Of a stretch of DNA of 64,000 nt, positions 1 through 64,000 are shown in pieces. The DNA comes from Caldilineaceae bacterium. Its GTDB lineage: Bacteria; Chloroflexota; Anaerolineae; Caldilineales; Caldilineaceae. The notes beneath the pieces were generated by a model. The model was not told the origin of the DNA, did no database searches, and was given only the letters and a program-made list of their open reading frames with translations. The DNA lies in assembly GCA_022827195.1 (NCBI GenBank), contig JAJDTL010000037.1, positions 1-64,000 on the forward strand. The letters run 5' to 3'. A program made the translations under genes and the position numbers. The first letter of the stretch is position 1. Every line of letters starts with the position of its first letter.

Positions 1-1
1 C

Positions 2-556
2 GAGTCTCACCTGATCCCCATCAGCGAAGAGGACCTCGATTACGGCGACCCGCCGATTACGGCCAGCGACGTGGTGGACCGGGAAACCTTGAAGGCCTTC
101 GTCACGGCCGCAGGCGAGTACATCGTCGAACTTATCGAGTCGGACGATCCGGTCGCCCGCACAAACGTCATCGCGAAAGCCCGGGTCACCTTGCGGGATC
201 CGAACGGACCCTGGAGAGACGGTCCCGTCTATCTCTCCCTCATGGATCGCGCCAGCAAGCTGATCCAGTTTCACGGAGGGTTTCCAGACCGGTTCGAGCT
301 GCGACGGGGAGGGATTTCGCGCGACATCGCGACCGGAGAACTGATCGTCGATCAGCTCATTGCCGCGGCGGAAAGCGGCCCGGAAGGCGGCTTCTGGGAG
401 TACTACTTCGACAACCCCGCAGACGATTCCGACAGCGCCGAAGTCCCCAAGGTGGGGTACGCCCGCGTGTTCATCGGCCACATTCCGTTGCCGGACGGAG
501 GCGCCTTCCCCTACGAGTTCATCGTCAATTCGGGCTACTATCCGACTAGCGAATGA
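2..556 (+). CDS. Cache-like sensor/lipoprotein, C-terminal part (cut by window edge)
   Basis: The reading frame is open from base 2, so the gene begins before the window. About 184 residues are visible. The stretch with LKAFV near the start, the W-E-Y-Y-F-D-N-P segment, PKVGYA and a terminal NSGYYP resembles the periplasmic Cache-type ligand-binding modules found as stand-alone secreted proteins in Chloroflexota. The ligand is unknown. The same block order (LKAFV, LLAAAE, FDNP, SGFYP) recurs in the broken copy at 1071-1969, so the two are paralogues in tandem. No membrane segment or signalling output domain is visible in the part present. The family assignment is a pattern match made by eye. 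Confidence 0.6.
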   Translation, partial: ESHLIPISEEDLDYGDPPITASDVVDRETLKAFVTAAGEYIVELIESDDPVARTNVIAKARVTLRDPNGPWRDGPVYLSLMDRASKLIQFHGGFPDRFELRRGGISRDIATGELIVDQLIAAAESGPEGGFWEYYFDNPADDSDSAEVPKVGYARVFIGHIPLPDGGAFPYEFIVNSGYYPTSE

Positions 557-601
557 CGTATGCGGCGTTGAGAGCCGGTGGTCCTGCATACCCTTCGCGT
601 G

Positions 602-877
602 ATGAAATTCGGTTTTGACGAAGGAGGCTTGTATCTCGATAGGGTAATGGGAGGATATACGAAAAGCGGTGACGAAGTAAATTCACCCTCACGATTAGGA
701 GACTCCCATTGTTTCTACGGCCCCATTTTTCTAGCACACAACCAATACTTCGTACTGGGCGAAAACCCAGACAACAGCATTGATAGCCGCTCATTCGGAC
801 CCGTCCCGTGCATCACCGCCAAGGGACGGGTCCTGCTGCGGTTCCGGCCGTCGCACCGATTTACTGTGTTCAAATAG
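602..877 (+). pseudogene. Signal peptidase I (LepB/S26) C-terminal remnant
   Basis: The frame reads NQYFVLGENPDNSIDSRSFG followed by PVP. This matches the last conserved box of type I signal peptidases (YFVLGDNR-NS-DSR-FG-VP). The stretch ends with a short hydrophobic/basic tail and a stop. The segments that carry the catalytic Ser and Lys, and the N-terminal membrane anchor, are absent upstream: the bases before about 700 encode nothing LepB-like and abut the Cache gene. The canonical GDN is GEN here. I read it as the leftover end of a lepB gene, not a working enzyme. The ATG at 602 is only the nearest start in frame. Confidence 0.7.
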
Positions 878-1070
878 ACAATGCAAGCCCCTTGCTCACA
901 AGTATTCGCCATATATTCCAACAGTTTCGCGATCAAGACCTGCCATTCCACCACCTGAACTCCCCGAACCCGTCACTCCGGCACGCCCTCGAACACCGCT
1001 ACCGCGTCCCTTCGACGCTCGGCACCCAACAACACCAAAACAGTAACGAGCCCACATCAAATAAGTTACC
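878..1070. other. Intergenic, no gene seen
   Basis: Low-information stretch between two pseudogenes. I see no ORF with family features, no RNA gene and no clear promoter. Confidence 0.5.
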
Positions 1071-1969
1071 TTGATCGCCACCAGTCTTTTGAAGCTCTCC
1101 CTCAGCGCGGCTTGCGTCCCAATTCCGGCCAAAGACAAACTTTCAGCCTACGCCCAATCATTCGTGCAAGACGCCATCCGTCTTTACAATCGCGACGGCC
1201 AATAAGCCTTTACGGACCACTTCAATTCTCCCGAAAGTATAGACTGGCAGTGGTATATGTTCATTAACGACGAAGACAATTTCATGTTCGTCCAACCCGA
1301 CCCCGAACTGGTCGGTACAAACCTCTCGCCCATTGTGAACTACACCGGATACAAGGGCGACGAGCCATCTCGACCACTACCGAACAGGGCCAGTGGTTCA
1401 CCTATTCTGGACACAACTGCGTGACCGGCCAGCAAGCCCGCAAACACGCTTGGGCTGTCCGACACGATGGACTAGCTTTTGGTTCGGGACGGAACGAGAT
1501 TGGTGCCACCAAGGCAGCCGACGACCAAATCACCGCAAGCGAGGTGAAGGATCGCAACACGCTGAAAGCCTTTGTCGAAGATGTCTTAGTTTACCAAGAG
1601 AACATCACGACTGTCACGGGAATAGCGCGATTGCGTGATTTCTTCCGCTCCGAGGGCCGATATAGGTCCGGCTCTGTCTTCTTGATGACGATGACACGGA
1701 ACGGATACATCCTGGTTCACGGACACGATCCAAGGTCGGAAAACAGGAACATCGCTGATGTCAAGGATGAGTTGGGCAGGCCGGTTGGAATGGAACTGCT
1801 CGCCGCGGCTGAGCAAGGTGGCGGTTTCGTCGAGAATGTGTTCGACAATCCGGCGGTGGAGGGCGATGAAGAAACGGACTGACGGAAGATCGCGTACGCC
1901 ACTGGCATCCGTGTTTCCTGACGAAACCAAGTATTCGTCGTCGCATCCGGTTTCTATCCCGATGAATGA
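1071..1969 (+). pseudogene. Broken Cache-like lipoprotein gene
   Basis: The frame opens at a TTG with a hydrophobic stretch ending SAAC, which looks like a lipoprotein signal. It continues into SFVQDAIRLYN, then an in-frame TAA (1203-1205), then DWQWYMFINDED and LVGTNLSP. Near 1365 the coding sense shifts frame and continues as TEQGQWFTYSGHN, KHAWAVRHDGLAFGSG and LKAFVEDVL to FDNP. Two in-frame TGA codons (1880-1882 and 1919-1921) interrupt the final part, which still ends VASGFYPDE then stop, matching the SGYYP end of the gene at 2-556. The order suggests two Cache-like modules. Four lesions in one gene mean decay, although the remaining similarity implies it is recent. Confidence 0.75.
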
Positions 1970-2031
1970 AACCAAAAGCAGACGCCCTAACAAGCATGAC
2001 AGGCTCCGCCACATCCCTTGACTGAACCTGC

Positions 2032-2196
2032 GTGCCCGACCCAATCAACCTCACTCAGTCTCCACAGAAGAAAATCACGAGATTTCTTCTCTCCGTTATC
2101 ACGGCCGTCAGCAGTCTGAGCGGAGTCGTACTGCTATTCAGCTCTTTCGATATGGGCACAGACCCCCATCGAGGCGCTGCGGGCTGGCCGCAATAA
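2032..2196 (+). pseudogene. Truncated membrane ORF cut at the IS fragment
   Basis: A GTG-started frame of 54 codons. It has a polar start, a basic patch (QKKITR) and one strongly hydrophobic helix (FLLSVITAVSSLSGVVLLF). The frame then runs into the transposase fragment at about 2165 and stops. It looks like the N-terminus of an inner-membrane protein whose remainder was lost when the IS3-type sequence arrived. No ribosome-binding site stands out, and the original protein cannot be named. Confidence 0.35.
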
Positions 2197-2578
2197 ACGG
2201 TCTGCCGAATTAATAGATGTGCTCGCCCGGTTGTTGGAATTCGGAGGCTTGCCCGACCTAATTCGCTCAGACAACGGACCGGAGTTCACCGCCCGCGTTG
2301 TGCGCGAGTGGCTTGTGCGGATGGGAGCGAGGACGCTCTACATCGGGCCTGGGTCGCCGTGGGAGAACGGCGACATCGAGAGGTTCAACGGGAAGTTGAG
2401 GGACGAGCTGCTGGACAGGGAGGTCTTCTATACCTTGCTGGAGGTGCGTGTGCTGACGGAGCGTTACAGGCGGACCTATAACCAGGTCAGGCCGCACAGC
2501 TCGCTGGGCTATCGGCCGCCGGCGCCCGTGGCACTTATGCCTTCCGACCCTGGTCCCGTGCTTGACGGACTGTCATAA
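2165..2578 (+). pseudogene. IS3-family transposase (rve domain) fragment
   Basis: The open frame runs from about 2165; the GTG at 2219 is only an internal start. Visible motifs are RSDNGPEF (second catalytic Asp of the DDE triad), YIGPGSPWENG, the Glu-containing IERFNGKLRDELL and the family signature YNQVRPHSSLGYRPPAP at the C-terminus. The first catalytic Asp and the N-terminal helix-turn-helix are missing, so it cannot transpose. The fragment covers only about the last 135 residues of a normally 270-300 residue OrfB. Confidence 0.9.
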
Positions 2579-2607
2579 CGGGTGGTACAAACATCGGGGG
2601 CAGGTCA
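2165..2607 (+). mobile_element. Truncated IS3-type insertion sequence, right end
   Basis: Contains the 3' portion of an IS3-type transposase and, beyond its stop, a terminal sequence whose reverse complement starts TGACCTGCCCCCGATG, which looks like an IS3-type right inverted repeat ending near 2607. No matching left inverted repeat or OrfA is present upstream; the element starts abruptly at about 2165. It is a dead fragment. Confidence 0.75.
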
Positions 2608-2657
2608 TGACCACTCGGGATTCTTGTTGAAGGAGTCAGACATTTACGAGAACATTT

Positions 2658-2804
2658 ATGAACCAACAATACTACAGCGCCGAATTTCCAGCCTCGCTTT
2701 CTAAACTTGAAGACACACATGACTTGCCATCATTCGGGGACCTCGTTGAGCATGAGATCCTGTTGTACGAAACGGGAGATGAGGTGGGACAGCTCTCTTA
2801 TTGA
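2658..2804 (+). CDS. Possible 48-residue ORF, unknown
   Basis: ATG-started frame just beyond the IS end, acidic overall (FGDLVEHEILLYETGDE) and closed by TGA. An AAGGAG lies too far upstream to be a good ribosome-binding site. It could be the N-terminal scrap of a gene displaced by the IS, or chance. No family recognised. Confidence 0.25.
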   Translation: MNQQYYSAEFPASLSKLEDTHDLPSFGDLVEHEILLYETGDEVGQLSY

Positions 2805-3378
2805 ACGGGTGCTTTTCCACATGGCAAAGCGGCTTGCCCGGATCAACTGGCGGCTCTGGCAACGGGCGCTTGCATTCGAGCCAGCCGCCTGGAGGTCCAT
2901 CACCCGCTGGCCCTCCAGGACGGCTGAACGCACGACTGCGTCAGGCGCAGACGCAGGAACCCCTGTTACTCGTAACAAGAACACCTAATTCCCCGCAATT
3001 CACGACTTCAAATCTCCGCGCAGAACACATCAGCGCTGCACGCCGCAGCCCAGGGCCCAGGAGCAAGTCTTAGGCACCATCGCGGGCCTCCCCAGGGGAC
3101 CCACCACAAGCCCTCAGCATCACCATGGGCCGCTCAGGTTCAGGGGCAGCCTACACTCCTGGTCGGCGCCCGAAACTCGAGTCTCGATCGCCGCGAGTGT
3201 TCCAAGGTGGGAAATCACAGGCGGCGTGTTGGCGACGGGCCTGCCCACGCAGGGTGGCTTCGGCCCGGCTGGCCTTGACACACAAGCTGGAATCGCGCAC
3301 GCCCGGTGGCATTACCTCCCGGTCGCTGGCACGGCGGCTGGGGACGCGCACGCACGGTGGCACAACCAAGGGGGGCGT

Positions 3379-3399
3379 TGCGGGGGGAGTCCCCCCGCA
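3379..3399. repeat. Perfect GC hairpin (9-bp stem, 3-nt loop)
   Basis: TGCGGGGGG, loop AGT, CCCCCCGCA. It lies about 150 bases past the gcvP stop. There is no U-tract on either strand, so a classic intrinsic terminator is not supported, though it could stall polymerase or mark an mRNA 3' end. Confidence 0.6.
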
Positions 3400-3438
3400 C
3401 AAGGGAGGGCCGGAACGGCCCGACCGCCCAGAACGGCC

Positions 3439-3459
3439 GTGATTCGTGATTCGTGATTC
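3439..3459. repeat. Three tandem GTGATTC units
   Basis: GTGATTC occurs three times head to tail. The reverse strand reads GAATCAC, similar in flavour to the CACGAA-rich dispersed repeat at 9817 and 43582. Too short and without spacers, so not CRISPR. Confidence 0.7.
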
Positions 3460-3549
3460 GAACTACGGGAGCCGCGCACGCACGCTGGCGTCGTGTCCGC
3501 GGCGCATCGGTGGCGGGTGGGGGGGAGGCGGGCGTATGGTCTGGTTGGT

Positions 3550-6500
3550 TCAGGCGTAGGACTCGAGTGGGGGGCAGGCGCAGACGAGGTTGCGGTCGCC
3601 GTAGGTGTTGTCGATGCGGGCGACGGCGGGCCAGAATTTGTTGTCGCGGACCCAGCGGGCGGGGAAGGCGGCGGTCTGGCGGGAGTAGGCGCGGGTCCAG
3701 TTGTCGGCGGCGGCGAGGGCGGCCGTGTGGGGGGCATGGTGGAGGGGTGAGTCCATTGGGCTGACGCTGCCGTCCTGGACGGCCTGAATTTCGGTGCGGA
3801 TGGCGAGCATGGCGTCGCAGAAGCGGTCGAGCTCGGCCTTGGACTCGCTTTCGGTGGGCTCGATCATGAGGGTGCCGGCGACGGGGAAGGACATGGTGGG
3901 CGCGTGGAAGCCGAAGTCCATGAGGCGCTTGGCGATGTCGTCGACCTGGAGGCCGTGGTCCTTGAGGAAGCGGGTGTCGATGATACATTCGTGGGCGACG
4001 CGGCCGTGGGCGCCCTTGTAGAGGACGGGGTAGGCGTCCTGGAGGCGGGCGGCGATGTAGTTGGCATTGAGGATGGCGATGCGCGTGGCGTCGGTGAGGC
4101 CGGAGGCGCCCATCATGGCGACATAGGCGTAGGAGATGGGGAGGATGCTGGCGCTGCCCCAGGGCGCGGCCGATACGGCGCCGATGGCTTGCGGTCCGCC
4201 GGCGGAGGGGACGACGGAATGACCGGGTAGGAAGGGGGCGAGGTGTTCGGCGACGCCGATGGGCCCCATGCCGGGGCCGCCGCCGCCGTGGGGGATGCAA
4301 AAGGTCTTGTGGAGGTTGAGGTGGCAGACGTCGGCGCCCATGTCGGCGGGGCGGCAGAGGCCGACCTGCGCGTTCATGTTGGCGCCGTCCATGTAGACCT
4401 GGCCGCCGCGCTCATGGATGATCTCGCAGATTTCGACGATGGCCTCCTCGAAGACGCCGTGGGTGCTGGGGTAGGTGACCATAAGGGCGGCGAGGTTGTC
4501 GCCGTGCTCTTCGGCCTTGGCGCGCAGGTCGTGGAGGTCGATGTTGCCGTTATCGTCGCAGCGGACGACGACGACTTTCATGCCGGCCATGACGGCGCTG
4601 GCGGGATTGGTGCCGTGGGCGGATGAGGGGATGAGGCAGATATCGCGATGGTGGTGGCCGCGGCTGCGGTGGAGGGCACGAATGACGAGGAGGCCGGCGT
4701 ATTCGCCCTGGGAGCCTGCGTTGGGCTGAAAGGAGATAGCGGCGAAGCCGGTGATCTCTTCGAGGGCGCGGGCGAGGCGGTCGAAGAGGATGCGGTAGCC
4801 GGCGGCCTGTTCGGTGGGCGCGAAGGGGTGGAGGCCGCCGAATTCGGGCCAAGTGACGGGGAGCATTTCGGCGGTGGCGTTAAGCTTCATTGTGCAGGAG
4901 CCGAGCGGGATCATCGAGTGGGCGAGGGAGAGGTCGCGGTTCTGCAGCCTGGTGATGTAGCGAAGCATTTCGGACTCCGACTTCATGGAGTTGAAGATTG
5001 GGTGGGTGAGGAAAGGGCTGGTGCGGGCGAAGGGGGGCGGGTAGTCCAGGTTGACGGACTCAGCAAGAGCGGCGATGCCGGCGTCGGCGGGATCGACGTG
5101 GCCGTCGAGGCCGGGGGGCGCAGGCTGCGGCTGGTGTGCGCCGAAGATTTCGAGCAAGGCGCGCAGTTCGGCGACGGTTGTTTTCTCGTCGAGCGAGACG
5201 CCCACGGCGCCGTCCTGGTAGAGGCGCAGGTTGATGCGGCGGGCGTGCGCGGCCTGTTGCAGGGCGTCCTGGCTGCGCGGGCCGCTCTCTACTCTTAGTG
5301 TGTCGAAGAGGGGGCCGTCCCCTGGCTGGCTGAGCCGGTAGCCCCGTTCCCTGAGCGCGGCGGCGAGGATGGCGGTGAGGAGCTGGAGGCGGCGGGCGAT
5401 ACGAGTGAGGCCGTCGGGTCCGTGGTAGACGGCGTACATGGAGGCCATGATGGCGAGGAGGACCTGTGCGGTGCAGATGTTGCTGGTGGCCTTGTCGCGG
5501 CGGATGTGCTGCTCTCGTGTCTGGAGGGCGAGGCGGAGGGCGGGGCTGCCCTGTGCGTCCTGTGAGACACCGACGAGCCTGCCGGGCATCTGGCGCTTGA
5601 AGGCGTCGCGGGTGGCCATGAAGGCGGCGTGTGGTCCGCCGTACCCCATGGGCACGCCGAAGCGCTGTGCGCTGCCGACGGCGATGTCGGCGCCCCAGTC
5701 GCCGGGGGGCGTCAGGAGGGTGAGGGCGAGGAGGTCGGTGGCGACGACGACGAGGGCGCCGGCGGCGTGGGCCTGCTCGACGAGCTGGCGGAAGTCGCTG
5801 ATTGTACCTTCGGTGTCGGGGTATTGGAGGAGGAGGCCGAACGTCTGGTCATCGCAGTGAAAGCGCCGGTGGTCGCCGACGACGATGCGGTAGCCGAGAG
5901 GTTCGGCGCGGGTGCGGATGGTGTCGATGGTCTGCGGGTGACAGGTCTCGGAGACGAAGAATGTGTTGGCCGACGAGCCGCGTTTTTGCGAGCGTTTGCA
6001 CATCATCATGGCTTCGGCGGCGGCGGTTGCTTCGTCGAGCAGGGAGGCGTTGGCGATGTCGAGCGCGGTGAGGTCGCTGACCATGGTCTGGAAGTTGAGG
6101 AGGGCTTCGAGGCGGCCCTGGGCGATTTCGGCCTGGTAGGGTGTGTACTGTGTGTACCAACCGGGGTTTTCGAGGATGTTGCGGAGGATGACGGGGGGGG
6201 TGATTGTGTCGTAGTAGCCGATGCCGATAAAGGAGCGGAAGAGCTGGTTGTGGGAGGCGATATCGGCCATTTCGGCGAGCACGTCGGACTCCGGACGCGG
6301 CCCTGGGAGGGCGAGCGAACGCTGGAAGCGAATCTGCGGTGGGATGGTCTGCTCTATCAGCTTGTCGAGGGACTTCAGGCCGATAGACTCCAGCATCGCT
6401 TGCACCTCGCCGGGGTCGGGCCCGAGGTGGCGTTGTACAAAGGAGTCGGTTCGCTGCAACAGGGCGGCGCGGTTGCCGGCGGCAAGGTAGAGTCCGTCGG

Positions 6501-6585
6501 CATTTTGGGGACGGGCATCGCTACCGGCGGGGCTGCGGCCGTTGGGGCTGGATGTTGCAGGCTTGGCATGCGTTGGGGTGCTCAT
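3550..6585 (-). CDS. gcvP: Glycine dehydrogenase (decarboxylating), P-protein
   Basis: The P-protein of the glycine cleavage system. It binds PLP, decarboxylates glycine and passes the aminomethyl group to the lipoyl arm of GcvH. At 1011 residues it is the single-chain form in which both halves are fused (about 950-970 usual; the first 40 residues are a Pro/Ser-rich extension). Seen: RHLGP near the start, the N-terminal-half YTPYQAEI(A)QGRLE box, and in the C-terminal half [17 protein letters not shown] and [17 protein letters not shown] with the PLP lysine at about residue 761. The ATG at 6585 has a good GGAGGAGA upstream. gcvT and gcvH are not adjacent. A tandem glycine riboswitch and terminator sit directly upstream, so expression should rise with glycine. 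Confidence 0.97.
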
Positions 6586-6654
6586 GGATCTCTCCTCCGG
6601 TCTGCGGTTCCGGCCTGGCTTCTTTTGCCCTGGTGACGGGCCGGAACCGGTAAT

Positions 6655-6694
6655 TCAAGAAAGAAAAAACGGGCATTCGAAATGAACGCCCGTT
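6655..6694 (-). terminator. Riboswitch-linked intrinsic terminator (attenuator)
   Basis: On the minus strand AACGGGC (6694-6688), a 13-nt loop and GCCCGTT (6674-6668) form a 7-bp stem followed by a T-rich run (TTTTTTCTTTC). It lies between the glycine aptamers and the gcvP start, abutting the second aptamer, which fits a switch where glycine binding prevents termination. Confidence 0.85.
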
Positions 6695-6925
6695 GCCTCT
6701 GTCTTTGACCTGAGAGATTGCCACACGCTTGTGCTGGCGTGTGGTTGCCCCGTCGGTGGCCGCTCGAATGTGCAAAGCGGCGCTTTCCAAAGGTGCCGTA
6801 TCGCGACGATCCTTTTGCCTGAGAGTGTCACCGACCAGGCTGGGTCTTCCTGGCGGCTTGCCCCTTCGGCGCTCCGGCTGCGAAGTCTCTCTCGTCGCGC
6901 GTCAGCCTGCTTTCCGGTTGTCTGC
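6695..6925 (-). promoter_or_regulatory. Tandem glycine riboswitch
   Basis: Read on the minus strand. Aptamer 1 has GGAGCGCCGAAGGGGCAAG (around 6875-6857) and ends CTCTCAGGCAAAAGG (6825-6811). Aptamer 2 ends with the variant CTCTCAGGTCAAAG (6716-6703). These are the conserved 5' and 3' elements of glycine aptamers, here in the classic two-aptamer array. It precedes gcvP and is followed at once by a terminator hairpin, so it is most likely a transcriptional ON switch. Aptamer 2 has a long P3-type hairpin (CCACACGC...GCGTGTGG) as its variable arm. Confidence 0.93.
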
Positions 6926-6947
6926 GCTATGAACTGATAGCGGGGGC

Positions 6948-6976
6948 ATTGTAGCGCAAGCGGGCAGAATGCGCAA
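6948..6976 (-). promoter_or_regulatory. Promoter of the riboswitch-gcvP transcript
   Basis: On the minus strand TTGCGC (-35), a 17-base spacer and TACAAT (-10). Predicted start near 6941, just ahead of the first glycine aptamer. Its -35 box is half of the palindrome CGCAATTGCG (6972-6981) whose other half serves the divergent rsmD promoter. Confidence 0.6.
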
Positions 6977-7007
6977 TTGCGGTGATTGGAGGCGGCGCAA
7001 CTATAAT
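6977..7007 (+). promoter_or_regulatory. Candidate promoter for rsmD
   Basis: Perfect -10 TATAAT (7002-7007) with a poor, slightly distant -35 candidate TTGCGG (6977-6982, 19-base spacer). Back-to-back with the gcvP promoter. Confidence 0.45.
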
Positions 7008-7083
7008 TCGGTTGCGTGCGTTTGCCTCGCGCAGAGTGAAAGAGAGCGGAGCCCGGAAGGGCAGGTTACTGGGAGTTCAGTGG

Positions 7084-7635
7084 ATGCGAGTTATCGCCGG
7101 AAGCGCAAGAGGGCATAGGCTGCAGTCGGTCCCCGGGAAGGGGACGCGTCCCATAACGGACCGGGCAAAGGAGGCCTTGTTCTCGATTCTGGGCCCGTGG
7201 ATCGCGGAGCGGCGGGTGCTCGATCTCTTTGGGGGGACTGGCGCGGTGGGGATCGAGGCGCTGAGCCGGGGTGCGGCGCACGTCCACTTTGTCGATCGGA
7301 GCCGCGCGGCGGTGCGGACGATGGAGCGGAACCTGGCGCATTGCCGGCTGGACGGTTGGGCGAAGGTGGAACGCCGCGACAGTTTCGGGTTTGTGGAGCA
7401 GTTCCGTGGCGAGCCGTTTGATCTGATCTACATTGCGCCGCCGCAGTACGAGGGCTTGTGGCGGAGCGCGCTGCTGGCGGTCGATGCAAGGCCGGAGCTG
7501 CTGGACGAAGATGGCGTGGTGATCGTTCAGTTAAACCCGCGTGAGGAGGAGCCGGTCCCGCTTGAGCGGCTGAGCGAGTTCGATCGGCGGCGATACGGCT
7601 CGGTGCAGCTTCTCTTCTTTGAATGTGCGGCGTAG
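7084..7635 (+). CDS. rsmD: 16S rRNA (guanine966-N2)-methyltransferase RsmD family
   Basis: SAM-dependent methyltransferase expected to methylate G966 of 16S rRNA in the 30S subunit. The 183 residues match the family length. Seen: N-terminal MRVIAGSARG and TRPITDRAKEALFSIL, the SAM loop VLDLFGGTGAVGIEALSRGA, and a catalytic-loop segment reading YIAPPQY near residue 118, where most family members have DPPY/F. The ATG at 7084 was chosen over upstream in-frame codons because MRVIAGSARG is the conserved N-terminus. It is divergent from gcvP and convergent with the next gene. The Asp-to-Ala change may be a lineage variant (see findings). Confidence 0.88.
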   Translation: MRVIAGSARGHRLQSVPGKGTRPITDRAKEALFSILGPWIAERRVLDLFGGTGAVGIEALSRGAAHVHFVDRSRAAVRTMERNLAHCRLDGWAKVERRDSFGFVEQFRGEPFDLIYIAPPQYEGLWRSALLAVDARPELLDEDGVVIVQLNPREEEPVPLERLSEFDRRRYGSVQLLFFECAA

Positions 7636-7668
7636 GAAGACACTCGCGGCGCGGCGGGTTTCGCGCTG

Positions 7669-8646
7669 CTATTCCGAGACGGACGTGACGACGGCGAAGT
7701 AGATTACCTGACCGGATTGGGCGGTGGGATCGACGGTGACGCTGACGTTATTCAGGCTGGCCAGGGAGTAGCCGTGCACATCCTCGACGGAGACTGTGTA
7801 TTTGCCTTCCTGCAGAGTCTCGAGCAGGGTGCCGGCGGAGGCAACGGGCGCAATGGTCATAATCTTGGCGCCGTCGGGCGCGACGAGGGTAACGGTAGCT
7901 CCGGCGATGAAGTTTTCGTCGCTGTCGTAGAGGCCGTCGGTGTCGGCGTCAACGAAGAGGTATACGAGGAGGGCATCGGGCGCGATGTCTTGGCGGGTAA
8001 CGATCTGCGGGGGGAGCAGAATGGTAGGCTGCGGCCCGGCTGCCGACGGTCGGGCCGGGGAATCCGACGAGGAGGCGGCTGCGCGGTCGGTCTCGGCGCC
8101 TTGGCGAGCGTCCGAACGGGATGTATCGAGGGCGCTTCGGGCGGGCTGACTCCTCTGCGCGTTTACGCTGCCGCTTTCCATCTGGGTCAGCGCCTGGGTG
8201 AGGGCTGAAATGAAGAGCTCAAAGTTGCGGCGTGTGGCCTCCAGGTCGGCAACGGCTGCATCGAGCTCGGCGACGTGGATTCCCTGGTCGTTGAGACTCT
8301 GGTCGAGATCGGACAAGCTGGTGTCGAGCGCGGCGAAACTTTGCTCAAGCTCGGCGACGGCGCCGGCCTCCTGTTCGAGCACGACGAGTCGTTCGCCAAA
8401 GTCGGCAAGGTTTGCGTTGACCGCCTCGACGTCCTGGGCGACATCGGTCAGACCTGCTTCGATGGCGTTGACCTTGGATGTGTTGGTAAAGTTGAGGGTG
8501 CCCCCATTCCAGATGGCGAGCACGAGCAGCGTCAGTAGGAGGCCGATGACGGCGCCGCCGATGGCAGAGAGGTAGGCGGTGAGCGACTCTTCGACTTCCG
8601 GCATGCTGAATTCGAGTTCCGGAGGTTGTTTTGTCTGCAGTTCCAT
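7669..8646 (-). CDS. Membrane-anchored coiled-coil protein with SdrD B-like domain
   Basis: About 325 residues. A short cytoplasmic start is followed by one transmembrane helix (about 25-47, AVIGLLLTLLVLAIW), then a long heptad-like coiled coil (about 60-145, rich in L/A/E/D with repeated DL.QSL and ELD.AV). An Ala/Ser/Pro linker follows, and then a C-terminal beta-sandwich resembling SdrD B or carboxypeptidase-regulatory repeats (VYLFVDADTDGLYDSDENF, then GATVTLVAPDG and a closing GKYTV). It is probably a cell-surface protein held by its N-terminal helix. The ATG at 8646 has AAAGGG ahead; a further upstream start is possible. No enzymatic motif is seen. Convergent with rsmD. Confidence 0.6.
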   Translation of the reverse strand: MELQTKQPPELEFSMPEVEESLTAYLSAIGGAVIGLLLTLLVLAIWNGGTLNFTNTSKVNAIEAGLTDVAQDVEAVNANLADFGERLVVLEQEAGAVAELEQSFAALDTSLSDLDQSLNDQGIHVAELDAAVADLEATRRNFELFISALTQALTQMESGSVNAQRSQPARSALDTSRSDARQGAETDRAAASSSDSPARPSAAGPQPTILLPPQIVTRQDIAPDALLVYLFVDADTDGLYDSDENFIAGATVTLVAPDGAKIMTIAPVASAGTLLETLQEGKYTVSVEDVHGYSLASLNNVSVTVDPTAQSGQVIYFAVVTSVSE

Positions 8647-8923
8647 CCTATTCCCTTTCACAACCCGGCAGGCGGAGTCGCGCGGAAAGTTGCGAGTCCT
8701 CCACAAGTGCAGTTGCACGTTGAATAGCTTCGACAATACAGAAATAAGGGAAATCTGTCAACTGCGCCGGCGGAACCGTCGCTGTGGGGCGGGCGTTTTG
8801 GGAGAGGCGGGATGGTTTGTCAGGGAGATTTCGGCGGGTCTATAATTCCGGTCAATGGCGGCCGGCGAGCCGGGGGCGTGGAGATTCAATATGGCGTTGA
8901 GAGAGGAGAGGTCGAGAGAGGTG

Positions 8924-9448
8924 ATGTCGAAAAAGGTAACCGTTCCGGAGAATGAATCGGCGTTGACCGAGTTGGCGAAGGAGACCGGGCTTGCGCTCAA
9001 GCGGGCGGGGTTGGTGGCGGCGGTGGCTGAGAGCTGTACCGGGGGCCTGGTCGGTCATTTGATGACGGAGGTGCCGGGCAGCTCGGACTGGTTTTTGGGC
9101 AGTGCCGGTGTGTACAGTTATGCGGCCAAAGAGAAGGTACTTGGCGTGGACGGCGCGCTGCTGGTGCGAGAGGGCGCGGTCAATGGGGCGGTGGCGGCGC
9201 AGATGGCGAGAGGCGCGCTGGAGGCGTACGATGCGGACGTGGCGGTGTCGATCACGGGCATCGCGGGCCCGGGCGGGACGGCGGAGAAACCGATGGGGTT
9301 GGTCTATCTGCACCTAGCGGCGCGGGAAGGCGTCGAGCGGGCGGAAAGCGCGGTCTGGCCGGCGGACCGACGAGGGAACAAACTGTTGAGCGCGGAGTGC
9401 GCGCTGGAGATGCTGCGTTCTTACGCTGAGGGTAGGGCGGGCGCATGA
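8924..9448 (+). CDS. CinA-family nicotinamide-nucleotide amidohydrolase
   Basis: Stand-alone C-terminal CinA domain (PncC type), which deamidates nicotinamide mononucleotide in the pyridine-nucleotide salvage cycle. The 174 residues contain the family hallmarks: AVAESCTGGLVGH, VPGSSDWFLG, GVYSYAAKEKVLGV, REGAVNGAVAAQMA and SITGIAGPGGTAEKPMGLVY. The catalytic Ser is in AESCTGG. The N-terminal MoCF-like domain of long CinA is absent. Start choice: the ATG at 8924 has GAGAGGTG; an in-frame ATG at 8891 with GGAG is an alternative. Its last bases overlap the next gene (ATGA), so the two are probably co-translated. Confidence 0.88.
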   Translation: MSKKVTVPENESALTELAKETGLALKRAGLVAAVAESCTGGLVGHLMTEVPGSSDWFLGSAGVYSYAAKEKVLGVDGALLVREGAVNGAVAAQMARGALEAYDADVAVSITGIAGPGGTAEKPMGLVYLHLAAREGVERAESAVWPADRRGNKLLSAECALEMLRSYAEGRAGA

Positions 9449-9711
9449 ACAGCATGGTTGCAGTCGATGAGCCGGTGCAGGTGGCTGTTCGGACGTTGCC
9501 TTCGGGGAAGATCGTGCCGAAATCCTTTGTCTGGCACGGCCGGACACACCATGTGTCCGAGCATGGGCGGCGGTGGCGTGAAGAGATTGGTGGAAAGCAG
9601 GTTCGCTGCTTCCTTGTGCGCACGCCGGGGTTGAGCGCGTTTGAGCTGCGCTGGGACACCTTGAGCGACGAGTGGAAGCTGCACCGCGCCTGGCTCATGA
9701 ACGCAGTGTAG
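9445..9711 (+). CDS. DUF6504-type small protein
   Basis: 88 residues, starting inside the stop of the CinA-like gene. The pattern of a beta-rich start, then SFVWHGRTHHVSEHGRRWRE and a C-terminal FELRWDTLSDEWKLHRAW, resembles the DUF6504 proteins often found in Chloroflexota and Actinobacteria. Function is unknown; no catalytic motif or membrane segment. Placement suggests co-expression with the amidohydrolase. Confidence 0.6.
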   Translation: MNSMVAVDEPVQVAVRTLPSGKIVPKSFVWHGRTHHVSEHGRRWREEIGGKQVRCFLVRTPGLSAFELRWDTLSDEWKLHRAWLMNAV

Positions 9712-9989
9712 TCCCTTTTGCGGCTCGTCGCTGTCGGGGACCCGGATGACGTAGCGGGAGACCAGACGGACTTCACGACGGGACCGAGGGCTGGGATCCA
9801 CCTGAATTCTAGATTCGATCCACGAAGTATCACGAATTTCCACGAAGAGGCTGCTGAAGTCGGGTTTGTCGCGGGCGGCTCGCCGGGGACGGGTGGCCGT
9901 CTTCTCAAGATGGCGAGGCAGCGTAGGAGCACGCCCGCTACCGGCGGGCCGTCTTGGCGCAATATCGCGGTCTCAAGAAGGGACGCACG
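9712..9989. other. Intergenic with dispersed repeat, no gene
   Basis: Between convergent genes. It contains the 32-base repeat at 9817-9848. No coding frame with family features and no clear terminator with a U-tract. Confidence 0.5.
9817..9848. repeat. Dispersed CACGAA-type repeat, copy 1
   Basis: GATCCACGAAG..., 32 bases, matches 43582-43613 with only three differences. It consists of three CACGAA cores spaced 9-11 bases apart. Both copies are intergenic. Confidence 0.8.
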
Positions 9990-11171
9990 TCAGGTTGCGG
10001 GCCCGTCACCCCAATCCGGAATCGACAGGATCTCGCCGTCGCGCATGGCTGACTTGTGCGCCATGACGCCTGCGACCATGTAGCGCACGGCCGACCAGAC
10101 GTGAATGGCGGGCTGCCGTTCCTGTGCAACCGCCTCGACAAACTCGTGTACGAGGTAGGGGTGGGAGCCGCCGTGCCCGCCGTACACCTCGGAGGTCCTG
10201 CTGACGGCTCGGAAGGCGTCCTCCACGTCCTGTGGCAGCGGGACTCGCATCTGTTCGGGCGTCAGGGGCGTGCTTCCCTCTTTGTCGCACCAGTGGCTGT
10301 TTTCGAAGCTGCCCTGGGTGCCGTAGATGCGAAAGATTTCGCGCCCGCGCATACCGATTTCGCGCAGTTCGCAGACGCGCATGGTCGAACCGTTGCTCAT
10401 GTAGAAGAGCGCGGTCTCGTTGCTGAAGGCCTCGCTTTCGTCGATGTAGTAGGGATCCTGGGTGCGATTGGCGAAGCCCCAGGCGCAGACTTTGAGGGGG
10501 CGGGCGTTCATTACGCTCATCGGCCCGCTGGTGGAGTGGGTGGGATAGTGCATGGGGCCGCCGCGGACACCCCTGCGCCTGTAGGATTCGCGCGCCTGCA
10601 GCCATTCCCGGCCGGCGGCGCCGGCCTGCCTGTGGGCCTGCACCTCGCGGAGATTGCTGCCGAGGCTGTCGACGTCGTGCATATATTCGCCCTCGGAATA
10701 GACAAAGCTGCCGAAGTCGCCTTCGGCGGCGCGGCGGCGGCAGTAGATTGCCTCGGCGCGATAGTAGGTGGTCTCCCCCAACATGTAGAGCTGCCCGGTG
10801 CGTTCGGCGGTCTGCACCAGCCGGTCGCACCAGTCGAGAATCTCGTCGCCGTCGGGCACGGTGATGATAGGGACGGCGCTGTAGACGTGCTTGCCGGCCT
10901 CCATCGCCTGGACCGCCTGCGGTGCGTGGAGCCAGTGTTGGGTGAAGATGGCGACGGCGTCCAGATCGCTTTTGCAGATCTCGTCGAGGGAGGCGTAGGT
11001 GTCGCGCGGGTCAAATTTTGCCTGCCAGCGTTCCTGGCCGGCGAGCCTGGCGATGCGCTCCGGTTCGCGGTCGCAGAGGGCGATGCGGTCGACCAGCGGG
11101 TGGCTCATAAACATGTCGGCAAAGGAGCGACCGAAAGCCCCTAACCCGACCAGCCCAAGGCTAATGCCCAT
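9990..11171 (-). CDS. Gfo/Idh/MocA-family oxidoreductase
   Basis: NAD(P)-dependent sugar or polyol dehydrogenase family, 393 residues. The N-terminal Rossmann fold begins LGLVGLGAFGRSFADMF. The family lysine segment appears as EAGKHVYSAVPI (usually EKP), with Lys conserved but Pro absent. The C-terminal alpha/beta domain has GGPMHYPTHS, in the place where the family often has a catalytic His. The substrate is unknown. It stands alone on the minus strand, divergent from the alcohol dehydrogenase. With the neighbouring dehydrogenase, aldolase-fold protein and sulfatase it suggests breakdown of a carbohydrate. Confidence 0.88.
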   Translation of the reverse strand: MGISLGLVGLGAFGRSFADMFMSHPLVDRIALCDREPERIARLAGQERWQAKFDPRDTYASLDEICKSDLDAVAIFTQHWLHAPQAVQAMEAGKHVYSAVPIITVPDGDEILDWCDRLVQTAERTGQLYMLGETTYYRAEAIYCRRRAAEGDFGSFVYSEGEYMHDVDSLGSNLREVQAHRQAGAAGREWLQARESYRRRGVRGGPMHYPTHSTSGPMSVMNARPLKVCAWGFANRTQDPYYIDESEAFSNETALFYMSNGSTMRVCELREIGMRGREIFRIYGTQGSFENSHWCDKEGSTPLTPEQMRVPLPQDVEDAFRAVSRTSEVYGGHGGSHPYLVHEFVEAVAQERQPAIHVWSAVRYMVAGVMAHKSAMRDGEILSIPDWGDGPAT

Positions 11172-11489
11172 AGTTTCTCCTCTCAGCTTTTGCGGACGTG
11201 CGGCGCGTGCGGCGCGGCGACGGGTTCGAAGGTCTTTGCAGGCGGCAGCGCTTGCATAGCGGGTCGCCTGTTTCGGGTACGGAACAGGTAAATTCTAACA
11301 CGGCTGGCGAGGGGCCGAAACCGCTGCGGCCTGTCTCGTTCCGCCTGTTCACCGTTGCCGGCAGGCGTGTGCTGCACGTGCGGCGGCGGCGCGATCCTGC
11401 TTAGTGCATATCCTGATAATCAATTATGATAGGCGCTGTCCAGACTGCACAATGAGGAGCGAGTCAGCCTTCATATAGGGAGGGATGCG
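11172..11489. other. Divergent intergenic region
   Basis: 318 bases between the Gfo/Idh gene and the alcohol dehydrogenase. An AT-rich patch at 11405-11430 (TTAGTG, 18 bases, TATGAT) is a weak promoter candidate for the rightward gene. No small ORF with a ribosome-binding site is seen. Confidence 0.4.
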
Positions 11490-12557
11490 ATGAAAGCCGC
11501 CATACTTTACGCGCCGAATACGCCTGTGGCCGTAAAGGAAGTTGAGATTGACGATCCGCAGGAGGGTGAGGTCCTATTGGATGTTGTGGGGGCGGGCGTG
11601 TGCCACAGTGATTACCACTACGTGACCGGGCACAGGACGATCCGGAAGGCGCCCATGGTGCTTGGGCATGAAGGGGCGGGCACGGTGCGCGCGGTTGGAC
11701 CGGGGGTACGGGAATTCGCGCCTGGAGACAAGATTATACTCTCGTTGGATGCGATGTGCGGCAGCTGCCGCAACTGTTCGAATGGCCGCCCCGCGCTGTG
11801 CGAGACTTACCGACCGGAGGCAGTGAGCCGCATGAGTCTTGCGGGGGAGCCGCTCTATCATGGCCGGCCGACGTTCGTCGAGCAGACGCTGGTCCAGGCG
11901 GATGCCTGCGTCAAGGTGCCGGACGACACTGCGCTGGAGTCGGCCTGTCTCGTGAGCTGCGGGATCATTACGGGTATTGGGGCGGTGGTGAACCGGGCGA
12001 AGGTCGAGACGGGTGCGTCGATGGCGGTGTTTGGCTGCGGCGGCGTCGGATTGAACGTGATTCAGGGTGGTGTGCTGGCATCCGCGGGCAAGATCATTGC
12101 GGTCGATACGGTGCCCTATAAGCTGGAGCTGGCGGAGCAGATGGGCGCGACGCACTTCATAAACAGCGCGCAGGAGGACCCGGTCCAGCGGATTATGGAT
12201 ATAACGGGGGGCGGAGCGGATTACGCCTTTGAGGTGGTTGGATTTCCTTCGATCGTGCGGCAGGCGATCGACTGTGTGCGCATGACGGGGACGGCGGTGG
12301 TGGTGGGCGTACAGCCGCAGGGGCAGGATGTCACGGTCGAGGGCTTTCATTTGCTTGAAGACAGGGCGTTGATCGGCGCGTTTCACGGTGCGGCGCGGCC
12401 GCGGGTTGACTTTCTGTGGATTCTTGACCTGTATAAACAGGGAAAGATCATGATCGACGAGCTGATTTCGCGCTACCGGCCGCTCGACGAGATCAACGAG
12501 GCGTTCGCGGACATGGCGCAAGGCAAGGTGGCGCGGACTGTGCTCGTGTTTGATTGA
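11490..12557 (+). CDS. Zinc-dependent alcohol dehydrogenase (MDR family)
   Basis: Medium-chain dehydrogenase of 355 residues that oxidises an alcohol with NAD(P). Catalytic-zinc ligands: Cys38 (GVCHSD) and His60 in GHEGAG, with a Cys in ACLVSCGI as third ligand. The structural zinc loop is intact, with Cys90, Cys93, Cys96 and Cys104. The nucleotide-binding fold has VFGCGGVGLNVIQG. The sequence resembles class III-like and mycothiol/aryl alcohol dehydrogenases of the MDR superfamily, but the substrate cannot be read. GGGAGGG stands about 6 bases before the ATG. The next gene follows after 76 bases on the same strand. Confidence 0.92.
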   Translation: MKAAILYAPNTPVAVKEVEIDDPQEGEVLLDVVGAGVCHSDYHYVTGHRTIRKAPMVLGHEGAGTVRAVGPGVREFAPGDKIILSLDAMCGSCRNCSNGRPALCETYRPEAVSRMSLAGEPLYHGRPTFVEQTLVQADACVKVPDDTALESACLVSCGIITGIGAVVNRAKVETGASMAVFGCGGVGLNVIQGGVLASAGKIIAVDTVPYKLELAEQMGATHFINSAQEDPVQRIMDITGGGADYAFEVVGFPSIVRQAIDCVRMTGTAVVVGVQPQGQDVTVEGFHLLEDRALIGAFHGAARPRVDFLWILDLYKQGKIMIDELISRYRPLDEINEAFADMAQGKVARTVLVFD

Positions 12558-12633
12558 ACGGGATGGAAATTACGGCCTGAAGAACGGAAAGGACGTGACG
12601 GCTCCAGCGTGACAAGCACAACTCGGGATTCCA

Positions 12634-13545
12634 ATGCCAATGACAAGTGAACTGCGCGGCCGGCTGTCCGGCCCGGTGATGTCGCTGCATACGCCATTTT
12701 GTGCGGACGGCACGATTGATTTTGGCGGTCTGCGCGGGCTGGTGGAGCGGGGCATTGCGGCCGGCAGCACAGTGATGCTGCTGACCTACGGGGACAGCCT
12801 GTACTCGTTGCTGACCGACAGCGAGGTAGGAGAAGTGACGAGGGTCGTTGCGGAGCAGACGGCGGGGCGGGCGGCGGTTGTGGCGGCTGACCGCGTGTGG
12901 TGGACCGGCAAGACGGTCGAGTTTGCCCGTTACGCCGGGGATGTCGGCGCGGACCTGCTGATGGTCCTGCCGCCGGATTGGGCCCGGTCATGCACGGCAG
13001 GGACCTTGGTGGACCACTATGCGGCGGTGGCCGAGGAATTGCCGGTCATGGTGGTGACGAATGTGTTCGGCCGTTCGCCGTCGATGGGGCTGGAGGTGCT
13101 GGGCAGATTGAGGGACGGCGTGCCGGGTGTCGTAGCAATCAAGGATGACCTGGTTGGGGCGTTTGCGCGCGAGATGGCGCTGCTTCTGCACGGAGAGTGG
13201 TCGATCATTTCCGGCGGGCAGAAGGAGAACCATTTTGACCTGGTCCATTACGGCTGCGACGGCTACCTATCGACTTTCGTCGCGTTTGCGCCTCGGATCA
13301 CTCGGGCCTACTGGCAGGCCGTCCAGAGCGAAGATTGGGGAACGGCTGCGGGCATAATACGCGACTTCGACATGCCTTTCTTCGACTCGATCCTCGGTAT
13401 GCCTGGCAGTTTTGACGCGGCTCTGCACGGCATCTATGAACTGTTTGGAATTTCTCAGCGCTGGCGCCGTCCGCCGTACTATTCGCTGAGCGATGAAGAG
13501 ATGGAGGAGCTGGCGCAGCTCCTCAGCGACCTCAAACTGGCGTAG
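12634..13545 (+). CDS. DHDPS/NAL-family (class I aldolase fold) protein, atypical active site
   Basis: 303-residue TIM barrel of the dihydrodipicolinate synthase/N-acetylneuraminate lyase family. The Schiff-base lysine is present (VVAIKDD, Lys170). Two hallmarks are altered. The usual YNVPGR segment reads TNVFGR, so the catalytic Tyr is Thr142. The pyruvate-carboxylate loop (normally GTTGE) reads TYGDS. It may therefore use another 2-oxoacid donor or another reaction. It follows the alcohol dehydrogenase on the same strand and is likely co-transcribed, pointing to sugar-acid metabolism rather than lysine synthesis. ATG start; the upstream ribosome-binding site is weak. Confidence 0.82.
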   Translation: MPMTSELRGRLSGPVMSLHTPFCADGTIDFGGLRGLVERGIAAGSTVMLLTYGDSLYSLLTDSEVGEVTRVVAEQTAGRAAVVAADRVWWTGKTVEFARYAGDVGADLLMVLPPDWARSCTAGTLVDHYAAVAEELPVMVVTNVFGRSPSMGLEVLGRLRDGVPGVVAIKDDLVGAFAREMALLLHGEWSIISGGQKENHFDLVHYGCDGYLSTFVAFAPRITRAYWQAVQSEDWGTAAGIIRDFDMPFFDSILGMPGSFDAALHGIYELFGISQRWRRPPYYSLSDEEMEELAQLLSDLKLA

Positions 13546-13605
13546 CCGAGGCTGTTAGGCGGCGACGCGCGCCAGGCCGGGCAGGTCGCAATGCCCGCTC
13601 GCAGC

Positions 13606-15162
13606 TCAGTGTGGTCTCGTTTGCGGCGGCCCGGTGTCCACGGAAAAGGCCAGGGCGTCGAAGTTTCGGCGCACCAGGTCGAAGCGCAGGCCGGCACTCG
13701 CGGGATCGTTCCACAGGTTATTGAACTCGCCCGGATCCTCCTGCAGGTCGTAGAGCTCCCCTTGTTCGTGTCCGTGATAAACGACGACCTTGTAGCGCCG
13801 GTCGCGGTACATGGTAGCGAAGCTGCCTTCGTAGTCGTCGCGGCCGGGCGCGTCCGGGTTCAGCGCGCGGTAGTATTCGCAGCGGACGAATTCGCGATGT
13901 TGATGCGGGTCGGCCAGTCCCTGCAGGATCGGGAGCAGCGACCGTCCTTGCATGCCTTGCGGGAGTGGCAGGCCGGCCAGTTCAAGAATTGTGGGTGCAA
14001 TGTCGATCAGCTCGACCAATGCCTCGCTGACAAAGCCGGCTCCGGGCTCGGACTTTTCTGACTCCGGCGCAGGTGAGGCTTCGGTGCCGGCGGAAGGCTC
14101 GGCGTCGTCCGCGGAGTCGTTTTCTGCAGCTGTTGGGGACCCTTCGTCACCCGCGGCGGCATCGGGCGGGGTCTCGGCGGGAGTGGGGAAGTTGGCGGGC
14201 CAACTGATGATCAGGGGCACGCGCACCAGGCCCTCGTAGAATCGGCAGCCTTTCAAGAGGAGGCCATGGTCGCCCAGCATCTCGCCGTGGTCGCTGGTGA
14301 AGATGATTACCGTGTTTTCTCGCTGCCCGGTTTCTTCCAGTGCATCGAGCAGGCGACCGACATTCTCATCGATCAGATCGATCATGGCGTAGTAGGCGGC
14401 TATGACCTCGCCGGCCTTGAACTCTTCGGGGCGCCGGGCCGTATTCTGAAAGTCTCCGGGAATCGCCTTCTGGGTGGTCAGATCAGAATCGCGGAAGAGC
14501 GGCGGCGGCACATTGGCGGAATTGTAGCGGTCGAGGTATTCCTGCGGGGGATCGAAGGGCGCGTGGGGGTCGAAGACGTTTACGCTCATGAGCCAGGGGC
14601 CTTTGCGCCTCTTTTCGGAGATGAAGTCGATGGCACGATCCGTGCACCAGGTCGTCTGGTGCAGGTCGGACGGGATTGAGGCCGGGTCTTCGCGCAGGTC
14701 TCGCAAGGCATAGCCCTGGGCAGACAGCCAGTCGGCGTAGGCGTGGCCGGAGGGGTAGCGGTCCTGCGGATCGTGGCTCCAGTGAAAGACGCGGTAGCCG
14801 TCTTCGTGCGGCCGCGGTTCTTCGCGCCCGTGGGCGCCGGCAAGGTGAAACTTGCCACTGAGGCCGCAGTCGTAGCCTTTGTCGGCCAGCAGTTTTGTGA
14901 TCAACGGCGCGCCCTCGCCCCACTCTTCATTGCCGTTCATGCAGGCGCGTACATTGGCGGGGTAGCGACCGGTCAGGAAGCTGGCGCGGCTTGGCGTACA
15001 GATTGGGCTCTGACAGAATGCGTGGGTAAAGGCGACACCTTCGGCGGACAGACGATCCAAATTGGGTGTTCTGATGTGTGAATTGCCGAGGGCTTGCACG
15101 GTGTCGAAGCGCTGTTGATCGGTACAGAACCAGAGAATGTTGGGGCGGTTTTGGGCCATCAC
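13606..15162 (-). CDS. Type I (Cys) sulfatase
   Basis: Formylglycine-dependent arylsulfatase family, 518 residues, hydrolysing sulfate esters. Seen: NILWFCTDQQR (metal site; usual second Asp partly replaced), the modification motif CTPSR with the Cys that becomes formylglycine, LTGRYP, TSDHGEMLGDHG for metal binding, and a C-terminal YKVVVYHGHEQGELYDL strand. No signal peptide is evident. Odd: residues about 322-378 are a Pro/Ala/Glu/Asp/Ser-rich insert not expected in the family, lying between the core and the VELIDIAPTILELAG segment. A formylglycine-generating enzyme is not in the window. It follows the discoidin-like lipoprotein gene (ends at 15266) on the same strand. Confidence 0.93.
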   Translation of the reverse strand: MMAQNRPNILWFCTDQQRFDTVQALGNSHIRTPNLDRLSAEGVAFTHAFCQSPICTPSRASFLTGRYPANVRACMNGNEEWGEGAPLITKLLADKGYDCGLSGKFHLAGAHGREEPRPHEDGYRVFHWSHDPQDRYPSGHAYADWLSAQGYALRDLREDPASIPSDLHQTTWCTDRAIDFISEKRRKGPWLMSVNVFDPHAPFDPPQEYLDRYNSANVPPPLFRDSDLTTQKAIPGDFQNTARRPEEFKAGEVIAAYYAMIDLIDENVGRLLDALEETGQRENTVIIFTSDHGEMLGDHGLLLKGCRFYEGLVRVPLIISWPANFPTPAETPPDAAAGDEGSPTAAENDSADDAEPSAGTEASPAPESEKSEPGAGFVSEALVELIDIAPTILELAGLPLPQGMQGRSLLPILQGLADPHQHREFVRCEYYRALNPDAPGRDDYEGSFATMYRDRRYKVVVYHGHEQGELYDLQEDPGEFNNLWNDPASAGLRFDLVRRNFDALAFSVDTGPPQTRPH

Positions 15163-15265
15163 GGGCTCTCCGTCACACTTGCGATTGTTGGTTTTTCCCC
15201 GTTAGTTGTTGTCTTTCTGAAGTTCAGATACGCTGCCGGTCATCGCGGAATCTTTACAAAAGCCT

Positions 15266-15829
15266 TCACTCATTTTGCGAGAGCTTGCCGAAGACCCTGA
15301 TATCGCGCCATGCTACCCAACTGGGGCTGTCCCGGGTCAGAAACAGCGCCTGTTCGACATTCAGCGGTGGAAGTATCGGCAGTTCGAGAGTCTGCCCGTC
15401 TTCGGTGAAAAGATCTGCCATGCGGGAGTGAAGCGTCCAGACGCCAGATCCGTTTTCGAGCCACACTTCGTGGGTCGTTGGGCCGGCCGGCGACTGGGTG
15501 ACAACCAGTTCTATTTTGTCGACTGTGTATGTATTGTCAAGGAGCACTTGAATCCAATGCGACGGGTCGCCCCCGGCGCTCCACATCGTTTCCTCGTCGC
15601 CGTCGAACGCAAGATGGGCAAGCTCGCTGTGATTGGAGGCACGTGCGACGCCTAACGGGGCGACATTGGAACTCGATTGCGGCGGAGGCGCTGCCTCCAC
15701 CTGCATTTGGGCGAGACGCAGTGTGAGAATGGAATCTGCAGCTATCGAAAAAGGCGGTGGGGCCAGCGTGCAGGCCGCGACAGCGAACAGGCCGACAAGG
15801 CTGATTGCCAATAACTTAAGGTTTATCAT
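15266..15829 (-). CDS. Lipoprotein with discoidin (F5/8 type C)-like domain
   Basis: 187 residues with a clear lipoprotein signal (ISLVGLFAVAAC; lipid Cys at 20). The remainder resembles a carbohydrate-binding F5/8C jelly roll: LAFDGDEETMWSAGGDPSHWIQVLL, then a strand DKIELVVT and a closing WRDIRVFGKL. These domains bind sugars or lipids outside the cell. Located between the GT-C run and the sulfatase on the same strand, it could tether or sense the same surface polysaccharide. Domain call is by pattern. Confidence 0.7.
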   Translation of the reverse strand: MINLKLLAISLVGLFAVAACTLAPPPFSIAADSILTLRLAQMQVEAAPPPQSSSNVAPLGVARASNHSELAHLAFDGDEETMWSAGGDPSHWIQVLLDNTYTVDKIELVVTQSPAGPTTHEVWLENGSGVWTLHSRMADLFTEDGQTLELPILPPLNVEQALFLTRDSPSWVAWRDIRVFGKLSQNE

Positions 15830-16041
15830 CTGCCGTCGTCCTATCCGTTTGTCTCCAGGACCGAGTACGGGAGGTCTTGAAATGCGTCGGGTGAAGGGAC
15901 ATTTTGGTCAAAACTGCCACATGTTCGGAGCCGATGGCATTGGACAGGCATCTCCCGTAGTCTTCGATTCGCAGCGGTCGCTTTTGCACAAGAGTGAGCA
16001 ACGGGGGCCGTTACCTATTCGCCGGTGGCCTGGCATCTGCG

Positions 16042-17925
16042 TCACGACCGCAGGTGGTAGACGATGAAACGCGGGTATGGGGCGTCGTCAATGATGATCT
16101 CGCCGTCGGGGTAGAGTTCTTTGAGGCGGTCGATCTCTTTGGCGTATGCCCCGACGAGGAGATAGGTGACCGGCCCTTCGTGGACCTTTTCGAATTCAAA
16201 CGTACCGAATTCCCGCGAACGGTCCATCCCTTGACTGGCGGGGTGCAGAAAGCGGACGCTTTCGTAGTTGAAGCTCCACCTGCCTGAGTAAAAGTAGATC
16301 GTGCCCGGGTTCTGAAACGAGTGTGCCGCAGCCAGGGCGTCTACGTGATCGGGGACGAAGGCAAATTTTACGGTCGGACTTTGCGCCAACTCTCCAAAAT
16401 AGTATCTAACGTTCCAGACGCTGCTGACGGCCAGCGTTAAGGCTACGCCTGCCATTGCGATATTGCGGCCTTCTGTCCCAAATCTACGGTTGACAAGACG
16501 AACGACTTCGGCGGCGCCAATCGCGGCCAGAGCGGCAATGAACGGGACTGCCGCGATGCTGCGTCTCAAGGTCCCGGACTCTGGCAGGGCAAAGAGTTGT
16601 GCGAGCATGGCCAGGATAACTACCAGCGCAGCGAGCAGGTAGGGCGGGCTCCTCCATTTTCTGATGGACAGTGCAAGCCCAAGGTAAGCCAGCGCCGCGA
16701 TTCCCAGGTCAAGCGGGCCTGCGCCGCCCGTGCCGTCCACGCCATCCGACCTCAGCTGCCTGGCGAGGACGGTCAATGATTCCCATGCACGCGTGGCGAA
16801 GAAGGAGGCCCTTTGGGCGAAGTCTCCGGCCTGCGGGTACTCATGCGAGCGAAATACGGACGCCATGCTTGTTCGGTGCATGTAGACATCCCAGTTTTCG
16901 GACAGGAAAAGGAGAAAAGGGGTCGAAACGAGCAGCGCCCCAAATGCATAGAAAGCCAAGGTGACAAGAGTATTTGCAATCGTGTCCCGCTTGAGAAGAA
17001 GGTAGACCGCGAGAGTCCCGGCGACCGCGGCGAAGAAGGCGGGGAAAGCGAGGTATGTGTAGGGTACGAGACCCAAAGCGGCACCGGCGGCCAGCCAGTG
17101 CCAGCGACTCTGCCTGCGCATCGCCCAGAGCAGGGCAGCGCCGGCGACCGGGGCGACAAGAGAGAGTGACACAAGCTGATAGCCCATGCGGCTGAAGTGC
17201 AGGTGCCAGTAACTAACCGTCAGGACGGTGGCTCCAAGCAGGGCGACCCAGCGCCCGAAACCCAGTCGGAGGAGCAGATGGGTCGCGGGGACGGCGGCGA
17301 TTCCCAAGAGCGCCATTGAGAGGCGAACGGAGAAGATTGAGGCATCCAGAAGCAAGAAGGTGAGAGCAGTCAGGTAGATAGGTCCGGTCATATTCCCCAG
17401 CGCGCCGGGCGTGTAGACGCCTATCCAGCCTTGATCAAGGATGCGCAGGGCGTCGATTCCGTTCCAGGCTTCGTCGCCGTTGAATCCGTCAGGTATGTCG
17501 CCCAGGCGGTAGATCCGCAGAAAGGCGGCCAGCGCGGTGAGGAAAACGACTGCGAGCAACTCCCACCGGTTGCGCCGCGTCCATGCGCGCAGGAAGGCCC
17601 TGTTCCACTGCCACTGCGGAGGGGGTACATCCCAGAAAATGCCGAATGCACGGGACTTTCGGCGCGCTACTGATTTCGCGTGTGATTCAGGACCAACAGG
17701 GCCAGGGCGGGATGCTCTTGCTGGGCGGCTGACAGTCGATTGCGCGGATTCAGGCCGTGCCAAGTCGCTAAGGGGTGCGCCGCAGTCGTCGCAGAATTGA
17801 AAGGCGCCGGGATTGTTGGTGCTGCAGTTGGGGCAGTTGCGCCTGAGCGGAGTGCCACAGGACCCGCAGAAGTCGGCCGTTGGACGATTGCGGTACTCGC
17901 AGTTGAAGCAGAGGGTTAGCTGCAT
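16042..17925 (-). CDS. Zinc-ribbon / GT-C (GT39-like) membrane glycosyltransferase
   Basis: 627 residues. The N-terminus is a double zinc ribbon with four CxxC pairs (Cys6/9, 20/23, 31/34, 45/48). A basic linker follows, then about ten transmembrane helices (from about residue 140) and a C-terminal soluble domain ending YPRFIVYHLRS. The first extracytoplasmic loop reads GFNGDEAWNG, the Asp-Glu pair that is catalytic in PMT/ArnT-type enzymes. Such enzymes move a sugar from a polyprenyl-phosphate donor to an acceptor at the outer face of the membrane. Closely related to the gene just upstream (17990-19915), 64 bases apart: a tandem duplication. Acceptor unknown. Confidence 0.82.
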   Translation of the reverse strand: MQLTLCFNCEYRNRPTADFCGSCGTPLRRNCPNCSTNNPGAFQFCDDCGAPLSDLARPESAQSTVSRPARASRPGPVGPESHAKSVARRKSRAFGIFWDVPPPQWQWNRAFLRAWTRRNRWELLAVVFLTALAAFLRIYRLGDIPDGFNGDEAWNGIDALRILDQGWIGVYTPGALGNMTGPIYLTALTFLLLDASIFSVRLSMALLGIAAVPATHLLLRLGFGRWVALLGATVLTVSYWHLHFSRMGYQLVSLSLVAPVAGAALLWAMRRQSRWHWLAAGAALGLVPYTYLAFPAFFAAVAGTLAVYLLLKRDTIANTLVTLAFYAFGALLVSTPFLLFLSENWDVYMHRTSMASVFRSHEYPQAGDFAQRASFFATRAWESLTVLARQLRSDGVDGTGGAGPLDLGIAALAYLGLALSIRKWRSPPYLLAALVVILAMLAQLFALPESGTLRRSIAAVPFIAALAAIGAAEVVRLVNRRFGTEGRNIAMAGVALTLAVSSVWNVRYYFGELAQSPTVKFAFVPDHVDALAAAHSFQNPGTIYFYSGRWSFNYESVRFLHPASQGMDRSREFGTFEFEKVHEGPVTYLLVGAYAKEIDRLKELYPDGEIIIDDAPYPRFIVYHLRS

Positions 17926-17989
17926 CGGCGTTTTCGAAATCGCTGGTTGGGCTCAACTGGAATCCCGGCCCTGTTTGCGGTTGCTTCGG

Positions 17990-19915
17990 TCAGGAGTTGA
18001 GGTGGTAAACGATGAAACGGAGGCGGGGGTCGCTGTCGACGATGGTGTCGCCGCCTGGATAAAGCTGCTCGAGCCGGTCGATTTCCCGGGCGTAGTGCCC
18101 TATCAGCACATAGGTTACGGGGCCGTCATCCATTTTGGTCAGATCAAAGGTACCAAATTCATCAGATCGGTCGGTTCCGGGACTGTCGGGGTAAAGGAAA
18201 CGAATAGATTCATAGTCGAAGGCCCAGCGACTTGAGTAGAAGTAGATGGTGCCCGGGTCGGCGAAAGTGTGGGCCGATTCCAGGGCCTCGACGTGATCCG
18301 AGGCGAAGGCCCAATCCAACTGACGGCTCTTGGCCAGTTCATCAAAGTAGTATCGCAGATTCCAGAACGAGCCGGCCATCAGCACAAGAATGAGCGCGCC
18401 AGCGACGGCAAGCCTACCGCTTTGGCCGAAGGCGCTGCGAATGACGTTGGCGACGCTGACGACACCGACGCCGGCCAGGCCGAAGACCCAAGGGATTGCT
18501 GTGATGCTGCGTCTCAGGGTGCCCGTGGAAGGGTCGGTGACTACCAGTACGGACAGGGCACCGAGTACTGCGAGCAGGGCCAGAAGGTAAGGAGGGCTGC
18601 GCCACCTTCTTACTGAGACGGCAAGGCCGACGTATGCGAGGACCGCGATTCCCGCATCCACTGCGCCTTTGCCGCCGGAACCGTCAGTGCCGTCAACCCT
18701 CGGGTTGCGCATGAAGAGCGTAAGGGAGTCCCATGTTCGCCGCGCGAGAAAGCTGACTTGCTCGGTGAGTGCCTCGCCCTGTGGAAACTCGTGCGAGCGG
18801 AAGACCCACACTTGACCCATGCGTCCCGTCTGTACGGTCGGCGAGGAGATCGTGGTGGAGATGACCGGGATCAGCGCGACGACCAGGCCGATAGAGAAGA
18901 GGGCAAGCGAAAGGAGAGTGGGCTGCAACTGGTCTCTTTGAAGAAAGAGGTAGACGGCCAGGACCGCGAACACGGCGACAAAGAAGCTGGGATAGGCGAA
19001 GTAGGTGTATGGCGCGAGGCCCAGTAGGCCTCCCGCAACCGGCCATGTCAGACGACTGCGGGAACGCATGGCTAAGATGAGGGCGAGCGCCGCCACTGTG
19101 CAGGCAAATGGCAGAGCGACTACGGGACAGGTCACTCTGCTCATGTGCAGGTGCCAGTGACTTACTGCCAGCGCGGTTGCGGCGAACGACGCGGCCACGC
19201 GACCGAAGCCGATCCTGAACAGCAGATAGGCCGCGGGCACGGTAGCGATGCCGAAGAGCGCCATAGAGAGGCGGACGGTAAAAATTGAAGCATCAAATAG
19301 CAGTATCAGGAGTGCGGTAACGTAGAAGGTGCCGGCCGCCTGTCCCAAGGCGCTTCCGCTATGGATGCCGATCCAACCTTCTTCAAGGATGCGCAATGCC
19401 TCCAGCCCGCTCCATGCTTCGTCACCGTGGAAGCCGGCAGGGTAGTCGGCCAGGCGGTAGATACGAAGGAGGGCTGCCATTGCAGTGAGCAGGACGACCG
19501 CCGACATCTCCCATCGGTGGCGGAAGGCCCAGTCTCGCATGAAAGGCATCGACCATTGCCACTCAACAGCAGGAGAGTGCCAGGTCACACCGGGCGATCG
19601 CAGGTAGGCTGAAATCCTTGGCAGGCGAGCCCTAAGCGGGCTGAAGACGGAGGCGGGGCGGACGCGCTCAGCCGAGGATGCGGAGAAGCGTGGGTCATTC
19701 GAAAGGGAGGGGGAGGCTGCGGGGAGGGCCGCACCGCAAGCATCGCAAAAGGTGAGACTTCGAGGATTGTCTGCGCCGCAGTTCGTGCATTGCGCAGCCA
19801 TGCGCAGGCCGCAGTGTCCACAGAAAGTGGCCCCGGCGCGATTCGGCTGTTCGCAGACGGCGCAGGGCTGCAACTCCTGAATTGCGCCGCCCGCAGCAAG
19901 GTCACCTGCAGGCAT
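17990..19915 (-). CDS. Zinc-ribbon / GT-C (GT39-like) membrane glycosyltransferase, paralogue
   Basis: 641 residues with the same architecture as its downstream neighbour: double zinc ribbon (Cys18/21, 32/35, 43/46, 57/60), linker, polytopic GT-C core and C-terminal domain ending LRFIVYHLNS. The catalytic loop reads GFHGDEAWSG. The helices after it (DASIFTVRLSMALFGIATVP) are almost identical in pattern to the paralogue. Upstream, 16 bases separate it from the Agl23-NHL gene, so it is in the same transcription unit. A cytoplasmic zinc ribbon on a GT-C enzyme is unusual and may mediate protein contacts. Confidence 0.82.
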   Translation of the reverse strand: MPAGDLAAGGAIQELQPCAVCEQPNRAGATFCGHCGLRMAAQCTNCGADNPRSLTFCDACGAALPAASPSLSNDPRFSASSAERVRPASVFSPLRARLPRISAYLRSPGVTWHSPAVEWQWSMPFMRDWAFRHRWEMSAVVLLTAMAALLRIYRLADYPAGFHGDEAWSGLEALRILEEGWIGIHSGSALGQAAGTFYVTALLILLFDASIFTVRLSMALFGIATVPAAYLLFRIGFGRVAASFAATALAVSHWHLHMSRVTCPVVALPFACTVAALALILAMRSRSRLTWPVAGGLLGLAPYTYFAYPSFFVAVFAVLAVYLFLQRDQLQPTLLSLALFSIGLVVALIPVISTTISSPTVQTGRMGQVWVFRSHEFPQGEALTEQVSFLARRTWDSLTLFMRNPRVDGTDGSGGKGAVDAGIAVLAYVGLAVSVRRWRSPPYLLALLAVLGALSVLVVTDPSTGTLRRSITAIPWVFGLAGVGVVSVANVIRSAFGQSGRLAVAGALILVLMAGSFWNLRYYFDELAKSRQLDWAFASDHVEALESAHTFADPGTIYFYSSRWAFDYESIRFLYPDSPGTDRSDEFGTFDLTKMDDGPVTYVLIGHYAREIDRLEQLYPGGDTIVDSDPRLRFIVYHLNS

Positions 19916-19931
19916 TTGCAGACTCTAATCC

Positions 19932-22900
19932 TTATCCACTTCCAAAGATGAGGATTCGATTGTTGTCGGCGTCGGCGACAAGGATCTCGCCGCTCAAGGG
20001 GTCGATAGCGATGCCATTGGGCTTGGCGAAATGGTTGAGTTCGCTACCGTACCTGCCGAAGCTGGCGCGTACGATACCATCGGCGGAGATCACGAATACC
20101 TGTGCGAACTGTGGATCGGTGGCGTAGACTGTGCCGTCGTTTGCTGCGGCCAAATAGGGCTTGTCCCAGACCTTGTCGCTGTCCCAAGTGGGCATTGGCC
20201 ACTCGGACAGCGCTTGCAGGTCGGAGGACAGGACCTGAATGCGGCTGTTCCAGGCATCGCTAACGAGGATCAGGCCGGTTGTTGGGTGAACGGCAACATC
20301 AACGGGTTCGTCGAAGTAGCCGAGCAGGACGCCACCGCCGCCGGCCTGCCGCACAAACTCCCCGTCGGGCGTAAACTCAAGGATGCGCTTGTTTCCTGTG
20401 TCGGCGACGAGAAGATTGCCGGACGGGTGGATTGCCAGGCCGCGCGGGCCGAAGAGGACAAAGGGATCGGCGTAATCGCCGCTGACCGTACCGAAAAAGC
20501 CCCACTTATTCAAGAAATTTCCGGAACTGTCGAATGCCTGGATGCGCCCGTTCCAGGTGTCGGAGACGAAAATTGTGCCGTCGGCTGCCACTGCAATCCC
20601 CCACGGTTCGCGGAACTGGCCGTCGCCGGTTTCCAGAGGGCCTGCGCCATCGGGATCGAGGCAGCCGGTGCCGACTTCGTCGGAGAGGAGGCAGGTGCTG
20701 CCGAACGCCAAGGCGAGCGAACCGTCCGGGTTGAGGACGACAACGCGGTTGTTGCCGGTATCCAGGATGTAGCGGCGTGCATCCGGGCCCACTGTGACTG
20801 CGCGGGGGGCAGTTAGCGGAACGCCTGCGAATGCGCCACTGTAGAGGCCGCTGGCGGTACGTTCGATTTCCGAGTAGTTAAAGATTGGGTCGCTGGCTGC
20901 CGTTGGGATGACGTCGAGATCCCAGACGAGATTCGCGATGTCTTTGCGGACGTACATGCGGAACTCTTCGACATGCGGCCATGCCGTGAGCGAGCGGTCG
21001 GGGTGGTTGCGGTAGAAGAAGATTTGCCAGAGCCGGTTGCGCTTTTCCGGGTCGGACAGGGCGTCCCAGATTTGCGAAAAGGACAGGCCGCGATGTTGCT
21101 GCCGGTCCCCGTCCCATAGGCCTTTGTAGCTCTCTTCGGGCCACCAGATCAGGCGATAGGAGCGGCTGACGTAGTCCCGCGCCACAAAAGGTTCCACCTT
21201 GGCGTAATTCTTGTCGCCGACGAGGATAATGGGCGACTCCATCGAATCGCCGGACGGATTGGCGCCGTAGAAGAGAGCGTTGGGGTAGAAGCGCATGTAC
21301 CAGGTCATCGGCCATGCTACGTCATCGTCATAGGCGACCTGAATCTCACGCTCTCCGACCGTTCGTTCACTGATTCTCTCGATTTCATCCAGCGCGACTT
21401 TCACATCGGGAGAGGCGTGGGCGTAGACCAGATACTCGGTCGCCATGTCATAGTTGAGGTAGGTAAGCAGATAGGAGAAACGAATTGTGAGGAGAAACAG
21501 TAGCGCGGCCGCCACCACGGCGGTCAGACGCAGGATCTGCCGCCAGCCATAGCGTACGAATGCCACGACGACCAATGCGATCACTGCTACGCTCGCGACC
21601 AGGACAGGGATGAAGCGGGCGGTCTGTGCCAGAGCATCCAGCTCGCGTCCGCCCTCGGGAAAGGAGCTGAACAACGTTGCGACAATGAAAAGAAGTGCGG
21701 GAAGCAGCGCGAAAACCCACCAGCCGTAGGTTGCTCGCAACTCTTCCCAGTTGATACGCCGCACCAAACGGGCGCACCACCACGCGCCGATCAGTGCCAT
21801 CGGCTGTGCCAGGTGGGTCATCAGCCAAGGCATCTTTTCGCCGGCGTAGGAGTATGCCAGCCAGGCCGTAACCATCCACCAAGCGAGAAAGGCAATGACG
21901 TACGGCCGAACCAAAACGTTTGGCTGGTCGGCTCCGCTCGCGTATGCGGTTGAGGGGGAGCCCGGCTCTTCCACTGGGGAAGATTCCTTATCTACCTGAA
22001 CTTCCTCCTCGTCTGATTTCGCCCTGCGCCAGTTGCGCACCGCAGTCCGCCATGCGAGCAGCGAAAGGGCGCCCAGACTAAGAAAGAGGGGAAGGATTTC
22101 ATAGAGCAGCGCCTGAAGCAGGTAGTAGTACCAGGGCTGGCTACCGCGCTGCACTTCCTGCTGTGCAAGCCAGTAGCCGAGGCTGCCGACGACGCCGGTT
22201 GCAAGACCATTTACGGCGTTGGTAAAGAAGGTCGTGAAAAGCACTATCTCGATGGCCCAAAAGAGACCCATGAGGGCGGCCCAGTTGCCGAAGGTGAGGG
22301 ATTGTTCCACCTCATCTGCAGCAGCGGCCCCGTTACGCTTGTTGTTGTTCTTCAGGACAACGAACCAGAACATCGCGATCATCAGGCTGACCGCAGTCAT
22401 CAGCAGCACGAAGAGGGCCGATTTGGCCAAGTCCTCGGTGGTTGCGTAGGCGAGTGCATCCCACCCCAGGAGCAGGTGACCAAACGGAGCGGTGAATGGC
22501 AGTACGAGGGTGAAGAAAAGAACTGCGAGATCGGCATAGGGGCTGAGACGGACCGGTTCACGGGCGCGAAAACGGCGCCAGAGCGCGGCTGCGACCAGGA
22601 AGGCGCCGAAAATCGCCCCTGACATGAACTGGTTCTCTTTGGTGGCGAATCCGAGCGCCATTGCGGCAACGGTCAAATAGAGCCACTTCATCCTGCGATC
22701 TTCGACAAAGCGGAAAATGCCGTACACCCAGATCATTGCGATGAAGACGATGTAGATGTCGTTGCGGATGTAGCGGCTGTGAAAGAGCAAACTGGGGCTG
22801 ACGAGCAGCATCATGCCGGCGAACAGCGCGCCCAGACGACCGAGCCAACGGCGGTAGAACCAGGCCATGCCAATTGCGCCGATTCCGGCCAGGGCGGGCA

Positions 22901-23279
22901 TGACGCGCGAAGTGGCGTCACTGGCGCCGATCAGATAGTAGATGAGAGCGTTTGCATGGAACAAGAATGGCCCGTGCATCATGGGGTTGTGTTGGTAGCT
23001 GCCGCTGCGGTAGAGTTCGTGCGAGTAGACTGCGTGCAGGCTCTCATCATGGCTCATGCCGCGTGCGCCCAAGTCGTAGAAGCGCGTAACGACGGCCAAA
23101 ACCAGGATGGCGCCCCACGCGACCACCTCCCAGTCAAGGCGCATGGACTGAATGATGCTACTGTCGAGCAACCCGGAGGGCGCGCCCTGCCTCGCTTCGG
23201 CAGGTTGCTGTTCTTCAGCAAGAGATGGCGCTTCGTCGGCGTCCAGCGCCCGGCCTTCCGATCCTTCTTGATCAGCCAT
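19932..23279 (-). CDS. Agl23-like (TIGR03663-type) membrane protein with C-terminal NHL propeller
   Basis: 1115 residues. A GT-C membrane core has GMSHDESLHAVYSHELYRSG in its first outer loop, followed by NPMMHGPFLFH and RVMPALAGIGAIG, the pattern of the flippase-associated Agl23-like family. About a dozen helices extend to residue 620. From about residue 815 there are repeated blades such as VTVGPDARRYILDTGNNRVVVL, IAVAADGTIFVSDTWNGRIQ and IHPSGNLLVADTGNKRI, typical of a six-bladed NHL propeller. The propeller probably lies outside and binds glycan or protein. It starts 3 bases after the upstream GT-C gene's stop. The enzyme-propeller fusion links this gene to the NHL protein at 37563. Confidence 0.85.
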   Translation of the reverse strand: MADQEGSEGRALDADEAPSLAEEQQPAEARQGAPSGLLDSSIIQSMRLDWEVVAWGAILVLAVVTRFYDLGARGMSHDESLHAVYSHELYRSGSYQHNPMMHGPFLFHANALIYYLIGASDATSRVMPALAGIGAIGMAWFYRRWLGRLGALFAGMMLLVSPSLLFHSRYIRNDIYIVFIAMIWVYGIFRFVEDRRMKWLYLTVAAMALGFATKENQFMSGAIFGAFLVAAALWRRFRAREPVRLSPYADLAVLFFTLVLPFTAPFGHLLLGWDALAYATTEDLAKSALFVLLMTAVSLMIAMFWFVVLKNNNKRNGAAAADEVEQSLTFGNWAALMGLFWAIEIVLFTTFFTNAVNGLATGVVGSLGYWLAQQEVQRGSQPWYYYLLQALLYEILPLFLSLGALSLLAWRTAVRNWRRAKSDEEEVQVDKESSPVEEPGSPSTAYASGADQPNVLVRPYVIAFLAWWMVTAWLAYSYAGEKMPWLMTHLAQPMALIGAWWCARLVRRINWEELRATYGWWVFALLPALLFIVATLFSSFPEGGRELDALAQTARFIPVLVASVAVIALVVVAFVRYGWRQILRLTAVVAAALLFLLTIRFSYLLTYLNYDMATEYLVYAHASPDVKVALDEIERISERTVGEREIQVAYDDDVAWPMTWYMRFYPNALFYGANPSGDSMESPIILVGDKNYAKVEPFVARDYVSRSYRLIWWPEESYKGLWDGDRQQHRGLSFSQIWDALSDPEKRNRLWQIFFYRNHPDRSLTAWPHVEEFRMYVRKDIANLVWDLDVIPTAASDPIFNYSEIERTASGLYSGAFAGVPLTAPRAVTVGPDARRYILDTGNNRVVVLNPDGSLALAFGSTCLLSDEVGTGCLDPDGAGPLETGDGQFREPWGIAVAADGTIFVSDTWNGRIQAFDSSGNFLNKWGFFGTVSGDYADPFVLFGPRGLAIHPSGNLLVADTGNKRILEFTPDGEFVRQAGGGGVLLGYFDEPVDVAVHPTTGLILVSDAWNSRIQVLSSDLQALSEWPMPTWDSDKVWDKPYLAAANDGTVYATDPQFAQVFVISADGIVRASFGRYGSELNHFAKPNGIAIDPLSGEILVADADNNRILIFGSG

Positions 23280-23282
23280 CGT

Positions 23283-25259
23283 CTACTCCCGTCTTACCCA
23301 AAGTTCGGCCTCTTCCTGGCTGGATTCGTCCCCAGAGACTTGCCCCCTCTCTCTAAGGAGAATCCATCTCAAGAGGGGGCCTGCGCCGACAAGGTCGGTC
23401 GGCAGCCAACGTTGGGTTGCTGCATAACTGCTACCAATGTAGCCGCTGGGCAGGTTGAGCCGCTCACCCTCGCTGCCGGCGCCGCGCTGGCTAACAACCA
23501 AGGCATCACCTTCCAGTTCTCTCATCTGGGAACCAGGCTGCCAACGCAGATCGCGCATTGAACGCAAGTGCCAGGCAAAGAACGGCAGGTGACTGGGTTT
23601 CACATGCAGATAAACCGGTGCGGTCGTACTCTTCCCGGCACGAAGAAAACTGAGGCGCGTGACGTCCTCCGCCAATTGAGCGACCCCTTCGTCTCCCACT
23701 TCGGCAAAAAGGCTGTGTACCTGATTTGCTTCCGGGCGAAGATTCATCTTCCAGCTGCTGCTCGCCTGTACCAGAAAGATGGCCGCCAGGAACAGCAGGC
23801 CAAAAGCCTGCCCGCCCGCGCGCGCGCCCGCCCACAGATAAAGAAACACGCCCAATGCCGGGATAAGCAGATAGAATGCAGTCAGACGCAGGTCAAAGCT
23901 GCCGGTTCGCAGAGACTCGGTCAAATTGCCAGTCCAGAAGAATGACGTAACAAGCAGGATACCCATGGTCGCAAGGGTCAGCAAACTGGCTTCGTTCTTG
24001 TACAGCCCTTTTGTCAGTCCAAAACGTAAGATGGTCGTTGCAGTTCCTGCCGCCAGCAGGAGCAACGGGAGTCCCAGGACGAGCAGACTGACAGGTGTTC
24101 GCCCGGGCAGGAGTATCAGCATCAGCCCCCAGCCGACACCTCCCGCCAGGACACGCAGCAGTTGCGTCTGGGCAGAATTCTGTGGACGAGCTTTGTTGGG
24201 GAGGCCGAGTTCGTCTTGGTCCTCACGGTTTCCAGAGAACGGCCGATTTATCATCGCTAGTGAGAAGAAGAGCCCGATCCCGCCAAAGAGTATCAAGAAC
24301 GGCTCGTCTACAAGAAGGCTGAGCAAGGCCCAGTTCAATGGGTAGGCCTGCTGCGCGTGCAGGATGGAGTGGCCGTAGGAACCGACGAAGAGGTGCTCGA
24401 TTGCGAGGCCGACACTTTCTCCGACGAGGGAAAGCCCAGAGAAATTGGCTAAGAAGCCGGTCGCACCAAGAAGCATGGTCCCCAAGCAGATTGCTGCCGT
24501 TCGCCCTCGCACTCCATCTGCCAACAGATTCCGAGTGACGTCGTATCTCAGCACGAGTGCGAACACCAAGGTAGGCAGCAACAGCCATGCCAAGGGTCCG
24601 CTGATCAGGAAGAGCCCGACGGCCGCAGGCAGCCAAATTGCCTTGTTTCCCTTGTTGCTGTCGTCAAACAGCCAACCCAACAGGGGTATTGCTGTCAAGA
24701 GCGAGAGTGTCGCGCTATCGGCCATGCGACTGAAGGAGAGCAGCCAGGGGTCAAAGACGAAGAGGAACGCGGCCATCAAGGCCCCGCCCCGCCCCATGCT
24801 GCTGCGGAGCGTCCATGCGGCCAGAACAAGCCCGGCGCCGGCAGCGGCGGGAACGAGGCGTGCCCAGAAGGCATTGCCGCCTCCAGTCAGGAAGAAAATG
24901 CCGCGCTGGATCGAAAAGAGAAGAGGGCTTACCGGTGCACCCTGATCGGGGAGCCGGCTGGCTTCAAGCAGGCCGTAGGAGTGGGCCAGCCAAGCGGGCC
25001 AGATCTGCGCTGCCTCCCACGGTGAAATCGGCTCAGACATGCCCAAACCGTAGAGCCGCAGGCTCAGCGCCAGGACGAACAGAAGCGCGTACAAGGCTTG
25101 CTCAACGGTGGGCCCGGCTGGCGCGGCTGCGGACATGAGCGCTGGTGGCTTCTCCTTTGCCGGACGATCGTCCTCCGCGTCTAATTTCTTGGAGACAGGT
25201 GGTTCAGTCGAATTCTCTTCTGACACCGGCAACCTGTTGTTCCTTGCAATCCAAGACAC
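23283..25259 (-). CDS. GT-C-like polytopic membrane protein, catalytic acidic pair altered
   Basis: 658 residues, 10-12 predicted helices after a Pro/Lys-rich N-terminal tail, and a small C-terminal soluble segment. The topology and first-loop position match the GT39-like neighbours, but the loop reads ISPWEAAQIW, so the canonical Asp-Glu is Trp-Glu. It may be an inactive partner or use another residue. It sits between the DUF2298 gene and the Agl23-like gene (3-base spacing to the latter), so co-expression is very likely. The family assignment rests on topology and context. Confidence 0.65.
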   Translation of the reverse strand: MSWIARNNRLPVSEENSTEPPVSKKLDAEDDRPAKEKPPALMSAAAPAGPTVEQALYALLFVLALSLRLYGLGMSEPISPWEAAQIWPAWLAHSYGLLEASRLPDQGAPVSPLLFSIQRGIFFLTGGGNAFWARLVPAAAGAGLVLAAWTLRSSMGRGGALMAAFLFVFDPWLLSFSRMADSATLSLLTAIPLLGWLFDDSNKGNKAIWLPAAVGLFLISGPLAWLLLPTLVFALVLRYDVTRNLLADGVRGRTAAICLGTMLLGATGFLANFSGLSLVGESVGLAIEHLFVGSYGHSILHAQQAYPLNWALLSLLVDEPFLILFGGIGLFFSLAMINRPFSGNREDQDELGLPNKARPQNSAQTQLLRVLAGGVGWGLMLILLPGRTPVSLLVLGLPLLLLAAGTATTILRFGLTKGLYKNEASLLTLATMGILLVTSFFWTGNLTESLRTGSFDLRLTAFYLLIPALGVFLYLWAGARAGGQAFGLLFLAAIFLVQASSSWKMNLRPEANQVHSLFAEVGDEGVAQLAEDVTRLSFLRAGKSTTAPVYLHVKPSHLPFFAWHLRSMRDLRWQPGSQMRELEGDALVVSQRGAGSEGERLNLPSGYIGSSYAATQRWLPTDLVGAGPLLRWILLRERGQVSGDESSQEEAELWVRRE

Positions 25260-25324
25260 TTGTTGTCAATGCGGCCACACTCGATTGGTCCTGATGCACG
25301 GGAGGCCGCGTATTATGGCGACCA

Positions 25325-28036
25325 CTAGTAGCCCTTTTGTGCCGCGACTTGCGTTCGAAAAATGCGATAGTTGCCCTGTTCGAAAACAAGCTCAAGGAAA
25401 GTGGCCAATTGCAACTCCACCGTCGGCGACAGGCTGTATTGCGCTCGCTCTTCGGGGCCGACGATCAGATAGTCGATCTGCCAGCGATCGAGCAAAGCCG
25501 GCAGGATCGAATGCATGGGACGTTGGTAGATCTCCTCGATCGACTGTGCGCGGCCGGCCGCCAGCTCACCATAGGTCCGACCGCGCCACTGGGACTGATG
25601 GCCGTCCCATCCCAAGAGCGTAGCCCTTCCCGTGGCCGCGCTAATGCGAGAAGAATTCACCTGGTAACTTGCTCCTTTGGCCTCCAAAACTACTGCATCT
25701 TCAGGCGTGTTGCGCCGAATCCAATCGATCGCGGCCTTTTCGTCGGCGCCGATATGGGCAAGGCCGTTGAGGGTTGGCTGGCGAGTGCCGAAGCCGTTGA
25801 TTTTGGCGTACACGCCCGCCACAGGATAGATCAGGCACGAAAGGATAAGCAAGAGCGAGAAGGCTGGAATGAGGTATCCGGGAAAGGGAATTGAGACGCG
25901 GCCCGTTGCGAACCAGGCGATGGCAAATGCGGAGGCGATCGCCAGTAGCAGCCAACTTTGATAGTAAAACTTGAAGATTGTATTCATGCGTATGCCAAAG
26001 TGGTCCCGCAGATAGGTGAACTCGGGGGCATAGGCAAGAAGGATACCGATCGCGACGAGGCAGAGTACGAAAGCTGTTGTTCGCGGCGAGTTTTGCGGCC
26101 CAACAAGCCGCTGCCAGAGCATCGCCAACGTCAAGGAGAGTAGGGAGCCCAAAAGGAGAAAGGTGAGGGGCTGTGAGAGGCGGCGATGGATGATGATTTC
26201 ACCGTAGCCGCTTGCGCCTTCAGGCAAGGGGGGCGCCGCGGCAGAACCGCTCACAGTCAGCAGCCCTGCTATGAAGAGATAGACTACAGGCAGACCGAAG
26301 ACGTAGATGGCGAATGTGACCAGGACGACCACGGACGGGGGCTGTTCGCGCCATGCAACGAGCAAGAGCCCGGTGACTGCGACCAGGAAGTGGCCGAACA
26401 TCAGCAGGAACTGAGGCAGGCGGGTAGGGTGGAACAGATTGGGGAGGATTCCGGCGGCCTGGCTTTGTGCGGTCAACAAATAAGGCAGATAGAGAAGCAG
26501 GGTCCCGCCGATGAGCGCGACGCTCATGATACCCATGCGAGTCAGCGCGGCCCGGAGGGGTGCCAGATTCTCGGAAATCTGCCATGCGCCGGTGAAGAGC
26601 GCCGCGATCAGGATCAGTAGCAGATAGGGAGGAAAGTCCCATGAATTGAGAAAGAAGAGGGCGCCGGTTGCCGCGATCAGCAGGCCCAGCCCTACCACGC
26701 CCAGAGGCAGGCTGCCGATAAGAGAACGAAAGTGACGAAAAGGTGTTTGCGGTCGGACGTCTTCCCGCGTGCCTGCGCAAAACCAGTTCAACGCGATAGC
26801 GATAACCAGGATGACAAAGGGCATGGCGAGCACATGGGGATGATTGTCTCCGAGGATGTAACTGAATACGGGGAATTCGTCGATGATCTCGATGTGGTTG
26901 CCATCGAAGTCGAGGTCCTCGATGACACGGCTGGCCCGCCACCACCAGGTCCAACCGCTGTCGATGTACCAGAGACGTGAGACTTGCGCCCTCTCCGGGA
27001 AGTTATAGACATCTACCAGGCGGAGCAGTCCGTCAAGGCGGACGCCCTGGGCATACAGCCATTCAAGCAGCACGTGCAAATTGGAGGTCAATGCGACGGC
27101 AGTCGCAGTCAATAGCCCTGCGGCCACGGGCAGCCCCCGTGGCAGAGCGGGATTCGGGGCGCCATTGGCCAGTGAATCGTCACCGGTATTGGTCTTGAGA
27201 TCAGCGGCGCCTTGTTCGGCTTCAAGGTCTTCCAGCTCTTCCGCCTGTTCGGCCATCTCTGTTTCAGAAGATTCGTCTGGTACTTCGTCATCGTCCTCTT
27301 TCTCGGCGTCGTCTGCCTCTTCGTCCGACAGTTCGTCTGTGCCTAGAACGGCTGCGGCGGCGTCCGCTTCCACTGCTCGCAACCGCAAGAGGTTGTAGCC
27401 GAGCCCGAAGCTGCCGGTGAAGAGAAGTCCAAACCAACAGGCCTGGCCCACGTTGTAGGCGATCTCCGGGGGTTGGCCGGCAAGACGCGCGAGGGCGGTT
27501 ATCATCCAGTATCCGAAGTAGTAGTAGCTGATGGCATAGCCGGCCAGCCACGGATCGCGGGGGGGATAAGTAGGGCTACTCCAGATGCCGCTCATGAACA
27601 TCAGGTCCATCGGCTGCTCGGTATGGCTGATGGCGGGGTCGCGGGCGCGCACCCATGTCCACGCGGCGAAGGCGCAAAGGAAGAGCAGTTCGACGGTCAG
27701 CACGTAGGTCCAGCGGGGGACTTGAAATCTGGGACTGTTGGGAGTTGTGTGTGTCTCGCTTGGAGGCGCGGTTCCCTTTCTTAGCGCAAGCCAAAGGCAC
27801 AGGAAAGCGGTGACAAAGAGTGCAAGCCAGACGCCGCCAACGTTGTTGCGCAGCAGGCCGTAGCTAGTGCCCAGCCAAAGCAACAGGCTGACCAGCAGGA
27901 TGCCCAGTATTCGTGCAAATGTGTACCCGTTGTCGGGCAGATTGCGGAAATAGCGCAGCGTGAGCGGCAGCGCCGCGGCTCCGACCAGCTGGGTGACCAG
28001 GTACCAGGTCAGAAAGGGCAGAAAGACTTCACGCAT
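25325..28036 (-). CDS. DUF2298 ('YYY'-domain) membrane protein
   Basis: 903 residues, about 16 transmembrane helices. Diagnostic segment: QPMDLMFMSGIWSSPTYPPR followed by DPWLAGYAISYYYFGYWM, the eponymous Tyr-Tyr-Tyr motif of the Chloroflexi/archaeal DUF2298 (Chlor_Arch_YYY) family. An acidic low-complexity stretch (about residues 235-280, Glu/Asp-rich) lies in a loop. Later ILGDNHPHVLAMPF and YLRDHFGIRMNTIFKFYYQSW are also family hallmarks. Thought to be GT-C-like sugar transferases or carriers, function unproven. Its ATG overlaps the stop of the NUDIX gene (ATGCGTGA), so it is translationally coupled. Confidence 0.85.
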   Translation of the reverse strand: MREVFLPFLTWYLVTQLVGAAALPLTLRYFRNLPDNGYTFARILGILLVSLLLWLGTSYGLLRNNVGGVWLALFVTAFLCLWLALRKGTAPPSETHTTPNSPRFQVPRWTYVLTVELLFLCAFAAWTWVRARDPAISHTEQPMDLMFMSGIWSSPTYPPRDPWLAGYAISYYYFGYWMITALARLAGQPPEIAYNVGQACWFGLLFTGSFGLGYNLLRLRAVEADAAAAVLGTDELSDEEADDAEKEDDDEVPDESSETEMAEQAEELEDLEAEQGAADLKTNTGDDSLANGAPNPALPRGLPVAAGLLTATAVALTSNLHVLLEWLYAQGVRLDGLLRLVDVYNFPERAQVSRLWYIDSGWTWWWRASRVIEDLDFDGNHIEIIDEFPVFSYILGDNHPHVLAMPFVILVIAIALNWFCAGTREDVRPQTPFRHFRSLIGSLPLGVVGLGLLIAATGALFFLNSWDFPPYLLLILIAALFTGAWQISENLAPLRAALTRMGIMSVALIGGTLLLYLPYLLTAQSQAAGILPNLFHPTRLPQFLLMFGHFLVAVTGLLLVAWREQPPSVVVLVTFAIYVFGLPVVYLFIAGLLTVSGSAAAPPLPEGASGYGEIIIHRRLSQPLTFLLLGSLLSLTLAMLWQRLVGPQNSPRTTAFVLCLVAIGILLAYAPEFTYLRDHFGIRMNTIFKFYYQSWLLLAIASAFAIAWFATGRVSIPFPGYLIPAFSLLLILSCLIYPVAGVYAKINGFGTRQPTLNGLAHIGADEKAAIDWIRRNTPEDAVVLEAKGASYQVNSSRISAATGRATLLGWDGHQSQWRGRTYGELAAGRAQSIEEIYQRPMHSILPALLDRWQIDYLIVGPEERAQYSLSPTVELQLATFLELVFEQGNYRIFRTQVAAQKGY

Positions 28037-28625
28037 TTGGGGAGTCTCTGTTTTCGCCAGCGGCAGCTTTTGAGCGGCTGTCGAGAGAGCAATTCCCGCC
28101 CTCTGACAGACATTCCCGTCGAGCGCCCAAGGCCTGCTCGACTACTTTCTTGTGGAACCGCTCCATAGGCGGTAACTCGTCCTCGGAAAACGGGCGGGCC
28201 TCAACGATCTCAATCGGGTCGATCGCCAGTTGGCCGCCGCTGATCCGGCCTAAGAGGAAGAACTCCAGCGTGCGCGACGTTGAGCGATGACCGATGATCT
28301 CTTCGACAACGATTTCCAGCGCCAACTCTTCTCGCACTTCGCGCCGCCAGCAGGCAAATATCGTCTCGCCCGGGGACAGCCAGCCGCCGGGCATGCCCCA
28401 GATCCCAGCCTGGTGGAAGCGATGACGCAGGAGCAATACCTGCTGGGCATCGGTCAAAAGTACGCCGCTAACACCGACAATGACTTTGCCGGTCACCGCC
28501 CAGGTTATGGCGCCGCGCAGCCGCGGCGGCGCCATCCGCCAAATGCGCGCCAGCAGAGGTATGACAGTTGCGGTAAGGCCCATAGATGCGACCGCCTTCA
28601 CTGGCCCGATGGTTCGGTCGGCCAC
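28029..28625 (-). CDS. NUDIX hydrolase
   Basis: 198 residues. NUDIX box: GWLSPGETIFACWRREVREE then LAL, conforming to Gx5Ex7REUxEE with Ala in place of the late Gly. Hydrolyses a nucleoside diphosphate linked to another moiety; substrate unknown. A hydrophobic N-terminal region (about 10-50) may associate with the membrane. It overlaps the upstream DUF2298/GT gene by 28 bases and the downstream DUF2298 gene by 8, so it is embedded in the operon. A role in clearing a nucleotide-sugar or prenyl diphosphate is plausible but inferred. Confidence 0.9.
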   Translation of the reverse strand: MADRTIGPVKAVASMGLTATVIPLLARIWRMAPPRLRGAITWAVTGKVIVGVSGVLLTDAQQVLLLRHRFHQAGIWGMPGGWLSPGETIFACWRREVREELALEIVVEEIIGHRSTSRTLEFFLLGRISGGQLAIDPIEIVEARPFSEDELPPMERFHKKVVEQALGARRECLSEGGNCSLDSRSKAAAGENRDSPNA

Positions 28626-31600
28626 TGGGATGGTACAGCGTAAATCGTTACTTTTTGATTTCGGAAGACTGTTTGCAGAAAACCGATTGCATTCAGTTGT
28701 TCCAGTCGTGCAGGCGCGGCCGGGTGTTGATGGCGCTCCAGTTGTCCGACATAGATGAGGTCGATGTTCAGCTCTCTGATGATTTCTTCGATGCGACCGA
28801 GCTCGTTGGTACTCCAGAATTCGCTGAGTTTTCCGTGGCGCTGCCCAACGTCTTTTGCGAAGCGTTGCTCTCCTGCGTGCATGCCCAGCAGTCCGCTAAG
28901 GCCTGTGAGGCTTGCTACGCGGGTGCCGCCGGCCCTGTAGTAGTCGATCTGCGCCGATTCAGCAACAACTGCATTGCCGCGGACATTCTCCAGAATCCAC
29001 CGTATAGCCTCCCAATCGTAGCTCAGCTCGATAGCGTTGTCGCTGTCGGGCCATAGGTAGGTCCCGTTTTCCATGAATGCCATTCCGTCCAAGGTTCCGA
29101 CCGGCGGACGCCATCCAGGGAAACGTTGTGCCAGGCGTGATGGCGTTCCCCAAAGCGGAAAGGCCAGGCTGGCGGCTAGAAGGAAGGCAAATGCGAGGCT
29201 CCAAGCGCGTCCAAGCGGCGATAGACGTCCGTTAGTCTTCCAAACGGGTCCTCCCCGGGCCGGCAACTCAAAGCCGGTTGAAGCATGCGACCGTCCCTTG
29301 CGGGCGGCCGTGAGCCTGGCAAAGATACTGGGCAGTGCTATCGCTGCTGCGACACCCCACAAAACCCACACCTGGCTGTAGTACTTGAAGAGAGTATTCA
29401 TGCGATAGGCGTTGCCGCCCTGAAGAAAGTCCTTCAGATAGATTAGCTGCGTTCCAGCCAGGACGGCCAATCCGACCGAAGTCAGCAGGGCGACGCTTAC
29501 CGTACCTGTATCGGACGACCGGCCCCGCCGCAAGAGGAGCGGAAGAGAGATACCCAAAGCCGGCAGGCAGATGGCGAGAATGATCTGGTCACTAAATGCC
29601 AGGAGCAGGGCTGATGCAAGGAAAAGGATAGGGCTGAGTACGGTCCCGGTGAAGTAGACCAGCGTACATCTGCTGACCAGCAGCCTGTGCAGATTGAGGA
29701 AGCGAAGTCTGCGCCATTCGCTTCGCTCAACCAGCAGCCAGGAGAATAGGACGAAAGCGAAGAATCCCCAGATCTGCGCCCAATGCCCCAGTTCGTCCGG
29801 GGCCCGTACCAGCCCAATGCCGCCGGCGGCCACGTTCGTATAGCTGCGAAAGAAGGGCAGGAACAGCAAGTAGGCGCCCGCCAGTTGGGCTGCCCCCAGA
29901 ATGATGACACGGCCCAGCAGAAGCCGGCCTCGTTTGCGATGTAGTGCGACTGCCAGCACCAGGACCCCGAGGCCAAAGTAGGTGGGTAGTTCCCACAGGT
30001 TGACGGCGGTCAGAACGCCCAGAGTGAAGGAGAGGCCGCCCAAGAGGAGCGTGAGGTATGGCCAGTGCCGCCTCCAGTCCAGTTTGAAACTGTTCAGGAG
30101 TGTCAAAGCCAGTGCGACGAAAAAGAGCGAAAATGGGATGCCGATCATGTGCGGGTGCAGATCGGCATAGGTGAAGCTCCAGTAAGGAAACTCGTTTATT
30201 GTTTCAGGAATGACACGGCTTGGCGCCCAGAAATCATAGTTCGGAAGCGCGGCGCCTGTCGTCAGCGTCCGCCACAAGCCGCTGGCGGCATGAATCGCCC
30301 TTTCGAAGGCGGGTATGCCGAAATTGAAATGGCTTTGGCTGGCCCTGCTCAATGAATGCAGGAGCTGCCCAAAGCCGGCCAGATTGCCAAGAATGGCCAC
30401 GAAGAGCGGCGCCAACAAGGCGGAAGCGATACCCACGTGCCAGGGGATAGGCCGCGCGTTCGCGGGGTCTGGGTCAGGCGGCGGGTCGTCCGGCATCATC
30501 TGCGAACGGGGCTGCGCTTCCTCGGAGGTTTCGGTCTGGGGGAACTCGGACATACGGGCAGGTCCCGTGTAGACCGTAGTCTCGCTGTCAAATTGGATCT
30601 GGTCGGGAAGACCTCTCGCGTCGTTCCTTCTCTCCAATGACGGCCTGCCATCTTTGACCGGCGTTTCCAGACGCCTGACCTTTGCCTCGAGCGATTCGAC
30701 AGGAGGATCCGACTGTACAGGAGCCGTTGTTGGAGCGGGCCTGGTGTCCGGTTCCTGAGGTTGGAAAGGAAGGATTCCGGCTCGGGAAAGGCGCTCGCCG
30801 AGCCGTTGCCGACCGGAGACCGAATAGGCCACGGCGAAGGCGTTGAGCACAGTAAGGGCGAACAGCGTGGGAATCGCGAGATTGAACGCGACTTCGGCGT
30901 AAATGCCGGTCAGTTTGACCAAGTAGCCGACCAGGTAGATGCCGTAGTAGTAGTAGTTGATGTAGCCGCCGGCGAAGTGCGGGTCGACGGGTGGGAATGT
31001 GGGGCTGCGCAGAATGCCATTGAGGAAGGCGAACTCCATGAACTTTTCGCCGCCGAACCAGGGTTGCCACAGGTCCGGGTTGGCTCTGCGAACGAAGACG
31101 AAGAAAACGAAGGCGGCTGCAAAAAGTGCCTCGCCAACCAATAGGACTCCCCACATTCGTCGAACGAACGTAAGGACGCTCCGCCAGGTCCGAGCCAATA
31201 TGAGCGCGTTGACAAGCGTCACAAGCGCGACGGCCAGCCATGCGTTTCGCACGGTATTGTGCGCGAGTTCCAGGCTGGCGAACAGCCAGAGCAGCCAGCC
31301 GCACAGCAGCCAGCCGAGCGTCTTAGCCAACAGATAGCCGCGGTCGCGCAGGCCGCGAAAAAGGAGAAAAGAGAGAGGCCAGGCGGTCCAGCCGAGTAGC
31401 GAGACGACAAGCCACCACCATGATACGGCAAACAAGGTGTTCTGGCTGGCGACCCGGTTCCACCTGTAGTTGTCGACCAAAGGCAGCTGGTCCAGGGGCG
31501 TTTCCAGCAGGAGGGATGGCCGGCCTTCTTCCTCGCGGCCGGCGGGCGGCTGCGGTTCTCCCGAACGGGCTTCCTGACCCTGGAGCAGCGAAAATACCAT

Positions 31601-33553
31601 ATTTACCAGCCCGCTCTGCTCGTTTTCCGGCGCGCTGCCCAGCCCCAAAGCGTTCAGCAGCGGCGATAATGGGGGGTCTTCTCCGCGATGCCAAGGGATT
31701 GCGCCTTCCCACGAGGCGTAGAGGAGCGCGTCATACTCGGCTTCGCTTAGCTCGGCCTGCTTGGCGAAAATCGACACACGCGGATGATCATAGAGGCTCC
31801 AGCTCTCGTCGGCCTCGTGGTCGGGAAAAGTAAATCCAAACAGTTGCGGGGGCGAAGTAAAGTCGGCGGCATGGACGAAACCCAGGCGCTCGCCGAACAT
31901 CAGATCATAGTAGAGGATTGTCATCGGGTAGCGCTGCGGCAGCTCGTCGACGCTCTCGTAAATGCGCTTGGAACTGTATATGACGTAGTCGGCTTCCTGC
32001 AGCTTCTGCCGCAGAATGAGGTACTTTTCTTCTGTGTCTTCTTCGTAGGGCGACCAGTCGATGTGACGCAGCCCGTGGCTGCCCATGTCCATACCTGGCT
32101 CTCCAGGTATGCTCTTTGGCAAAGGGTCGTCCCATGATTCCCAGAGGATAACCGAACCGGGCGAAGCGTTGGCGTAAACCCAGCGGCTGGCCGTAACCCA
32201 GGTGTGCTCGCGCGCGTAGACGCCGTTGACCAAGGAGAGGGACCAGAACAGAGCACCTCCGACCGAGACCAGCCCGAGCAGCACGGCGGGCAGACGGACC
32301 GGCAGGCGCAGCCGCCGGCTTTCGCCGCGTTTCCAGATCCATACGATCATGCCTGCGGCAAAGAGGAGGACGAAGGGCAGGATGGGGCTCATATAGCGGT
32401 TGAATTTGGCCAGAAAGGCGCCGGTCAGCCCGAAGTAAGGGACGACCCAGGCCCAGACCAAGAGTTCCCCAAGCCTTGGCCGCAGCAGGAGCGACTTAGC
32501 CAGCGCCCAGAGGCTCCCTGCGAGCGCGATGAAACCGAGAGGCAGGCCCATGCCCCAAACCACCTGCTGCCGGATAAAGTAGAGATATGGCGTTGTGGTG
32601 CGGTATTGGCGCGTGAAGGGGAAGTCGACGATTCCGCGTACCATGCGGCCCTGTTCCACGAGTGTGGCCTGGATAAAGCTGTGCCAGTCGAGAATAGCGT
32701 AGGGGCTGGTAAGGAAGAAAGAGATAAAGGCGACAAGTAGGGCGACCGGAGCGCCGACGAGCATTTGGCCGGCACTTCTGCGGTCGGAAGCAAACTGCCC
32801 GCTTGCGTAGGAAACTTGAGTTCTTTTGGACTGCCAGCCGGCGGCCAGGGCTGCCACAATTGGCACGCCAAGGATTGGCAAGGCACTAAACTTAGCGGAA
32901 ACTGCCAGCCCTGCGCCGACGCCTGCCCAGACTACCCCGCGCCAGGAACGATCCTGGACCATTACAATGCCGCCGTAGACGGACAGGACGACGAAGGTCG
33001 TACTTGACGGGTCCATGGCGAAGAAGTGACTCAGTTGGACGGCCTGAGCAGTGAAGGCGTAGAGCGTTGCTGCCAGCAGGCCGGCGGCGGCGCCGTAGAT
33101 TCTGCGTCCAACCAGGAAAAGGAGAAGGACGGTCAACGTGTCGAACAGGGCCATCAGGAGGCGGCCGGCGACAGCCACGCCGCTGCAGGCGTGGTTGGCC
33201 CGCTCCATAAGATTGAGGACGCGGTCGGATAGCGGCAGGTGCGAGGCCGGCTCTGCCAGGCCGCTCAGCAGCTCACCGGTCAAGATCCCGAGGTAGAGGG
33301 GAAAGTGGCCGTAAGTGAAGGAACGGCGGCGGTCATTTTGCCGGTCCCACAGAGGGTTGAGGGGGCTGCGTTGCGGATCGAGGAACTCGTCAGATGAGGT
33401 AGGCCATTGAACCGAGGGCGCGTAGAAACAGGTGGTGCTGCGTTCATCGGGATGCGCGTTGAGCCCACCGTCGAAGTTGACGTTCCAGGTGCGTAAAGTC
33501 AACCCGGCCAGCGCCACGACGCCGAGAGTCAGACATATGAGGAATGAGCGCAT
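28598..33553 (-). CDS. Giant GT39-like + DUF2298 fusion membrane protein
   Basis: 1651 residues, one of the largest genes here. The first half is a GT-C core: an N-terminal helix, an outer loop with NAHPDERSTT (the Asp-Glu pair) and about ten helices to residue 420, then a soluble domain to about 690. The second half is a DUF2298 domain: KFMEFAFLNGILRSPTFPPV followed by DPHFAGGYINYYYYGIYLVG, SFTYADLHPHMIGIPF and AYRMNTLFKYYSQVWVLW. It therefore joins two families that occur as separate genes downstream. It is the first GT gene of the run after the DUF348/3D protein (88 bases apart). Probable sugar transfer on a lipid carrier at the outer membrane face; product unknown. Confidence 0.85.
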   Translation of the reverse strand: MRSFLICLTLGVVALAGLTLRTWNVNFDGGLNAHPDERSTTCFYAPSVQWPTSSDEFLDPQRSPLNPLWDRQNDRRRSFTYGHFPLYLGILTGELLSGLAEPASHLPLSDRVLNLMERANHACSGVAVAGRLLMALFDTLTVLLLFLVGRRIYGAAAGLLAATLYAFTAQAVQLSHFFAMDPSSTTFVVLSVYGGIVMVQDRSWRGVVWAGVGAGLAVSAKFSALPILGVPIVAALAAGWQSKRTQVSYASGQFASDRRSAGQMLVGAPVALLVAFISFFLTSPYAILDWHSFIQATLVEQGRMVRGIVDFPFTRQYRTTTPYLYFIRQQVVWGMGLPLGFIALAGSLWALAKSLLLRPRLGELLVWAWVVPYFGLTGAFLAKFNRYMSPILPFVLLFAAGMIVWIWKRGESRRLRLPVRLPAVLLGLVSVGGALFWSLSLVNGVYAREHTWVTASRWVYANASPGSVILWESWDDPLPKSIPGEPGMDMGSHGLRHIDWSPYEEDTEEKYLILRQKLQEADYVIYSSKRIYESVDELPQRYPMTILYYDLMFGERLGFVHAADFTSPPQLFGFTFPDHEADESWSLYDHPRVSIFAKQAELSEAEYDALLYASWEGAIPWHRGEDPPLSPLLNALGLGSAPENEQSGLVNMVFSLLQGQEARSGEPQPPAGREEEGRPSLLLETPLDQLPLVDNYRWNRVASQNTLFAVSWWWLVVSLLGWTAWPLSFLLFRGLRDRGYLLAKTLGWLLCGWLLWLFASLELAHNTVRNAWLAVALVTLVNALILARTWRSVLTFVRRMWGVLLVGEALFAAAFVFFVFVRRANPDLWQPWFGGEKFMEFAFLNGILRSPTFPPVDPHFAGGYINYYYYGIYLVGYLVKLTGIYAEVAFNLAIPTLFALTVLNAFAVAYSVSGRQRLGERLSRAGILPFQPQEPDTRPAPTTAPVQSDPPVESLEAKVRRLETPVKDGRPSLERRNDARGLPDQIQFDSETTVYTGPARMSEFPQTETSEEAQPRSQMMPDDPPPDPDPANARPIPWHVGIASALLAPLFVAILGNLAGFGQLLHSLSRASQSHFNFGIPAFERAIHAASGLWRTLTTGAALPNYDFWAPSRVIPETINEFPYWSFTYADLHPHMIGIPFSLFFVALALTLLNSFKLDWRRHWPYLTLLLGGLSFTLGVLTAVNLWELPTYFGLGVLVLAVALHRKRGRLLLGRVIILGAAQLAGAYLLFLPFFRSYTNVAAGGIGLVRAPDELGHWAQIWGFFAFVLFSWLLVERSEWRRLRFLNLHRLLVSRCTLVYFTGTVLSPILFLASALLLAFSDQIILAICLPALGISLPLLLRRGRSSDTGTVSVALLTSVGLAVLAGTQLIYLKDFLQGGNAYRMNTLFKYYSQVWVLWGVAAAIALPSIFARLTAARKGRSHASTGFELPARGGPVWKTNGRLSPLGRAWSLAFAFLLAASLAFPLWGTPSRLAQRFPGWRPPVGTLDGMAFMENGTYLWPDSDNAIELSYDWEAIRWILENVRGNAVVAESAQIDYYRAGGTRVASLTGLSGLLGMHAGEQRFAKDVGQRHGKLSEFWSTNELGRIEEIIRELNIDLIYVGQLERHQHPAAPARLEQLNAIGFLQTVFRNQKVTIYAVPSQWPTEPSGQ

Positions 33554-33640
33554 CGTGCTCGTTTCTGCGGTGTATCAGGTATTGGGCATATCAACGACCC
33601 AGAACGCAAAACGGACTACGCTATGCGCGATGGATTCCGG

Positions 33641-35284
33641 TCATGGCTCAATTGGCCAGTCTGGCACGACCCAAACGATCTGATGTTCCGGCGGAGGCGG
33701 CCACAGAAGGTAGACGTCGACCCAGCTGCTCCACAGCTCAAGGTTGTCGTCGTCGTAGCCGAGGTCGATACGCCGGATCTTGATGTTGCCGCCGGTATCG
33801 AGCGCGTCGCCGATGCCGTAGCCGGGCACATACACCTTGGTTCGCAAAGGAATGTATCTCGGGTCGACGGCGACAACGCCCTTGCGCATCGGGTCGCCTG
33901 TTCGAGTGATTCCGAACCAGGGTACGCTAGTAGGGACACCGGCGGTCGAAGCGCTATAGCTGGTGGCCCTCATGCGAATGGAGCGCCAGTAGACGATTTC
34001 CTTTCCATCATCGGTGATCAGAGTCTGGGGGATGATATTCTGGCCGTAGACGATTACCCGGTCGCGCGGCTCCTGGGCCACCCAGACGTCTTCGAGCACG
34101 CGTTCAACTTCCTCGCCGTCAACGAAGCGGGTGCGATAGCGCCGGCGGGTGATGCCGTAAGCCCCTGGTTCGACTCTGCGGGTGTCGATGAGGAGGTCAC
34201 GATCCCCGATCCAGACTGTTTCGAAAGGAGCGATCTCCTCTTCAAGGTCGATTTCCTCAATGATCCGCACAATTGAGATCTGCATATCCGGAAAAATGAT
34301 CGCATCCAGCGAAGGCGAAACTTCGTCCAGGCCGGCCAAACCGATACCGATTTCGGCGAGCGCTTCGCCTACGGTCCGGCTCAGGGTGCGGGTCTTGTAA
34401 AGGCGGCCATCGGCCAGCAGACTGATGGGTGTGCTGCGTTGAATCAACACTCTCATTCCGGTACTAACGGGCGTACCAAGGCTGGGCTGGACGTTATCTC
34501 CGAGGTAGATTGTGATCTCGGCGTCCAGCAGAGCTTCTCCGACCGTCTCGGACATCGTATGAATTGTATATGGAATTGAACCCTCATCGATGACGAGCAG
34601 CGCGGAACGATCGATTTCTATACGAAGCGGATCATTGCCTATCTGGCCCCAGAGGCTGCCGATGCCAAAAAGGGAGGGATTCAACTTGGGCGGGTCCCTG
34701 GGAATCTCCTGGTCCCAGCTCGTCAGCTCACCATTGATTGTCAAGCGGTCGTACGAGTTGAATGGGATGCCGGCGTCCCGCAGGAGCTCGACGGGCGTCG
34801 AGGCCCAACTTGAGATCAAGGTCTCGCGGCCGTCGGCAGAGATGTGAAAGGGGCGCGGGCGTTCAACGCTGATTCGCATCCCGTTCACGATTCTCGTATC
34901 GAGGCTGTGGGAAATCCGCACCTCTTCGAATTGCCTGGTCGAGCCCTCGCCTGCGCCAGTACCTGGTCGGAGTAGGCCAAGGGTCGCGACGGTCCCGACT
35001 TCTGTTTGCGCGGACTGTGGCTCGCCCAATTGGTCCAGCGAAAGACCGAGGTCGGTCAGGAGGGAGCCGACAGCCCGACGATGCGTATTGATTGTAAGTG
35101 AGTGGCCGTCAACCACAATCTCTACCGGGGTTGCGGTGAAGTTCCAGAGTGCCCAAAGGCCAACGATAGCGGCCACCACAAGTGATAACCGTACCATCAG
35201 CCGAAACTGCCGTCCCGGCCATCGCCTGACTTGGGAATGGGCGACAGTCACATCAGGCCTTACCCGTCGAGTGACAGTAGCCAT
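33641..35284 (-). CDS. DUF348/G5/3D-domain cell-wall protein
   Basis: 547 residues. One N-terminal transmembrane helix (about 30-50) is followed by four DUF348-like repeats (HSLTINTHRRAVGSLLTDLG; further copies near residues 165, 225 and 270) and a G5-like segment around residue 365-420 (RRRYRTRFVDGEEVERVLED). A C-terminal 3D domain has DPRYIPLRTKVYV, DALDTGGNI and RIDLGYD, whose three Asp residues form the active site of MltA/YabE/Rpf-like peptidoglycan enzymes. It probably cleaves or remodels peptidoglycan at the cell surface. ATG start in an AT-rich leader. It heads the GT-C gene run and is likely linked to envelope assembly. Confidence 0.85.
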   Translation of the reverse strand: MATVTRRVRPDVTVAHSQVRRWPGRQFRLMVRLSLVVAAIVGLWALWNFTATPVEIVVDGHSLTINTHRRAVGSLLTDLGLSLDQLGEPQSAQTEVGTVATLGLLRPGTGAGEGSTRQFEEVRISHSLDTRIVNGMRISVERPRPFHISADGRETLISSWASTPVELLRDAGIPFNSYDRLTINGELTSWDQEIPRDPPKLNPSLFGIGSLWGQIGNDPLRIEIDRSALLVIDEGSIPYTIHTMSETVGEALLDAEITIYLGDNVQPSLGTPVSTGMRVLIQRSTPISLLADGRLYKTRTLSRTVGEALAEIGIGLAGLDEVSPSLDAIIFPDMQISIVRIIEEIDLEEEIAPFETVWIGDRDLLIDTRRVEPGAYGITRRRYRTRFVDGEEVERVLEDVWVAQEPRDRVIVYGQNIIPQTLITDDGKEIVYWRSIRMRATSYSASTAGVPTSVPWFGITRTGDPMRKGVVAVDPRYIPLRTKVYVPGYGIGDALDTGGNIKIRRIDLGYDDDNLELWSSWVDVYLLWPPPPEHQIVWVVPDWPIEP

Positions 35285-35663
35285 GGCTGTATTTTATCCA
35301 ATGAAATATAAGAGTGAAAAAATCCGAGTCCTGTCTATCGATTCCTTAGACTGTGGGAGTGCCGGAAATGTTCCCGAACTGGAGATATTCGTTTGCGTTG
35401 AGGTTACCGAGGGGCGGAGTGAGGAAGGGGGTAAACCGGGCCAGCGACGCGGAGGACGGCTCTTCAGCGGTCCCGGCGTCTGGGGTTGCGGGGAGCCTCA
35501 CTCTACAAGGCGTTGGAGGGCGTTCCTTATTCTCGCTTTGATCATTCGCCGCGCGGGGGGCAGTCTGCGCGGTGTCAAGCGAGCGACCGGGAATCGGTAT
35601 TCAGGAAGGCACAGGCCGAACGGCTTCCCAGGAGAGAAGCGTGCCGAAAGTAGAAGGGCCGTG

Positions 35664-37145
35664 CTATGCGAGCCAGTTCATCTCGTTTCGGAGGGGCCAG
35701 CGGTAGCGTTCTTCCGGCCCGGTGTGACGGGCCCAGGCTTGGAGAATCGGTTCGTCGGCCCTCTTCTGTTCCATCTTTCGTCGAACGCAGTCCGGGTCCC
35801 AGTCGCGCAGGGTTTCGGCATGCAGGTCCTGCATGATAGACCGGCACCGGGGGTCGTCCGAGCGATCCACGCGTTCGTCCGGGTCCTCTTTCAGATTGAA
35901 TAGCTGGGGAGGCTGGCGGTGATAGTAGATGTATTTCCAGTCTTCGCGCCGGATCATACGTTGAAATGCGCCTTCGGGCGGGCCGAACCTATCTGTACAG
36001 TATTCGGAAAAGGCGATGTCCTCCCAAATTGGGGGCTGAGGACGACCGTCGACATGGGCGAAGAAGCTGCGGCCGGCCGCGTTGGGAAGCGCCGGAGCGC
36101 CGAGGGCGTCGAGCATCGTTGCTGCCACGTCGACGGCGCTCACGACACGCCGGCAACGCTGCCCTTGCGGGATGCGGCCGGGCCAGCTCATGATTAGGGG
36201 GACGCGCACCGACTCTTCGTAGAAGACGTGCTTCCAGAAGAGGCCATGCTCGCCCTGCATATCACCATGATCGGAGGTGTATATGATCAAGGTATTGTGG
36301 TCGAGCCGGTTGGCCCTGAGCGCGTCCAGAATCTGGCCGACCAGCGCGTCGGTGCGGTAGACAAGGCCGGCATAAGCAGCCCGCGCCCGCAGCGTCTCGG
36401 CTTCGTCTAATTTTTCGATTCCCGTAGCGGTGCGCCACCAGCTCATGAATGGATGATCTTTTCCGGTAGGGGGAGGCGGCTTGCGGGGGGGCGCGATTGC
36501 GCCGGCGTAGCGCTCGAAGTCTTCGGCGCGAGCAACATAGGGAGGATGCGGCAGCATCAGCCCGACAGAAATGCTGAAGGGTTTGTCAAGCAGGCCGGCC
36601 CGTTTCTGCACGCCGAGCTGGTTGAGGCGTGCGATGGTGACGGCGGTGACTTCCTCGTCGTGAACCTGGTAGCCGCTCTGACCCGGGCCTGAGCGGGTAA
36701 GGCTCAATCGTTCCGGGCCGGCAGTGCCTTCGAGGACGCCCCGATCGGGGCCGGGGTTGCCAGGGTAGTTGGCGCTGTGGTCGCCGACAAAGCGCGCGGC
36801 GTAGCCATGCAGCTGGTCGGGCCCCAGCGCATGCATGCGGCCAACGAGCTCCGGCCTATAGCCTGCCGCGCCCATGGCGTGTGCAATGGTCGGAATTGTC
36901 GAATCAAGCGCGTGCTCGTTGGTCCAGACTTCATTTTGGAAGGGGTGGCGGCCGCTGAGCATCGACATGCGTGAGGGGACGCAGATTGGCGAGCAGCAGT
37001 AGGCGTTGTCGAAGATCACGCCGCGGGCAGACAGCTGGTCGAGATTGGGTGTCTCCACGATGTCGTTTCCGTAGCAGCCGGTTACGTGCGGGCTGTGCTG
37101 GTCGGAATGAATATAGAGAAGATTCGGCCGGGGCGAATCGCTCAT
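35664..37145 (-). CDS. Type I (Cys) sulfatase
   Basis: 493 residues of the formylglycine sulfatase family. Metal/Asp start NLLYIHSDQHSPHVTGCYGN, modification motif CVPSR followed by MSMLSGRHP, the metal site YTSDHGDMQGEHGLFWKH and the C-terminal WKYIYYHRQPPQLFNLKEDP segment. No signal peptide is obvious. A paralogue of the sulfatase at 13606-15162 but divergent and without its acidic insert. It is upstream of the DUF348/3D gene with a roughly 380-base gap. Substrate unknown; sulfated polysaccharide is a reasonable guess. Confidence 0.93.
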   Translation of the reverse strand: MSDSPRPNLLYIHSDQHSPHVTGCYGNDIVETPNLDQLSARGVIFDNAYCCSPICVPSRMSMLSGRHPFQNEVWTNEHALDSTIPTIAHAMGAAGYRPELVGRMHALGPDQLHGYAARFVGDHSANYPGNPGPDRGVLEGTAGPERLSLTRSGPGQSGYQVHDEEVTAVTIARLNQLGVQKRAGLLDKPFSISVGLMLPHPPYVARAEDFERYAGAIAPPRKPPPPTGKDHPFMSWWRTATGIEKLDEAETLRARAAYAGLVYRTDALVGQILDALRANRLDHNTLIIYTSDHGDMQGEHGLFWKHVFYEESVRVPLIMSWPGRIPQGQRCRRVVSAVDVAATMLDALGAPALPNAAGRSFFAHVDGRPQPPIWEDIAFSEYCTDRFGPPEGAFQRMIRREDWKYIYYHRQPPQLFNLKEDPDERVDRSDDPRCRSIMQDLHAETLRDWDPDCVRRKMEQKRADEPILQAWARHTGPEERYRWPLRNEMNWLA

Positions 37146-37562
37146 AGCGGACTCCGTGCAGGCTTAACAGAAAGGTGGTCGCGGCGGATTGAACTGTGAG
37201 TCGGCGAGACTTGCCGCTAGCCCGCAGCCACGATCCATCCTAAACGCGGAGGCCCCAGTTTTGCAACAGGCCCGGTTGGGAGGGGGGCGCTTGCTTCCAA
37301 TGGCGGGCGACATTTTCCAACTGGCAGAAAGGCCAAAAGGTTTGGCAGCAGTGTCTTGATGCAGGATAATAGATTTCCTAATGACAGGTAGTAACGGGGG
37401 CAAAACGTGGAGGCCAGAACGGGCTTGGCGGCCAAAAGGACACTGCTGACGGCCAGGCGGGGACGCCCTGCGCGGTGATAGGCATACGCGAACGAATCTG
37501 CGCACCGGCGCGGATTTGGTCTTCCGGACTGAATGTCCAAATATGGCGTTGAAGCAGAGCGA
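37146..37562. other. Divergent intergenic region
   Basis: Between the sulfatase and the zinc-ribbon/NHL gene. It contains a rightward promoter candidate at 37342-37370; no gene is seen. Confidence 0.5.
37342..37370 (+). promoter_or_regulatory. Candidate promoter for zinc-ribbon/NHL gene
   Basis: TTGGCA (-35), 17-base spacer, GATAAT (-10). It lies about 190 bases before the start of the next gene. Confidence 0.45.
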
Positions 37563-38939
37563 ATGACTGGAATTCTGAGGTCAGGCGGCGACTTTCCAGG
37601 AGAAGAACCGGATATCGGGTGCGCGGGCTGCGGTTACGCGAATCGGGCCGACGCCAACTTCTGCGCCTTTTGTGGGCGGCCGATGCCAACTAAGCAACAT
37701 TGTGACAGTTGCGAGGCAGAGATGCTGCCAGGTCAGCTCGCGTGCTGGGCATGCGGCGCGCTGACGGCCGCCGCGCCGGAGGGCAAAGAGGAGTGGCTGG
37801 CGGAAGACGGAGGGCAGACTCCGGCCGAGTCTGGGGAGGTTGGGAGCAGGGATAACTGGAGGGAACGGCTGCAGGACGTCGCCGCCACCAGGATGCGTTC
37901 ACTGATTTTTTTGAGCGGCAGCCCCATCCTTTTCGCCGCCATCCTGGTTGCCGCTGTCGCGAAGGACAGCCTTGGCATTGAGGGGGTTTTTTCCGGCAGG
38001 GGAGGGGAGACCTCCGCCATCTCCGCCGTAGAGGGGCATCCTGGAGGCCAGGCAGGCGCGGATGACGGGGCGATCTTCGGCTTGCCGATCGGCAGTACGA
38101 CGCTGCCTGACGGCGAAGAGAGGACGACAGTCTTTGAGCTCGTCAATGACAGCTTCAGCCGCCCTCGCGGAGTCGCCTCAGCCAACGGCAGGATTTACGT
38201 TGTGGACCCGGAGCAGGTCTCCCTAATCGTGCTGAATTCGGACGGGCTGGAGGTGGGCCGGTTCAATGGGGCAGACCGCGACTTCGTCGAGCCTGTTGAC
38301 GTCGCCGTGGACGCGGCCGGGAACGTCTACGTATTGGACGCGGGCGGAGGCGGACACATCAGCATCCACGACGCGAACGGTGCATTCGTCCACGCGGTCC
38401 CGATCGCAGAGAACAGGCTTGATCGCAGCAGGGGGATTGACGTGGACTACCAAGGTCGCATTTGGGTCGCGCTAACTCCGGCTCAGGATGTGGCGGCGTT
38501 CGATACAGGGGGGCAGGAGCTAATCCGATTCGGGACCGACCTAGAGGGCAGGGATCTTCAGCCGGTTGATGTCGTTTACCAAGCCGATGATGCAGTCTTT
38601 GTTGCCACTGTAGGTCTGACAACTGTGATTCGTTTTGAGCTTTCGGGCGAGCCGGTCAGCCTGTGGTCGTTGGTCAGCGCAAACAGTGTGGACGGTCCGC
38701 ATCTGGCCGCGGACGAGGACGGAGTCATATACGTCACGCAGCCCGAACAGGGCGGGCTGCTACGCATCGACGGGGACGGGATGGACTCGTTGCAGGCTTG
38801 GGTGCTACCGGCGGGGCCGTCGATTCGCAAGCTGGTCGGCATTGCTGCGGGGCCGGACGGTGGGCTCATGGTGACCGATAGTGAGAACGGCAGCGTCTAT
38901 CGGATTCCGACTGGGCAGCACGATCAGGCCGACGGGTAG
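37563..38939 (+). CDS. Zinc-ribbon / transmembrane / NHL-propeller protein
   Basis: 458 residues from the ATG at 37563 (an upstream in-frame ATG at 37533 has no ribosome-binding site). Double zinc ribbon with Cys20/23, 34/37, 47/50 and 61/64, a linker, one transmembrane helix (about 107-125, LFAAILVAAVA) and then an outer domain of NHL-type blades (RPRGVASANGRIYVVDPEQ, VAVDAAGNVYVLDAGG, IAAGPDGGLMVTDSENGS). It combines the zinc ribbon of the two GT39-like proteins with the propeller of the Agl23-like protein, without any transferase core. Possibly an adaptor for the same machinery. Function inferred only from modules and location. Confidence 0.75.
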   Translation: MTGILRSGGDFPGEEPDIGCAGCGYANRADANFCAFCGRPMPTKQHCDSCEAEMLPGQLACWACGALTAAAPEGKEEWLAEDGGQTPAESGEVGSRDNWRERLQDVAATRMRSLIFLSGSPILFAAILVAAVAKDSLGIEGVFSGRGGETSAISAVEGHPGGQAGADDGAIFGLPIGSTTLPDGEERTTVFELVNDSFSRPRGVASANGRIYVVDPEQVSLIVLNSDGLEVGRFNGADRDFVEPVDVAVDAAGNVYVLDAGGGGHISIHDANGAFVHAVPIAENRLDRSRGIDVDYQGRIWVALTPAQDVAAFDTGGQELIRFGTDLEGRDLQPVDVVYQADDAVFVATVGLTTVIRFELSGEPVSLWSLVSANSVDGPHLAADEDGVIYVTQPEQGGLLRIDGDGMDSLQAWVLPAGPSIRKLVGIAAGPDGGLMVTDSENGSVYRIPTGQHDQADG

Positions 38940-38964
38940 GTTAGAAAGGGGAAGAGGCCGGAAG

Positions 38965-40716
38965 GTGAGCAAACCGAGAGGGCTTGTGACAGAAGAGGCA
39001 GGCAACGGAGAAGGCAGGGGGCGCGCATTCTTCAATGAACCAGACACAGCTGGGCTTATGCACCGCGCGTTCACTCGCTCGCTCGGCTTTGACAAGGCCG
39101 ATATGGACCGCCCGCTGATCGGCATTCTCAACACGTACAGCGAGATGAACAACTGCCACGCCCACTTCCCCGAACTGGTGGAGGCGGTCAAAAGGGGCGT
39201 CTGGCAGGCGGGAGGATTTCCGCTGGAGTTTCCCACGATCAGTCTGGGGGAGATTTATCTGACGCCGACGTCGATGCTGTGGCGGAATCTTGCGGCGATG
39301 GACGCCGAGGAGATGATACGGGGCAACCCGATGGACGGCCTCGTGGCGCTGTGCGGCTGCGACAAGACGACGCCGGCCGCGCTGATGGGAGTAGCCAGCG
39401 CCGACGTGCCGGCGATTCTGGTATCCGGGGGCCCAATGCTCAACGGCCATTGGCGCGGCCAGACGCTGGGGGCGTGCACCGACTGCCGCCGACTGACGAC
39501 GGAGTACCGTGCCGGCAACCTCAACGATGAAGAATACCTGGAAGTCGAAGAGAATCTCGTGCGCAGCCGGGGCCACTGCATGGTAATGGGCACGGCCTCG
39601 ACGATGAATTCGCTTACGGAGGCGATGGGAATCTCGCTGCCCGGCAACGGGGCGATACCGGCGGCGGACTCGCGGCGGATCCTGCTAGCCGAAAACGCTG
39701 GCCGCCGAATCGTCGGGCTGGCCGCCGAAGGGGTGCGGCCGTCGCAGATATTGACGCGCAAGGCGCTAGAAAACGCGGTTACGCTGCTGTGCGCATTGGG
39801 CGGCAGCACGAACGCCGTCGTACATCTTCCTGCGCTGGCGGGACGGCTGGGGATCGATCTGCCGATCGATCTCTTCGACCAGATAAGCCGCCGTACGCCG
39901 TTGCTGGCCAATATTCGGCCCAGTGGGGCGTACCAGATGGAGGACCTGTTCTACGCCGGCGGCATCCCGGCGATATTGCGAGAGCTGCTCCCTCTGCTCC
40001 ACAGCGACGCGAAGACGGTCACAGGCAAAACGCTGGCGGAAAGCGTGGCGGGTTGCGAGATCGTCGATGCAGACGTTATCCGTTCGTATGACAGCCCGCT
40101 CAAAACGGAGGGAGGGTTGGCGATCCTACGAGGGAACTTGGCGCCGTCGGGTGCGGTGATCAAGCATGCGGCGGCATCGTCCGAACTCATGCATCACAGG
40201 GGGCGTGCGCTGGTCTTCAGCGACATCGCCGATCTGCAAGCAAGGATCGACGACCCCTCGCTCGACGTGGAGCCGGGAGACGTCATGGTGCTGCAGAATG
40301 CGGGTCCGGTCGGCGGGCCGGGAATGCCTGAAGTCGGCAACCTGCCGATTCCAAGGAAACTGCTGAGCCGGGGCGTGCGTGACATGGTGCGCATCTCCGA
40401 CGCGCGGATGAGCGGCACGGCTTTCGGGACGATCGTACTTCACGTTGCGCCCGAGGCTGCGGTCGGCGGGCCGCTTGCCCTGGTCCGGAGCGGCGACGAG
40501 ATCGAACTGGATGTGACGGGGAGAGGGCTCAATCTGATTGTCAGCGAGGAGGAACTCAGCCGGCGACGCGCGGCGTGGCGTCCGCCAGAGCCTGGTTACA
40601 AGCGGGGTTACGGCAAGCTGTTCCTGGATCACGTGCTGCAGGCACCACAGGGCCTGGACTTTGATTTCCTGTTGGGTCGGGATCCTGTGGAGACAATGGC
40701 CCAACCAAAATTTTGA
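38965..40716 (+). CDS. IlvD/Edd-family dehydratase (sugar-acid type)
   Basis: 583 residues. [Fe-S]-dependent dehydratase. Cluster ligands: Cys in [13 protein letters not shown], Cys in [10 protein letters not shown] and Cys in [17 protein letters not shown]. The CDKTTPA form (not CDKNMPG) and SGGPMLNG fit the pentonate (arabonate/xylonate) dehydratase branch rather than dihydroxy-acid dehydratase of valine synthesis, so no ilvD symbol is given. Start: the GTG at 38965 follows AGAGGCCGGAAG and gives an N-terminus of normal length. It lies 25 bases after the NHL gene. It suits a role in breaking down sugar acids, in line with the Gfo/Idh and DHDPS-family genes. Confidence 0.85.
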
Positions 40717-40804
40717 CAAGCCGCGACGGTGCCGGCCTGGAAGTGTTCTGAGTTGTGGAAAGAGTGCAAATCCGGCGACGGCCGGATCAGGAGGAGTAGA
40801 GACG

Positions 40805-42043
40805 ATGGCGGAGTTTCCACCGGTTGAGGAGCAGATGGCGATATTGATGCGGGGCGTCGAGTTCGGTGATGAACAGACCCGCGTCAACATGGAAAAGGAG
40901 CTGCGAGAAAGAGTTGCGGAGAGCCGCAATGAGGGGCGACCCCTGCGCGTCTACTGCGGGTTCGACCCGACGTCCAGCGATCTCCATCTTGGTCATACAG
41001 TTCCTCTGCGTAAACTACGGCAGTTTCAGGAACTGGGTCACACGGTCATTTTTCTGATCGGGACATTCACGGGGACGATTGGCGACCCGAGCGACAAGGA
41101 GAGCGCGCGAACGCAGCAAAGCCTTGATGAGGCGTTGGAGAAAGCGCGCGGCTTTACCCAGCAGGCGCAGCGGGTGCTGGACCGGGAGAAGACGACTGTC
41201 GACTACAATCACAAGTGGCTGGGTGCGCTGGACTTCGGCGACGTGATTCGGCTGGCGAGCAACTTCACGGTCCAGCAGTTTCTGGCAAGAGATAATTTCA
41301 GCAAGCGCCATGTCAGGGGCGAACCGATCTGGCTGCACGAGTTCTTCTATGCGCTGATGCAGGGGTATGACGCCATCATGCTAGACACTGACGTGCAGAT
41401 AGGAGGCACGGACCAGCTCTTCAATTTAATGGCGGGGCGAACACTGATGAACGCTCACGGAATGCGTCCGCAGGTGGTGCTGACGTTTCCAATCCTGGTA
41501 GGCACCGACGGGCAGCGGCGTATGAGCAAGTCGACCGGCAATCACATTGGCATCGACGAGCCGCCGGGGGTGATCTTCACCAAGGTCGTGAATTTGCCCG
41601 ATCACACGTTTGCCAACTTTGCAGAGCTGGTTACCCGTTGGAGCCAGGCAGAGATCGATCGGATGACTGCCGAGGTGAAGGCTGGCGAGATGGAGCCGCA
41701 GGAGGCGAAGAGGTCCCTGGCGAAGGAGATTGTAAGTATCTTCCACGGCGAGGAGGCGGGTGAGCAGGCGGCCGTGGACGCGGCCCGGATGCACCAGGGC
41801 GCGGCGCCCAGCGACGCGCCGCATTTCATACTTTCGCATGAGATGAGTTTACTGGACCTGATGAGCGCTTCCGGCCTGGTGCGCAGCAAGGGAGAGGCTC
41901 GCCGTCTGATTCAGCAGGGCGGTGTGCGTCTAAACGGCGAGACTGTGGCGGACGGCGTAACGACCTCTCTTGCGCCGAATGGAGAGGAAAACATTGTCCA
42001 GATTGGCAGAAAGAGGTTTTTGCGGATTGTCTCCGCTTCGTGA
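40805..42043 (+). CDS. tyrS: Tyrosyl-tRNA synthetase
   Basis: 412 residues. Class Ic synthetase that charges tRNA-Tyr with tyrosine. Seen: class I HIGH-type box [12 protein letters not shown], the KMSKS-type loop [12 protein letters not shown] near residue 240, and a C-terminal S4 RNA-binding domain ([18 protein letters not shown]). The ATG at 40805 has GGAGGAG upstream; the longer in-frame extension into the preceding gene is a shadow. No T-box leader is visible in the short gap to the dehydratase. Essential housekeeping gene. Confidence 0.97.
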
Positions 42044-42406
42044 CGCGGCAGGCGAACAATGGGAAGGGCCGGCTCATATCCGGCGGGAAAAGGAAAGGAA
42101 CCGGATGCCACGCTTCCCCCGATAGTGGCTTCCAACCACAACGTGACAACTCGGTCCCTATACAGTAAAGAATAACATACTTCTTCTGGTTTGTAAAGGG
42201 GCAATTTCGTGAGATTTCCCGTTAACGTGAAGTTGTGTCACCGATTTTGGCCGATTTGGTACAGTTTGCGTTTTTCCAGCGAGGGTTCAAACTCGATATA
42301 AGACTTTGTTGACAACTGCGACAGCCAGCGTTGCGCGGGTGGAGGAATCTTCGTGAGGCGCCCGACCAAATCAACCTGAAACATGGAAAGGTGTAAGGAG
42401 TAACTG
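42044..42406. other. Intergenic region before fabI
   Basis: 363 bases. It contains a small dyad (GCCGG, 7 nt, CCGGC near 42069-42085) after tyrS and an AT-rich stretch (42160-42310) with several partial promoter-like boxes, none clearly best. No gene. Confidence 0.4.
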
Positions 42407-43195
42407 ATGGGTTCTTTCGAAGGGAAGCGGGGCCTGATATTTGGCGTTGCCAACAAGAACTCGATTGCCTGGGGAATAGCGCAGGCACTGGCAGAGGAGG
42501 GAGCAACGCTCGGTTTCAGCTATGCGGGAGAGGCGCTGCAGAAGCGGGTTGCGCCGCTGGCAGAGAGCGTCGGCAGCAGTTTTGTCGAGGAGTGCGATGT
42601 AACGGATGACGGCGCGATCGACGAGCTGTTCATGAAGGTTGAGGAGCGGATGGGCAAGATCGATTTTCTGGTACACTCGATTGCATTCGCCCCTCGAGAG
42701 GACCTCGGCGGCAGATTTGTGGAGACAAGCCGGGATGGTTTTCGTATTGCGCTTGACATCAGCTGTTACAGCCTTGTGGCGCTGGCAAGGCGGGCGTTAC
42801 CGCTTATGTCCGGCGGCGGCAGTATCATGGCGATGACCTACTACGGAGCGGAGAAGGTTACGCCCAACTATAACGTTATGGGCGTTGCCAAGGCCGCTCT
42901 GGAAGCTACGATTCGCTATCTGGCCTGGGACCTGGGCAAAGATCAGATTCGGGTGAACGCGATCAGCGCGGGGCCGATTAAGACGCTTGCCTCGGCCGGC
43001 GTAAGCGGTTTTCGTAAGAGCCTCGGTTATGTCGGTGCGGTTGCGCCGATGGGAAACGTTACGCAGGGAGACGTGGGGAACGCGGCCCGCTTTCTCCTGG
43101 GGGACTGGGCGGAAAAGATTACAGGCGAGGTTGTTTATGTTGACGGCGGCTACAATATCATGGGCGCGCCGGACCTTGACGCCGCGGAAGCCTGA
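42407..43195 (+). CDS. fabI: Enoyl-ACP reductase (NADH)
   Basis: 262 residues, short-chain dehydrogenase fold. Reduces trans-2-enoyl-ACP in the last step of each fatty-acid elongation cycle. Seen: [20 protein letters not shown] (FabI-type cofactor loop), [10 protein letters not shown], and the active-site run [20 protein letters not shown] carrying the Tyr and Lys of the FabI Y-x6-K pattern, plus [21 protein letters not shown] precedes the ATG. A strong terminator follows at once. Typical length. Confidence 0.97.
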
Positions 43196-43222
43196 GTAGC
43201 CGGAAGCGGTTTCAGCAGAAAG

Positions 43223-43262
43223 AAAACGGGCCAACCCGCACGAGGGGTTGACCCGTTTTTTC
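43223..43262 (+). terminator. Intrinsic terminator of fabI
   Basis: AAAACGGG.CAACCC / GGGTTGACCCGTTTTTT: a stem of about 14 bp with a short loop and a T-run, 28 bases after the fabI stop. The A-tract on the other side could also serve leftward transcription. Confidence 0.92.
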
Positions 43263-43380
43263 ATGTCTTGATTTGGGAGAAACGGGCCTGAACGCGCTCC
43301 CTCTGCTCTTTGGCGAGGGCACGTATTCATTTGGACCACACTCCCGGTCTCCTTCTGGTCTGGCAAAATGACCTCTGCCG

Positions 43381-43456
43381 TGGCGGGAGCGACGGGATTT
43401 GAACCCGCGACCTCCGGCTTGACAGGCCGACATGCTAACCGCTACACCACGCCCCC
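43381..43456 (-). tRNA. tRNA-Asp (GTC)
   Basis: Minus-strand cloverleaf. The acceptor stem GGGGGCG pairs with CGCTCCC (one G-U), with an encoded CCA (43383-43381) and discriminator G. The D loop has GTAGCGGTTAGC, the anticodon loop CTGTCAA gives GTC (43423-43421), and the T arm is GCGGGTTCAAATCCCGT. Discriminator G73 and GTC anticodon fit aspartate. Confidence 0.96.
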
Positions 43457-43725
43457 AGCAGGAATACGAGACATGTAAGCGGTAGGATAACACTGGCGCA
43501 CGGACTTGTCAAATGAAGGCCAACCTGGCTGCGTCTCTAGTAGTGACCGGGCTGTGGACAGCCGGCTGTAAGGCGGGAGAAGATCCACGAAGAAACACGA
43601 ATTTACACGAAGAACGTTCCAAGGGAAGGGTGGAGGGAGCTAGGTTTTGTATCAGGGGGATTTGCCCGAAGCTTGGAAGCATCCGAAAGCCATCGATTGC
43701 GCGCCGGGCTCAGCGAAACGCCGTC
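43457..43725. other. Intergenic with dispersed repeat
   Basis: Between tRNA-Asp and the DUF697 gene's 3' end. It contains repeat copy 2 (43582-43613). No gene. Confidence 0.5.
43582..43613. repeat. Dispersed CACGAA-type repeat, copy 2
   Basis: GATCCACGAAGAAACACGAA... 32 bases, three differences from the copy at 9817-9848, 34 kb away. Confidence 0.8.
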
Positions 43726-44865
43726 TCAGTCGCTGCGGGGGGTACGGCGTGCGATCTGTTTGCGGATTTGTTGTAGCAGGCCTGGCTGGGCGGTGGGCTT
43801 ACGTGGCTGCGACGGCTGTTTCTTGTCGGCAAGGCGCGGCTTGCGGGAGTTTTGGACAATCCTGTTTGCAGCCTGACGTCCTTGCGTCAGGGCTTCATGG
43901 TAGAAGCCTTTCATCAGTTCGGGCGTGATCTTGCGGCCTTCGGTTGCCCACAGTACGACGGCTCGGCCGATGGCCCAGGTGCCGGCGTAGGAGACTGCGA
44001 CTTTTGGTACAATCCCCACAACCGGAATGAGACCACTCATTTGCCGCGCGAGCTGGCGGAAAAGAAAGCCCCCTCCAAGGACGCCGGCGATTTCGCCCAA
44101 CAGCTGCTGCGGGGAGCCCTTTTTGCCAGAGACAAGAGCGATCTTATAGGCCATTATGAGCTGGTTCTTGGTAAGAACGATGGCATCGCCGGCTCCGAGG
44201 ACAAAGCCCAGCCCTGGGACGGCTTCGCCCAGGCCGGTGGTGAATGAGTAACTGGCATTGGCCTGGGAGGTCTCCTGAATGAGCAGATGGAAAGCAGGGG
44301 GACGCAGCGGGGGCAGTCGACGGGCCAGTGGCAGGCGCAACTCGGCGGGAGCGATTTCGACCAGTGCGCCGGCCAACCGGGCGACCGCAGGGGCGGACAG
44401 ATCCGGGACCGCGACGCGCGCCTGTTCGCCGCGGCGGGCGATTTCGGCACCTGCTTTCTGCCCTTCCGGGCCAGTCACGACGATTAGAGAGGGGATCGAC
44501 TGGGCGTTTAGGGTTTGGAGCAGACTGGCCAGGTCCGCGCTGAGTTCCATTTGGGTGGTGACGAGGAGGACGCAGTCGGGTACTGTGCGCGGCGCTCCGG
44601 GGGGAGGTTTCCGGGGCTCTGCGGCGGAGGGCACGATGTTTGTGCTGTCGGAGCGCAGTCCGGATCCGGAGCCGTCGGTGACGGTGATCCAGGGATGGAC
44701 GAAGTCGGCGGCGGGGCCGCTGAGTGAACGTGCAGCATGCTCGGCCACTGAGCCGTCATCGGCTGCGATCAGCAGATGGAACGTGGACTCTAATTCGCGT
44801 TGGATTTCCGCCAGGTTGATTTCGCTGACGATCTGCCAGATCGAACGCAGCGGCAAGGCGCGCAT
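43726..44865 (-). CDS. DUF697-like membrane protein with degenerate GTPase-like N-domain
   Basis: 379 residues. The N-terminal half looks like a Rossmann/GTPase-like fold (strands FHLLIAADD, CVLLVTT, SLIVVTGPEG) but lacks a P-loop (GxxxxGKS) and a clear NKxD. The C-terminal half has hydrophobic helices with a DUF697-like pattern (GEAVPGLGFVLGAGDAIVLT, LIMAYKIALVSG, LIPVVGIVPKVAVSYAGTWA), followed by a basic tail. Function unknown; DUF697 proteins are membrane-associated and often fused to Era-like GTPases. It starts 12 bases after the threonine aldolase stop, so likely one operon. Confidence 0.6.
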   Translation of the reverse strand: MRALPLRSIWQIVSEINLAEIQRELESTFHLLIAADDGSVAEHAARSLSGPAADFVHPWITVTDGSGSGLRSDSTNIVPSAAEPRKPPPGAPRTVPDCVLLVTTQMELSADLASLLQTLNAQSIPSLIVVTGPEGQKAGAEIARRGEQARVAVPDLSAPAVARLAGALVEIAPAELRLPLARRLPPLRPPAFHLLIQETSQANASYSFTTGLGEAVPGLGFVLGAGDAIVLTKNQLIMAYKIALVSGKKGSPQQLLGEIAGVLGGGFLFRQLARQMSGLIPVVGIVPKVAVSYAGTWAIGRAVVLWATEGRKITPELMKGFYHEALTQGRQAANRIVQNSRKPRLADKKQPSQPRKPTAQPGLLQQIRKQIARRTPRSD

Positions 44866-44877
44866 CGCCTGTTCAAC

Positions 44878-45960
44878 CTATCCGTAGACTCGCACGCCAT
44901 CGCCGCTGCCGTGGTCCTGAGACTGGAAAACGCGGGCAAAGGCGTCAAGGGTACGCTCGATGTCGTCCGAAGTGACGGAGAAATTGGTAACGGCCCGGAG
45001 GTGCGTCTTGTTGGTGGGATTGACGAGCACGCCCAACTCTTTCAGGCCGGCCGAGAGCTGCGCCGTCGTCAAATCTGCGCGGGTCAGTTCGAAGTAGACG
45101 ATGTCAGTCTCAATCGTTTCGGGGTCGACCAGGATGCCGTCAATCTGTGAGAGGCCCTGGGCCAGCTGACGCGCGTTGGCGTGATCGTCGGCGAGGCGTT
45201 CGACCATCTCGGTGATGGCGACGATGCCGGCGGCGGCGATTATTCCGGCTTGGCGGGTGCCGCCGCCGAGGACTTTACGCATACGCCGAGCACGGCGAAT
45301 GAAGCCGGCGCTGCCGGCCACGACGGAGCCGACCGGTGCGCCAAGCCCTTTGCTTAGGCAGACGCTTACACTGTCGGCCTCCTGCACCAGCCGCGCGGGA
45401 GGAACGTTCAATGCCACTGCCGCGTTCCAGAGACGGGCGCCGTCGACGTGAAGTCTCAGATCGTGCTCGTGCGCCAGTTTTCCGACCGCGTCCATGTAGG
45501 CCACGGGAAGACAGCGCCCGCCGCTGCGATTGTGGGTATTTTCGACAGCCAACAGCCGCGTTCGGGGGTAGTGTTCGTCGTCGTTGCGGATGGACGATTC
45601 GACCAGCTCCAGGTCCAGCGTGCCGTCGGGCTCGGTTGGCAGGGTGTGGGGATGGACACCGCCCAGGGCCGCGGAGCCGCCCTGTTCAGATGAGAATATG
45701 TGCGCCTGGTCGCCGAGGATCATTTCATCCCCACGACCGCAGTGGCTCAGCACAGACGCCAGGTTGCCCATAGTGCCGCTCGATACAAAAACGGCGGCTT
45801 CTTTTCCCAGCATCTCGGCGGTCAGCGCTTCAAGGCGATTGACCGTCGGGTCTTCACCGTAGACGTCATCGCCGACGGGCGCGGCGGCCATTGCCTTACG
45901 CATGGCGTCAGTGGGCTGGGTGACGGTATCGGAACGCAGGTCAATCGTTTTCTGAGTCAA
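44878..45960 (-). CDS. ltaE: Low-specificity L-threonine aldolase
   Basis: 360 residues, PLP enzyme splitting L-threonine or allo-threonine into glycine and acetaldehyde. Seen: IDLRSDTVTQPTDAMRKAM, VGDDVYGEDPTVNRLE, FVSSGTMGNL, LHVDGARLWNAA and the PLP lysine in SVCLSKGLGAPVGS near residue 200. Family-typical length. The glycine formed could feed the glycine cleavage system whose P-protein is in the window. Co-directional with the DUF697 gene. Confidence 0.93.
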   Translation of the reverse strand: MTQKTIDLRSDTVTQPTDAMRKAMAAAPVGDDVYGEDPTVNRLEALTAEMLGKEAAVFVSSGTMGNLASVLSHCGRGDEMILGDQAHIFSSEQGGSAALGGVHPHTLPTEPDGTLDLELVESSIRNDDEHYPRTRLLAVENTHNRSGGRCLPVAYMDAVGKLAHEHDLRLHVDGARLWNAAVALNVPPARLVQEADSVSVCLSKGLGAPVGSVVAGSAGFIRRARRMRKVLGGGTRQAGIIAAAGIVAITEMVERLADDHANARQLAQGLSQIDGILVDPETIETDIVYFELTRADLTTAQLSAGLKELGVLVNPTNKTHLRAVTNFSVTSDDIERTLDAFARVFQSQDHGSGDGVRVYG

Positions 45961-46058
45961 GTCAGAGACCTCGCACAGAAGTTCTGGTTGGCAGTTTTGC
46001 TTCGGCGTGCGATGTTTCGTTCACATCGCCTTCCCCCGCTCCAGGTCGGTTGCAGCAA

Positions 46059-46126
46059 AGCGAGGAGAGGGACGGTGGCGGCGGTCTTACTGCTTGACTG
46101 CGACGCCACCATTCTCTCTCCTCGCT
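46059..46126. repeat. Long imperfect inverted repeat
   Basis: The left arm 46059-46080 (AGCGAGGAGAGG...) pairs with the right arm 46104-46126 in a 14-bp segment, a 1/2-nt mismatch and a further 7 bp, with a 23-nt loop. A TTTT follows only some bases downstream on the plus side. Lies between two minus-strand genes. Confidence 0.75.
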
Positions 46127-46147
46127 CGCATTAGTGTTTTCTAGCGA

Positions 46148-47026
46148 CTACTCGGGCCGGAAAGTCCCGATAATCTGATTGATTTCCTGCCGTCGATTCC
46201 GGACCTGGTTTTCGGGAACGGCGACTACCAGGATGTAAGCTGTGTCATTGGCTCGCAAGGCAGTGATCTCGATATGAGCGCTGAACAGGCCTTGCGCGGC
46301 CAGATCGGCGGTCGCCACGCCGTTGATCGAGGGTAGGTTATTGGTCGTGCCAGCCTCAAGGCTCTGCACTTCCACAGGCACAGGCAGCGGCAGTCTTTCG
46401 AGCATGTCGGAAAGCCAGTCGACCAGCCTTTCGGATGAAATGTCATCGTCGAGGTTGGGGAAGATGCCGACGCCGGCCAAGGCAGCGATTGGCGGTCTTG
46501 AGAAAATGGCGACCTGGGCGGAAAGATGGCCGGCGTACTCGCCTCCCTCCCCGCTCAGCGCGTCATCGACCTGCTGTGCGGCGGCCGGGCTGACGAAGCG
46601 CATGATCTGGCTGAGCTGGCCGCTCTGCAGATCGAAGCTCAACCAACCTGGCGGTACGGCGTAGGAGAAGCCGAGTCGCTCATTGACAACGGGGCCCCAG
46701 CCTCTGGGAATCGTTACCTGCGGTTCGGGGGCGGGTGTCGCGGTTGGCGGCTCGGGCGTTGCGGTTGGCGGCTCGGGCGTCGGAGTGTCGGTTGGCGGAA
46801 CCGGCGTCGGCGTGTCGGTCGGCGGCACCGGCGTATCGGTCGGCGGTACCGGTGTATCCGTCGGCGGCGGCGGCTCTGGCGTAGCGGTCGGCTGCGCCCG
46901 TCGAAAGATATTGCAACTGGTGATTGCAAAGGCCAAGACCACTGCCATCAGAACGACCCAGTATGATGACTTCCGGGGTACAAGCCGGCTCAACCATCTG
47001 GTTCGTTCAACTCTCGAGTTCTGCAT
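46148..47026 (-). CDS. Lipoprotein with Thr-Pro-rich spacer
   Basis: 292 residues. After a basic start there is a hydrophobic helix ending AFAITSC (lipobox, Cys near 38). Next comes a spacer of about 65 residues made of repeats such as PPTDTPVPPTDTP and PEPPTATPEPP, common in Chloroflexota surface proteins and likely O-glycosylated. The C-terminal domain (GWGPVVNERLGFSYAVPPGW onward) resembles small secreted domains seen with PsbP/DUF1795-like folds, but this is tentative. It follows the kinase gene by 21 bases, so it is presumably co-expressed and could be a sensor or partner at the cell surface. Confidence 0.65.
   Translation of the reverse strand: MQNSRVERTRWLSRLVPRKSSYWVVLMAVVLAFAITSCNIFRRAQPTATPEPPPPTDTPVPPTDTPVPPTDTPTPVPPTDTPTPEPPTATPEPPTATPAPEPQVTIPRGWGPVVNERLGFSYAVPPGWLSFDLQSGQLSQIMRFVSPAAAQQVDDALSGEGGEYAGHLSAQVAIFSRPPIAALAGVGIFPNLDDDISSERLVDWLSDMLERLPLPVPVEVQSLEAGTTNNLPSINGVATADLAAQGLFSAHIEITALRANDTAYILVVAVPENQVRNRRQEINQIIGTFRPE
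46725..46885. repeat. Short-period coding repeat (Pro-Thr spacer)
   Basis: GGTTGGCGGCTCGGGCGTTGC and GTCGGCGGTACCGGTGT type units repeat with 15-24 base periods inside the lipoprotein gene. Confidence 0.8.
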
Positions 47027-47047
47027 CGTAATCCTCCATTTGGATAG

Positions 47048-49150
47048 TTAGAGCCGCAACTGCGACTTCAGGAAAATGTGTGTTTCTTCTTCTCCACTAC
47101 TGTAGCTGAGCCAAATAAGCAGCCCTCCATCAAATGATTGCAGAACACCTTGTGTTTGTGTTGGTAGTCCGGTCGCCCAGCCCAAAGCCTCTCTTATATA
47201 AGGGCTATCTTCCCAGATCTTGCCAATCCCGCGTTCGGGTTCGAAAAGCCCATCGGCGGGCCCCTCGTTCAACTCCAGGTCATCGGGCAGGCGTGTTTCC
47301 CCCTGCCAGCTATGTTCGCGCTGTTCCCATTCGTCGCTGTCGAAGTCTTTCAGGTCACTGTCGAAATCAATATAGACGGTAGGCCTATCCAGTCGAGCCA
47401 AAGCCATGCCAAACTGGAATTCCTGGATCTCAAAATCCGGGTACGAAGGGTCGTTCGGATCGAGAGACTTAGACGGGTCAGTGGGCACGCCATTGGGACA
47501 GCCCAACTTTTCAGCGACGTCCTGTCTTTCGCTTAGAAAATCCTCGAATTCAGCGGCAATCTTGTAGGGGCAAGTGTCGAAAAGGCCTTCTTCCAGCGCG
47601 GCGGGCGCTTCACTTTCGTCCTGCAACGGCGCAGCGGTATCAGAATTGGTGTCAACGGCTGCCTCGGGCGCGGCGGCGCTGGCGGTCGATTCGGTAGGTG
47701 AATCGGCTGCAGGTGAAGAAGATGGAAGGACGGCCAGTGCAGCGGCATCGGTGGTCCCGGCGGGCGCAGGGCTCCGAGGTATTTGCCTTGCGGCAAACAG
47801 TCCGATGAGTACCACGAGCGCAACAATCAGAAGGCTGCCAGCGACGGCGTAAGTCAGAGGCGGGCGCGGGCGCGTCGGGGGAGGCGGTAGGCCCTTTTCG
47901 TGCGGCGCAGCCCTGGTAGGGAGAGCGGTGTCCTCCCTTTCATCGCCGGCGGGCACAATTACCGTATCGGTGGTGATCTGTCGCGGCGGCGGAAGTCCAA
48001 CCGACGTGAGCGATACAAGCGTCAGGGTGGACGTCTGCTCGGCGAGACTGTTTTCCTGCGACAAAATGCGAACTGCGACGGCCGTCAGGGCGTCGGCCAT
48101 CTCGCCGGCGTCTTCGTAGCGGTTTTCCGGCTCCTTTGCAAGGCTGCGGCGCAATACATCGACCAATTCTGGCGGTAGAGAGGCGAGCAGGTCATTTGGC
48201 AGTGAGAGCGGCGCGTAGACATGGGCGTGCAGAATCTGGGTTGTCGAGCCGGCAAATGGCGGCCTGCCGACCAGACAGCGAAAGAGGACTGCTCCGAGCG
48301 AATAGATATCTGCCTTTCCGGTCACGGCGCGCGTGCCTGCGCACTGTTCGGGCGCCATGTAGGCGGGCGTACCAATTGTTCGGCCTTCGCTGGTCAGTTC
48401 AGGCGTATCCAGCGCGCGGGCGATGCCGAAATCGGAGAGCAGAGGCGCGACCGGTTGATCGGCAGCCATTCGGCCCGCTTCAGTTGTCAGATCGTTCGAA
48501 GAACCGTCGAGCAGCCGTTCAGCCTCGTGGACTGCAGAGGCGGCCAGCTCGTCTCGTTGCAGTATGCCGAAGGCATTGGGGTTGACCGGTCGCAGCAGGA
48601 CATTGCTGGGTTTCACATCTCGATGGACGATTCCCTGTGAATGCGCGTAGTCGAGTGCCCGTGCGATCGGCGCAAGGAGGTTACAACTTTCCGCTGCGCT
48701 CAGCCGCTCGCGGCGGTTGAGAAGCTCGGAAAGACTGTCGCCTTCGACCAGTTCCATCGCGATGTAGGCGCTGTCCTCGACGGTAGCATCTCCTACCTGG
48801 AGAGTCTGGACGATGTGCGGGTGCCGGAGGCCGGCGACCAAACGAGCTTCCTGGCGAAAACGGTCTCGCAGCGCGTGGTCGGCATTGGGCGACAGGAGCT
48901 TCAGCGCGACAAATCGTTCCTGGATTTGATCGTACGCCCGGTAGACGCTGGCGGCGCCGCCGCTGCCAAGACGGTCACCCAGCAGGAAGCGACCGATCCG
49001 CTGGTCGGTAGGCGCGGCGGTTTCCCCGTCAGCCGGGGAATTTGGGGGCATTTGGCCTGATTCCCCAGTTCGTTCATCGCTCTTGTATTCAGATTCCTGG
49101 CTTTCGTTTCGCTCGGCCAAGCCGGCAGAATCCTTCGTTTCAGGTACCAT
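47048..49150 (-). CDS. Transmembrane Ser/Thr protein kinase (Hanks type)
   Basis: 700 residues. Kinase domain at about 50-355: Gly loop GDRLGSGGAASVY, VALK lysine, catalytic loop IVHRDVKPSNVLL, LLSDFGIA and APEQ (MAPEQCAG). A disordered Pro/Thr region is followed by one transmembrane helix (about 433-458) and an external domain (about 530-700) with LGCPNGVPTD, FQFGMALARLD and FEPERGIGKIWEDSPYI, reminiscent of LGFP/wall-binding sensor repeats. Expected to sense an outside cue and phosphorylate cytoplasmic targets; the divergent FHA regulator is the obvious candidate. An acidic extension of about 50 residues precedes the kinase domain. Confidence 0.93.
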   Translation of the reverse strand: MVPETKDSAGLAERNESQESEYKSDERTGESGQMPPNSPADGETAAPTDQRIGRFLLGDRLGSGGAASVYRAYDQIQERFVALKLLSPNADHALRDRFRQEARLVAGLRHPHIVQTLQVGDATVEDSAYIAMELVEGDSLSELLNRRERLSAAESCNLLAPIARALDYAHSQGIVHRDVKPSNVLLRPVNPNAFGILQRDELAASAVHEAERLLDGSSNDLTTEAGRMAADQPVAPLLSDFGIARALDTPELTSEGRTIGTPAYMAPEQCAGTRAVTGKADIYSLGAVLFRCLVGRPPFAGSTTQILHAHVYAPLSLPNDLLASLPPELVDVLRRSLAKEPENRYEDAGEMADALTAVAVRILSQENSLAEQTSTLTLVSLTSVGLPPPRQITTDTVIVPAGDEREDTALPTRAAPHEKGLPPPPTRPRPPLTYAVAGSLLIVALVVLIGLFAARQIPRSPAPAGTTDAAALAVLPSSSPAADSPTESTASAAAPEAAVDTNSDTAAPLQDESEAPAALEEGLFDTCPYKIAAEFEDFLSERQDVAEKLGCPNGVPTDPSKSLDPNDPSYPDFEIQEFQFGMALARLDRPTVYIDFDSDLKDFDSDEWEQREHSWQGETRLPDDLELNEGPADGLFEPERGIGKIWEDSPYIREALGWATGLPTQTQGVLQSFDGGLLIWLSYSSGEEETHIFLKSQLRL

Positions 49151-49636
49151 TTCGGTTCGGCTTCTTCACCTGCTTCTGCAGTCCGCGCCCTTCTCTTTCC
49201 CTGCCAGGGGTTCTGCGCCGCAGGCTTACCTGCGTTGCGGCAGGCAACTAGAACTGGGAGTCTAGGACGGAACCGACATTGCTGCCCACAATCGGCGGCG
49301 CAGCAGATTACTCATTGCCACCAAGGCTGGCACGTCAACGTTGACGAAGGCCGAAATGGGCGAGAGAGTTGATGAACTGCCTATGGCGTAATATAATACC
49401 AGACTATAGGGAATAGGGAAACAGCCGTTGGGACGCATTGCCGCAGTTTTGGAGCCGATCTCGTCGAAGTATCCGGAGTAGTTGAGCGGTATCCGCCATT
49501 GCGTAATCTGTAAACCGGCCAAGTCGTTAAGGTGGATCGTAAAGCGGGGAGGCCTTGCGATTGGGGCGCCGTTGAGCGGTGGGAAGAGGGCTGCAATGCC
49601 TCGCCCTGCCGGTCGAACTGAGGAGCAATCGAGCGC
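49151..49636. other. Divergent intergenic region (kinase / FHA regulator)
   Basis: 486 bases. An AT-rich patch near 49385-49410 could hold the leftward kinase promoter (TATTAT with a poor -35). The frames seen on the minus strand have no family features and no ribosome-binding site. Confidence 0.4.
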
Positions 49637-50293
49637 GTGAGCCAGAACGCCAGGTTGGTCTGCCTAAGCGGACCGGATGCGGGCACCGAATACGAACTCT
49701 CCAAGGAGGTTTTTGTCATCGGGCGCTCTCCGGGCGCCGACATCAACATCAACGACAGTTTCGCCAGCCGCCAGCACGCTGAACTACACTTTATTGATAG
49801 CGCTTACCGCCTTCGGGATCTTGAAAGCAAGAACGGCGTGTTCGTCAACGGCAGCCGAATGGCGCCCGGCGCGACGGCATGGCTTGAGGATGGTGACGCG
49901 CTCCAATTCGCCTCAACACGCTTCCGCTTCCACGACCCGTCGGCTACGATTACCGCCCCCTTTATCGAGGCATTGCCAGAGTCCGGCCTGCGCGTGGAAC
50001 CCGCTACGAGGCAGGTATTGGTCGATGGGAAGGTCCTCGTCCCTCCGCTGAGTGTAAAGCAGTTCGATTTGCTCTGGTATCTCTATCAGAATCGCGGTCG
50101 CGTGGTCAGCAAAGATGAACTGGCCAATCAGATTTGGTCGGAGGTTAGCGGCGACGTATACGACGCCAGCATCGACCGTATGGTGAGCAGGGTGCGCAAC
50201 CGCATAGACACTGTCCAGGGAGCCAGGGAAGCGTCGCAGTCCCGGTTTATCGTCACTGTGCGCGGCTATGGGTACCAGCTTACCGATAAGTAG
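49637..50293 (+). CDS. FHA / OmpR-type winged-helix regulator
   Basis: 218 residues. The FHA domain (about 8-92) has the phosphothreonine-binding residues: GRSPGADI, SFASRQHAEL and LESKNGVFVNG. The C-terminal part (about 120-217) is an OmpR/PhoB winged helix (LSVKQFDLLWYLYQNRGRVV, SIDRMVSRVRNRI, VTVRGYGYQL). There is no receiver domain, so control should be by binding phosphothreonine, as in kinase-linked regulators such as EmbR, but with FHA at the N-terminus. GTG start with AGGAG about 11 bases upstream. Divergent from the Ser/Thr kinase. Confidence 0.9.
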   Translation: MSQNARLVCLSGPDAGTEYELSKEVFVIGRSPGADININDSFASRQHAELHFIDSAYRLRDLESKNGVFVNGSRMAPGATAWLEDGDALQFASTRFRFHDPSATITAPFIEALPESGLRVEPATRQVLVDGKVLVPPLSVKQFDLLWYLYQNRGRVVSKDELANQIWSEVSGDVYDASIDRMVSRVRNRIDTVQGAREASQSRFIVTVRGYGYQLTDK

Positions 50294-50532
50294 CCGGCCC
50301 TCCATCCTCTCTAGAGTCCCGACAAGACCCAAGAACTACAGGATAAGTTTGCGAGAGGGGTCCGCCTCTCTCGCGATTGCGTGATACGAAATCAGGATCG
50401 TAGGCGAACGGTCCGGTTTGTGTTGCAGAATGTTCAGACTTCGGCCCTTCCCATGGCGTATCTTTGAGCCGTTGCTACTTTTGCCGCCTCTTTTGGGCGG
50501 CCGGTCAGCCCGGCTATTGAAAGGATATCCCG

Positions 50533-51192
50533 ATGGCCCCAAGTCATGATGCAATCGCATTGGACCGTGAAGAGTTCGTTTCCGCGGCTGGTCGAGGAGA
50601 AATCGACGCCGCGATGTCGTCTCCAAATGCTCTAGTACGCGCAGCCAGAGCTGGGGACGAGAGGGCGTTTCAGGGCTTGGTCGAGGCATATTGGGGCCAG
50701 GCGACGCGTTTGGCTGGGAGCATTATGAGGTCGGAAGAGGCCGCAGCCGATGCGGTGCAAGAGGCGCTGATCAAAGTCCACCAAGCTATGCCCCGTTTCA
50801 AGGATGGCAATTTTCGCGGATGGCTGATGCGGATCGTGACCAACACTTGCTACGACCACTTACGCGGTCAGAAACGCCAGGATGCTGTCAGCCTGGACCG
50901 GCTGTTGGAAGAGTCCGAATTGGAGACGCCCGACCGACGCATTGAACATGATCCAGTGGGTCGCGCTTTGCGTCGCGAGCGATTGGAGGTTCTTAGCGGC
51001 ATGGTCAAGCGGCTGCCAGCCTGGTATCGAGACGTGGTGATTCTGGTAGACATCCACGGGTGCGACTACGCGGAGGCCGCGGCGATTCTGGAGCTGCCGC
51101 GCGGCACGGTCAAATCCCGCTTGAGCCGGGCCCGCGCCAGCTTGCGCGACCGGTTGCTGGCTACAGACTTGCTTGACCAGCCGCGCGATTGA
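50533..51192 (+). CDS. ECF-type sigma-70 factor
   Basis: 219 residues. Region 2 (about 35-110: AFQGLVEAYWGQATRLA, ADAVQEALIKVHQAMPRF, FRGWLMRIVTNTCYDHLR) and region 4 (about 155-205: RDVVILVDIHGCDYAEAAAI, GTVKSRLSRARASLRDRL). Directs RNA polymerase to a special regulon. An N-terminal extension of about 28 residues is unusual; a second in-frame ATG at 50614 is a possible start. No anti-sigma factor follows. It lies 240 bases beyond the FHA regulator on the same strand, so it may belong to the same signalling locus. Confidence 0.9.
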   Translation: MAPSHDAIALDREEFVSAAGRGEIDAAMSSPNALVRAARAGDERAFQGLVEAYWGQATRLAGSIMRSEEAAADAVQEALIKVHQAMPRFKDGNFRGWLMRIVTNTCYDHLRGQKRQDAVSLDRLLEESELETPDRRIEHDPVGRALRRERLEVLSGMVKRLPAWYRDVVILVDIHGCDYAEAAAILELPRGTVKSRLSRARASLRDRLLATDLLDQPRD

Positions 51193-51240
51193 CGTCTACC
51201 TTGGCCCACGGACGACAAGGGGAGGCGAGTACGCCGCGCC

Positions 51241-52401
51241 CTAGCCCAATTCGCGGATAGCTGAAGATAGCCGCTGGATGTCTGACTCGTCATTGAAGAA
51301 GTGCGAGGAGACGCGCAGGAGCGTAGGGTCCGGAACGGAGCGGATCAGGACGCCTGCTTGTGCCAGACTCTCAACTGCCGCGTCGGGCGCGACGCCGTCG
51401 ATCGTAAAGCTCGTCAGGCCGGCGTGCGTTGGTGTGTCGACGATACGGACCGAGGGTATAGCGGCGAGCGCGGCGCGCATCTGACGTGTGATCGTCTGGG
51501 TTCGCTCGAAGACCCAGTCCAGGCCCAGCTGCTCCAGCCACTGCAGGCCGTTGAACATCCCCGCGATCGCGGGACGGTAAGTCGTGCCCACTTCATAACG
51601 TTTGGCGCCTGCGGGCGGCAGGAAAATTCCCGTCTCGTCGAAAGCGTCACCACTTCGCAGGCTAGGATAGCCGACATAGGTCTGAAGCAGTTCCCCCAGC
51701 CGGATTCTGTTGACGTAGAGAGCGCCAATGCCCTCCGGCCCGCAAAGCCACTTCTGTCCTGGAATAGCGTAGAAATCGGCGTTAAGGGCCTCCATATCGA
51801 GCCGCATCGCGCCGCCCGACTGGGCACCGTCAACCGCGATCAGGCCGCCATGCGCGTGTACGAGCGCGGCGAGCCGCTCAATTGGCAGAATGACTCCAGT
51901 TTTCCACGAGACGTGGGTGACCGACACAAGCTTCGTGCGGGGACCGATGGCGCGATCAAATTTGTCTACGATTGCATCTTCATCGTCGTCCAAACTGAGG
52001 GGCACGACACGCACGACCAGATGGAAACGCCGGGCGACAGCATAGACCGGCAACAGCCCGCCGGGATGCTCCCACGAGTTGGTAACGATCTCATCGCCGG
52101 GACTGTACTGCACGCCCCAGGTGGCGATGTTCATACCGTCGGTCGTGTGATGGGTCAGGGCAACTTCGTCGTCTGCGCAACCCAGCACGCGAGCAAAGCT
52201 GCTCCTCAGCGCGGACGCAGTGGCCTGGTTGGCTTCGCCGACGCTGAAATTGAGACGACCACCATTGAGCTGTTGATTGTTGGCCTCTTCGATCGCGGCA
52301 GCTGCCGCGCGACTGAGCGGCCCGTAGGAGCCGGTGTTCAGATAAGCCGCGTCAAGTGCTGCCGGCAACTCATTTCTGACTTTGTTTAGGTCGGGTGCCA
52401 T
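51241..52401 (-). CDS. Class V aminotransferase-fold PLP enzyme
   Basis: 386 residues. Fold of cysteine desulfurases and isopenicillin N epimerase-like enzymes. Seen: AAYLNTGSYGPLSRAA near the N-terminus, HTTDGMNIATWG, VSHVSWKTGVILP-type segment (as VTHVSWKTG), VDGAQSGGAM and the PLP lysine in AIPGQKWLCGPEGIGALYV. No catalytic Cys loop typical of SufS is recognised, so a desulfurase role is not claimed. Last gene of a leftward set behind two metallophosphoesterases (70-base gap). Substrate unknown. Confidence 0.85.
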   Translation of the reverse strand: MAPDLNKVRNELPAALDAAYLNTGSYGPLSRAAAAAIEEANNQQLNGGRLNFSVGEANQATASALRSSFARVLGCADDEVALTHHTTDGMNIATWGVQYSPGDEIVTNSWEHPGGLLPVYAVARRFHLVVRVVPLSLDDDEDAIVDKFDRAIGPRTKLVSVTHVSWKTGVILPIERLAALVHAHGGLIAVDGAQSGGAMRLDMEALNADFYAIPGQKWLCGPEGIGALYVNRIRLGELLQTYVGYPSLRSGDAFDETGIFLPPAGAKRYEVGTTYRPAIAGMFNGLQWLEQLGLDWVFERTQTITRQMRAALAAIPSVRIVDTPTHAGLTSFTIDGVAPDAAVESLAQAGVLIRSVPDPTLLRVSSHFFNDESDIQRLSSAIRELG

Positions 52402-52471
52402 TTCGCTTTCTCGCTCTATGTCTTTAATTCTCGCCGCCGAAGTTCTGCTGATTTCGCCGGCCTATTCTCGC

Positions 52472-53392
52472 TCAGCCCGAAAAGGCCCACTGGCCGGGTC
52501 CATGTGATTCCAAATAGAGGTCAACTGCCGATTCGGGGTTACTGCGCAGTTTCGAGGGCTGGTCGCGCAGCCACTGCGGAAAGTCACTGATCCAGGGAAG
52601 ACCGTCCTCGAGCGTGCGCAGCATCAACTTGGTTACGGCCTCGCTCGCAGCCGATTGCCCGCTGGTATGGAAGGCGCGCACGAGCCGGTCGCGGTCATAA
52701 TCCAGTTGGCGCAATTGGGGCTGCCAACTGGATTCCCCGTTCTCCTCGACCAGATCCAAGAGGAGATAGTGGGCGCGCGGGTCGCCGTTGTAAGGGACGC
52801 CTACACTGCCGGGATTCAGGACTCGTTGCCGCGCGTTTCGCTCAGGGCCATCAGCCGACGCCACACGTGGTCCGTCGATGGTTCGATCCAAGGGCTGGTG
52901 GGTGTGGCCGCAGAGGATGACCGGCTCGTCGTAGACAGCGATGGAGGCGGCAATGGCACTGTGATCGGCCGCCGGGGTGATGCCGGAGAACGGGTCGCCC
53001 GGCAGACCGTGAAACAACCGCAATGGCGGCGCATCATCGATTTCTATCAGCAGGTCATGCGGGAGATTAAGAAGGTAGTGAATGTCCTCTGGACGCAACT
53101 GTTCCCAAGTCCAGTGGACAATAGGAAAACGGTTGCGCTCGTTGAAGACCGGCCAGCAGTCCGGCGTGTGCAGCAGTGAGATGACAAGATCATGGTTGCC
53201 CTGCACCGAGAGCCACCCGCGCTGGCGTACGATGTCCAACACCTCCTGCGTCCAAGGGCAGCGGTTAATCAGATCGCCCAGGAGGAAAACTGCGTCCGGC
53301 GAATTCCGGTCGATGTCATCGATAACGACTTCGAACGCGGGCAGGTTACCGTGAATGTCGCCCAGAATGGCGAGACGCAATGGGCGACTCAT
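52472..53392 (-). CDS. Metallophosphoesterase, copy 1
   Basis: 306 residues, calcineurin-like phosphoesterase. Metal ligands: LGDIHGN, LLGDLIN, VQGNHD and CGHTHQP, with NPGSVGVPYNGDP behind. The YfcE/diadenosine-tetraphosphatase-like pattern suggests a small-molecule phosphodiester or phosphomonoester, substrate unknown. It overlaps the upstream copy (ATGA at 53389-53392), so it is translationally coupled. Confidence 0.9.
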   Translation of the reverse strand: MSRPLRLAILGDIHGNLPAFEVVIDDIDRNSPDAVFLLGDLINRCPWTQEVLDIVRQRGWLSVQGNHDLVISLLHTPDCWPVFNERNRFPIVHWTWEQLRPEDIHYLLNLPHDLLIEIDDAPPLRLFHGLPGDPFSGITPAADHSAIAASIAVYDEPVILCGHTHQPLDRTIDGPRVASADGPERNARQRVLNPGSVGVPYNGDPRAHYLLLDLVEENGESSWQPQLRQLDYDRDRLVRAFHTSGQSAASEAVTKLMLRTLEDGLPWISDFPQWLRDQPSKLRSNPESAVDLYLESHGPGQWAFSG

Positions 53393-54405
53393 GTTGACAG
53401 CGCTGCCTTCAGCGGGTCTCTCTCATTCACAAAGTTTTCTCGTCCTGTGGCTTCGCGATAGGTGTCGAAAGAGTGTTTGATATCTTCGGCTTCTGGATCG
53501 TGTCCGTTCGACCTGCACCAGCGGAAAAACTGGATAATCTCCGGCTCGGCGGTCACGAGCTCCCAATAGAACAGTAGGGCAATAGCCCCGCCTGCCTCCA
53601 GCAACCCCTCGCTGTGGAAGGCATCAAGTACAGGCCGGCGGTCGTATGGGACGCGCTGATGCTGCACTCTCCAGCCGCCCGGCTCCTCGCTTTCCAGAGC
53701 AGAATCGAGCAAGGCAAATTGTGCGTGCGTATCGCCGTTGAGGGGCAGTCCGATGCTGCCGGGGTTGACCAGGTGCCAGTGGCGCTTTGCACCGTCCGGC
53801 TGACCAGCCGGCGGAACAATCTCTTCAGCAGGGAACTCTTGTTTCAGCAATGCTTTGCCCTCGTGCGGATCGGTCAACGGATCTTCGAAGTCGGGCTTGT
53901 AGAGATGCCGGTCCACCTGCACATGCGTATGCGCGGAGATGACGGTGCGCTCTTCAATATCTTCGATCTCCTGAATAGCCTTTTGTACCGGCATCGACTG
54001 GTAGAAGCCGACCCGGTTTCGTCCCGGTACGCCGTGGGCGACCCGAATAGGCTGGCAGCCTGGAAAACGCAGCAGAAGTTCGTCGGGCAGTGCGGCGAGA
54101 TAGTTGGCCTGGTCGCTGCCGATACGTCTCACCAGCCAATGAAGAATGCCCCAGCGTTCGGCGTCGTCGGCGCCCGTGGGCGCCGGATCGGTGCCGTGGT
54201 CGAGCAGGTAGAACTCGTGGTTGCCGCGAACGACGGCCATATCGGCCGCCCGCACCTGGTCGACCACGTAGTTATTGAACGGCATCGGGTTGATCAAATC
54301 GCCGTTGAGAAGGACAAAATCGGGTTGCAGCCGCTCCAATTCAGCCTGCACTGCCTGCAGCGCGGGTAGGTTTCCGTGAATATCGGCAAGGACGGCCAGT
54401 CGCAT
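53389..54405 (-). CDS. Metallophosphoesterase, copy 2
   Basis: 338 residues. Same family and motif order as the downstream copy: LADIHGNLPALQAV, LLNGDLINPMPFN, VVRGNHEFYLLDHG (His then Glu in place of Asp), SAHTHVQVD and NPGSIGLPLNGDT. The NHE variant of the usual GNHD is notable. Longer C-terminus than copy 1. First gene of a three-gene leftward operon with copy 1 and the class V enzyme. The pair arose by tandem duplication. Confidence 0.9.
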   Translation of the reverse strand: MRLAVLADIHGNLPALQAVQAELERLQPDFVLLNGDLINPMPFNNYVVDQVRAADMAVVRGNHEFYLLDHGTDPAPTGADDAERWGILHWLVRRIGSDQANYLAALPDELLLRFPGCQPIRVAHGVPGRNRVGFYQSMPVQKAIQEIEDIEERTVISAHTHVQVDRHLYKPDFEDPLTDPHEGKALLKQEFPAEEIVPPAGQPDGAKRHWHLVNPGSIGLPLNGDTHAQFALLDSALESEEPGGWRVQHQRVPYDRRPVLDAFHSEGLLEAGGAIALLFYWELVTAEPEIIQFFRWCRSNGHDPEAEDIKHSFDTYREATGRENFVNERDPLKAALST

Positions 54406-54641
54406 GAGATTGTAACCCTTGGGACGCAGACTCTCTGCGGGTTTCTGCCCGCTATGCTAACCGCTGGCCACAAAACCGTCAAACGAAAGCGGCCTGTGAA
54501 TGTCTTTGAAACACCTACGGCCAGCAGGCCTATACTGCAGTTTGAAGGTCACTTCAGTTGACAAGCGGGCTGCCAGTGGCTAAGATCGAAAACCGTTGCA
54601 GATGGGTTCAACACGGCTTGGAGCGATAGCTGGAGGGAACA

Positions 54642-55313
54642 ATGTGTGGCCGATTTGTCCTACGGGCCTCGCCGCAGAACTTGCAGACTCTGTTTGACCT
54701 TGCCGAGGCGCCTCCTGCGGCGCCGCGGTACAACATCGCGCCCACGCAACCTGTCCTGGCCGTGCGCGCGAATCCCCACGGGGGGCGGAGAGAGGCGACC
54801 TACTTAAACTGGGGTCTGGTCCCGTTCTGGGCCAAGGACCCCAAGATTGGAAGCCGCATGATCAACGCTCGTTCTGAGACAGCGGCGGACAAGCCATCGT
54901 TTCGCGCCGCGTTCAAGTACCGCCGCTGCATCGTCCCGGCCGACGGTTTCTTCGAGTGGAAAAAGGAGAACAACGCGAAACAGCCGTATCTGATCGGCCT
55001 GGAGTCGGGTGAAATCTTTGGCATTGCCGGCCTATGGGAGCACTGGGAGCAGAATGGGTCGGTGATAGAGTCTTGCACGCTGCTGACAACGGATGCAAAC
55101 GAGCAGATGGCGCCGCTACATCACCGGATGCCCGTAATTCTTGAGCCGCAGGACTTCGACGAATGGCTCGACCCGGCCGTGCAAAAGGCTGATTCGCTGC
55201 TGCACTTGATGCGGCCGCTCGGCGGTGAAGAACTCTGCGCATTCCCGGTCAGCAGGGTCGTCAACAACCCGCGAAATGACGAGCCCACCTGTGTAGAGCC
55301 GCTTGAGCATTAG
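54642..55313 (+). CDS. SRAP/HMCES-family DNA-protein crosslink repair protein
   Basis: 223 residues. Catalytic Cys2 exposed after Met removal (MCGRFV), which forms a thiazolidine link with abasic sites in single-stranded DNA. Also seen: YNIAPTQPV, WGLVPFWAKD, MINARSETAADKPSFR, CIVPADGFFEWKK and LHHRMPVIL, carrying the conserved Asn, Glu and His. Equivalent to YedK. ATG start with a GGAGG-type site. Stands alone, rightward. Confidence 0.95.
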   Translation: MCGRFVLRASPQNLQTLFDLAEAPPAAPRYNIAPTQPVLAVRANPHGGRREATYLNWGLVPFWAKDPKIGSRMINARSETAADKPSFRAAFKYRRCIVPADGFFEWKKENNAKQPYLIGLESGEIFGIAGLWEHWEQNGSVIESCTLLTTDANEQMAPLHHRMPVILEPQDFDEWLDPAVQKADSLLHLMRPLGGEELCAFPVSRVVNNPRNDEPTCVEPLEH

Positions 55314-55412
55314 AGGGAAGCCAATCGTCGCGCTGAGGCGGGTCAAAAGCAGATTTGCCGACTTTCCGGCAGGCCGCCATCGTTTCAACCTGTTCCAACT
55401 CTTGGAGGACCA

Positions 55413-56606
55413 TTGGGGTTATCGACGCCTATGACGACGACTGCAAGGGTTAATGCAACGGCCGCCGGGTCTGCCGCAGAAGGCGGTCAATTCGAAGGTG
55501 CCAAAACACCGGCAGACAAACCGCCGCAGAGGTTGTTTGTGCCCGGCCCGACCGACGTACATCCAGCCGTTCTGGCCGCGCAGGTCGCGCCGATGATCGG
55601 CCACCGAAGCGACGAACTGGAGTCACTGTTTGGCAAGTGCAGTGGGCAGCTGATGCAGCTCTACCACACCGGCCAGCGCGTATTCACCGTGGCAGCTTCC
55701 GGCACGGGGCTTCAGGAGGCTGCAATCCGCAACGCCGTCGACCGCCGGGTGATCAACTTTGTTAACGGCGCGTTCAGCAAGCGCTGGCACGAGGTTGCAG
55801 CCGGCTGCGGGAAAGAGGCGATTGCGGTCGAGCTGCCTTGGTGCACCGCGGTGAAGCCGGCCCAGGTTGAAGAGTCCTTGCTTGCGGCGCAGTCGGAAGG
55901 CCCAGTAGACGCGGTGACCGTCGTCCACAACGAGACGAGCACGGGCGTTGCCAGTCCCGTACAGGCGATATCCGAGTGCGTACGGAGAGTGAGTCCGGAT
56001 ACCTTGATTCTTGTGGATGCAGTTTCTTCATTCAGCGGAGTTTATCTGCCTTTCGACGACTGGGAATTGGACCTGTTGCTGACATCTTCGCAGAAGGCGC
56101 TGGCTGTGCCGCCCGGGTTGGCCTTCACTGCGGTAAGCGACCGACTCATGGCGCGTGCGGCTTCATTGGATGATCGCGGCTGGTACTTCGATTTCTTGCA
56201 GCTTGAAAAGTACCGGCAGCGAAACACGACTCCGGCAACGCCGGCAATCTCACTGTTGCGGGCGTTGAGCCTGCAGCTGGACCGCATATTCGACGAGGGA
56301 CTGGAAGCACGCTTTGCTCGCCACACGTATTGCGCCCGGATGTGCCGTGATTGGGCAGATGCCGGAGACTTTGGCCTGATGGCGGAGGCCGGCTACGAGT
56401 CCGACACGGTGACGACGGTTGAGAACTGTGCGGGGCTGGACATCGGCGCTCTCAACAGGTTCCTGGGTGAACGGAATATGCAGATCGCCAACGGTTACGG
56501 GCCTTACAAGGGCAAGGCTTTCCGCATCGGCCACATGGGCGAGGTGTGGCCGTCAGACCTTGAGCGTCTTTTCACCGCGATTGGGGATTTCATGGGTGCC
56601 GTGTAG
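55413..56606 (+). CDS. Class V aminotransferase (alanine/serine-glyoxylate type)
   Basis: 397 residues from a TTG at 55413, which has GGAGG four bases upstream; the alternative ATG at 55431 is too far from that site. Seen: LFVPGPTDVHPAVL (PGPT motif of the family), MIGHRS, ASGTGLQEAAIRNAV, VHNETSTGV, LVDAVSSFSGV and the PLP lysine in LLTSSQKALAVPPGLAF. Probably interconverts glyoxylate and glycine with alanine or serine. Residues 1-38 are an Ala/Pro-rich extension. The connection to glycine metabolism echoes gcvP and the threonine aldolase elsewhere in the window. Confidence 0.88.
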   Translation: MGLSTPMTTTARVNATAAGSAAEGGQFEGAKTPADKPPQRLFVPGPTDVHPAVLAAQVAPMIGHRSDELESLFGKCSGQLMQLYHTGQRVFTVAASGTGLQEAAIRNAVDRRVINFVNGAFSKRWHEVAAGCGKEAIAVELPWCTAVKPAQVEESLLAAQSEGPVDAVTVVHNETSTGVASPVQAISECVRRVSPDTLILVDAVSSFSGVYLPFDDWELDLLLTSSQKALAVPPGLAFTAVSDRLMARAASLDDRGWYFDFLQLEKYRQRNTTPATPAISLLRALSLQLDRIFDEGLEARFARHTYCARMCRDWADAGDFGLMAEAGYESDTVTTVENCAGLDIGALNRFLGERNMQIANGYGPYKGKAFRIGHMGEVWPSDLERLFTAIGDFMGAV

Positions 56607-56713
56607 GGGAATAGGAAAGGATCCGCAGGTCATGCGCGTGCTTCGGTTGGATTGGCGCCCAACGCCGTGCGGGATTCTGCGGCCCGGCCCTGCCTGATCC
56701 GAGACATTCAATT

Positions 56714-57379
56714 GTGCTCTACCTCGTCGCCACACCGATCGGCAATCTCGCCGACATCAGTCTGCGTGCGCTGGAGACGTTGCGTTCGGTCGACTTGATT
56801 GCGGCCGAGGACACGCGCAAAACAGGCCGGCTGCTGCGCCACTACGATATTGACACGCCTCAGATTTCCTACCACGAACACAACGAACGCCAAGCCGTCG
56901 AGAGAATTGTAGCCGCGCTCCGCAGCGGCAGGACGGCGGCAGTGGTCACAAATGCGGGCACGCCCGGTATCTCCGACCCGGGGTTTTCCGCAGTCCGGCG
57001 CGCCTTAGAGGAAGAGATTCCGGTTTCGGCGATTCCAGGGCCGACCGGATTGATTGCTGCGCTGGTACTGTCAGGGCTTCCTCTGCACAGCTTTACGTTT
57101 CGCGGTTTTCCGCCGCGCAAGACCGCGGCGCGGCGGCGCTTCCTGGAAGTAGACTCGTCGTCACCCCATACGCTTGTCTTTTATGAGAGCCCGCACCGCC
57201 TGCGGGCCTTCCTTGTGGATGCTCTGGCCGTCTTCGGCGACCGGCCTGCAGCGCTCGCCAATGACCTGACCAAACTTTACGAGCAGGTGCAGCGGGGCAG
57301 CATCTCCACACTGATCGAGGCGATGGAGGGAAGGACGCTCCGAGGGGAGTACATCGTCGTCGTTGGTGGAGACGTCTGA
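56714..57379 (+). CDS. rsmI: 16S rRNA (cytidine1402-2'-O)-methyltransferase
   Basis: 221 residues, tetrapyrrole-methylase fold. Modifies C1402 of 16S rRNA in the decoding centre. Seen: [76 protein letters not shown] and [13 protein letters not shown]. The start is GTG at 56714 with no clear ribosome-binding site, about 110 bases after the aminotransferase. The C-terminal helical extension of some homologues is short here. Confidence 0.94.
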
Positions 57380-57494
57380 GCAGGCCTTAATCCAGAATCC
57401 CGACAATTCCAGATTGCGCAAGAAGCAACCCGGCAGATCACCGCGGTCGTGAGACGATTGCGGGATATGAAATTACTTGCTTCCCTACGCTGCT

Positions 57495-58448
57495 TCAGGG
57501 CGTTGCGCCGGTCCGCAGTCGCCGTCTCTGTAAGACGGGCACAGCGGTTACGAGAACGACGCCGACTAGAATACCTGCGCCGCCTAGAAGCTGCTGACGG
57601 CCGGGAAATACGTCGAACAGGAAGAGCGACCAGAGGATCGCCGCAACTGGGCTGGCCGCCAGCGCAATTGAGAAGACGCTCATATCGAGTTGGCGAAGCG
57701 CCCAGTAGTAGAGAAAGCGGCTAATCACAATGTCGATGGTGGCGACCAGCAGGATGAATGGCAAGGCCTGCGCGCTAGGCAGAGCAAAGTTTCCGCGCAC
57801 GCCGTTAGCCAGTGCCAAGATCGCGGCTGTCAGCAGCAGGCGATAGAAGAAAAAACAGAGCAGATCCACCTCGCCTGTGTATCGCTTGGTCAGTGCAGTG
57901 TGCAGCGCGTATAGGAAGGTGGAAGCGAGCACCATAATGGTGCCCAGTCCGAAATAGTCTCCTGGCTGAAATGAAATTACGGCAAGGCCGATCAAAGCAA
58001 GCAGGGCGCCCGCACCTTGCACGAGATTGAAACGCTCTCCCAGCCACAGCATCCCAAGGCCGAGGCTGAAGAGCACCGCCATCCTGCTGACCATGGCGGC
58101 TACGCCCGGGTCGATAAACGCCATCGCGGCATAGTTGAGGTTGGTGCTGGCCGCCACGCACAGCCCGATAGCAACAAATGCCGGCCAGAGCCGAAGTAGA
58201 GGGGCAAGGCGTAGGCGGCCGAGGACCAGCCCGAGGAGACCGACTTCAAGCGCCGCGAAGCTGATCACGTAGAAAGCGCCCAAGCCCGGCTCGATATAGG
58301 GAAACAGGAGGCGTGCGAAGACAAAGTGCATGCTGTCGATCATCAGCAAGCTGACCATCAACGCCATACCGCGCGCGCTTCCCAGCTCCTTCCCGACGCC
58401 TCCTGTTCCCGGCGAAACGTTCCGGGCGTCGCTCGGTCTCTCGGTCAT
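57495..58448 (-). CDS. EamA/DMT-family transporter
   Basis: 317 residues, ten predicted helices in two EamA repeats (first about 28-160, second about 170-305). Hallmarks: NLNYAAMAFIDPGVAAMVSR between helices and a second-repeat start FYALHTALTKRYTG. Exports or imports a small metabolite across the inner membrane; substrate not predictable. Single gene, convergent with rsmI. Confidence 0.88.
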   Translation of the reverse strand: MTERPSDARNVSPGTGGVGKELGSARGMALMVSLLMIDSMHFVFARLLFPYIEPGLGAFYVISFAALEVGLLGLVLGRLRLAPLLRLWPAFVAIGLCVAASTNLNYAAMAFIDPGVAAMVSRMAVLFSLGLGMLWLGERFNLVQGAGALLALIGLAVISFQPGDYFGLGTIMVLASTFLYALHTALTKRYTGEVDLLCFFFYRLLLTAAILALANGVRGNFALPSAQALPFILLVATIDIVISRFLYYWALRQLDMSVFSIALAASPVAAILWSLFLFDVFPGRQQLLGGAGILVGVVLVTAVPVLQRRRLRTGATP

Positions 58449-58695
58449 CGCTGCTCCTGCCGCGTTTGGAAGATGGGCAAGGCGAAACGTGTCGCAGTCT
58501 CTTGCGTGTGCTCGAACATCATAGCTGCCCTATCCGGCGCAGGCCAAAAGAGGCTTGGGCCACCTGTGATAGAATCAGAGTAGAGAACGCGGGGCACTTG
58601 ACCTGGAACGAATAGGCGATTGCTACCAGTCAGGAGCTGCCAGCGATCACTCGTTAGGCAGGTTCTGTCCGGCATCGCTCGGATTGCCCGCAGTT

Positions 58696-59877
58696 ATGGT
58701 CCGCAAAATCATCCACTTCGATCTTGACGCGTTTTACTGCGCAGTGGAGGAGCAACGTCATAGCGAGCTTGAGGGCCTGCCATTTGCAGTAGGGGGCCGG
58801 CCCGAAAGCCGCGGCGTAGTCTCTTCCTGCTCCTACGCGGCGCGCCGCTTCGGCGTCCGATCGGCAATGGGTATGGCACAGGCCGTGCGACTGTGCCCGC
58901 AGCTGAGGATCCTGCCGCCAGACATGCGAGAATATGCGTTGGTGTCCAGGCGTGTGATGGAGATTCTACACGGGATGACGCCTCAGGTGGAGCAACTCTC
59001 GATTGATGAGGCCTTTCTGGACGTAAGCGAGCGCTCTGAATACGCTTCTGTGCTGGCGCGTAAACTGCAGGCGCAAGTGGAGGAGAGTCTGGGGCTGCCT
59101 TCCTCATTGGGCGTAGCGACGAACAAGCTGGTGGCGAAGATTGCCACCGATGTGGGCAAAGCAGCCTCCAGCTCCGGCGACTACCCGAGGGCGATACAGG
59201 TCGTGCCTCCGCGGAGCGAGGCGGAATTCCTGGCACCGCTCCCGGTTGAGGCGCTCTGGGGCGTCGGCCCGCGAACGCGCGAGCGGCTGTCGGCCATCGG
59301 CATCCTCACAGTTGGGGACGTAGTGGCCGCGTCGCCGGATGAATTGGGCCGCAGGTTCGGCAAGCTGGGACGCGACCTCTACCGACAGGCGCAGGGAATC
59401 GATTTGCGGCCGGTGATAACGGAGAGAGAGGCAAAGTCGATAAGCCAAGAGACAACCTTTGCACAGGATGTAGTAGATTCGGAGACGCTGAAGCGGGCGT
59501 TGAGGCAGCAGGCAGCCGAAGTTGGTGCGCGACTTCAACGCAGCGGACTTGCGGCGCGTACGGTCACGCTCAAGGTTCGTTGGTCCGATTTCACAACTCG
59601 CACGCGCCAGGTAACAGCGGCGCGGCCTGTGCACGACGGCGAGGAGATCGGCAGAATCGCGCTCGACCTGCTGGCTGCGGTTCGCGAGAGGGGGGAGGCG
59701 GTGCGGCTCATCGGTGTGGGCGGCAGCGGGCTCGTGCCTGCGGTGCGACAGATGAGCATTTTCGACACGGCTGACGATGCAGCGTCGATTGAGAGAGCCG
59801 CGCAGTTGAGAGATGCGGTGAAGAGGCTGCGTACGCGGTTCGGCGAGGGTGCGATAAAGCGGGGGAGCGAGTTGTGA
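58696..59877 (+). CDS. dinB: DNA polymerase IV (Y family)
   Basis: 393 residues, translesion polymerase. ATG at 58696 gives the canonical start MVRKIIHFDLDAFYCAVEEQ. Catalytic acidic residues are in HFDLDAF and SIDEAFLDV. Also SYAARRFGVRSAMGMAQA, SLGVATNKLVAKIATD, a helix-hairpin-helix in WGVGPRTRERLSAIGI, and the little-finger domain. The segment VRQMSIFD near the C-terminus (QMSIF) is a beta-clamp binding motif. It is normal length; no SOS-like operator is recognised upstream. Confidence 0.95.
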   Translation: MVRKIIHFDLDAFYCAVEEQRHSELEGLPFAVGGRPESRGVVSSCSYAARRFGVRSAMGMAQAVRLCPQLRILPPDMREYALVSRRVMEILHGMTPQVEQLSIDEAFLDVSERSEYASVLARKLQAQVEESLGLPSSLGVATNKLVAKIATDVGKAASSSGDYPRAIQVVPPRSEAEFLAPLPVEALWGVGPRTRERLSAIGILTVGDVVAASPDELGRRFGKLGRDLYRQAQGIDLRPVITEREAKSISQETTFAQDVVDSETLKRALRQQAAEVGARLQRSGLAARTVTLKVRWSDFTTRTRQVTAARPVHDGEEIGRIALDLLAAVRERGEAVRLIGVGGSGLVPAVRQMSIFDTADDAASIERAAQLRDAVKRLRTRFGEGAIKRGSEL

Positions 59878-59942
59878 GGCAGGGGCGGTTGGGAACATCA
59901 GGGAAGGTCGGCGCGGGAAAGGGTTTTGCTTGGAATTGGCAC

Positions 59943-59970
59943 TTGACAGAGTGTTTCTTTGTGCTATACT
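59943..59970 (+). promoter_or_regulatory. Promoter of padR operon
   Basis: TTGACA (59943-59948), 16-base spacer, TATACT (59965-59970): near-consensus sigma-70 promoter, 34 bases before the start codon. Confidence 0.85.
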
Positions 59971-59981
59971 AACTATAGTTA
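59970..59981. promoter_or_regulatory. Palindromic operator candidate
   Basis: TAACTATAGTTA, a perfect 12-base dyad at the end of the -10 box, covering the likely transcription start. PadR repressors usually bind such dyads and control their own operons. Confidence 0.65.
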
Positions 59982-60003
59982 CTAATTTAAGTGAGTATCA
60001 GGG

Positions 60004-60540
60004 ATGAGCCTGAAACACGCGCTGCTGGCCCTTCTCGACGAGAAGCCGAGTCATGGATACGAGCTTAAGAGCCGCTTCAGCGACGCTCTTGGCCCCCTAT
60101 GGCCACTGCGCGAGGCGCAGATCTACAACAACCTTCGCATATTGGAGCGGGACGGGCTTGTTGTACTCGATGAACAGGACACAAAGGATGGCGGAGCCGA
60201 ACGCAAACCTTACTGCGTAACCGATACCGGTCGCGCCGCGCTGACCGATTGGCTGGAATCGCCGGTGAGAGAGAGTCGCAAACTGAAGGACGACTTCTAC
60301 CTCAAGTTGTCGATACTGGCTGCTACAGGAAGCGAGGACCGTCTCTGGAACCTGCTCTGGCAGCAGCGCGAGGTTGTATTACAGCGGCTGCGGGAGCTGG
60401 AGCCTGCCCTGGCACAGGCAGAGGTTGACGGTGAAGCCCTGAATGCCTCGCTGCTGGAAGGCGCGATTCTTCACACAGAGGCGGACCTCGCCTGGCTGGA
60501 TCGGTGCGAAGAGCGACTACTGGGCGGAGGAGAAGAGTGA
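60004..60540 (+). CDS. PadR-family transcriptional regulator
   Basis: 178 residues. N-terminal winged helix (SLKHALLALLDEKPSHGYEL, YNNLRILERDGLV, KPYCVTDTGRAALTDWL) and a C-terminal helical dimerisation part (Vir_C-like, from about residue 95) ending in a charged helix. Expected to repress its own operon and respond to a hydrophobic ligand or drug-like compound. The dyad at the promoter supports autoregulation. Its stop overlaps the start of the permease gene (GTGA). Confidence 0.92.
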   Translation: MSLKHALLALLDEKPSHGYELKSRFSDALGPLWPLREAQIYNNLRILERDGLVVLDEQDTKDGGAERKPYCVTDTGRAALTDWLESPVRESRKLKDDFYLKLSILAATGSEDRLWNLLWQQREVVLQRLRELEPALAQAEVDGEALNASLLEGAILHTEADLAWLDRCEERLLGGGEE

Positions 60541-61913
60541 ATCAGATGGAAGGGCGCGAGAGTCTGGCCGGCTCTTCGTGGTCAATTCATCGTTGGGGGC
60601 GGGTGGCCCGCTTCGCGCCCGGCTACCTGCGCAGCGTGGTTCGCCGCGAGCGGCAGCTGGTCCTGCTCGCTCTTGGAGGCCTTGCGCCTGGCGTCGCCGT
60701 TTTGACTGCATGGCTCAACCTTGCCCATCACCTGCGCGAGGTGGGCGTTTCGACTTCCTCGCATGCCGGCTGGCTGCTGCCGGAGGTGGTACTGGTAAGG
60801 CTTGGACTGGGCGGTGTGCTCGTAGGGGCCGGCGTTGTGACGCTGCTGATTGGGGGACTTGGCCTGGCAAACGCGTACCTGGCGAGTGTAGAGCGACGTA
60901 CATCTCAGTTGGCCCTGTTACAGAGCTCCGGCCTGAACCGCCGAGAGGTATCCGTGTTGCTGGTCCTGGAGGCAACAGGCGCCGGGCTGCTGGGGAGCGG
61001 CGCAGGGCTATTCGGCGGGCTGATTCTGAGTCCTCTGTCCTGGACGGCGGCTGGGCAATACTTCGGATTCGACAGCCCTTACAGACCGGATCTATTAGCG
61101 ATTGTGACAGCGCAGGTGGCAGGATTTATGGCTGCTCTGCTATTCATGGGAACAACCGCCATTGCCTCAATCCGGATCGAACCGGGCCTGGTTTTGCGGG
61201 GTCAGAGCGGGCCATTGCTCCTTCGTTCCTGGCGCCGGCGAGAGACAATTGTATATGGCACGCTGTACGCGTTAGCCCTGGTCCTGGTGGCCGGGTTGCC
61301 GGTGCTGCCTGCCAACGCACTGATCCTACTTTCAGGGCTTACGGGGATACTCGGGCTGCTGCTCAATTCGAGCGGCTGGCTGTTGACCTGGCTTTACGAC
61401 CGCCTTCCCGCGCCTGTCTTCGCGGTTCGCTGGCGTCTGGCCCTGCAAGGTCTGGCCCGCTATCCCCGACACACAGCCGGTCTTACACTGGCAATGATTG
61501 CCGGGGCATACGCGGTTGGCCTTGCGGCCCTCGCCACGAGCGACGGGATTGCCTTCTTGTCCTTTCCGGCGTGGGTAGCCGGGGGCATTCTTGTCGCTGG
61601 CGGCGTGCTTGTCCTGACGGCCGCCTCCTTAGCCGCGTTGGAACGACGACAAGAACTAGGCCTTTTCGTAGCCCTGGGTGGGCGTCCGAGCAGAGTCAGG
61701 AAACTGATGCTACTTGAATATAGCATTGTTGCCGTTTGCGGGGGGTCGTTGGGCGCGTCATTGGCGTTAGTCAATTGGGCTTGGGCGGGTGGCGGTAACT
61801 GGGTAACGGCGCTCTTGATCGCGTTCGTTGACCTGGTGGCAACCGTGATCGCGGCGTGGGCGGGTGCGCTTCCGGTGCTGTGGCGATTGGGCCGCCGCCC
61901 GCCAAATCGCTAG
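60537..61913 (+). CDS. ABC transporter permease (FtsX-like)
   Basis: 458 residues from the GTG at 60537, overlapping the padR stop and following GGAGGAG; the internal ATG at 60546 is an alternative. About eight helices in two FtsX-type halves (first about 85-225, second about 310-450). Typical coupling segments: VERRTSQLALLQSSGLNRRE and LERRQELGLFVALGGRPSRV. It lacks the large periplasmic domain of MacB. With the ATPase at 62064 it forms an exporter, probably for lipids, peptides or an antibiotic-like compound; substrate unknown. Confidence 0.88.
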   Translation: MNQMEGRESLAGSSWSIHRWGRVARFAPGYLRSVVRRERQLVLLALGGLAPGVAVLTAWLNLAHHLREVGVSTSSHAGWLLPEVVLVRLGLGGVLVGAGVVTLLIGGLGLANAYLASVERRTSQLALLQSSGLNRREVSVLLVLEATGAGLLGSGAGLFGGLILSPLSWTAAGQYFGFDSPYRPDLLAIVTAQVAGFMAALLFMGTTAIASIRIEPGLVLRGQSGPLLLRSWRRRETIVYGTLYALALVLVAGLPVLPANALILLSGLTGILGLLLNSSGWLLTWLYDRLPAPVFAVRWRLALQGLARYPRHTAGLTLAMIAGAYAVGLAALATSDGIAFLSFPAWVAGGILVAGGVLVLTAASLAALERRQELGLFVALGGRPSRVRKLMLLEYSIVAVCGGSLGASLALVNWAWAGGGNWVTALLIAFVDLVATVIAAWAGALPVLWRLGRRPPNR

Positions 61914-61989
61914 GGAATATTCAAGATTTGGGCAGGAGCGACCAAAGTGACTAAGTGTACAACCGCGCTTCTGCCATTTATGCCTCAAA

Positions 61990-62002
61990 GTTGACGGTCA
62001 AC
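61990..62002. repeat. Short dyad in permease-ATPase gap
   Basis: GTTGAC-G-GTCAAC perfect 6-bp inverted repeat in a 150-base gap that otherwise shows no gene. Possible binding site or promoter-associated element ahead of the ATPase. Confidence 0.4.
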
Positions 62003-62063
62003 TGGTGCGTAGCGTTGAAACCCGCGCCAGTGACGCGCTATCGGGGCAATCGAGGAGAGTGCT

Positions 62064-62792
62064 ATGACTGAGTCAGATGGAGTCTTGGTCCAGACAAAAG
62101 GACTGACAATTCGTTACGGGGCGGTCACTGCGTTGGATAACGTAGAACTTCTGGTAAGGTCCGGTGAGTTGGTGGCGCTGGTCGGCCCGACGGGCAGCGG
62201 CAAGACATCGCTTCTGAACTTGCTGGCGGGCCTGGAAACGCCGGACGGGGGTACGGTTACCTTGCTTGGGCAGAAGCTGGACAGTTTGAGCGAAGATGGC
62301 AAGGCCGATCTCAGAGGGCGCGCTGTCGGCATGGTCTATCAATCTATCAATCTCTTCTCCGGCTTCTCAGTGCGGGACAATTTGGGGCTGCCGTTGCGTC
62401 TGATGGTTCGGCCGCCCTACGATGCAAATATGCGGACAGGGGAACTGCTTAACGAGTTTGATCTGACAGGTTTGGCCGACCGCTTCCCGGCCGAGCTCTC
62501 CGGGGGCCAGCGGCAGCTTGTGGCAATCGCCAGAGCGCTGGCTGCCCGGCCGCCTCTGATTTTGGCGGACGAGCCGACCGCCAATCTGGACAGCGCCGCA
62601 TCCAGGCGTATCACAGCGCAACTGCGAGCGCTCGCCGACAGCGGCAGACACGGCGTTCTCCTGGCGACCCACGATCTTCGCATCGCCAGCCAGGCGGACC
62701 GGGTCATTTCGCTGCGAGACGGCCGGATTGCGAAAGAAACGGTGCTGCAGCCGGGCCGGACTGCGCGCGAAGTTCTAGCGGAGCTTGCATAA
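62064..62792 (+). CDS. ABC transporter ATP-binding protein (MacB/LolD-like)
   Basis: 242 residues. Walker A GPTGSGKTS, Q-loop MVYQSINL, signature ELSGGQRQLVAIARALA, Walker B PLILADEPTANLD and switch His in LLATHD. The LolD/MacB-type subfamily partners FtsX-like permeases. GGAGAG precedes the ATG. It follows the permease by 150 bases and lies directly before a tiny membrane ORF. Confidence 0.95.
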   Translation: MTESDGVLVQTKGLTIRYGAVTALDNVELLVRSGELVALVGPTGSGKTSLLNLLAGLETPDGGTVTLLGQKLDSLSEDGKADLRGRAVGMVYQSINLFSGFSVRDNLGLPLRLMVRPPYDANMRTGELLNEFDLTGLADRFPAELSGGQRQLVAIARALAARPPLILADEPTANLDSAASRRITAQLRALADSGRHGVLLATHDLRIASQADRVISLRDGRIAKETVLQPGRTAREVLAELA

Positions 62793-62793
62793 G

Positions 62794-62922
62794 ATGAGCA
62801 TACGAGCACATTCTCTACCCTCGGTACGGGCATGCGCCTTCGGTCTGCCCACTGGACTCGCACTGTTCTCCACCGCTGCGATCCTGCTCGTGATGGGAAC
62901 TATAAGGATGACTAGCCAATAA
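62794..62922 (+). CDS. 42-residue single-helix membrane peptide
   Basis: Begins one base after the ATPase stop (TAAGATG) and ends at TAA 62920-62922. A basic start MSIRAHSLPS leads into a hydrophobic helix (CAFGLPTGLALFSTAAILLV) and a short polar tail. GGAG lies about 9 bases before the ATG. Probably a small accessory subunit or regulator of the ABC exporter, by position and topology. No homologue is recognised. Confidence 0.55.
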   Translation: MSIRAHSLPSVRACAFGLPTGLALFSTAAILLVMGTIRMTSQ

Positions 62923-62958
62923 GAAATCTCGGCCTGCAGCACGCCGGGATTCTGGTTT

Positions 62959-63150
62959 CTATTCGTCCTCTGTGAGGGAAGGGCGGAACACGTCCCTGGT
63001 TCTCTCGGATATTTCCCGGTCCCTGATCCGTTGTTCCTGCCAACTATCCTGCATGTTCCCGCGGGTCATGGCGTCTCTGCGGTCCTCATACTCGTCCAGT
63101 TCTTCTTCGGTTGGGATAGGTACGTGGCGCCCGCGGTCCTTTCTTGGCAT
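62959..63150 (-). CDS. Small charged protein, unknown
   Basis: 63 residues, highly charged (MPRKDRGRHVPIPTEEELDE, then many R/E/D), no Cys, no hydrophobic helix; likely helical or disordered. A strong ribosome-binding site (GGAGGAA) precedes the ATG at 63150. Begins 4 bases after the stop of the upstream 57-residue ORF. Function unknown. Confidence 0.65.
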   Translation of the reverse strand: MPRKDRGRHVPIPTEEELDEYEDRRDAMTRGNMQDSWQEQRIRDREISERTRDVFRPSLTEDE

Positions 63151-63154
63151 GATG

Positions 63155-63328
63155 TCACTTCCTCCGGCTGTTCTTGTTGTTTCCTCTCCGTTCCTCGGTT
63201 CGCTGTCTGTCTCTCTCTAGCTGGGGCCTAACCGGTTTCCGGTCCCGTTTCTTCTCGGCCGGCGGCGGGGCCAGCACCGCGTCGACCATGTCGTCGAAGC
63301 GTCCGTACAAATCGTTTTCCTTACTCAT
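63155..63328 (-). CDS. Small basic protein, unknown (57 residues)
   Basis: ATG at 63328 with TGGAGGG six bases before it. Begins MSKENDLYGRFDDMVDAVLA, then Pro-rich and strongly basic (Lys/Arg/Glu), ending NNKNSRRK. With its near-consensus promoter and close spacing to the next small gene, a two-gene operon of small charged proteins is likely. No family recognised; it might bind nucleic acid. Confidence 0.65.
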   Translation of the reverse strand: MSKENDLYGRFDDMVDAVLAPPPAEKKRDRKPVRPQLERDRQRTEERRGNNKNSRRK

Positions 63329-63360
63329 CTATACCCTCCAGGTTTTGGTTTGACAGAGCC

Positions 63361-63389
63361 ATTATACCTTTAATAGACGTTTTGTACAA
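63361..63389 (-). promoter_or_regulatory. Promoter of the two small leftward genes
   Basis: On the minus strand TTGTAC (63389-63384), 17-base spacer, TATAAT (63366-63361). Expected start near 63354, about 26 bases before the 57-residue ORF. Confidence 0.8.
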
Positions 63390-63400
63390 TGCCCATTGTA
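63385..63400. promoter_or_regulatory. Dyad overlapping the -35 box
   Basis: TACAATG-CC-CATTGTA, perfect 7-bp arms, covering the -35 region of the leftward promoter. Candidate operator. Confidence 0.5.
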
Positions 63401-63415
63401 TGCTACGGTGGCCGG

Positions 63416-63631
63416 GCCACAGCGGAGAACCCTTGTCGATTGGGCAATGGGGGCATTACGCCTCCTTGCTGGACGACAAGGTTCATGGACCGCTGTGGCA
63501 GGCATCCATTGCCCAACTAGCAAGGAGGCTTCTCTGCCTCCTGGGGAGGGTATATGCCGAGGTTATGCTCTTTATGTCCGGCGTTGCCGTACAGGGAACT
63601 TTGGGGGTATCCCCAACTTCTATCAACCTCG
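63416..63631 (+). ncRNA. Highly structured leader or ncRNA candidate upstream of YccF-like gene
   Basis: Perfect complementary pairs: 63416-63425 with 63490-63499; 63431-63438 with 63474-63481 (nested in the first); 63440-63450 with 63506-63516; 63460-63470 with 63519-63529. The last two pairs cross each other and also cross the first helix, so they imply alternative folds or a pseudoknot. Further hairpins: 63537-63549 (CCTCC/GGAGG), 63579-63589 (CGGC/GCCG), 63601-63616 (TTGGGG/CCCCAA), enclosed by 63558-63564 with 63625-63631. Strand and transcription are inferred from the downstream gene. Confidence 0.5.
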
Positions 63632-63634
63632 TAA
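63554..63634 (+). CDS. Possible 26-residue leader peptide
   Basis: ATG at 63554 with GGGGAGGGTAT immediately before it, reading MPRLCSLCPALPYREL... then TAA, 16 bases before the YccF-like start. CxxC at residues 5-8. Lies within the structured leader, overlapping three hairpins. Could be a regulatory peptide or chance; the good ribosome-binding site is the main support. Confidence 0.35.
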   Translation: MPRLCSLCPALPYRELWGYPQLLSTS

Positions 63635-63650
63635 GACCTGGAGGTGCTGT

Positions 63651-63872
63651 ATGGCTAACTTTGTGGTCAATGCCGTCTGGTTTTGCACGTTGGGCTGGAT
63701 TGTAGCGGCCTTCATGCTGCTTCTCGGTATTGTGTTTTGCTGCACTGTGATCGGCATACCTGTTGGCATTGCCTGTTTCAATCAGGTCATGGCCGTCTCT
63801 TTTCCGTTCGGACGTCAAACCGGCGGCTCCGGCGGGATCACTATCGTCAATGACAACAGTCGGAAACGGTAG
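63651..63872 (+). CDS. YccF-like small membrane protein
   Basis: 73 residues starting at the ATG after GGAGG. Two hydrophobic helices (NAVWFCTLGWIVAAFMLLLG and a second with TVIGIPVGIACF) and the YccF-type ending PFGR, then a polar tail. YccF-domain proteins are inner-membrane proteins of unknown role. The frame stays open far upstream but the upstream part overlaps the structured region and has no better start. Coupled to the next tiny ORF (3-base gap). Confidence 0.75.
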   Translation: MANFVVNAVWFCTLGWIVAAFMLLLGIVFCCTVIGIPVGIACFNQVMAVSFPFGRQTGGSGGITIVNDNSRKR

Positions 63873-63875
63873 ACT

Positions 63876-63974
63876 ATGCAACCGCCTCAAAACAAGCTAA
63901 TACTGTTGCCGCTTGTGTTTCTGATGGCTTGTGGCGTCTGCCAACTGGTGCAATTCGTTGTATCGCTATTTTGA
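63876..63974 (+). CDS. 32-residue membrane peptide
   Basis: ATG three bases after the YccF-like stop. Reads MQPPQNKLILLPLVFLMACG, then a second hydrophobic stretch, then TGA. The hydrophobic run ending LMACG is lipobox-like, but the peptide is very short. GGAAACGG lies upstream. Likely co-translated with the YccF-like gene; no family recognised. Confidence 0.45.
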   Translation: MQPPQNKLILLPLVFLMACGVCQLVQFVVSLF

Positions 63975-63988
63975 CCTGAAAAGGAGGA

Positions 63989-64000
63989 ATGACCAGATAT
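63989..64000 (+). CDS. Start of a further gene (cut by window edge)
   Basis: A very strong AAGGAGG precedes an ATG at 63989; only four codons (MTRY) are in the window. The Shine-Dalgarno is close to the ATG, so a start a little downstream is also possible. Confidence 0.4.

Follow-up and report, generated by a model that had tools for sequence, protein, structure and literature searches.

The envelopes of Chloroflexota are poorly understood: they are described as being without classical outer-membrane genes, layered arrangements of polysaccharide or protein have been suggested for them, and in some tomograms they have a diderm-like appearance (PMC13319060). In a Caldilineaceae genome of this phylum, a stretch of 64,000 nucleotides (contig JAJDTL010000037.1, positions 1 to 64,000; hereafter the window) encodes, on its minus strand at 16042-33553, a head-to-tail series of six large polytopic proteins and a NUDIX hydrolase, as the initial annotation had read it from the sequence. 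The question raised by this locus is what so many GT-C-like membrane proteins are doing side by side. The answer favoured here, and the probable one, is that they form an extracytoplasmic module which would take sugars from polyprenyl phosphate and use them, outside the membrane, to assemble or decorate a cell-surface glycan, with the roles proposed below for its units.

Architecture of the locus

The run is headed by a wall protein (33641-35284, minus strand) with one N-terminal TM helix and, by Pfam, four DUF348 domains, a G5 domain and a 3D domain. A gap of 87 nt separates it from YYYlong (28598-33553, minus), which Pfam and NCBIfam show to be a fusion of a GT39-like unit (PMT_2, with an HPDE motif) to a DUF2298 unit (TIGR03662), so that the six proteins hold seven GT-C-like units. 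The NUDIX hydrolase (28029-28625, minus), identified by Pfam and by its intact Nudix box, overlaps YYYlong by 28 nt and, by 8 nt, YYYs (25325-28036, minus), a DUF2298 membrane protein. There follow Agl23s (23283-25259, minus) after 65 nt, Agl23-NHL (19932-23279, minus) after 3 nt, DZRGT_A (17990-19915, minus) after 16 nt and DZRGT_B (16042-17925, minus) after 64 nt. The overlapping and 3-base junctions noticed at the outset are thus present in the ORF table.

The flanking genes also match their first description by ORF and Pfam domain. On the minus strand lie a discoidin (F5/8C) lipoprotein (15266-15829), whose lipobox reads VAAC by eye, and two Cys-type sulfatases, SulfA (13606-15162) and SulfB (35664-37145); a protein built from a zinc ribbon, a TM segment and an NHL propeller is on the plus strand (37533-38939). 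Position 40716, where the range first annotated ends, is the stop of ilvD, a gene outside the present finding. Counting against the favoured reading, none of the proteins annotated at the locus is a donor synthase, polymerase or transporter; the genes for donor synthesis would have to lie elsewhere in the genome.

The Agl23 pair

Agl23-NHL combines an Agl23 unit with a C-terminal NHL propeller and belongs to TIGR03663 (261.6 bits, cut-off 126.25). The hallmarks of this family, invariant DE, HGP and two Arg residues, are all found in Agl23-NHL, where H-DE and HGP are intact; Agl23s does not have the full set. The latter scores 37.2 bits against the same model, below the cut-off, and is consequently a relative of the family rather than a member, although hhalign pairs it with Agl23-NHL at 100%. 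The catalytic-type Asp is gone from 67 of 73 Agl23s sequences (the window's copy reads WEA), suggesting that Agl23s is a catalytically degraded paralogue, probably a non-catalytic partner that forms a heterodimer with Agl23-NHL. The Lys/Arg balance around TM1 of Agl23-NHL, 1 vs 1, is uninformative on topology.

Fold and conserved residues of DUF2298

Membership of the two DUF2298 units in their families is clear, at 463.6 and 482.4 bits for TIGR03662 (cut-off 300.25) and 390.2 and 372.4 bits for PF10060 (cut-off 27.8). Their assignment to GT-C is a matter of predicted structure. The AF2 model of YYYs (mean pLDDT 86.6) is matched by VIA-align best to STT3, over both the membrane and C-terminal domains, with AftA, AftB, AftD and EmbC among the other matches, pointing to a GT-C fold with STT3 as its nearest match; whole-chain matches have a large rmsd, of 5-9 Å. 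Assignment from sequence alone was rejected. Profile-profile comparison with the GT39 and Agl23 sets gives at most 67% probability, the hhalign matches to STT3 are weak (at most 59%, over 29 columns; 58% over 129 columns), PF02516 (STT3) is not among the Pfam matches of the DUF2298 protein, and a PDB profile search at E<=10 returned one unrelated chain only. No GT-C relative of DUF2298 was found by sequence, which, with the large rmsd, also weighs against the favoured reading. Of the six GT-C-like proteins first proposed, those with PMT_2 or Agl23 units are mutually homologous GT-C proteins by sequence profile, whereas the DUF2298 call depends on the predicted fold.

Five residues, E140, D161, D397, H399 and H401, are invariant in 104/104 YYYs sequences, and the Glu corresponding to E140 is also present in 66/66 YYYlong sequences. 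In the model E140 directly precedes the first outer-loop helix (TM 109-132, helix 141-152), and from this helix pattern it appears to occupy the position of the GT-C catalytic Asp, at the JM1 apex. D161, in a DPW motif, had been considered as the catalytic base and was set aside because the same pattern favours E140. The WWDYG motif occurs in 0/104 YYYs and 0/66 YYYlong sequences, compared with 50/54 of the STT3 control set. The two DUF2298 units may be further transferases, or else subunits that handle or flip the donor.

The second of these roles is central to a rather less probable alternative, in which DUF2298 and Agl23 together are mainly a flippase complex for lipid-linked sugar and the fused or adjoining GT39 units use what is delivered. 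GT-C folds are usually those of transferases, and this, together with the invariant residues of DUF2298 and the catalytic-type residues retained in Agl23-NHL, speaks against it. In its favour, the catalytic-type Asp is missing from both Agl23s and DUF2298, the two families form a linked unit in several genomes (G057, G033 and G117 among them), where their matches are separated by ∼0.7 kb, and Haloarcula Agl23 is reported to suppress a yeast rft1 deletion and to flip M5GN2-PP-Dol in liposomes (PMC11182771).

It is also conceivable, if unlikely, that DUF2298 represents a transferase class not recognised before, STT3-like but with Glu as its base. Such an enzyme would work with the catalytic/non-catalytic Agl23 pair, transfer whole polyprenyl-linked glycans to acceptors on the surface of Chloroflexota and certain archaea, and fill the niche of STT3. 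Of 151 Chloroflexota genomes, one has a canonical STT3 (E <= 1e-15), and that one is without a DUF2298 match; none was found in the genome studied here. Should DUF2298 prove to be a GT-C enzyme, a large family of ‘unknown function’ would gain a mechanism.

GT39-like units and exchanged modules

Within the favoured module, the catalytic GT-C units would be Agl23-NHL, the N-terminal half of YYYlong and the two DZRGT proteins, each with an Asp-Glu motif on the predicted first outer loop. By profile and by this motif, the last three are putative GT39/PMT_2 enzymes. YYYlong (46.8 bits) and DZRGT_A (35.6 bits) exceed the PMT_2 cut-off of 26.1; DZRGT_B, a tandem paralogue 50% identical to DZRGT_A by BLASTP, scores 22.1 bits in one scan and 26.4 in another. 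Both HPDE acidic residues are kept in 66/66 YYYlong sequences; in the DZRGT-type set the Asp is kept in 37/40 and the Glu in only 20/40, both being present in the window's two proteins.

DZRGT_A and DZRGT_B each carry a double zinc ribbon, and the swapping of zinc-ribbon and NHL modules that the initial annotation saw is real: some relatives have a zinc-ribbon-GT39-PA14-NHL protein of 1439-1447 residues, the propeller of which is 56% identical to that of the window's zinc-ribbon/NHL protein. A direct search of the genome with this large protein returned the propeller match and GT matches at <=32% identity only. The idea that its GT39 enzyme has been relocated, to a 1536-aa PMT_2 ORF on contig 54, was dropped; that ORF is without PA14, NHL or zinc ribbon. 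The propellers, and PA14 in relatives, would face outwards and bind acceptor glycan, and the zinc ribbons would lie on the cytoplasmic side. One paper's gene-neighbourhood table lists DUF2298 beside PMT2/PA14 genes.

PMT-type domains also suit protein O-glycosylation, with filament and wall proteins at the surface, rather than polysaccharide, as acceptors. The genome is without STT3, a homologue of Agl23-NHL is known from a Litorilinea sp. (P0215), and in the archaellin of Litorilinea aerophila densities at two Thr are described as likely O-glycans (PMC12488501). This remains an improbable explanation, since PA14 and discoidin domains, which are of carbohydrate-binding type, stand beside the GT-C units and suggest glycan acceptors.

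The flanking sulfatases

The initial annotation went further and saw a machine for a perhaps sulfated glycan, remodelled by the two sulfatases (motifs CTPSR and CVPSR), a version that is rejected as highly improbable because both enzymes, by eye, begin directly with the catalytic domain and are without signal peptides, 33 sulfatases of this genome pass the Pfam cut-off, and SulfA, among the loci read, adjoins only this one and that of the nearest relative; no sulfotransferase is among the proteins scanned, and the one point in its favour is that SulfB is an upstream, same-strand neighbour in 9/10 genus genomes checked. The notion of one surface-glycan machine survives as one conserved multi-GT-C module, minus its sulfated part. 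SulfA is probably outside this module and SulfB, a genus-conserved neighbour not seen at the family-level loci read, where flanks are short, is a doubtful part of it. Arylsulfatases of sponge Caldilineae have been tied to breakdown of the sponge matrix (PMC6306507).

Conservation across Chloroflexota

The core of the locus comprises four genes, for the GT39-DUF2298 fusion, DUF2298, the short Agl23 and Agl23-NHL. All four are present in order in 13/13 testable genus and family loci and in 16/36 testable loci of the named genome collection. The gene order is thus neither unique nor scattered close to home, and weakens further out: of 84 genomes in the phylum sample, 40 have their best Agl23 match no more than 8 kb from a listed DUF2298 match and on its strand, and the other 44 have it elsewhere, which tells against the favoured module. 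The core recurs across Chloroflexota, less regularly than in the genus and family, and the module has apparently been inherited there as a unit. Strong DUF2298 and Agl23 matches occur together in 96/151 Chloroflexota genomes and neither in 50/151 (raw counts, uncorrected for shared ancestry). Both families are also found in 2/14 control genomes, those of Haloferax volcanii and Methanosarcina acetivorans.

The surrounding genes are less constant. The wall protein is upstream in 14/20 genus and family loci (L014-L033), several of the remainder being incomplete, and the NUDIX gene is present in 16/17 genus and family loci, 0/15 class and phylum loci and 8/50 named-collection loci. The zinc-ribbon/NHL protein is downstream on the operon strand in 11/13 genus genomes in which that flank was read, being absent in G154 and moved in G162. 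The discoidin protein shares the narrow distribution of SulfA.

Comparison with known systems

A literature search on the function of the cluster, including Chloroflexi GT39/S-layer and NHL/dolichyl-phosphate-mannose, found no paper. The claim that no such system had been described holds to that extent; the families TIGR03662 (Chlor_Arch_YYY) and TIGR03663 (Agl23) are already known in NCBIfam, where their descriptions say that they travel together. YYYs, YYYlong and Agl23-NHL exceed these curated cut-offs, and the families co-occur here as well; what is added here is the predicted GT-C fold of DUF2298, an Agl23 paralogue without the Asp, the exchange of modules and the larger putative operon around them. 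A glycan module with marker families in about two-thirds of the phylum sample would offer a genetic handle on the Chloroflexota envelope, testable in Haloferax.

The mycobacterial arabinan enzymes EmbA-C and AftA-D are neighbouring GT-C enzymes that use polyprenyl-phosphate sugars and carry carbohydrate-binding domains. The likeness of AftA, AftB, AftD and EmbC to DUF2298 is one of predicted fold, and the locus has propellers and PA14 in place of the Emb/Aft modules. Agl22/Agl23 of Haloarcula hispanica shares with the proposed module the handling of lipid-linked sugar, and Agl23-NHL exceeds the cut-off of the model named for Agl23; neither an NHL propeller nor a partner without the Asp nor a fusion of GT39 to DUF2298 is mentioned in the available part of its description (PMC11182771). 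STT3/PglB/AglB provide the best fold match over both domains, and DUF2298 differs from them in having no WWDYG and, as its helix pattern suggests, a first outer loop that carries Glu where theirs has Asp.

Organisation of the locus

The window comes from a Caldilineaceae genome, and MAGs of this family supply the best named protein hits. The run occupies the minus strand from 33553 down to 16042, with the wall protein 87 nt upstream. It opens with YYYlong (1651 aa), a fusion of PMT_2 and DUF2298, followed directly by a NUDIX gene, the DUF2298 protein YYYs (25325-28036; 903 aa), the short Agl23 paralogue Agl23s (658 aa) and Agl23-NHL (1115 aa), in which Agl23 carries a C-terminal NHL propeller. 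Two zinc-ribbon GT39-like proteins, DZRGT_A (17990-19915) and DZRGT_B (16042-17925), close the run. Neighbouring genes overlap by 28 nt and by 8 nt at two junctions and are 3 nt apart at another. Open reading frames and Pfam and NCBIfam domains bear out the gene list of the initial annotation; its end coordinate, 40716, wrongly takes in ilvD, which is not a member of the locus. The run has an ordinary G+C content and a positive AT skew throughout, as would be expected of membrane-protein genes on the minus strand. A long, acidic, low-confidence insert at about residues 236-300 of YYYs is probably a disordered loop.

Topology was estimated from Lys/Arg counts before and after the first transmembrane helix. 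These are 3 and 0, and 5 and 0, in zinc-ribbon proteins, and 4 and 2 in the single-helix zinc-ribbon-NHL protein. Such charges suggest that the zinc ribbons are cytoplasmic, and the NHL part of the single-helix protein would therefore lie outside. For Agl23-NHL the counts (1 and 1) are uninformative.

Conservation across Chloroflexota

Of 151 Chloroflexota genomes, 104 have a DUF2298 match (E < 1e-20 in 99), as do all 41 of a separate set of near genomes. Agl23 (TIGR03663) reaches E <= 1e-20 in 98 of the 151. When the two lists are compared at the 1e-20 level, 96 genomes have both families and 50 have neither, three of the latter (G021, G031, G040) with a weak DUF2298 match. Three have DUF2298 without Agl23 (G108, G132, G148) and two have Agl23 without a strong DUF2298, each with a weak match (G025, G053). 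The association has a Fisher p of ~1e-33, uncorrected for shared ancestry. Among 14 control genomes, only Haloferax volcanii and Methanosarcina acetivorans have both families over the cut-off; at E <= 0.001, further Agl23 matches appear below it in Bacillus subtilis and Corynebacterium glutamicum. Two DUF2298-bearing contigs are titled as Deltaproteobacteria and Acidobacteria MAGs (L075, L076), reflecting either transfer or mis-binning.

Gene order was counted at loci where contig extent permitted the test. Across 20 genus and family loci, YYYlong lies upstream of YYYs in 17/17, Agl23s downstream of YYYs in 19/19, Agl23(-NHL) after Agl23s in 16/16, and NUDIX at the locus in 16/17. The corresponding counts are 15/15, 12/19, 9/18 and 0/15 for 20 class and phylum loci picked by hand, and 39/50, 52/66, 31/52 and 8/50 for 79 loci of a named collection, where all four core genes occur together at 16 of 36. 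Both families have listed positions in 84 genomes of a phylum sample. There, the top Agl23 match lies on the same strand within 8 kb of a DUF2298 match in 40, distant on the same contig in 7, and on another contig in 37, some of these assemblies being fragmented; the spacing is only ~0.7 kb in several genomes. From these counts and this linkage, the core is a strong neighbourhood, yet not an obligatory one. Over 34 loci, with some genomes represented twice, the four core proteins have pairwise distances that correlate at 0.90-0.97, which, with no unlinked control gene, shows tree agreement only.

Exchange of zinc-ribbon and NHL modules

Downstream of Agl23-NHL, gene content varies within the genus. 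In 7 of 8 genus genomes with further downstream flank fetched, DZRGT_A is followed by a gene for a large protein that resembles, in its C-terminal part, the separate zinc-ribbon-NHL protein of the window; its propeller is 56% identical to the one encoded at 38070-38912. In two genomes where its whole length was read (1439 and 1447 aa), it has the architecture zinc ribbon-GT39-PA14-NHL. This enzyme is missing in the window's genome and its nearest relative, G162, which carry DZRGT_B, a tandem paralogue 50% identical to DZRGT_A. It is also not at the locus in G152, G154, G157, G158 and G166, which have DZRGT and/or zinc-ribbon-NHL, or neither (G154), before ilvD or the stretch end. Elsewhere among the relatives, GT39 is joined to PA14 or to PA14-NHL, with no zinc ribbon reported.

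In seven genus genomes (L133-L139), zinc-ribbon-NHL, ilvD, tyrS and fabG lie downstream on the operon strand, to the extent that the stretches cover them. The window's counterpart (37533-43195), like that of G162, is upstream and divergent, on the locus's other side. This is a rearrangement, and the glycan locus borders it.

Sulfatases and flanking genes

The initial annotation saw the locus flanked by two Cys-type sulfatases, SulfA (13606-15162) and SulfB (35664-37145), and read it as a machine for a surface glycan, perhaps sulfated. The two are left out of the module here: no signal peptide was found by eye on either, both starting with the catalytic domain; 33 proteins of the window's genome pass the Pfam cut-off for sulfatases; and SulfA, with the discoidin lipoprotein, flanks the locus only in G162 among the relatives read. 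The sole point in favour is the kept position of SulfB, upstream on the same strand in nine of the ten genus genomes examined for it (exception G154). Sponge Caldilineae are reported to be enriched in arylsulfatases, with polysaccharides of the sponge matrix as the presumed substrate (PMC6306507).

At 9990-13545, adjoining SulfA, lie a MocA-type oxidoreductase, a zinc alcohol dehydrogenase and a DHDPS-family protein, which look like a sugar catabolism set; their order is unchanged in the nearest relative (L140). Beyond SulfB, the relatives' stretches L142-L145, L147, L148 and L150 encode a further sulfatase that scores 118-172 bits against SulfA, accompanied in L142-L145 and L148 by large discoidin-containing proteins. 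This region may serve polysaccharide breakdown.

Proposed mechanism

The literature searched yielded no function for DUF2298 and no paper on TIGR03662, TIGR03663, Chlor_Arch_YYY or the flippase activity-associated protein; most subscription journals lie outside its scope, so this absence is weak evidence.

GtrA/DPMS-TM proteins handle polyprenyl-phosphate sugars in known pathways, and the window's genome encodes two outside the locus. Its 16 PMT_2 matches are dispersed, four of them at the locus. Contig 48 of the same genome holds a second cluster at ~47-63 kb, in which five or more GT39-like frames are 750-803 aa long.

We infer all functional steps of the mechanism. Lipid-linked sugars would be presented outside the membrane, where the DE-bearing units would use them; DUF2298 and Agl23s would either transfer or channel donors, and the acceptor would be held by the propeller, PA14 and discoidin modules. 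The proposal draws on this GtrA/DPMS-TM and PMT_2 inventory and on Haloarcula Agl23, which is reported to suppress a yeast rft1 deletion and to flip a lipid-linked oligosaccharide in liposomes (PMC11182771).
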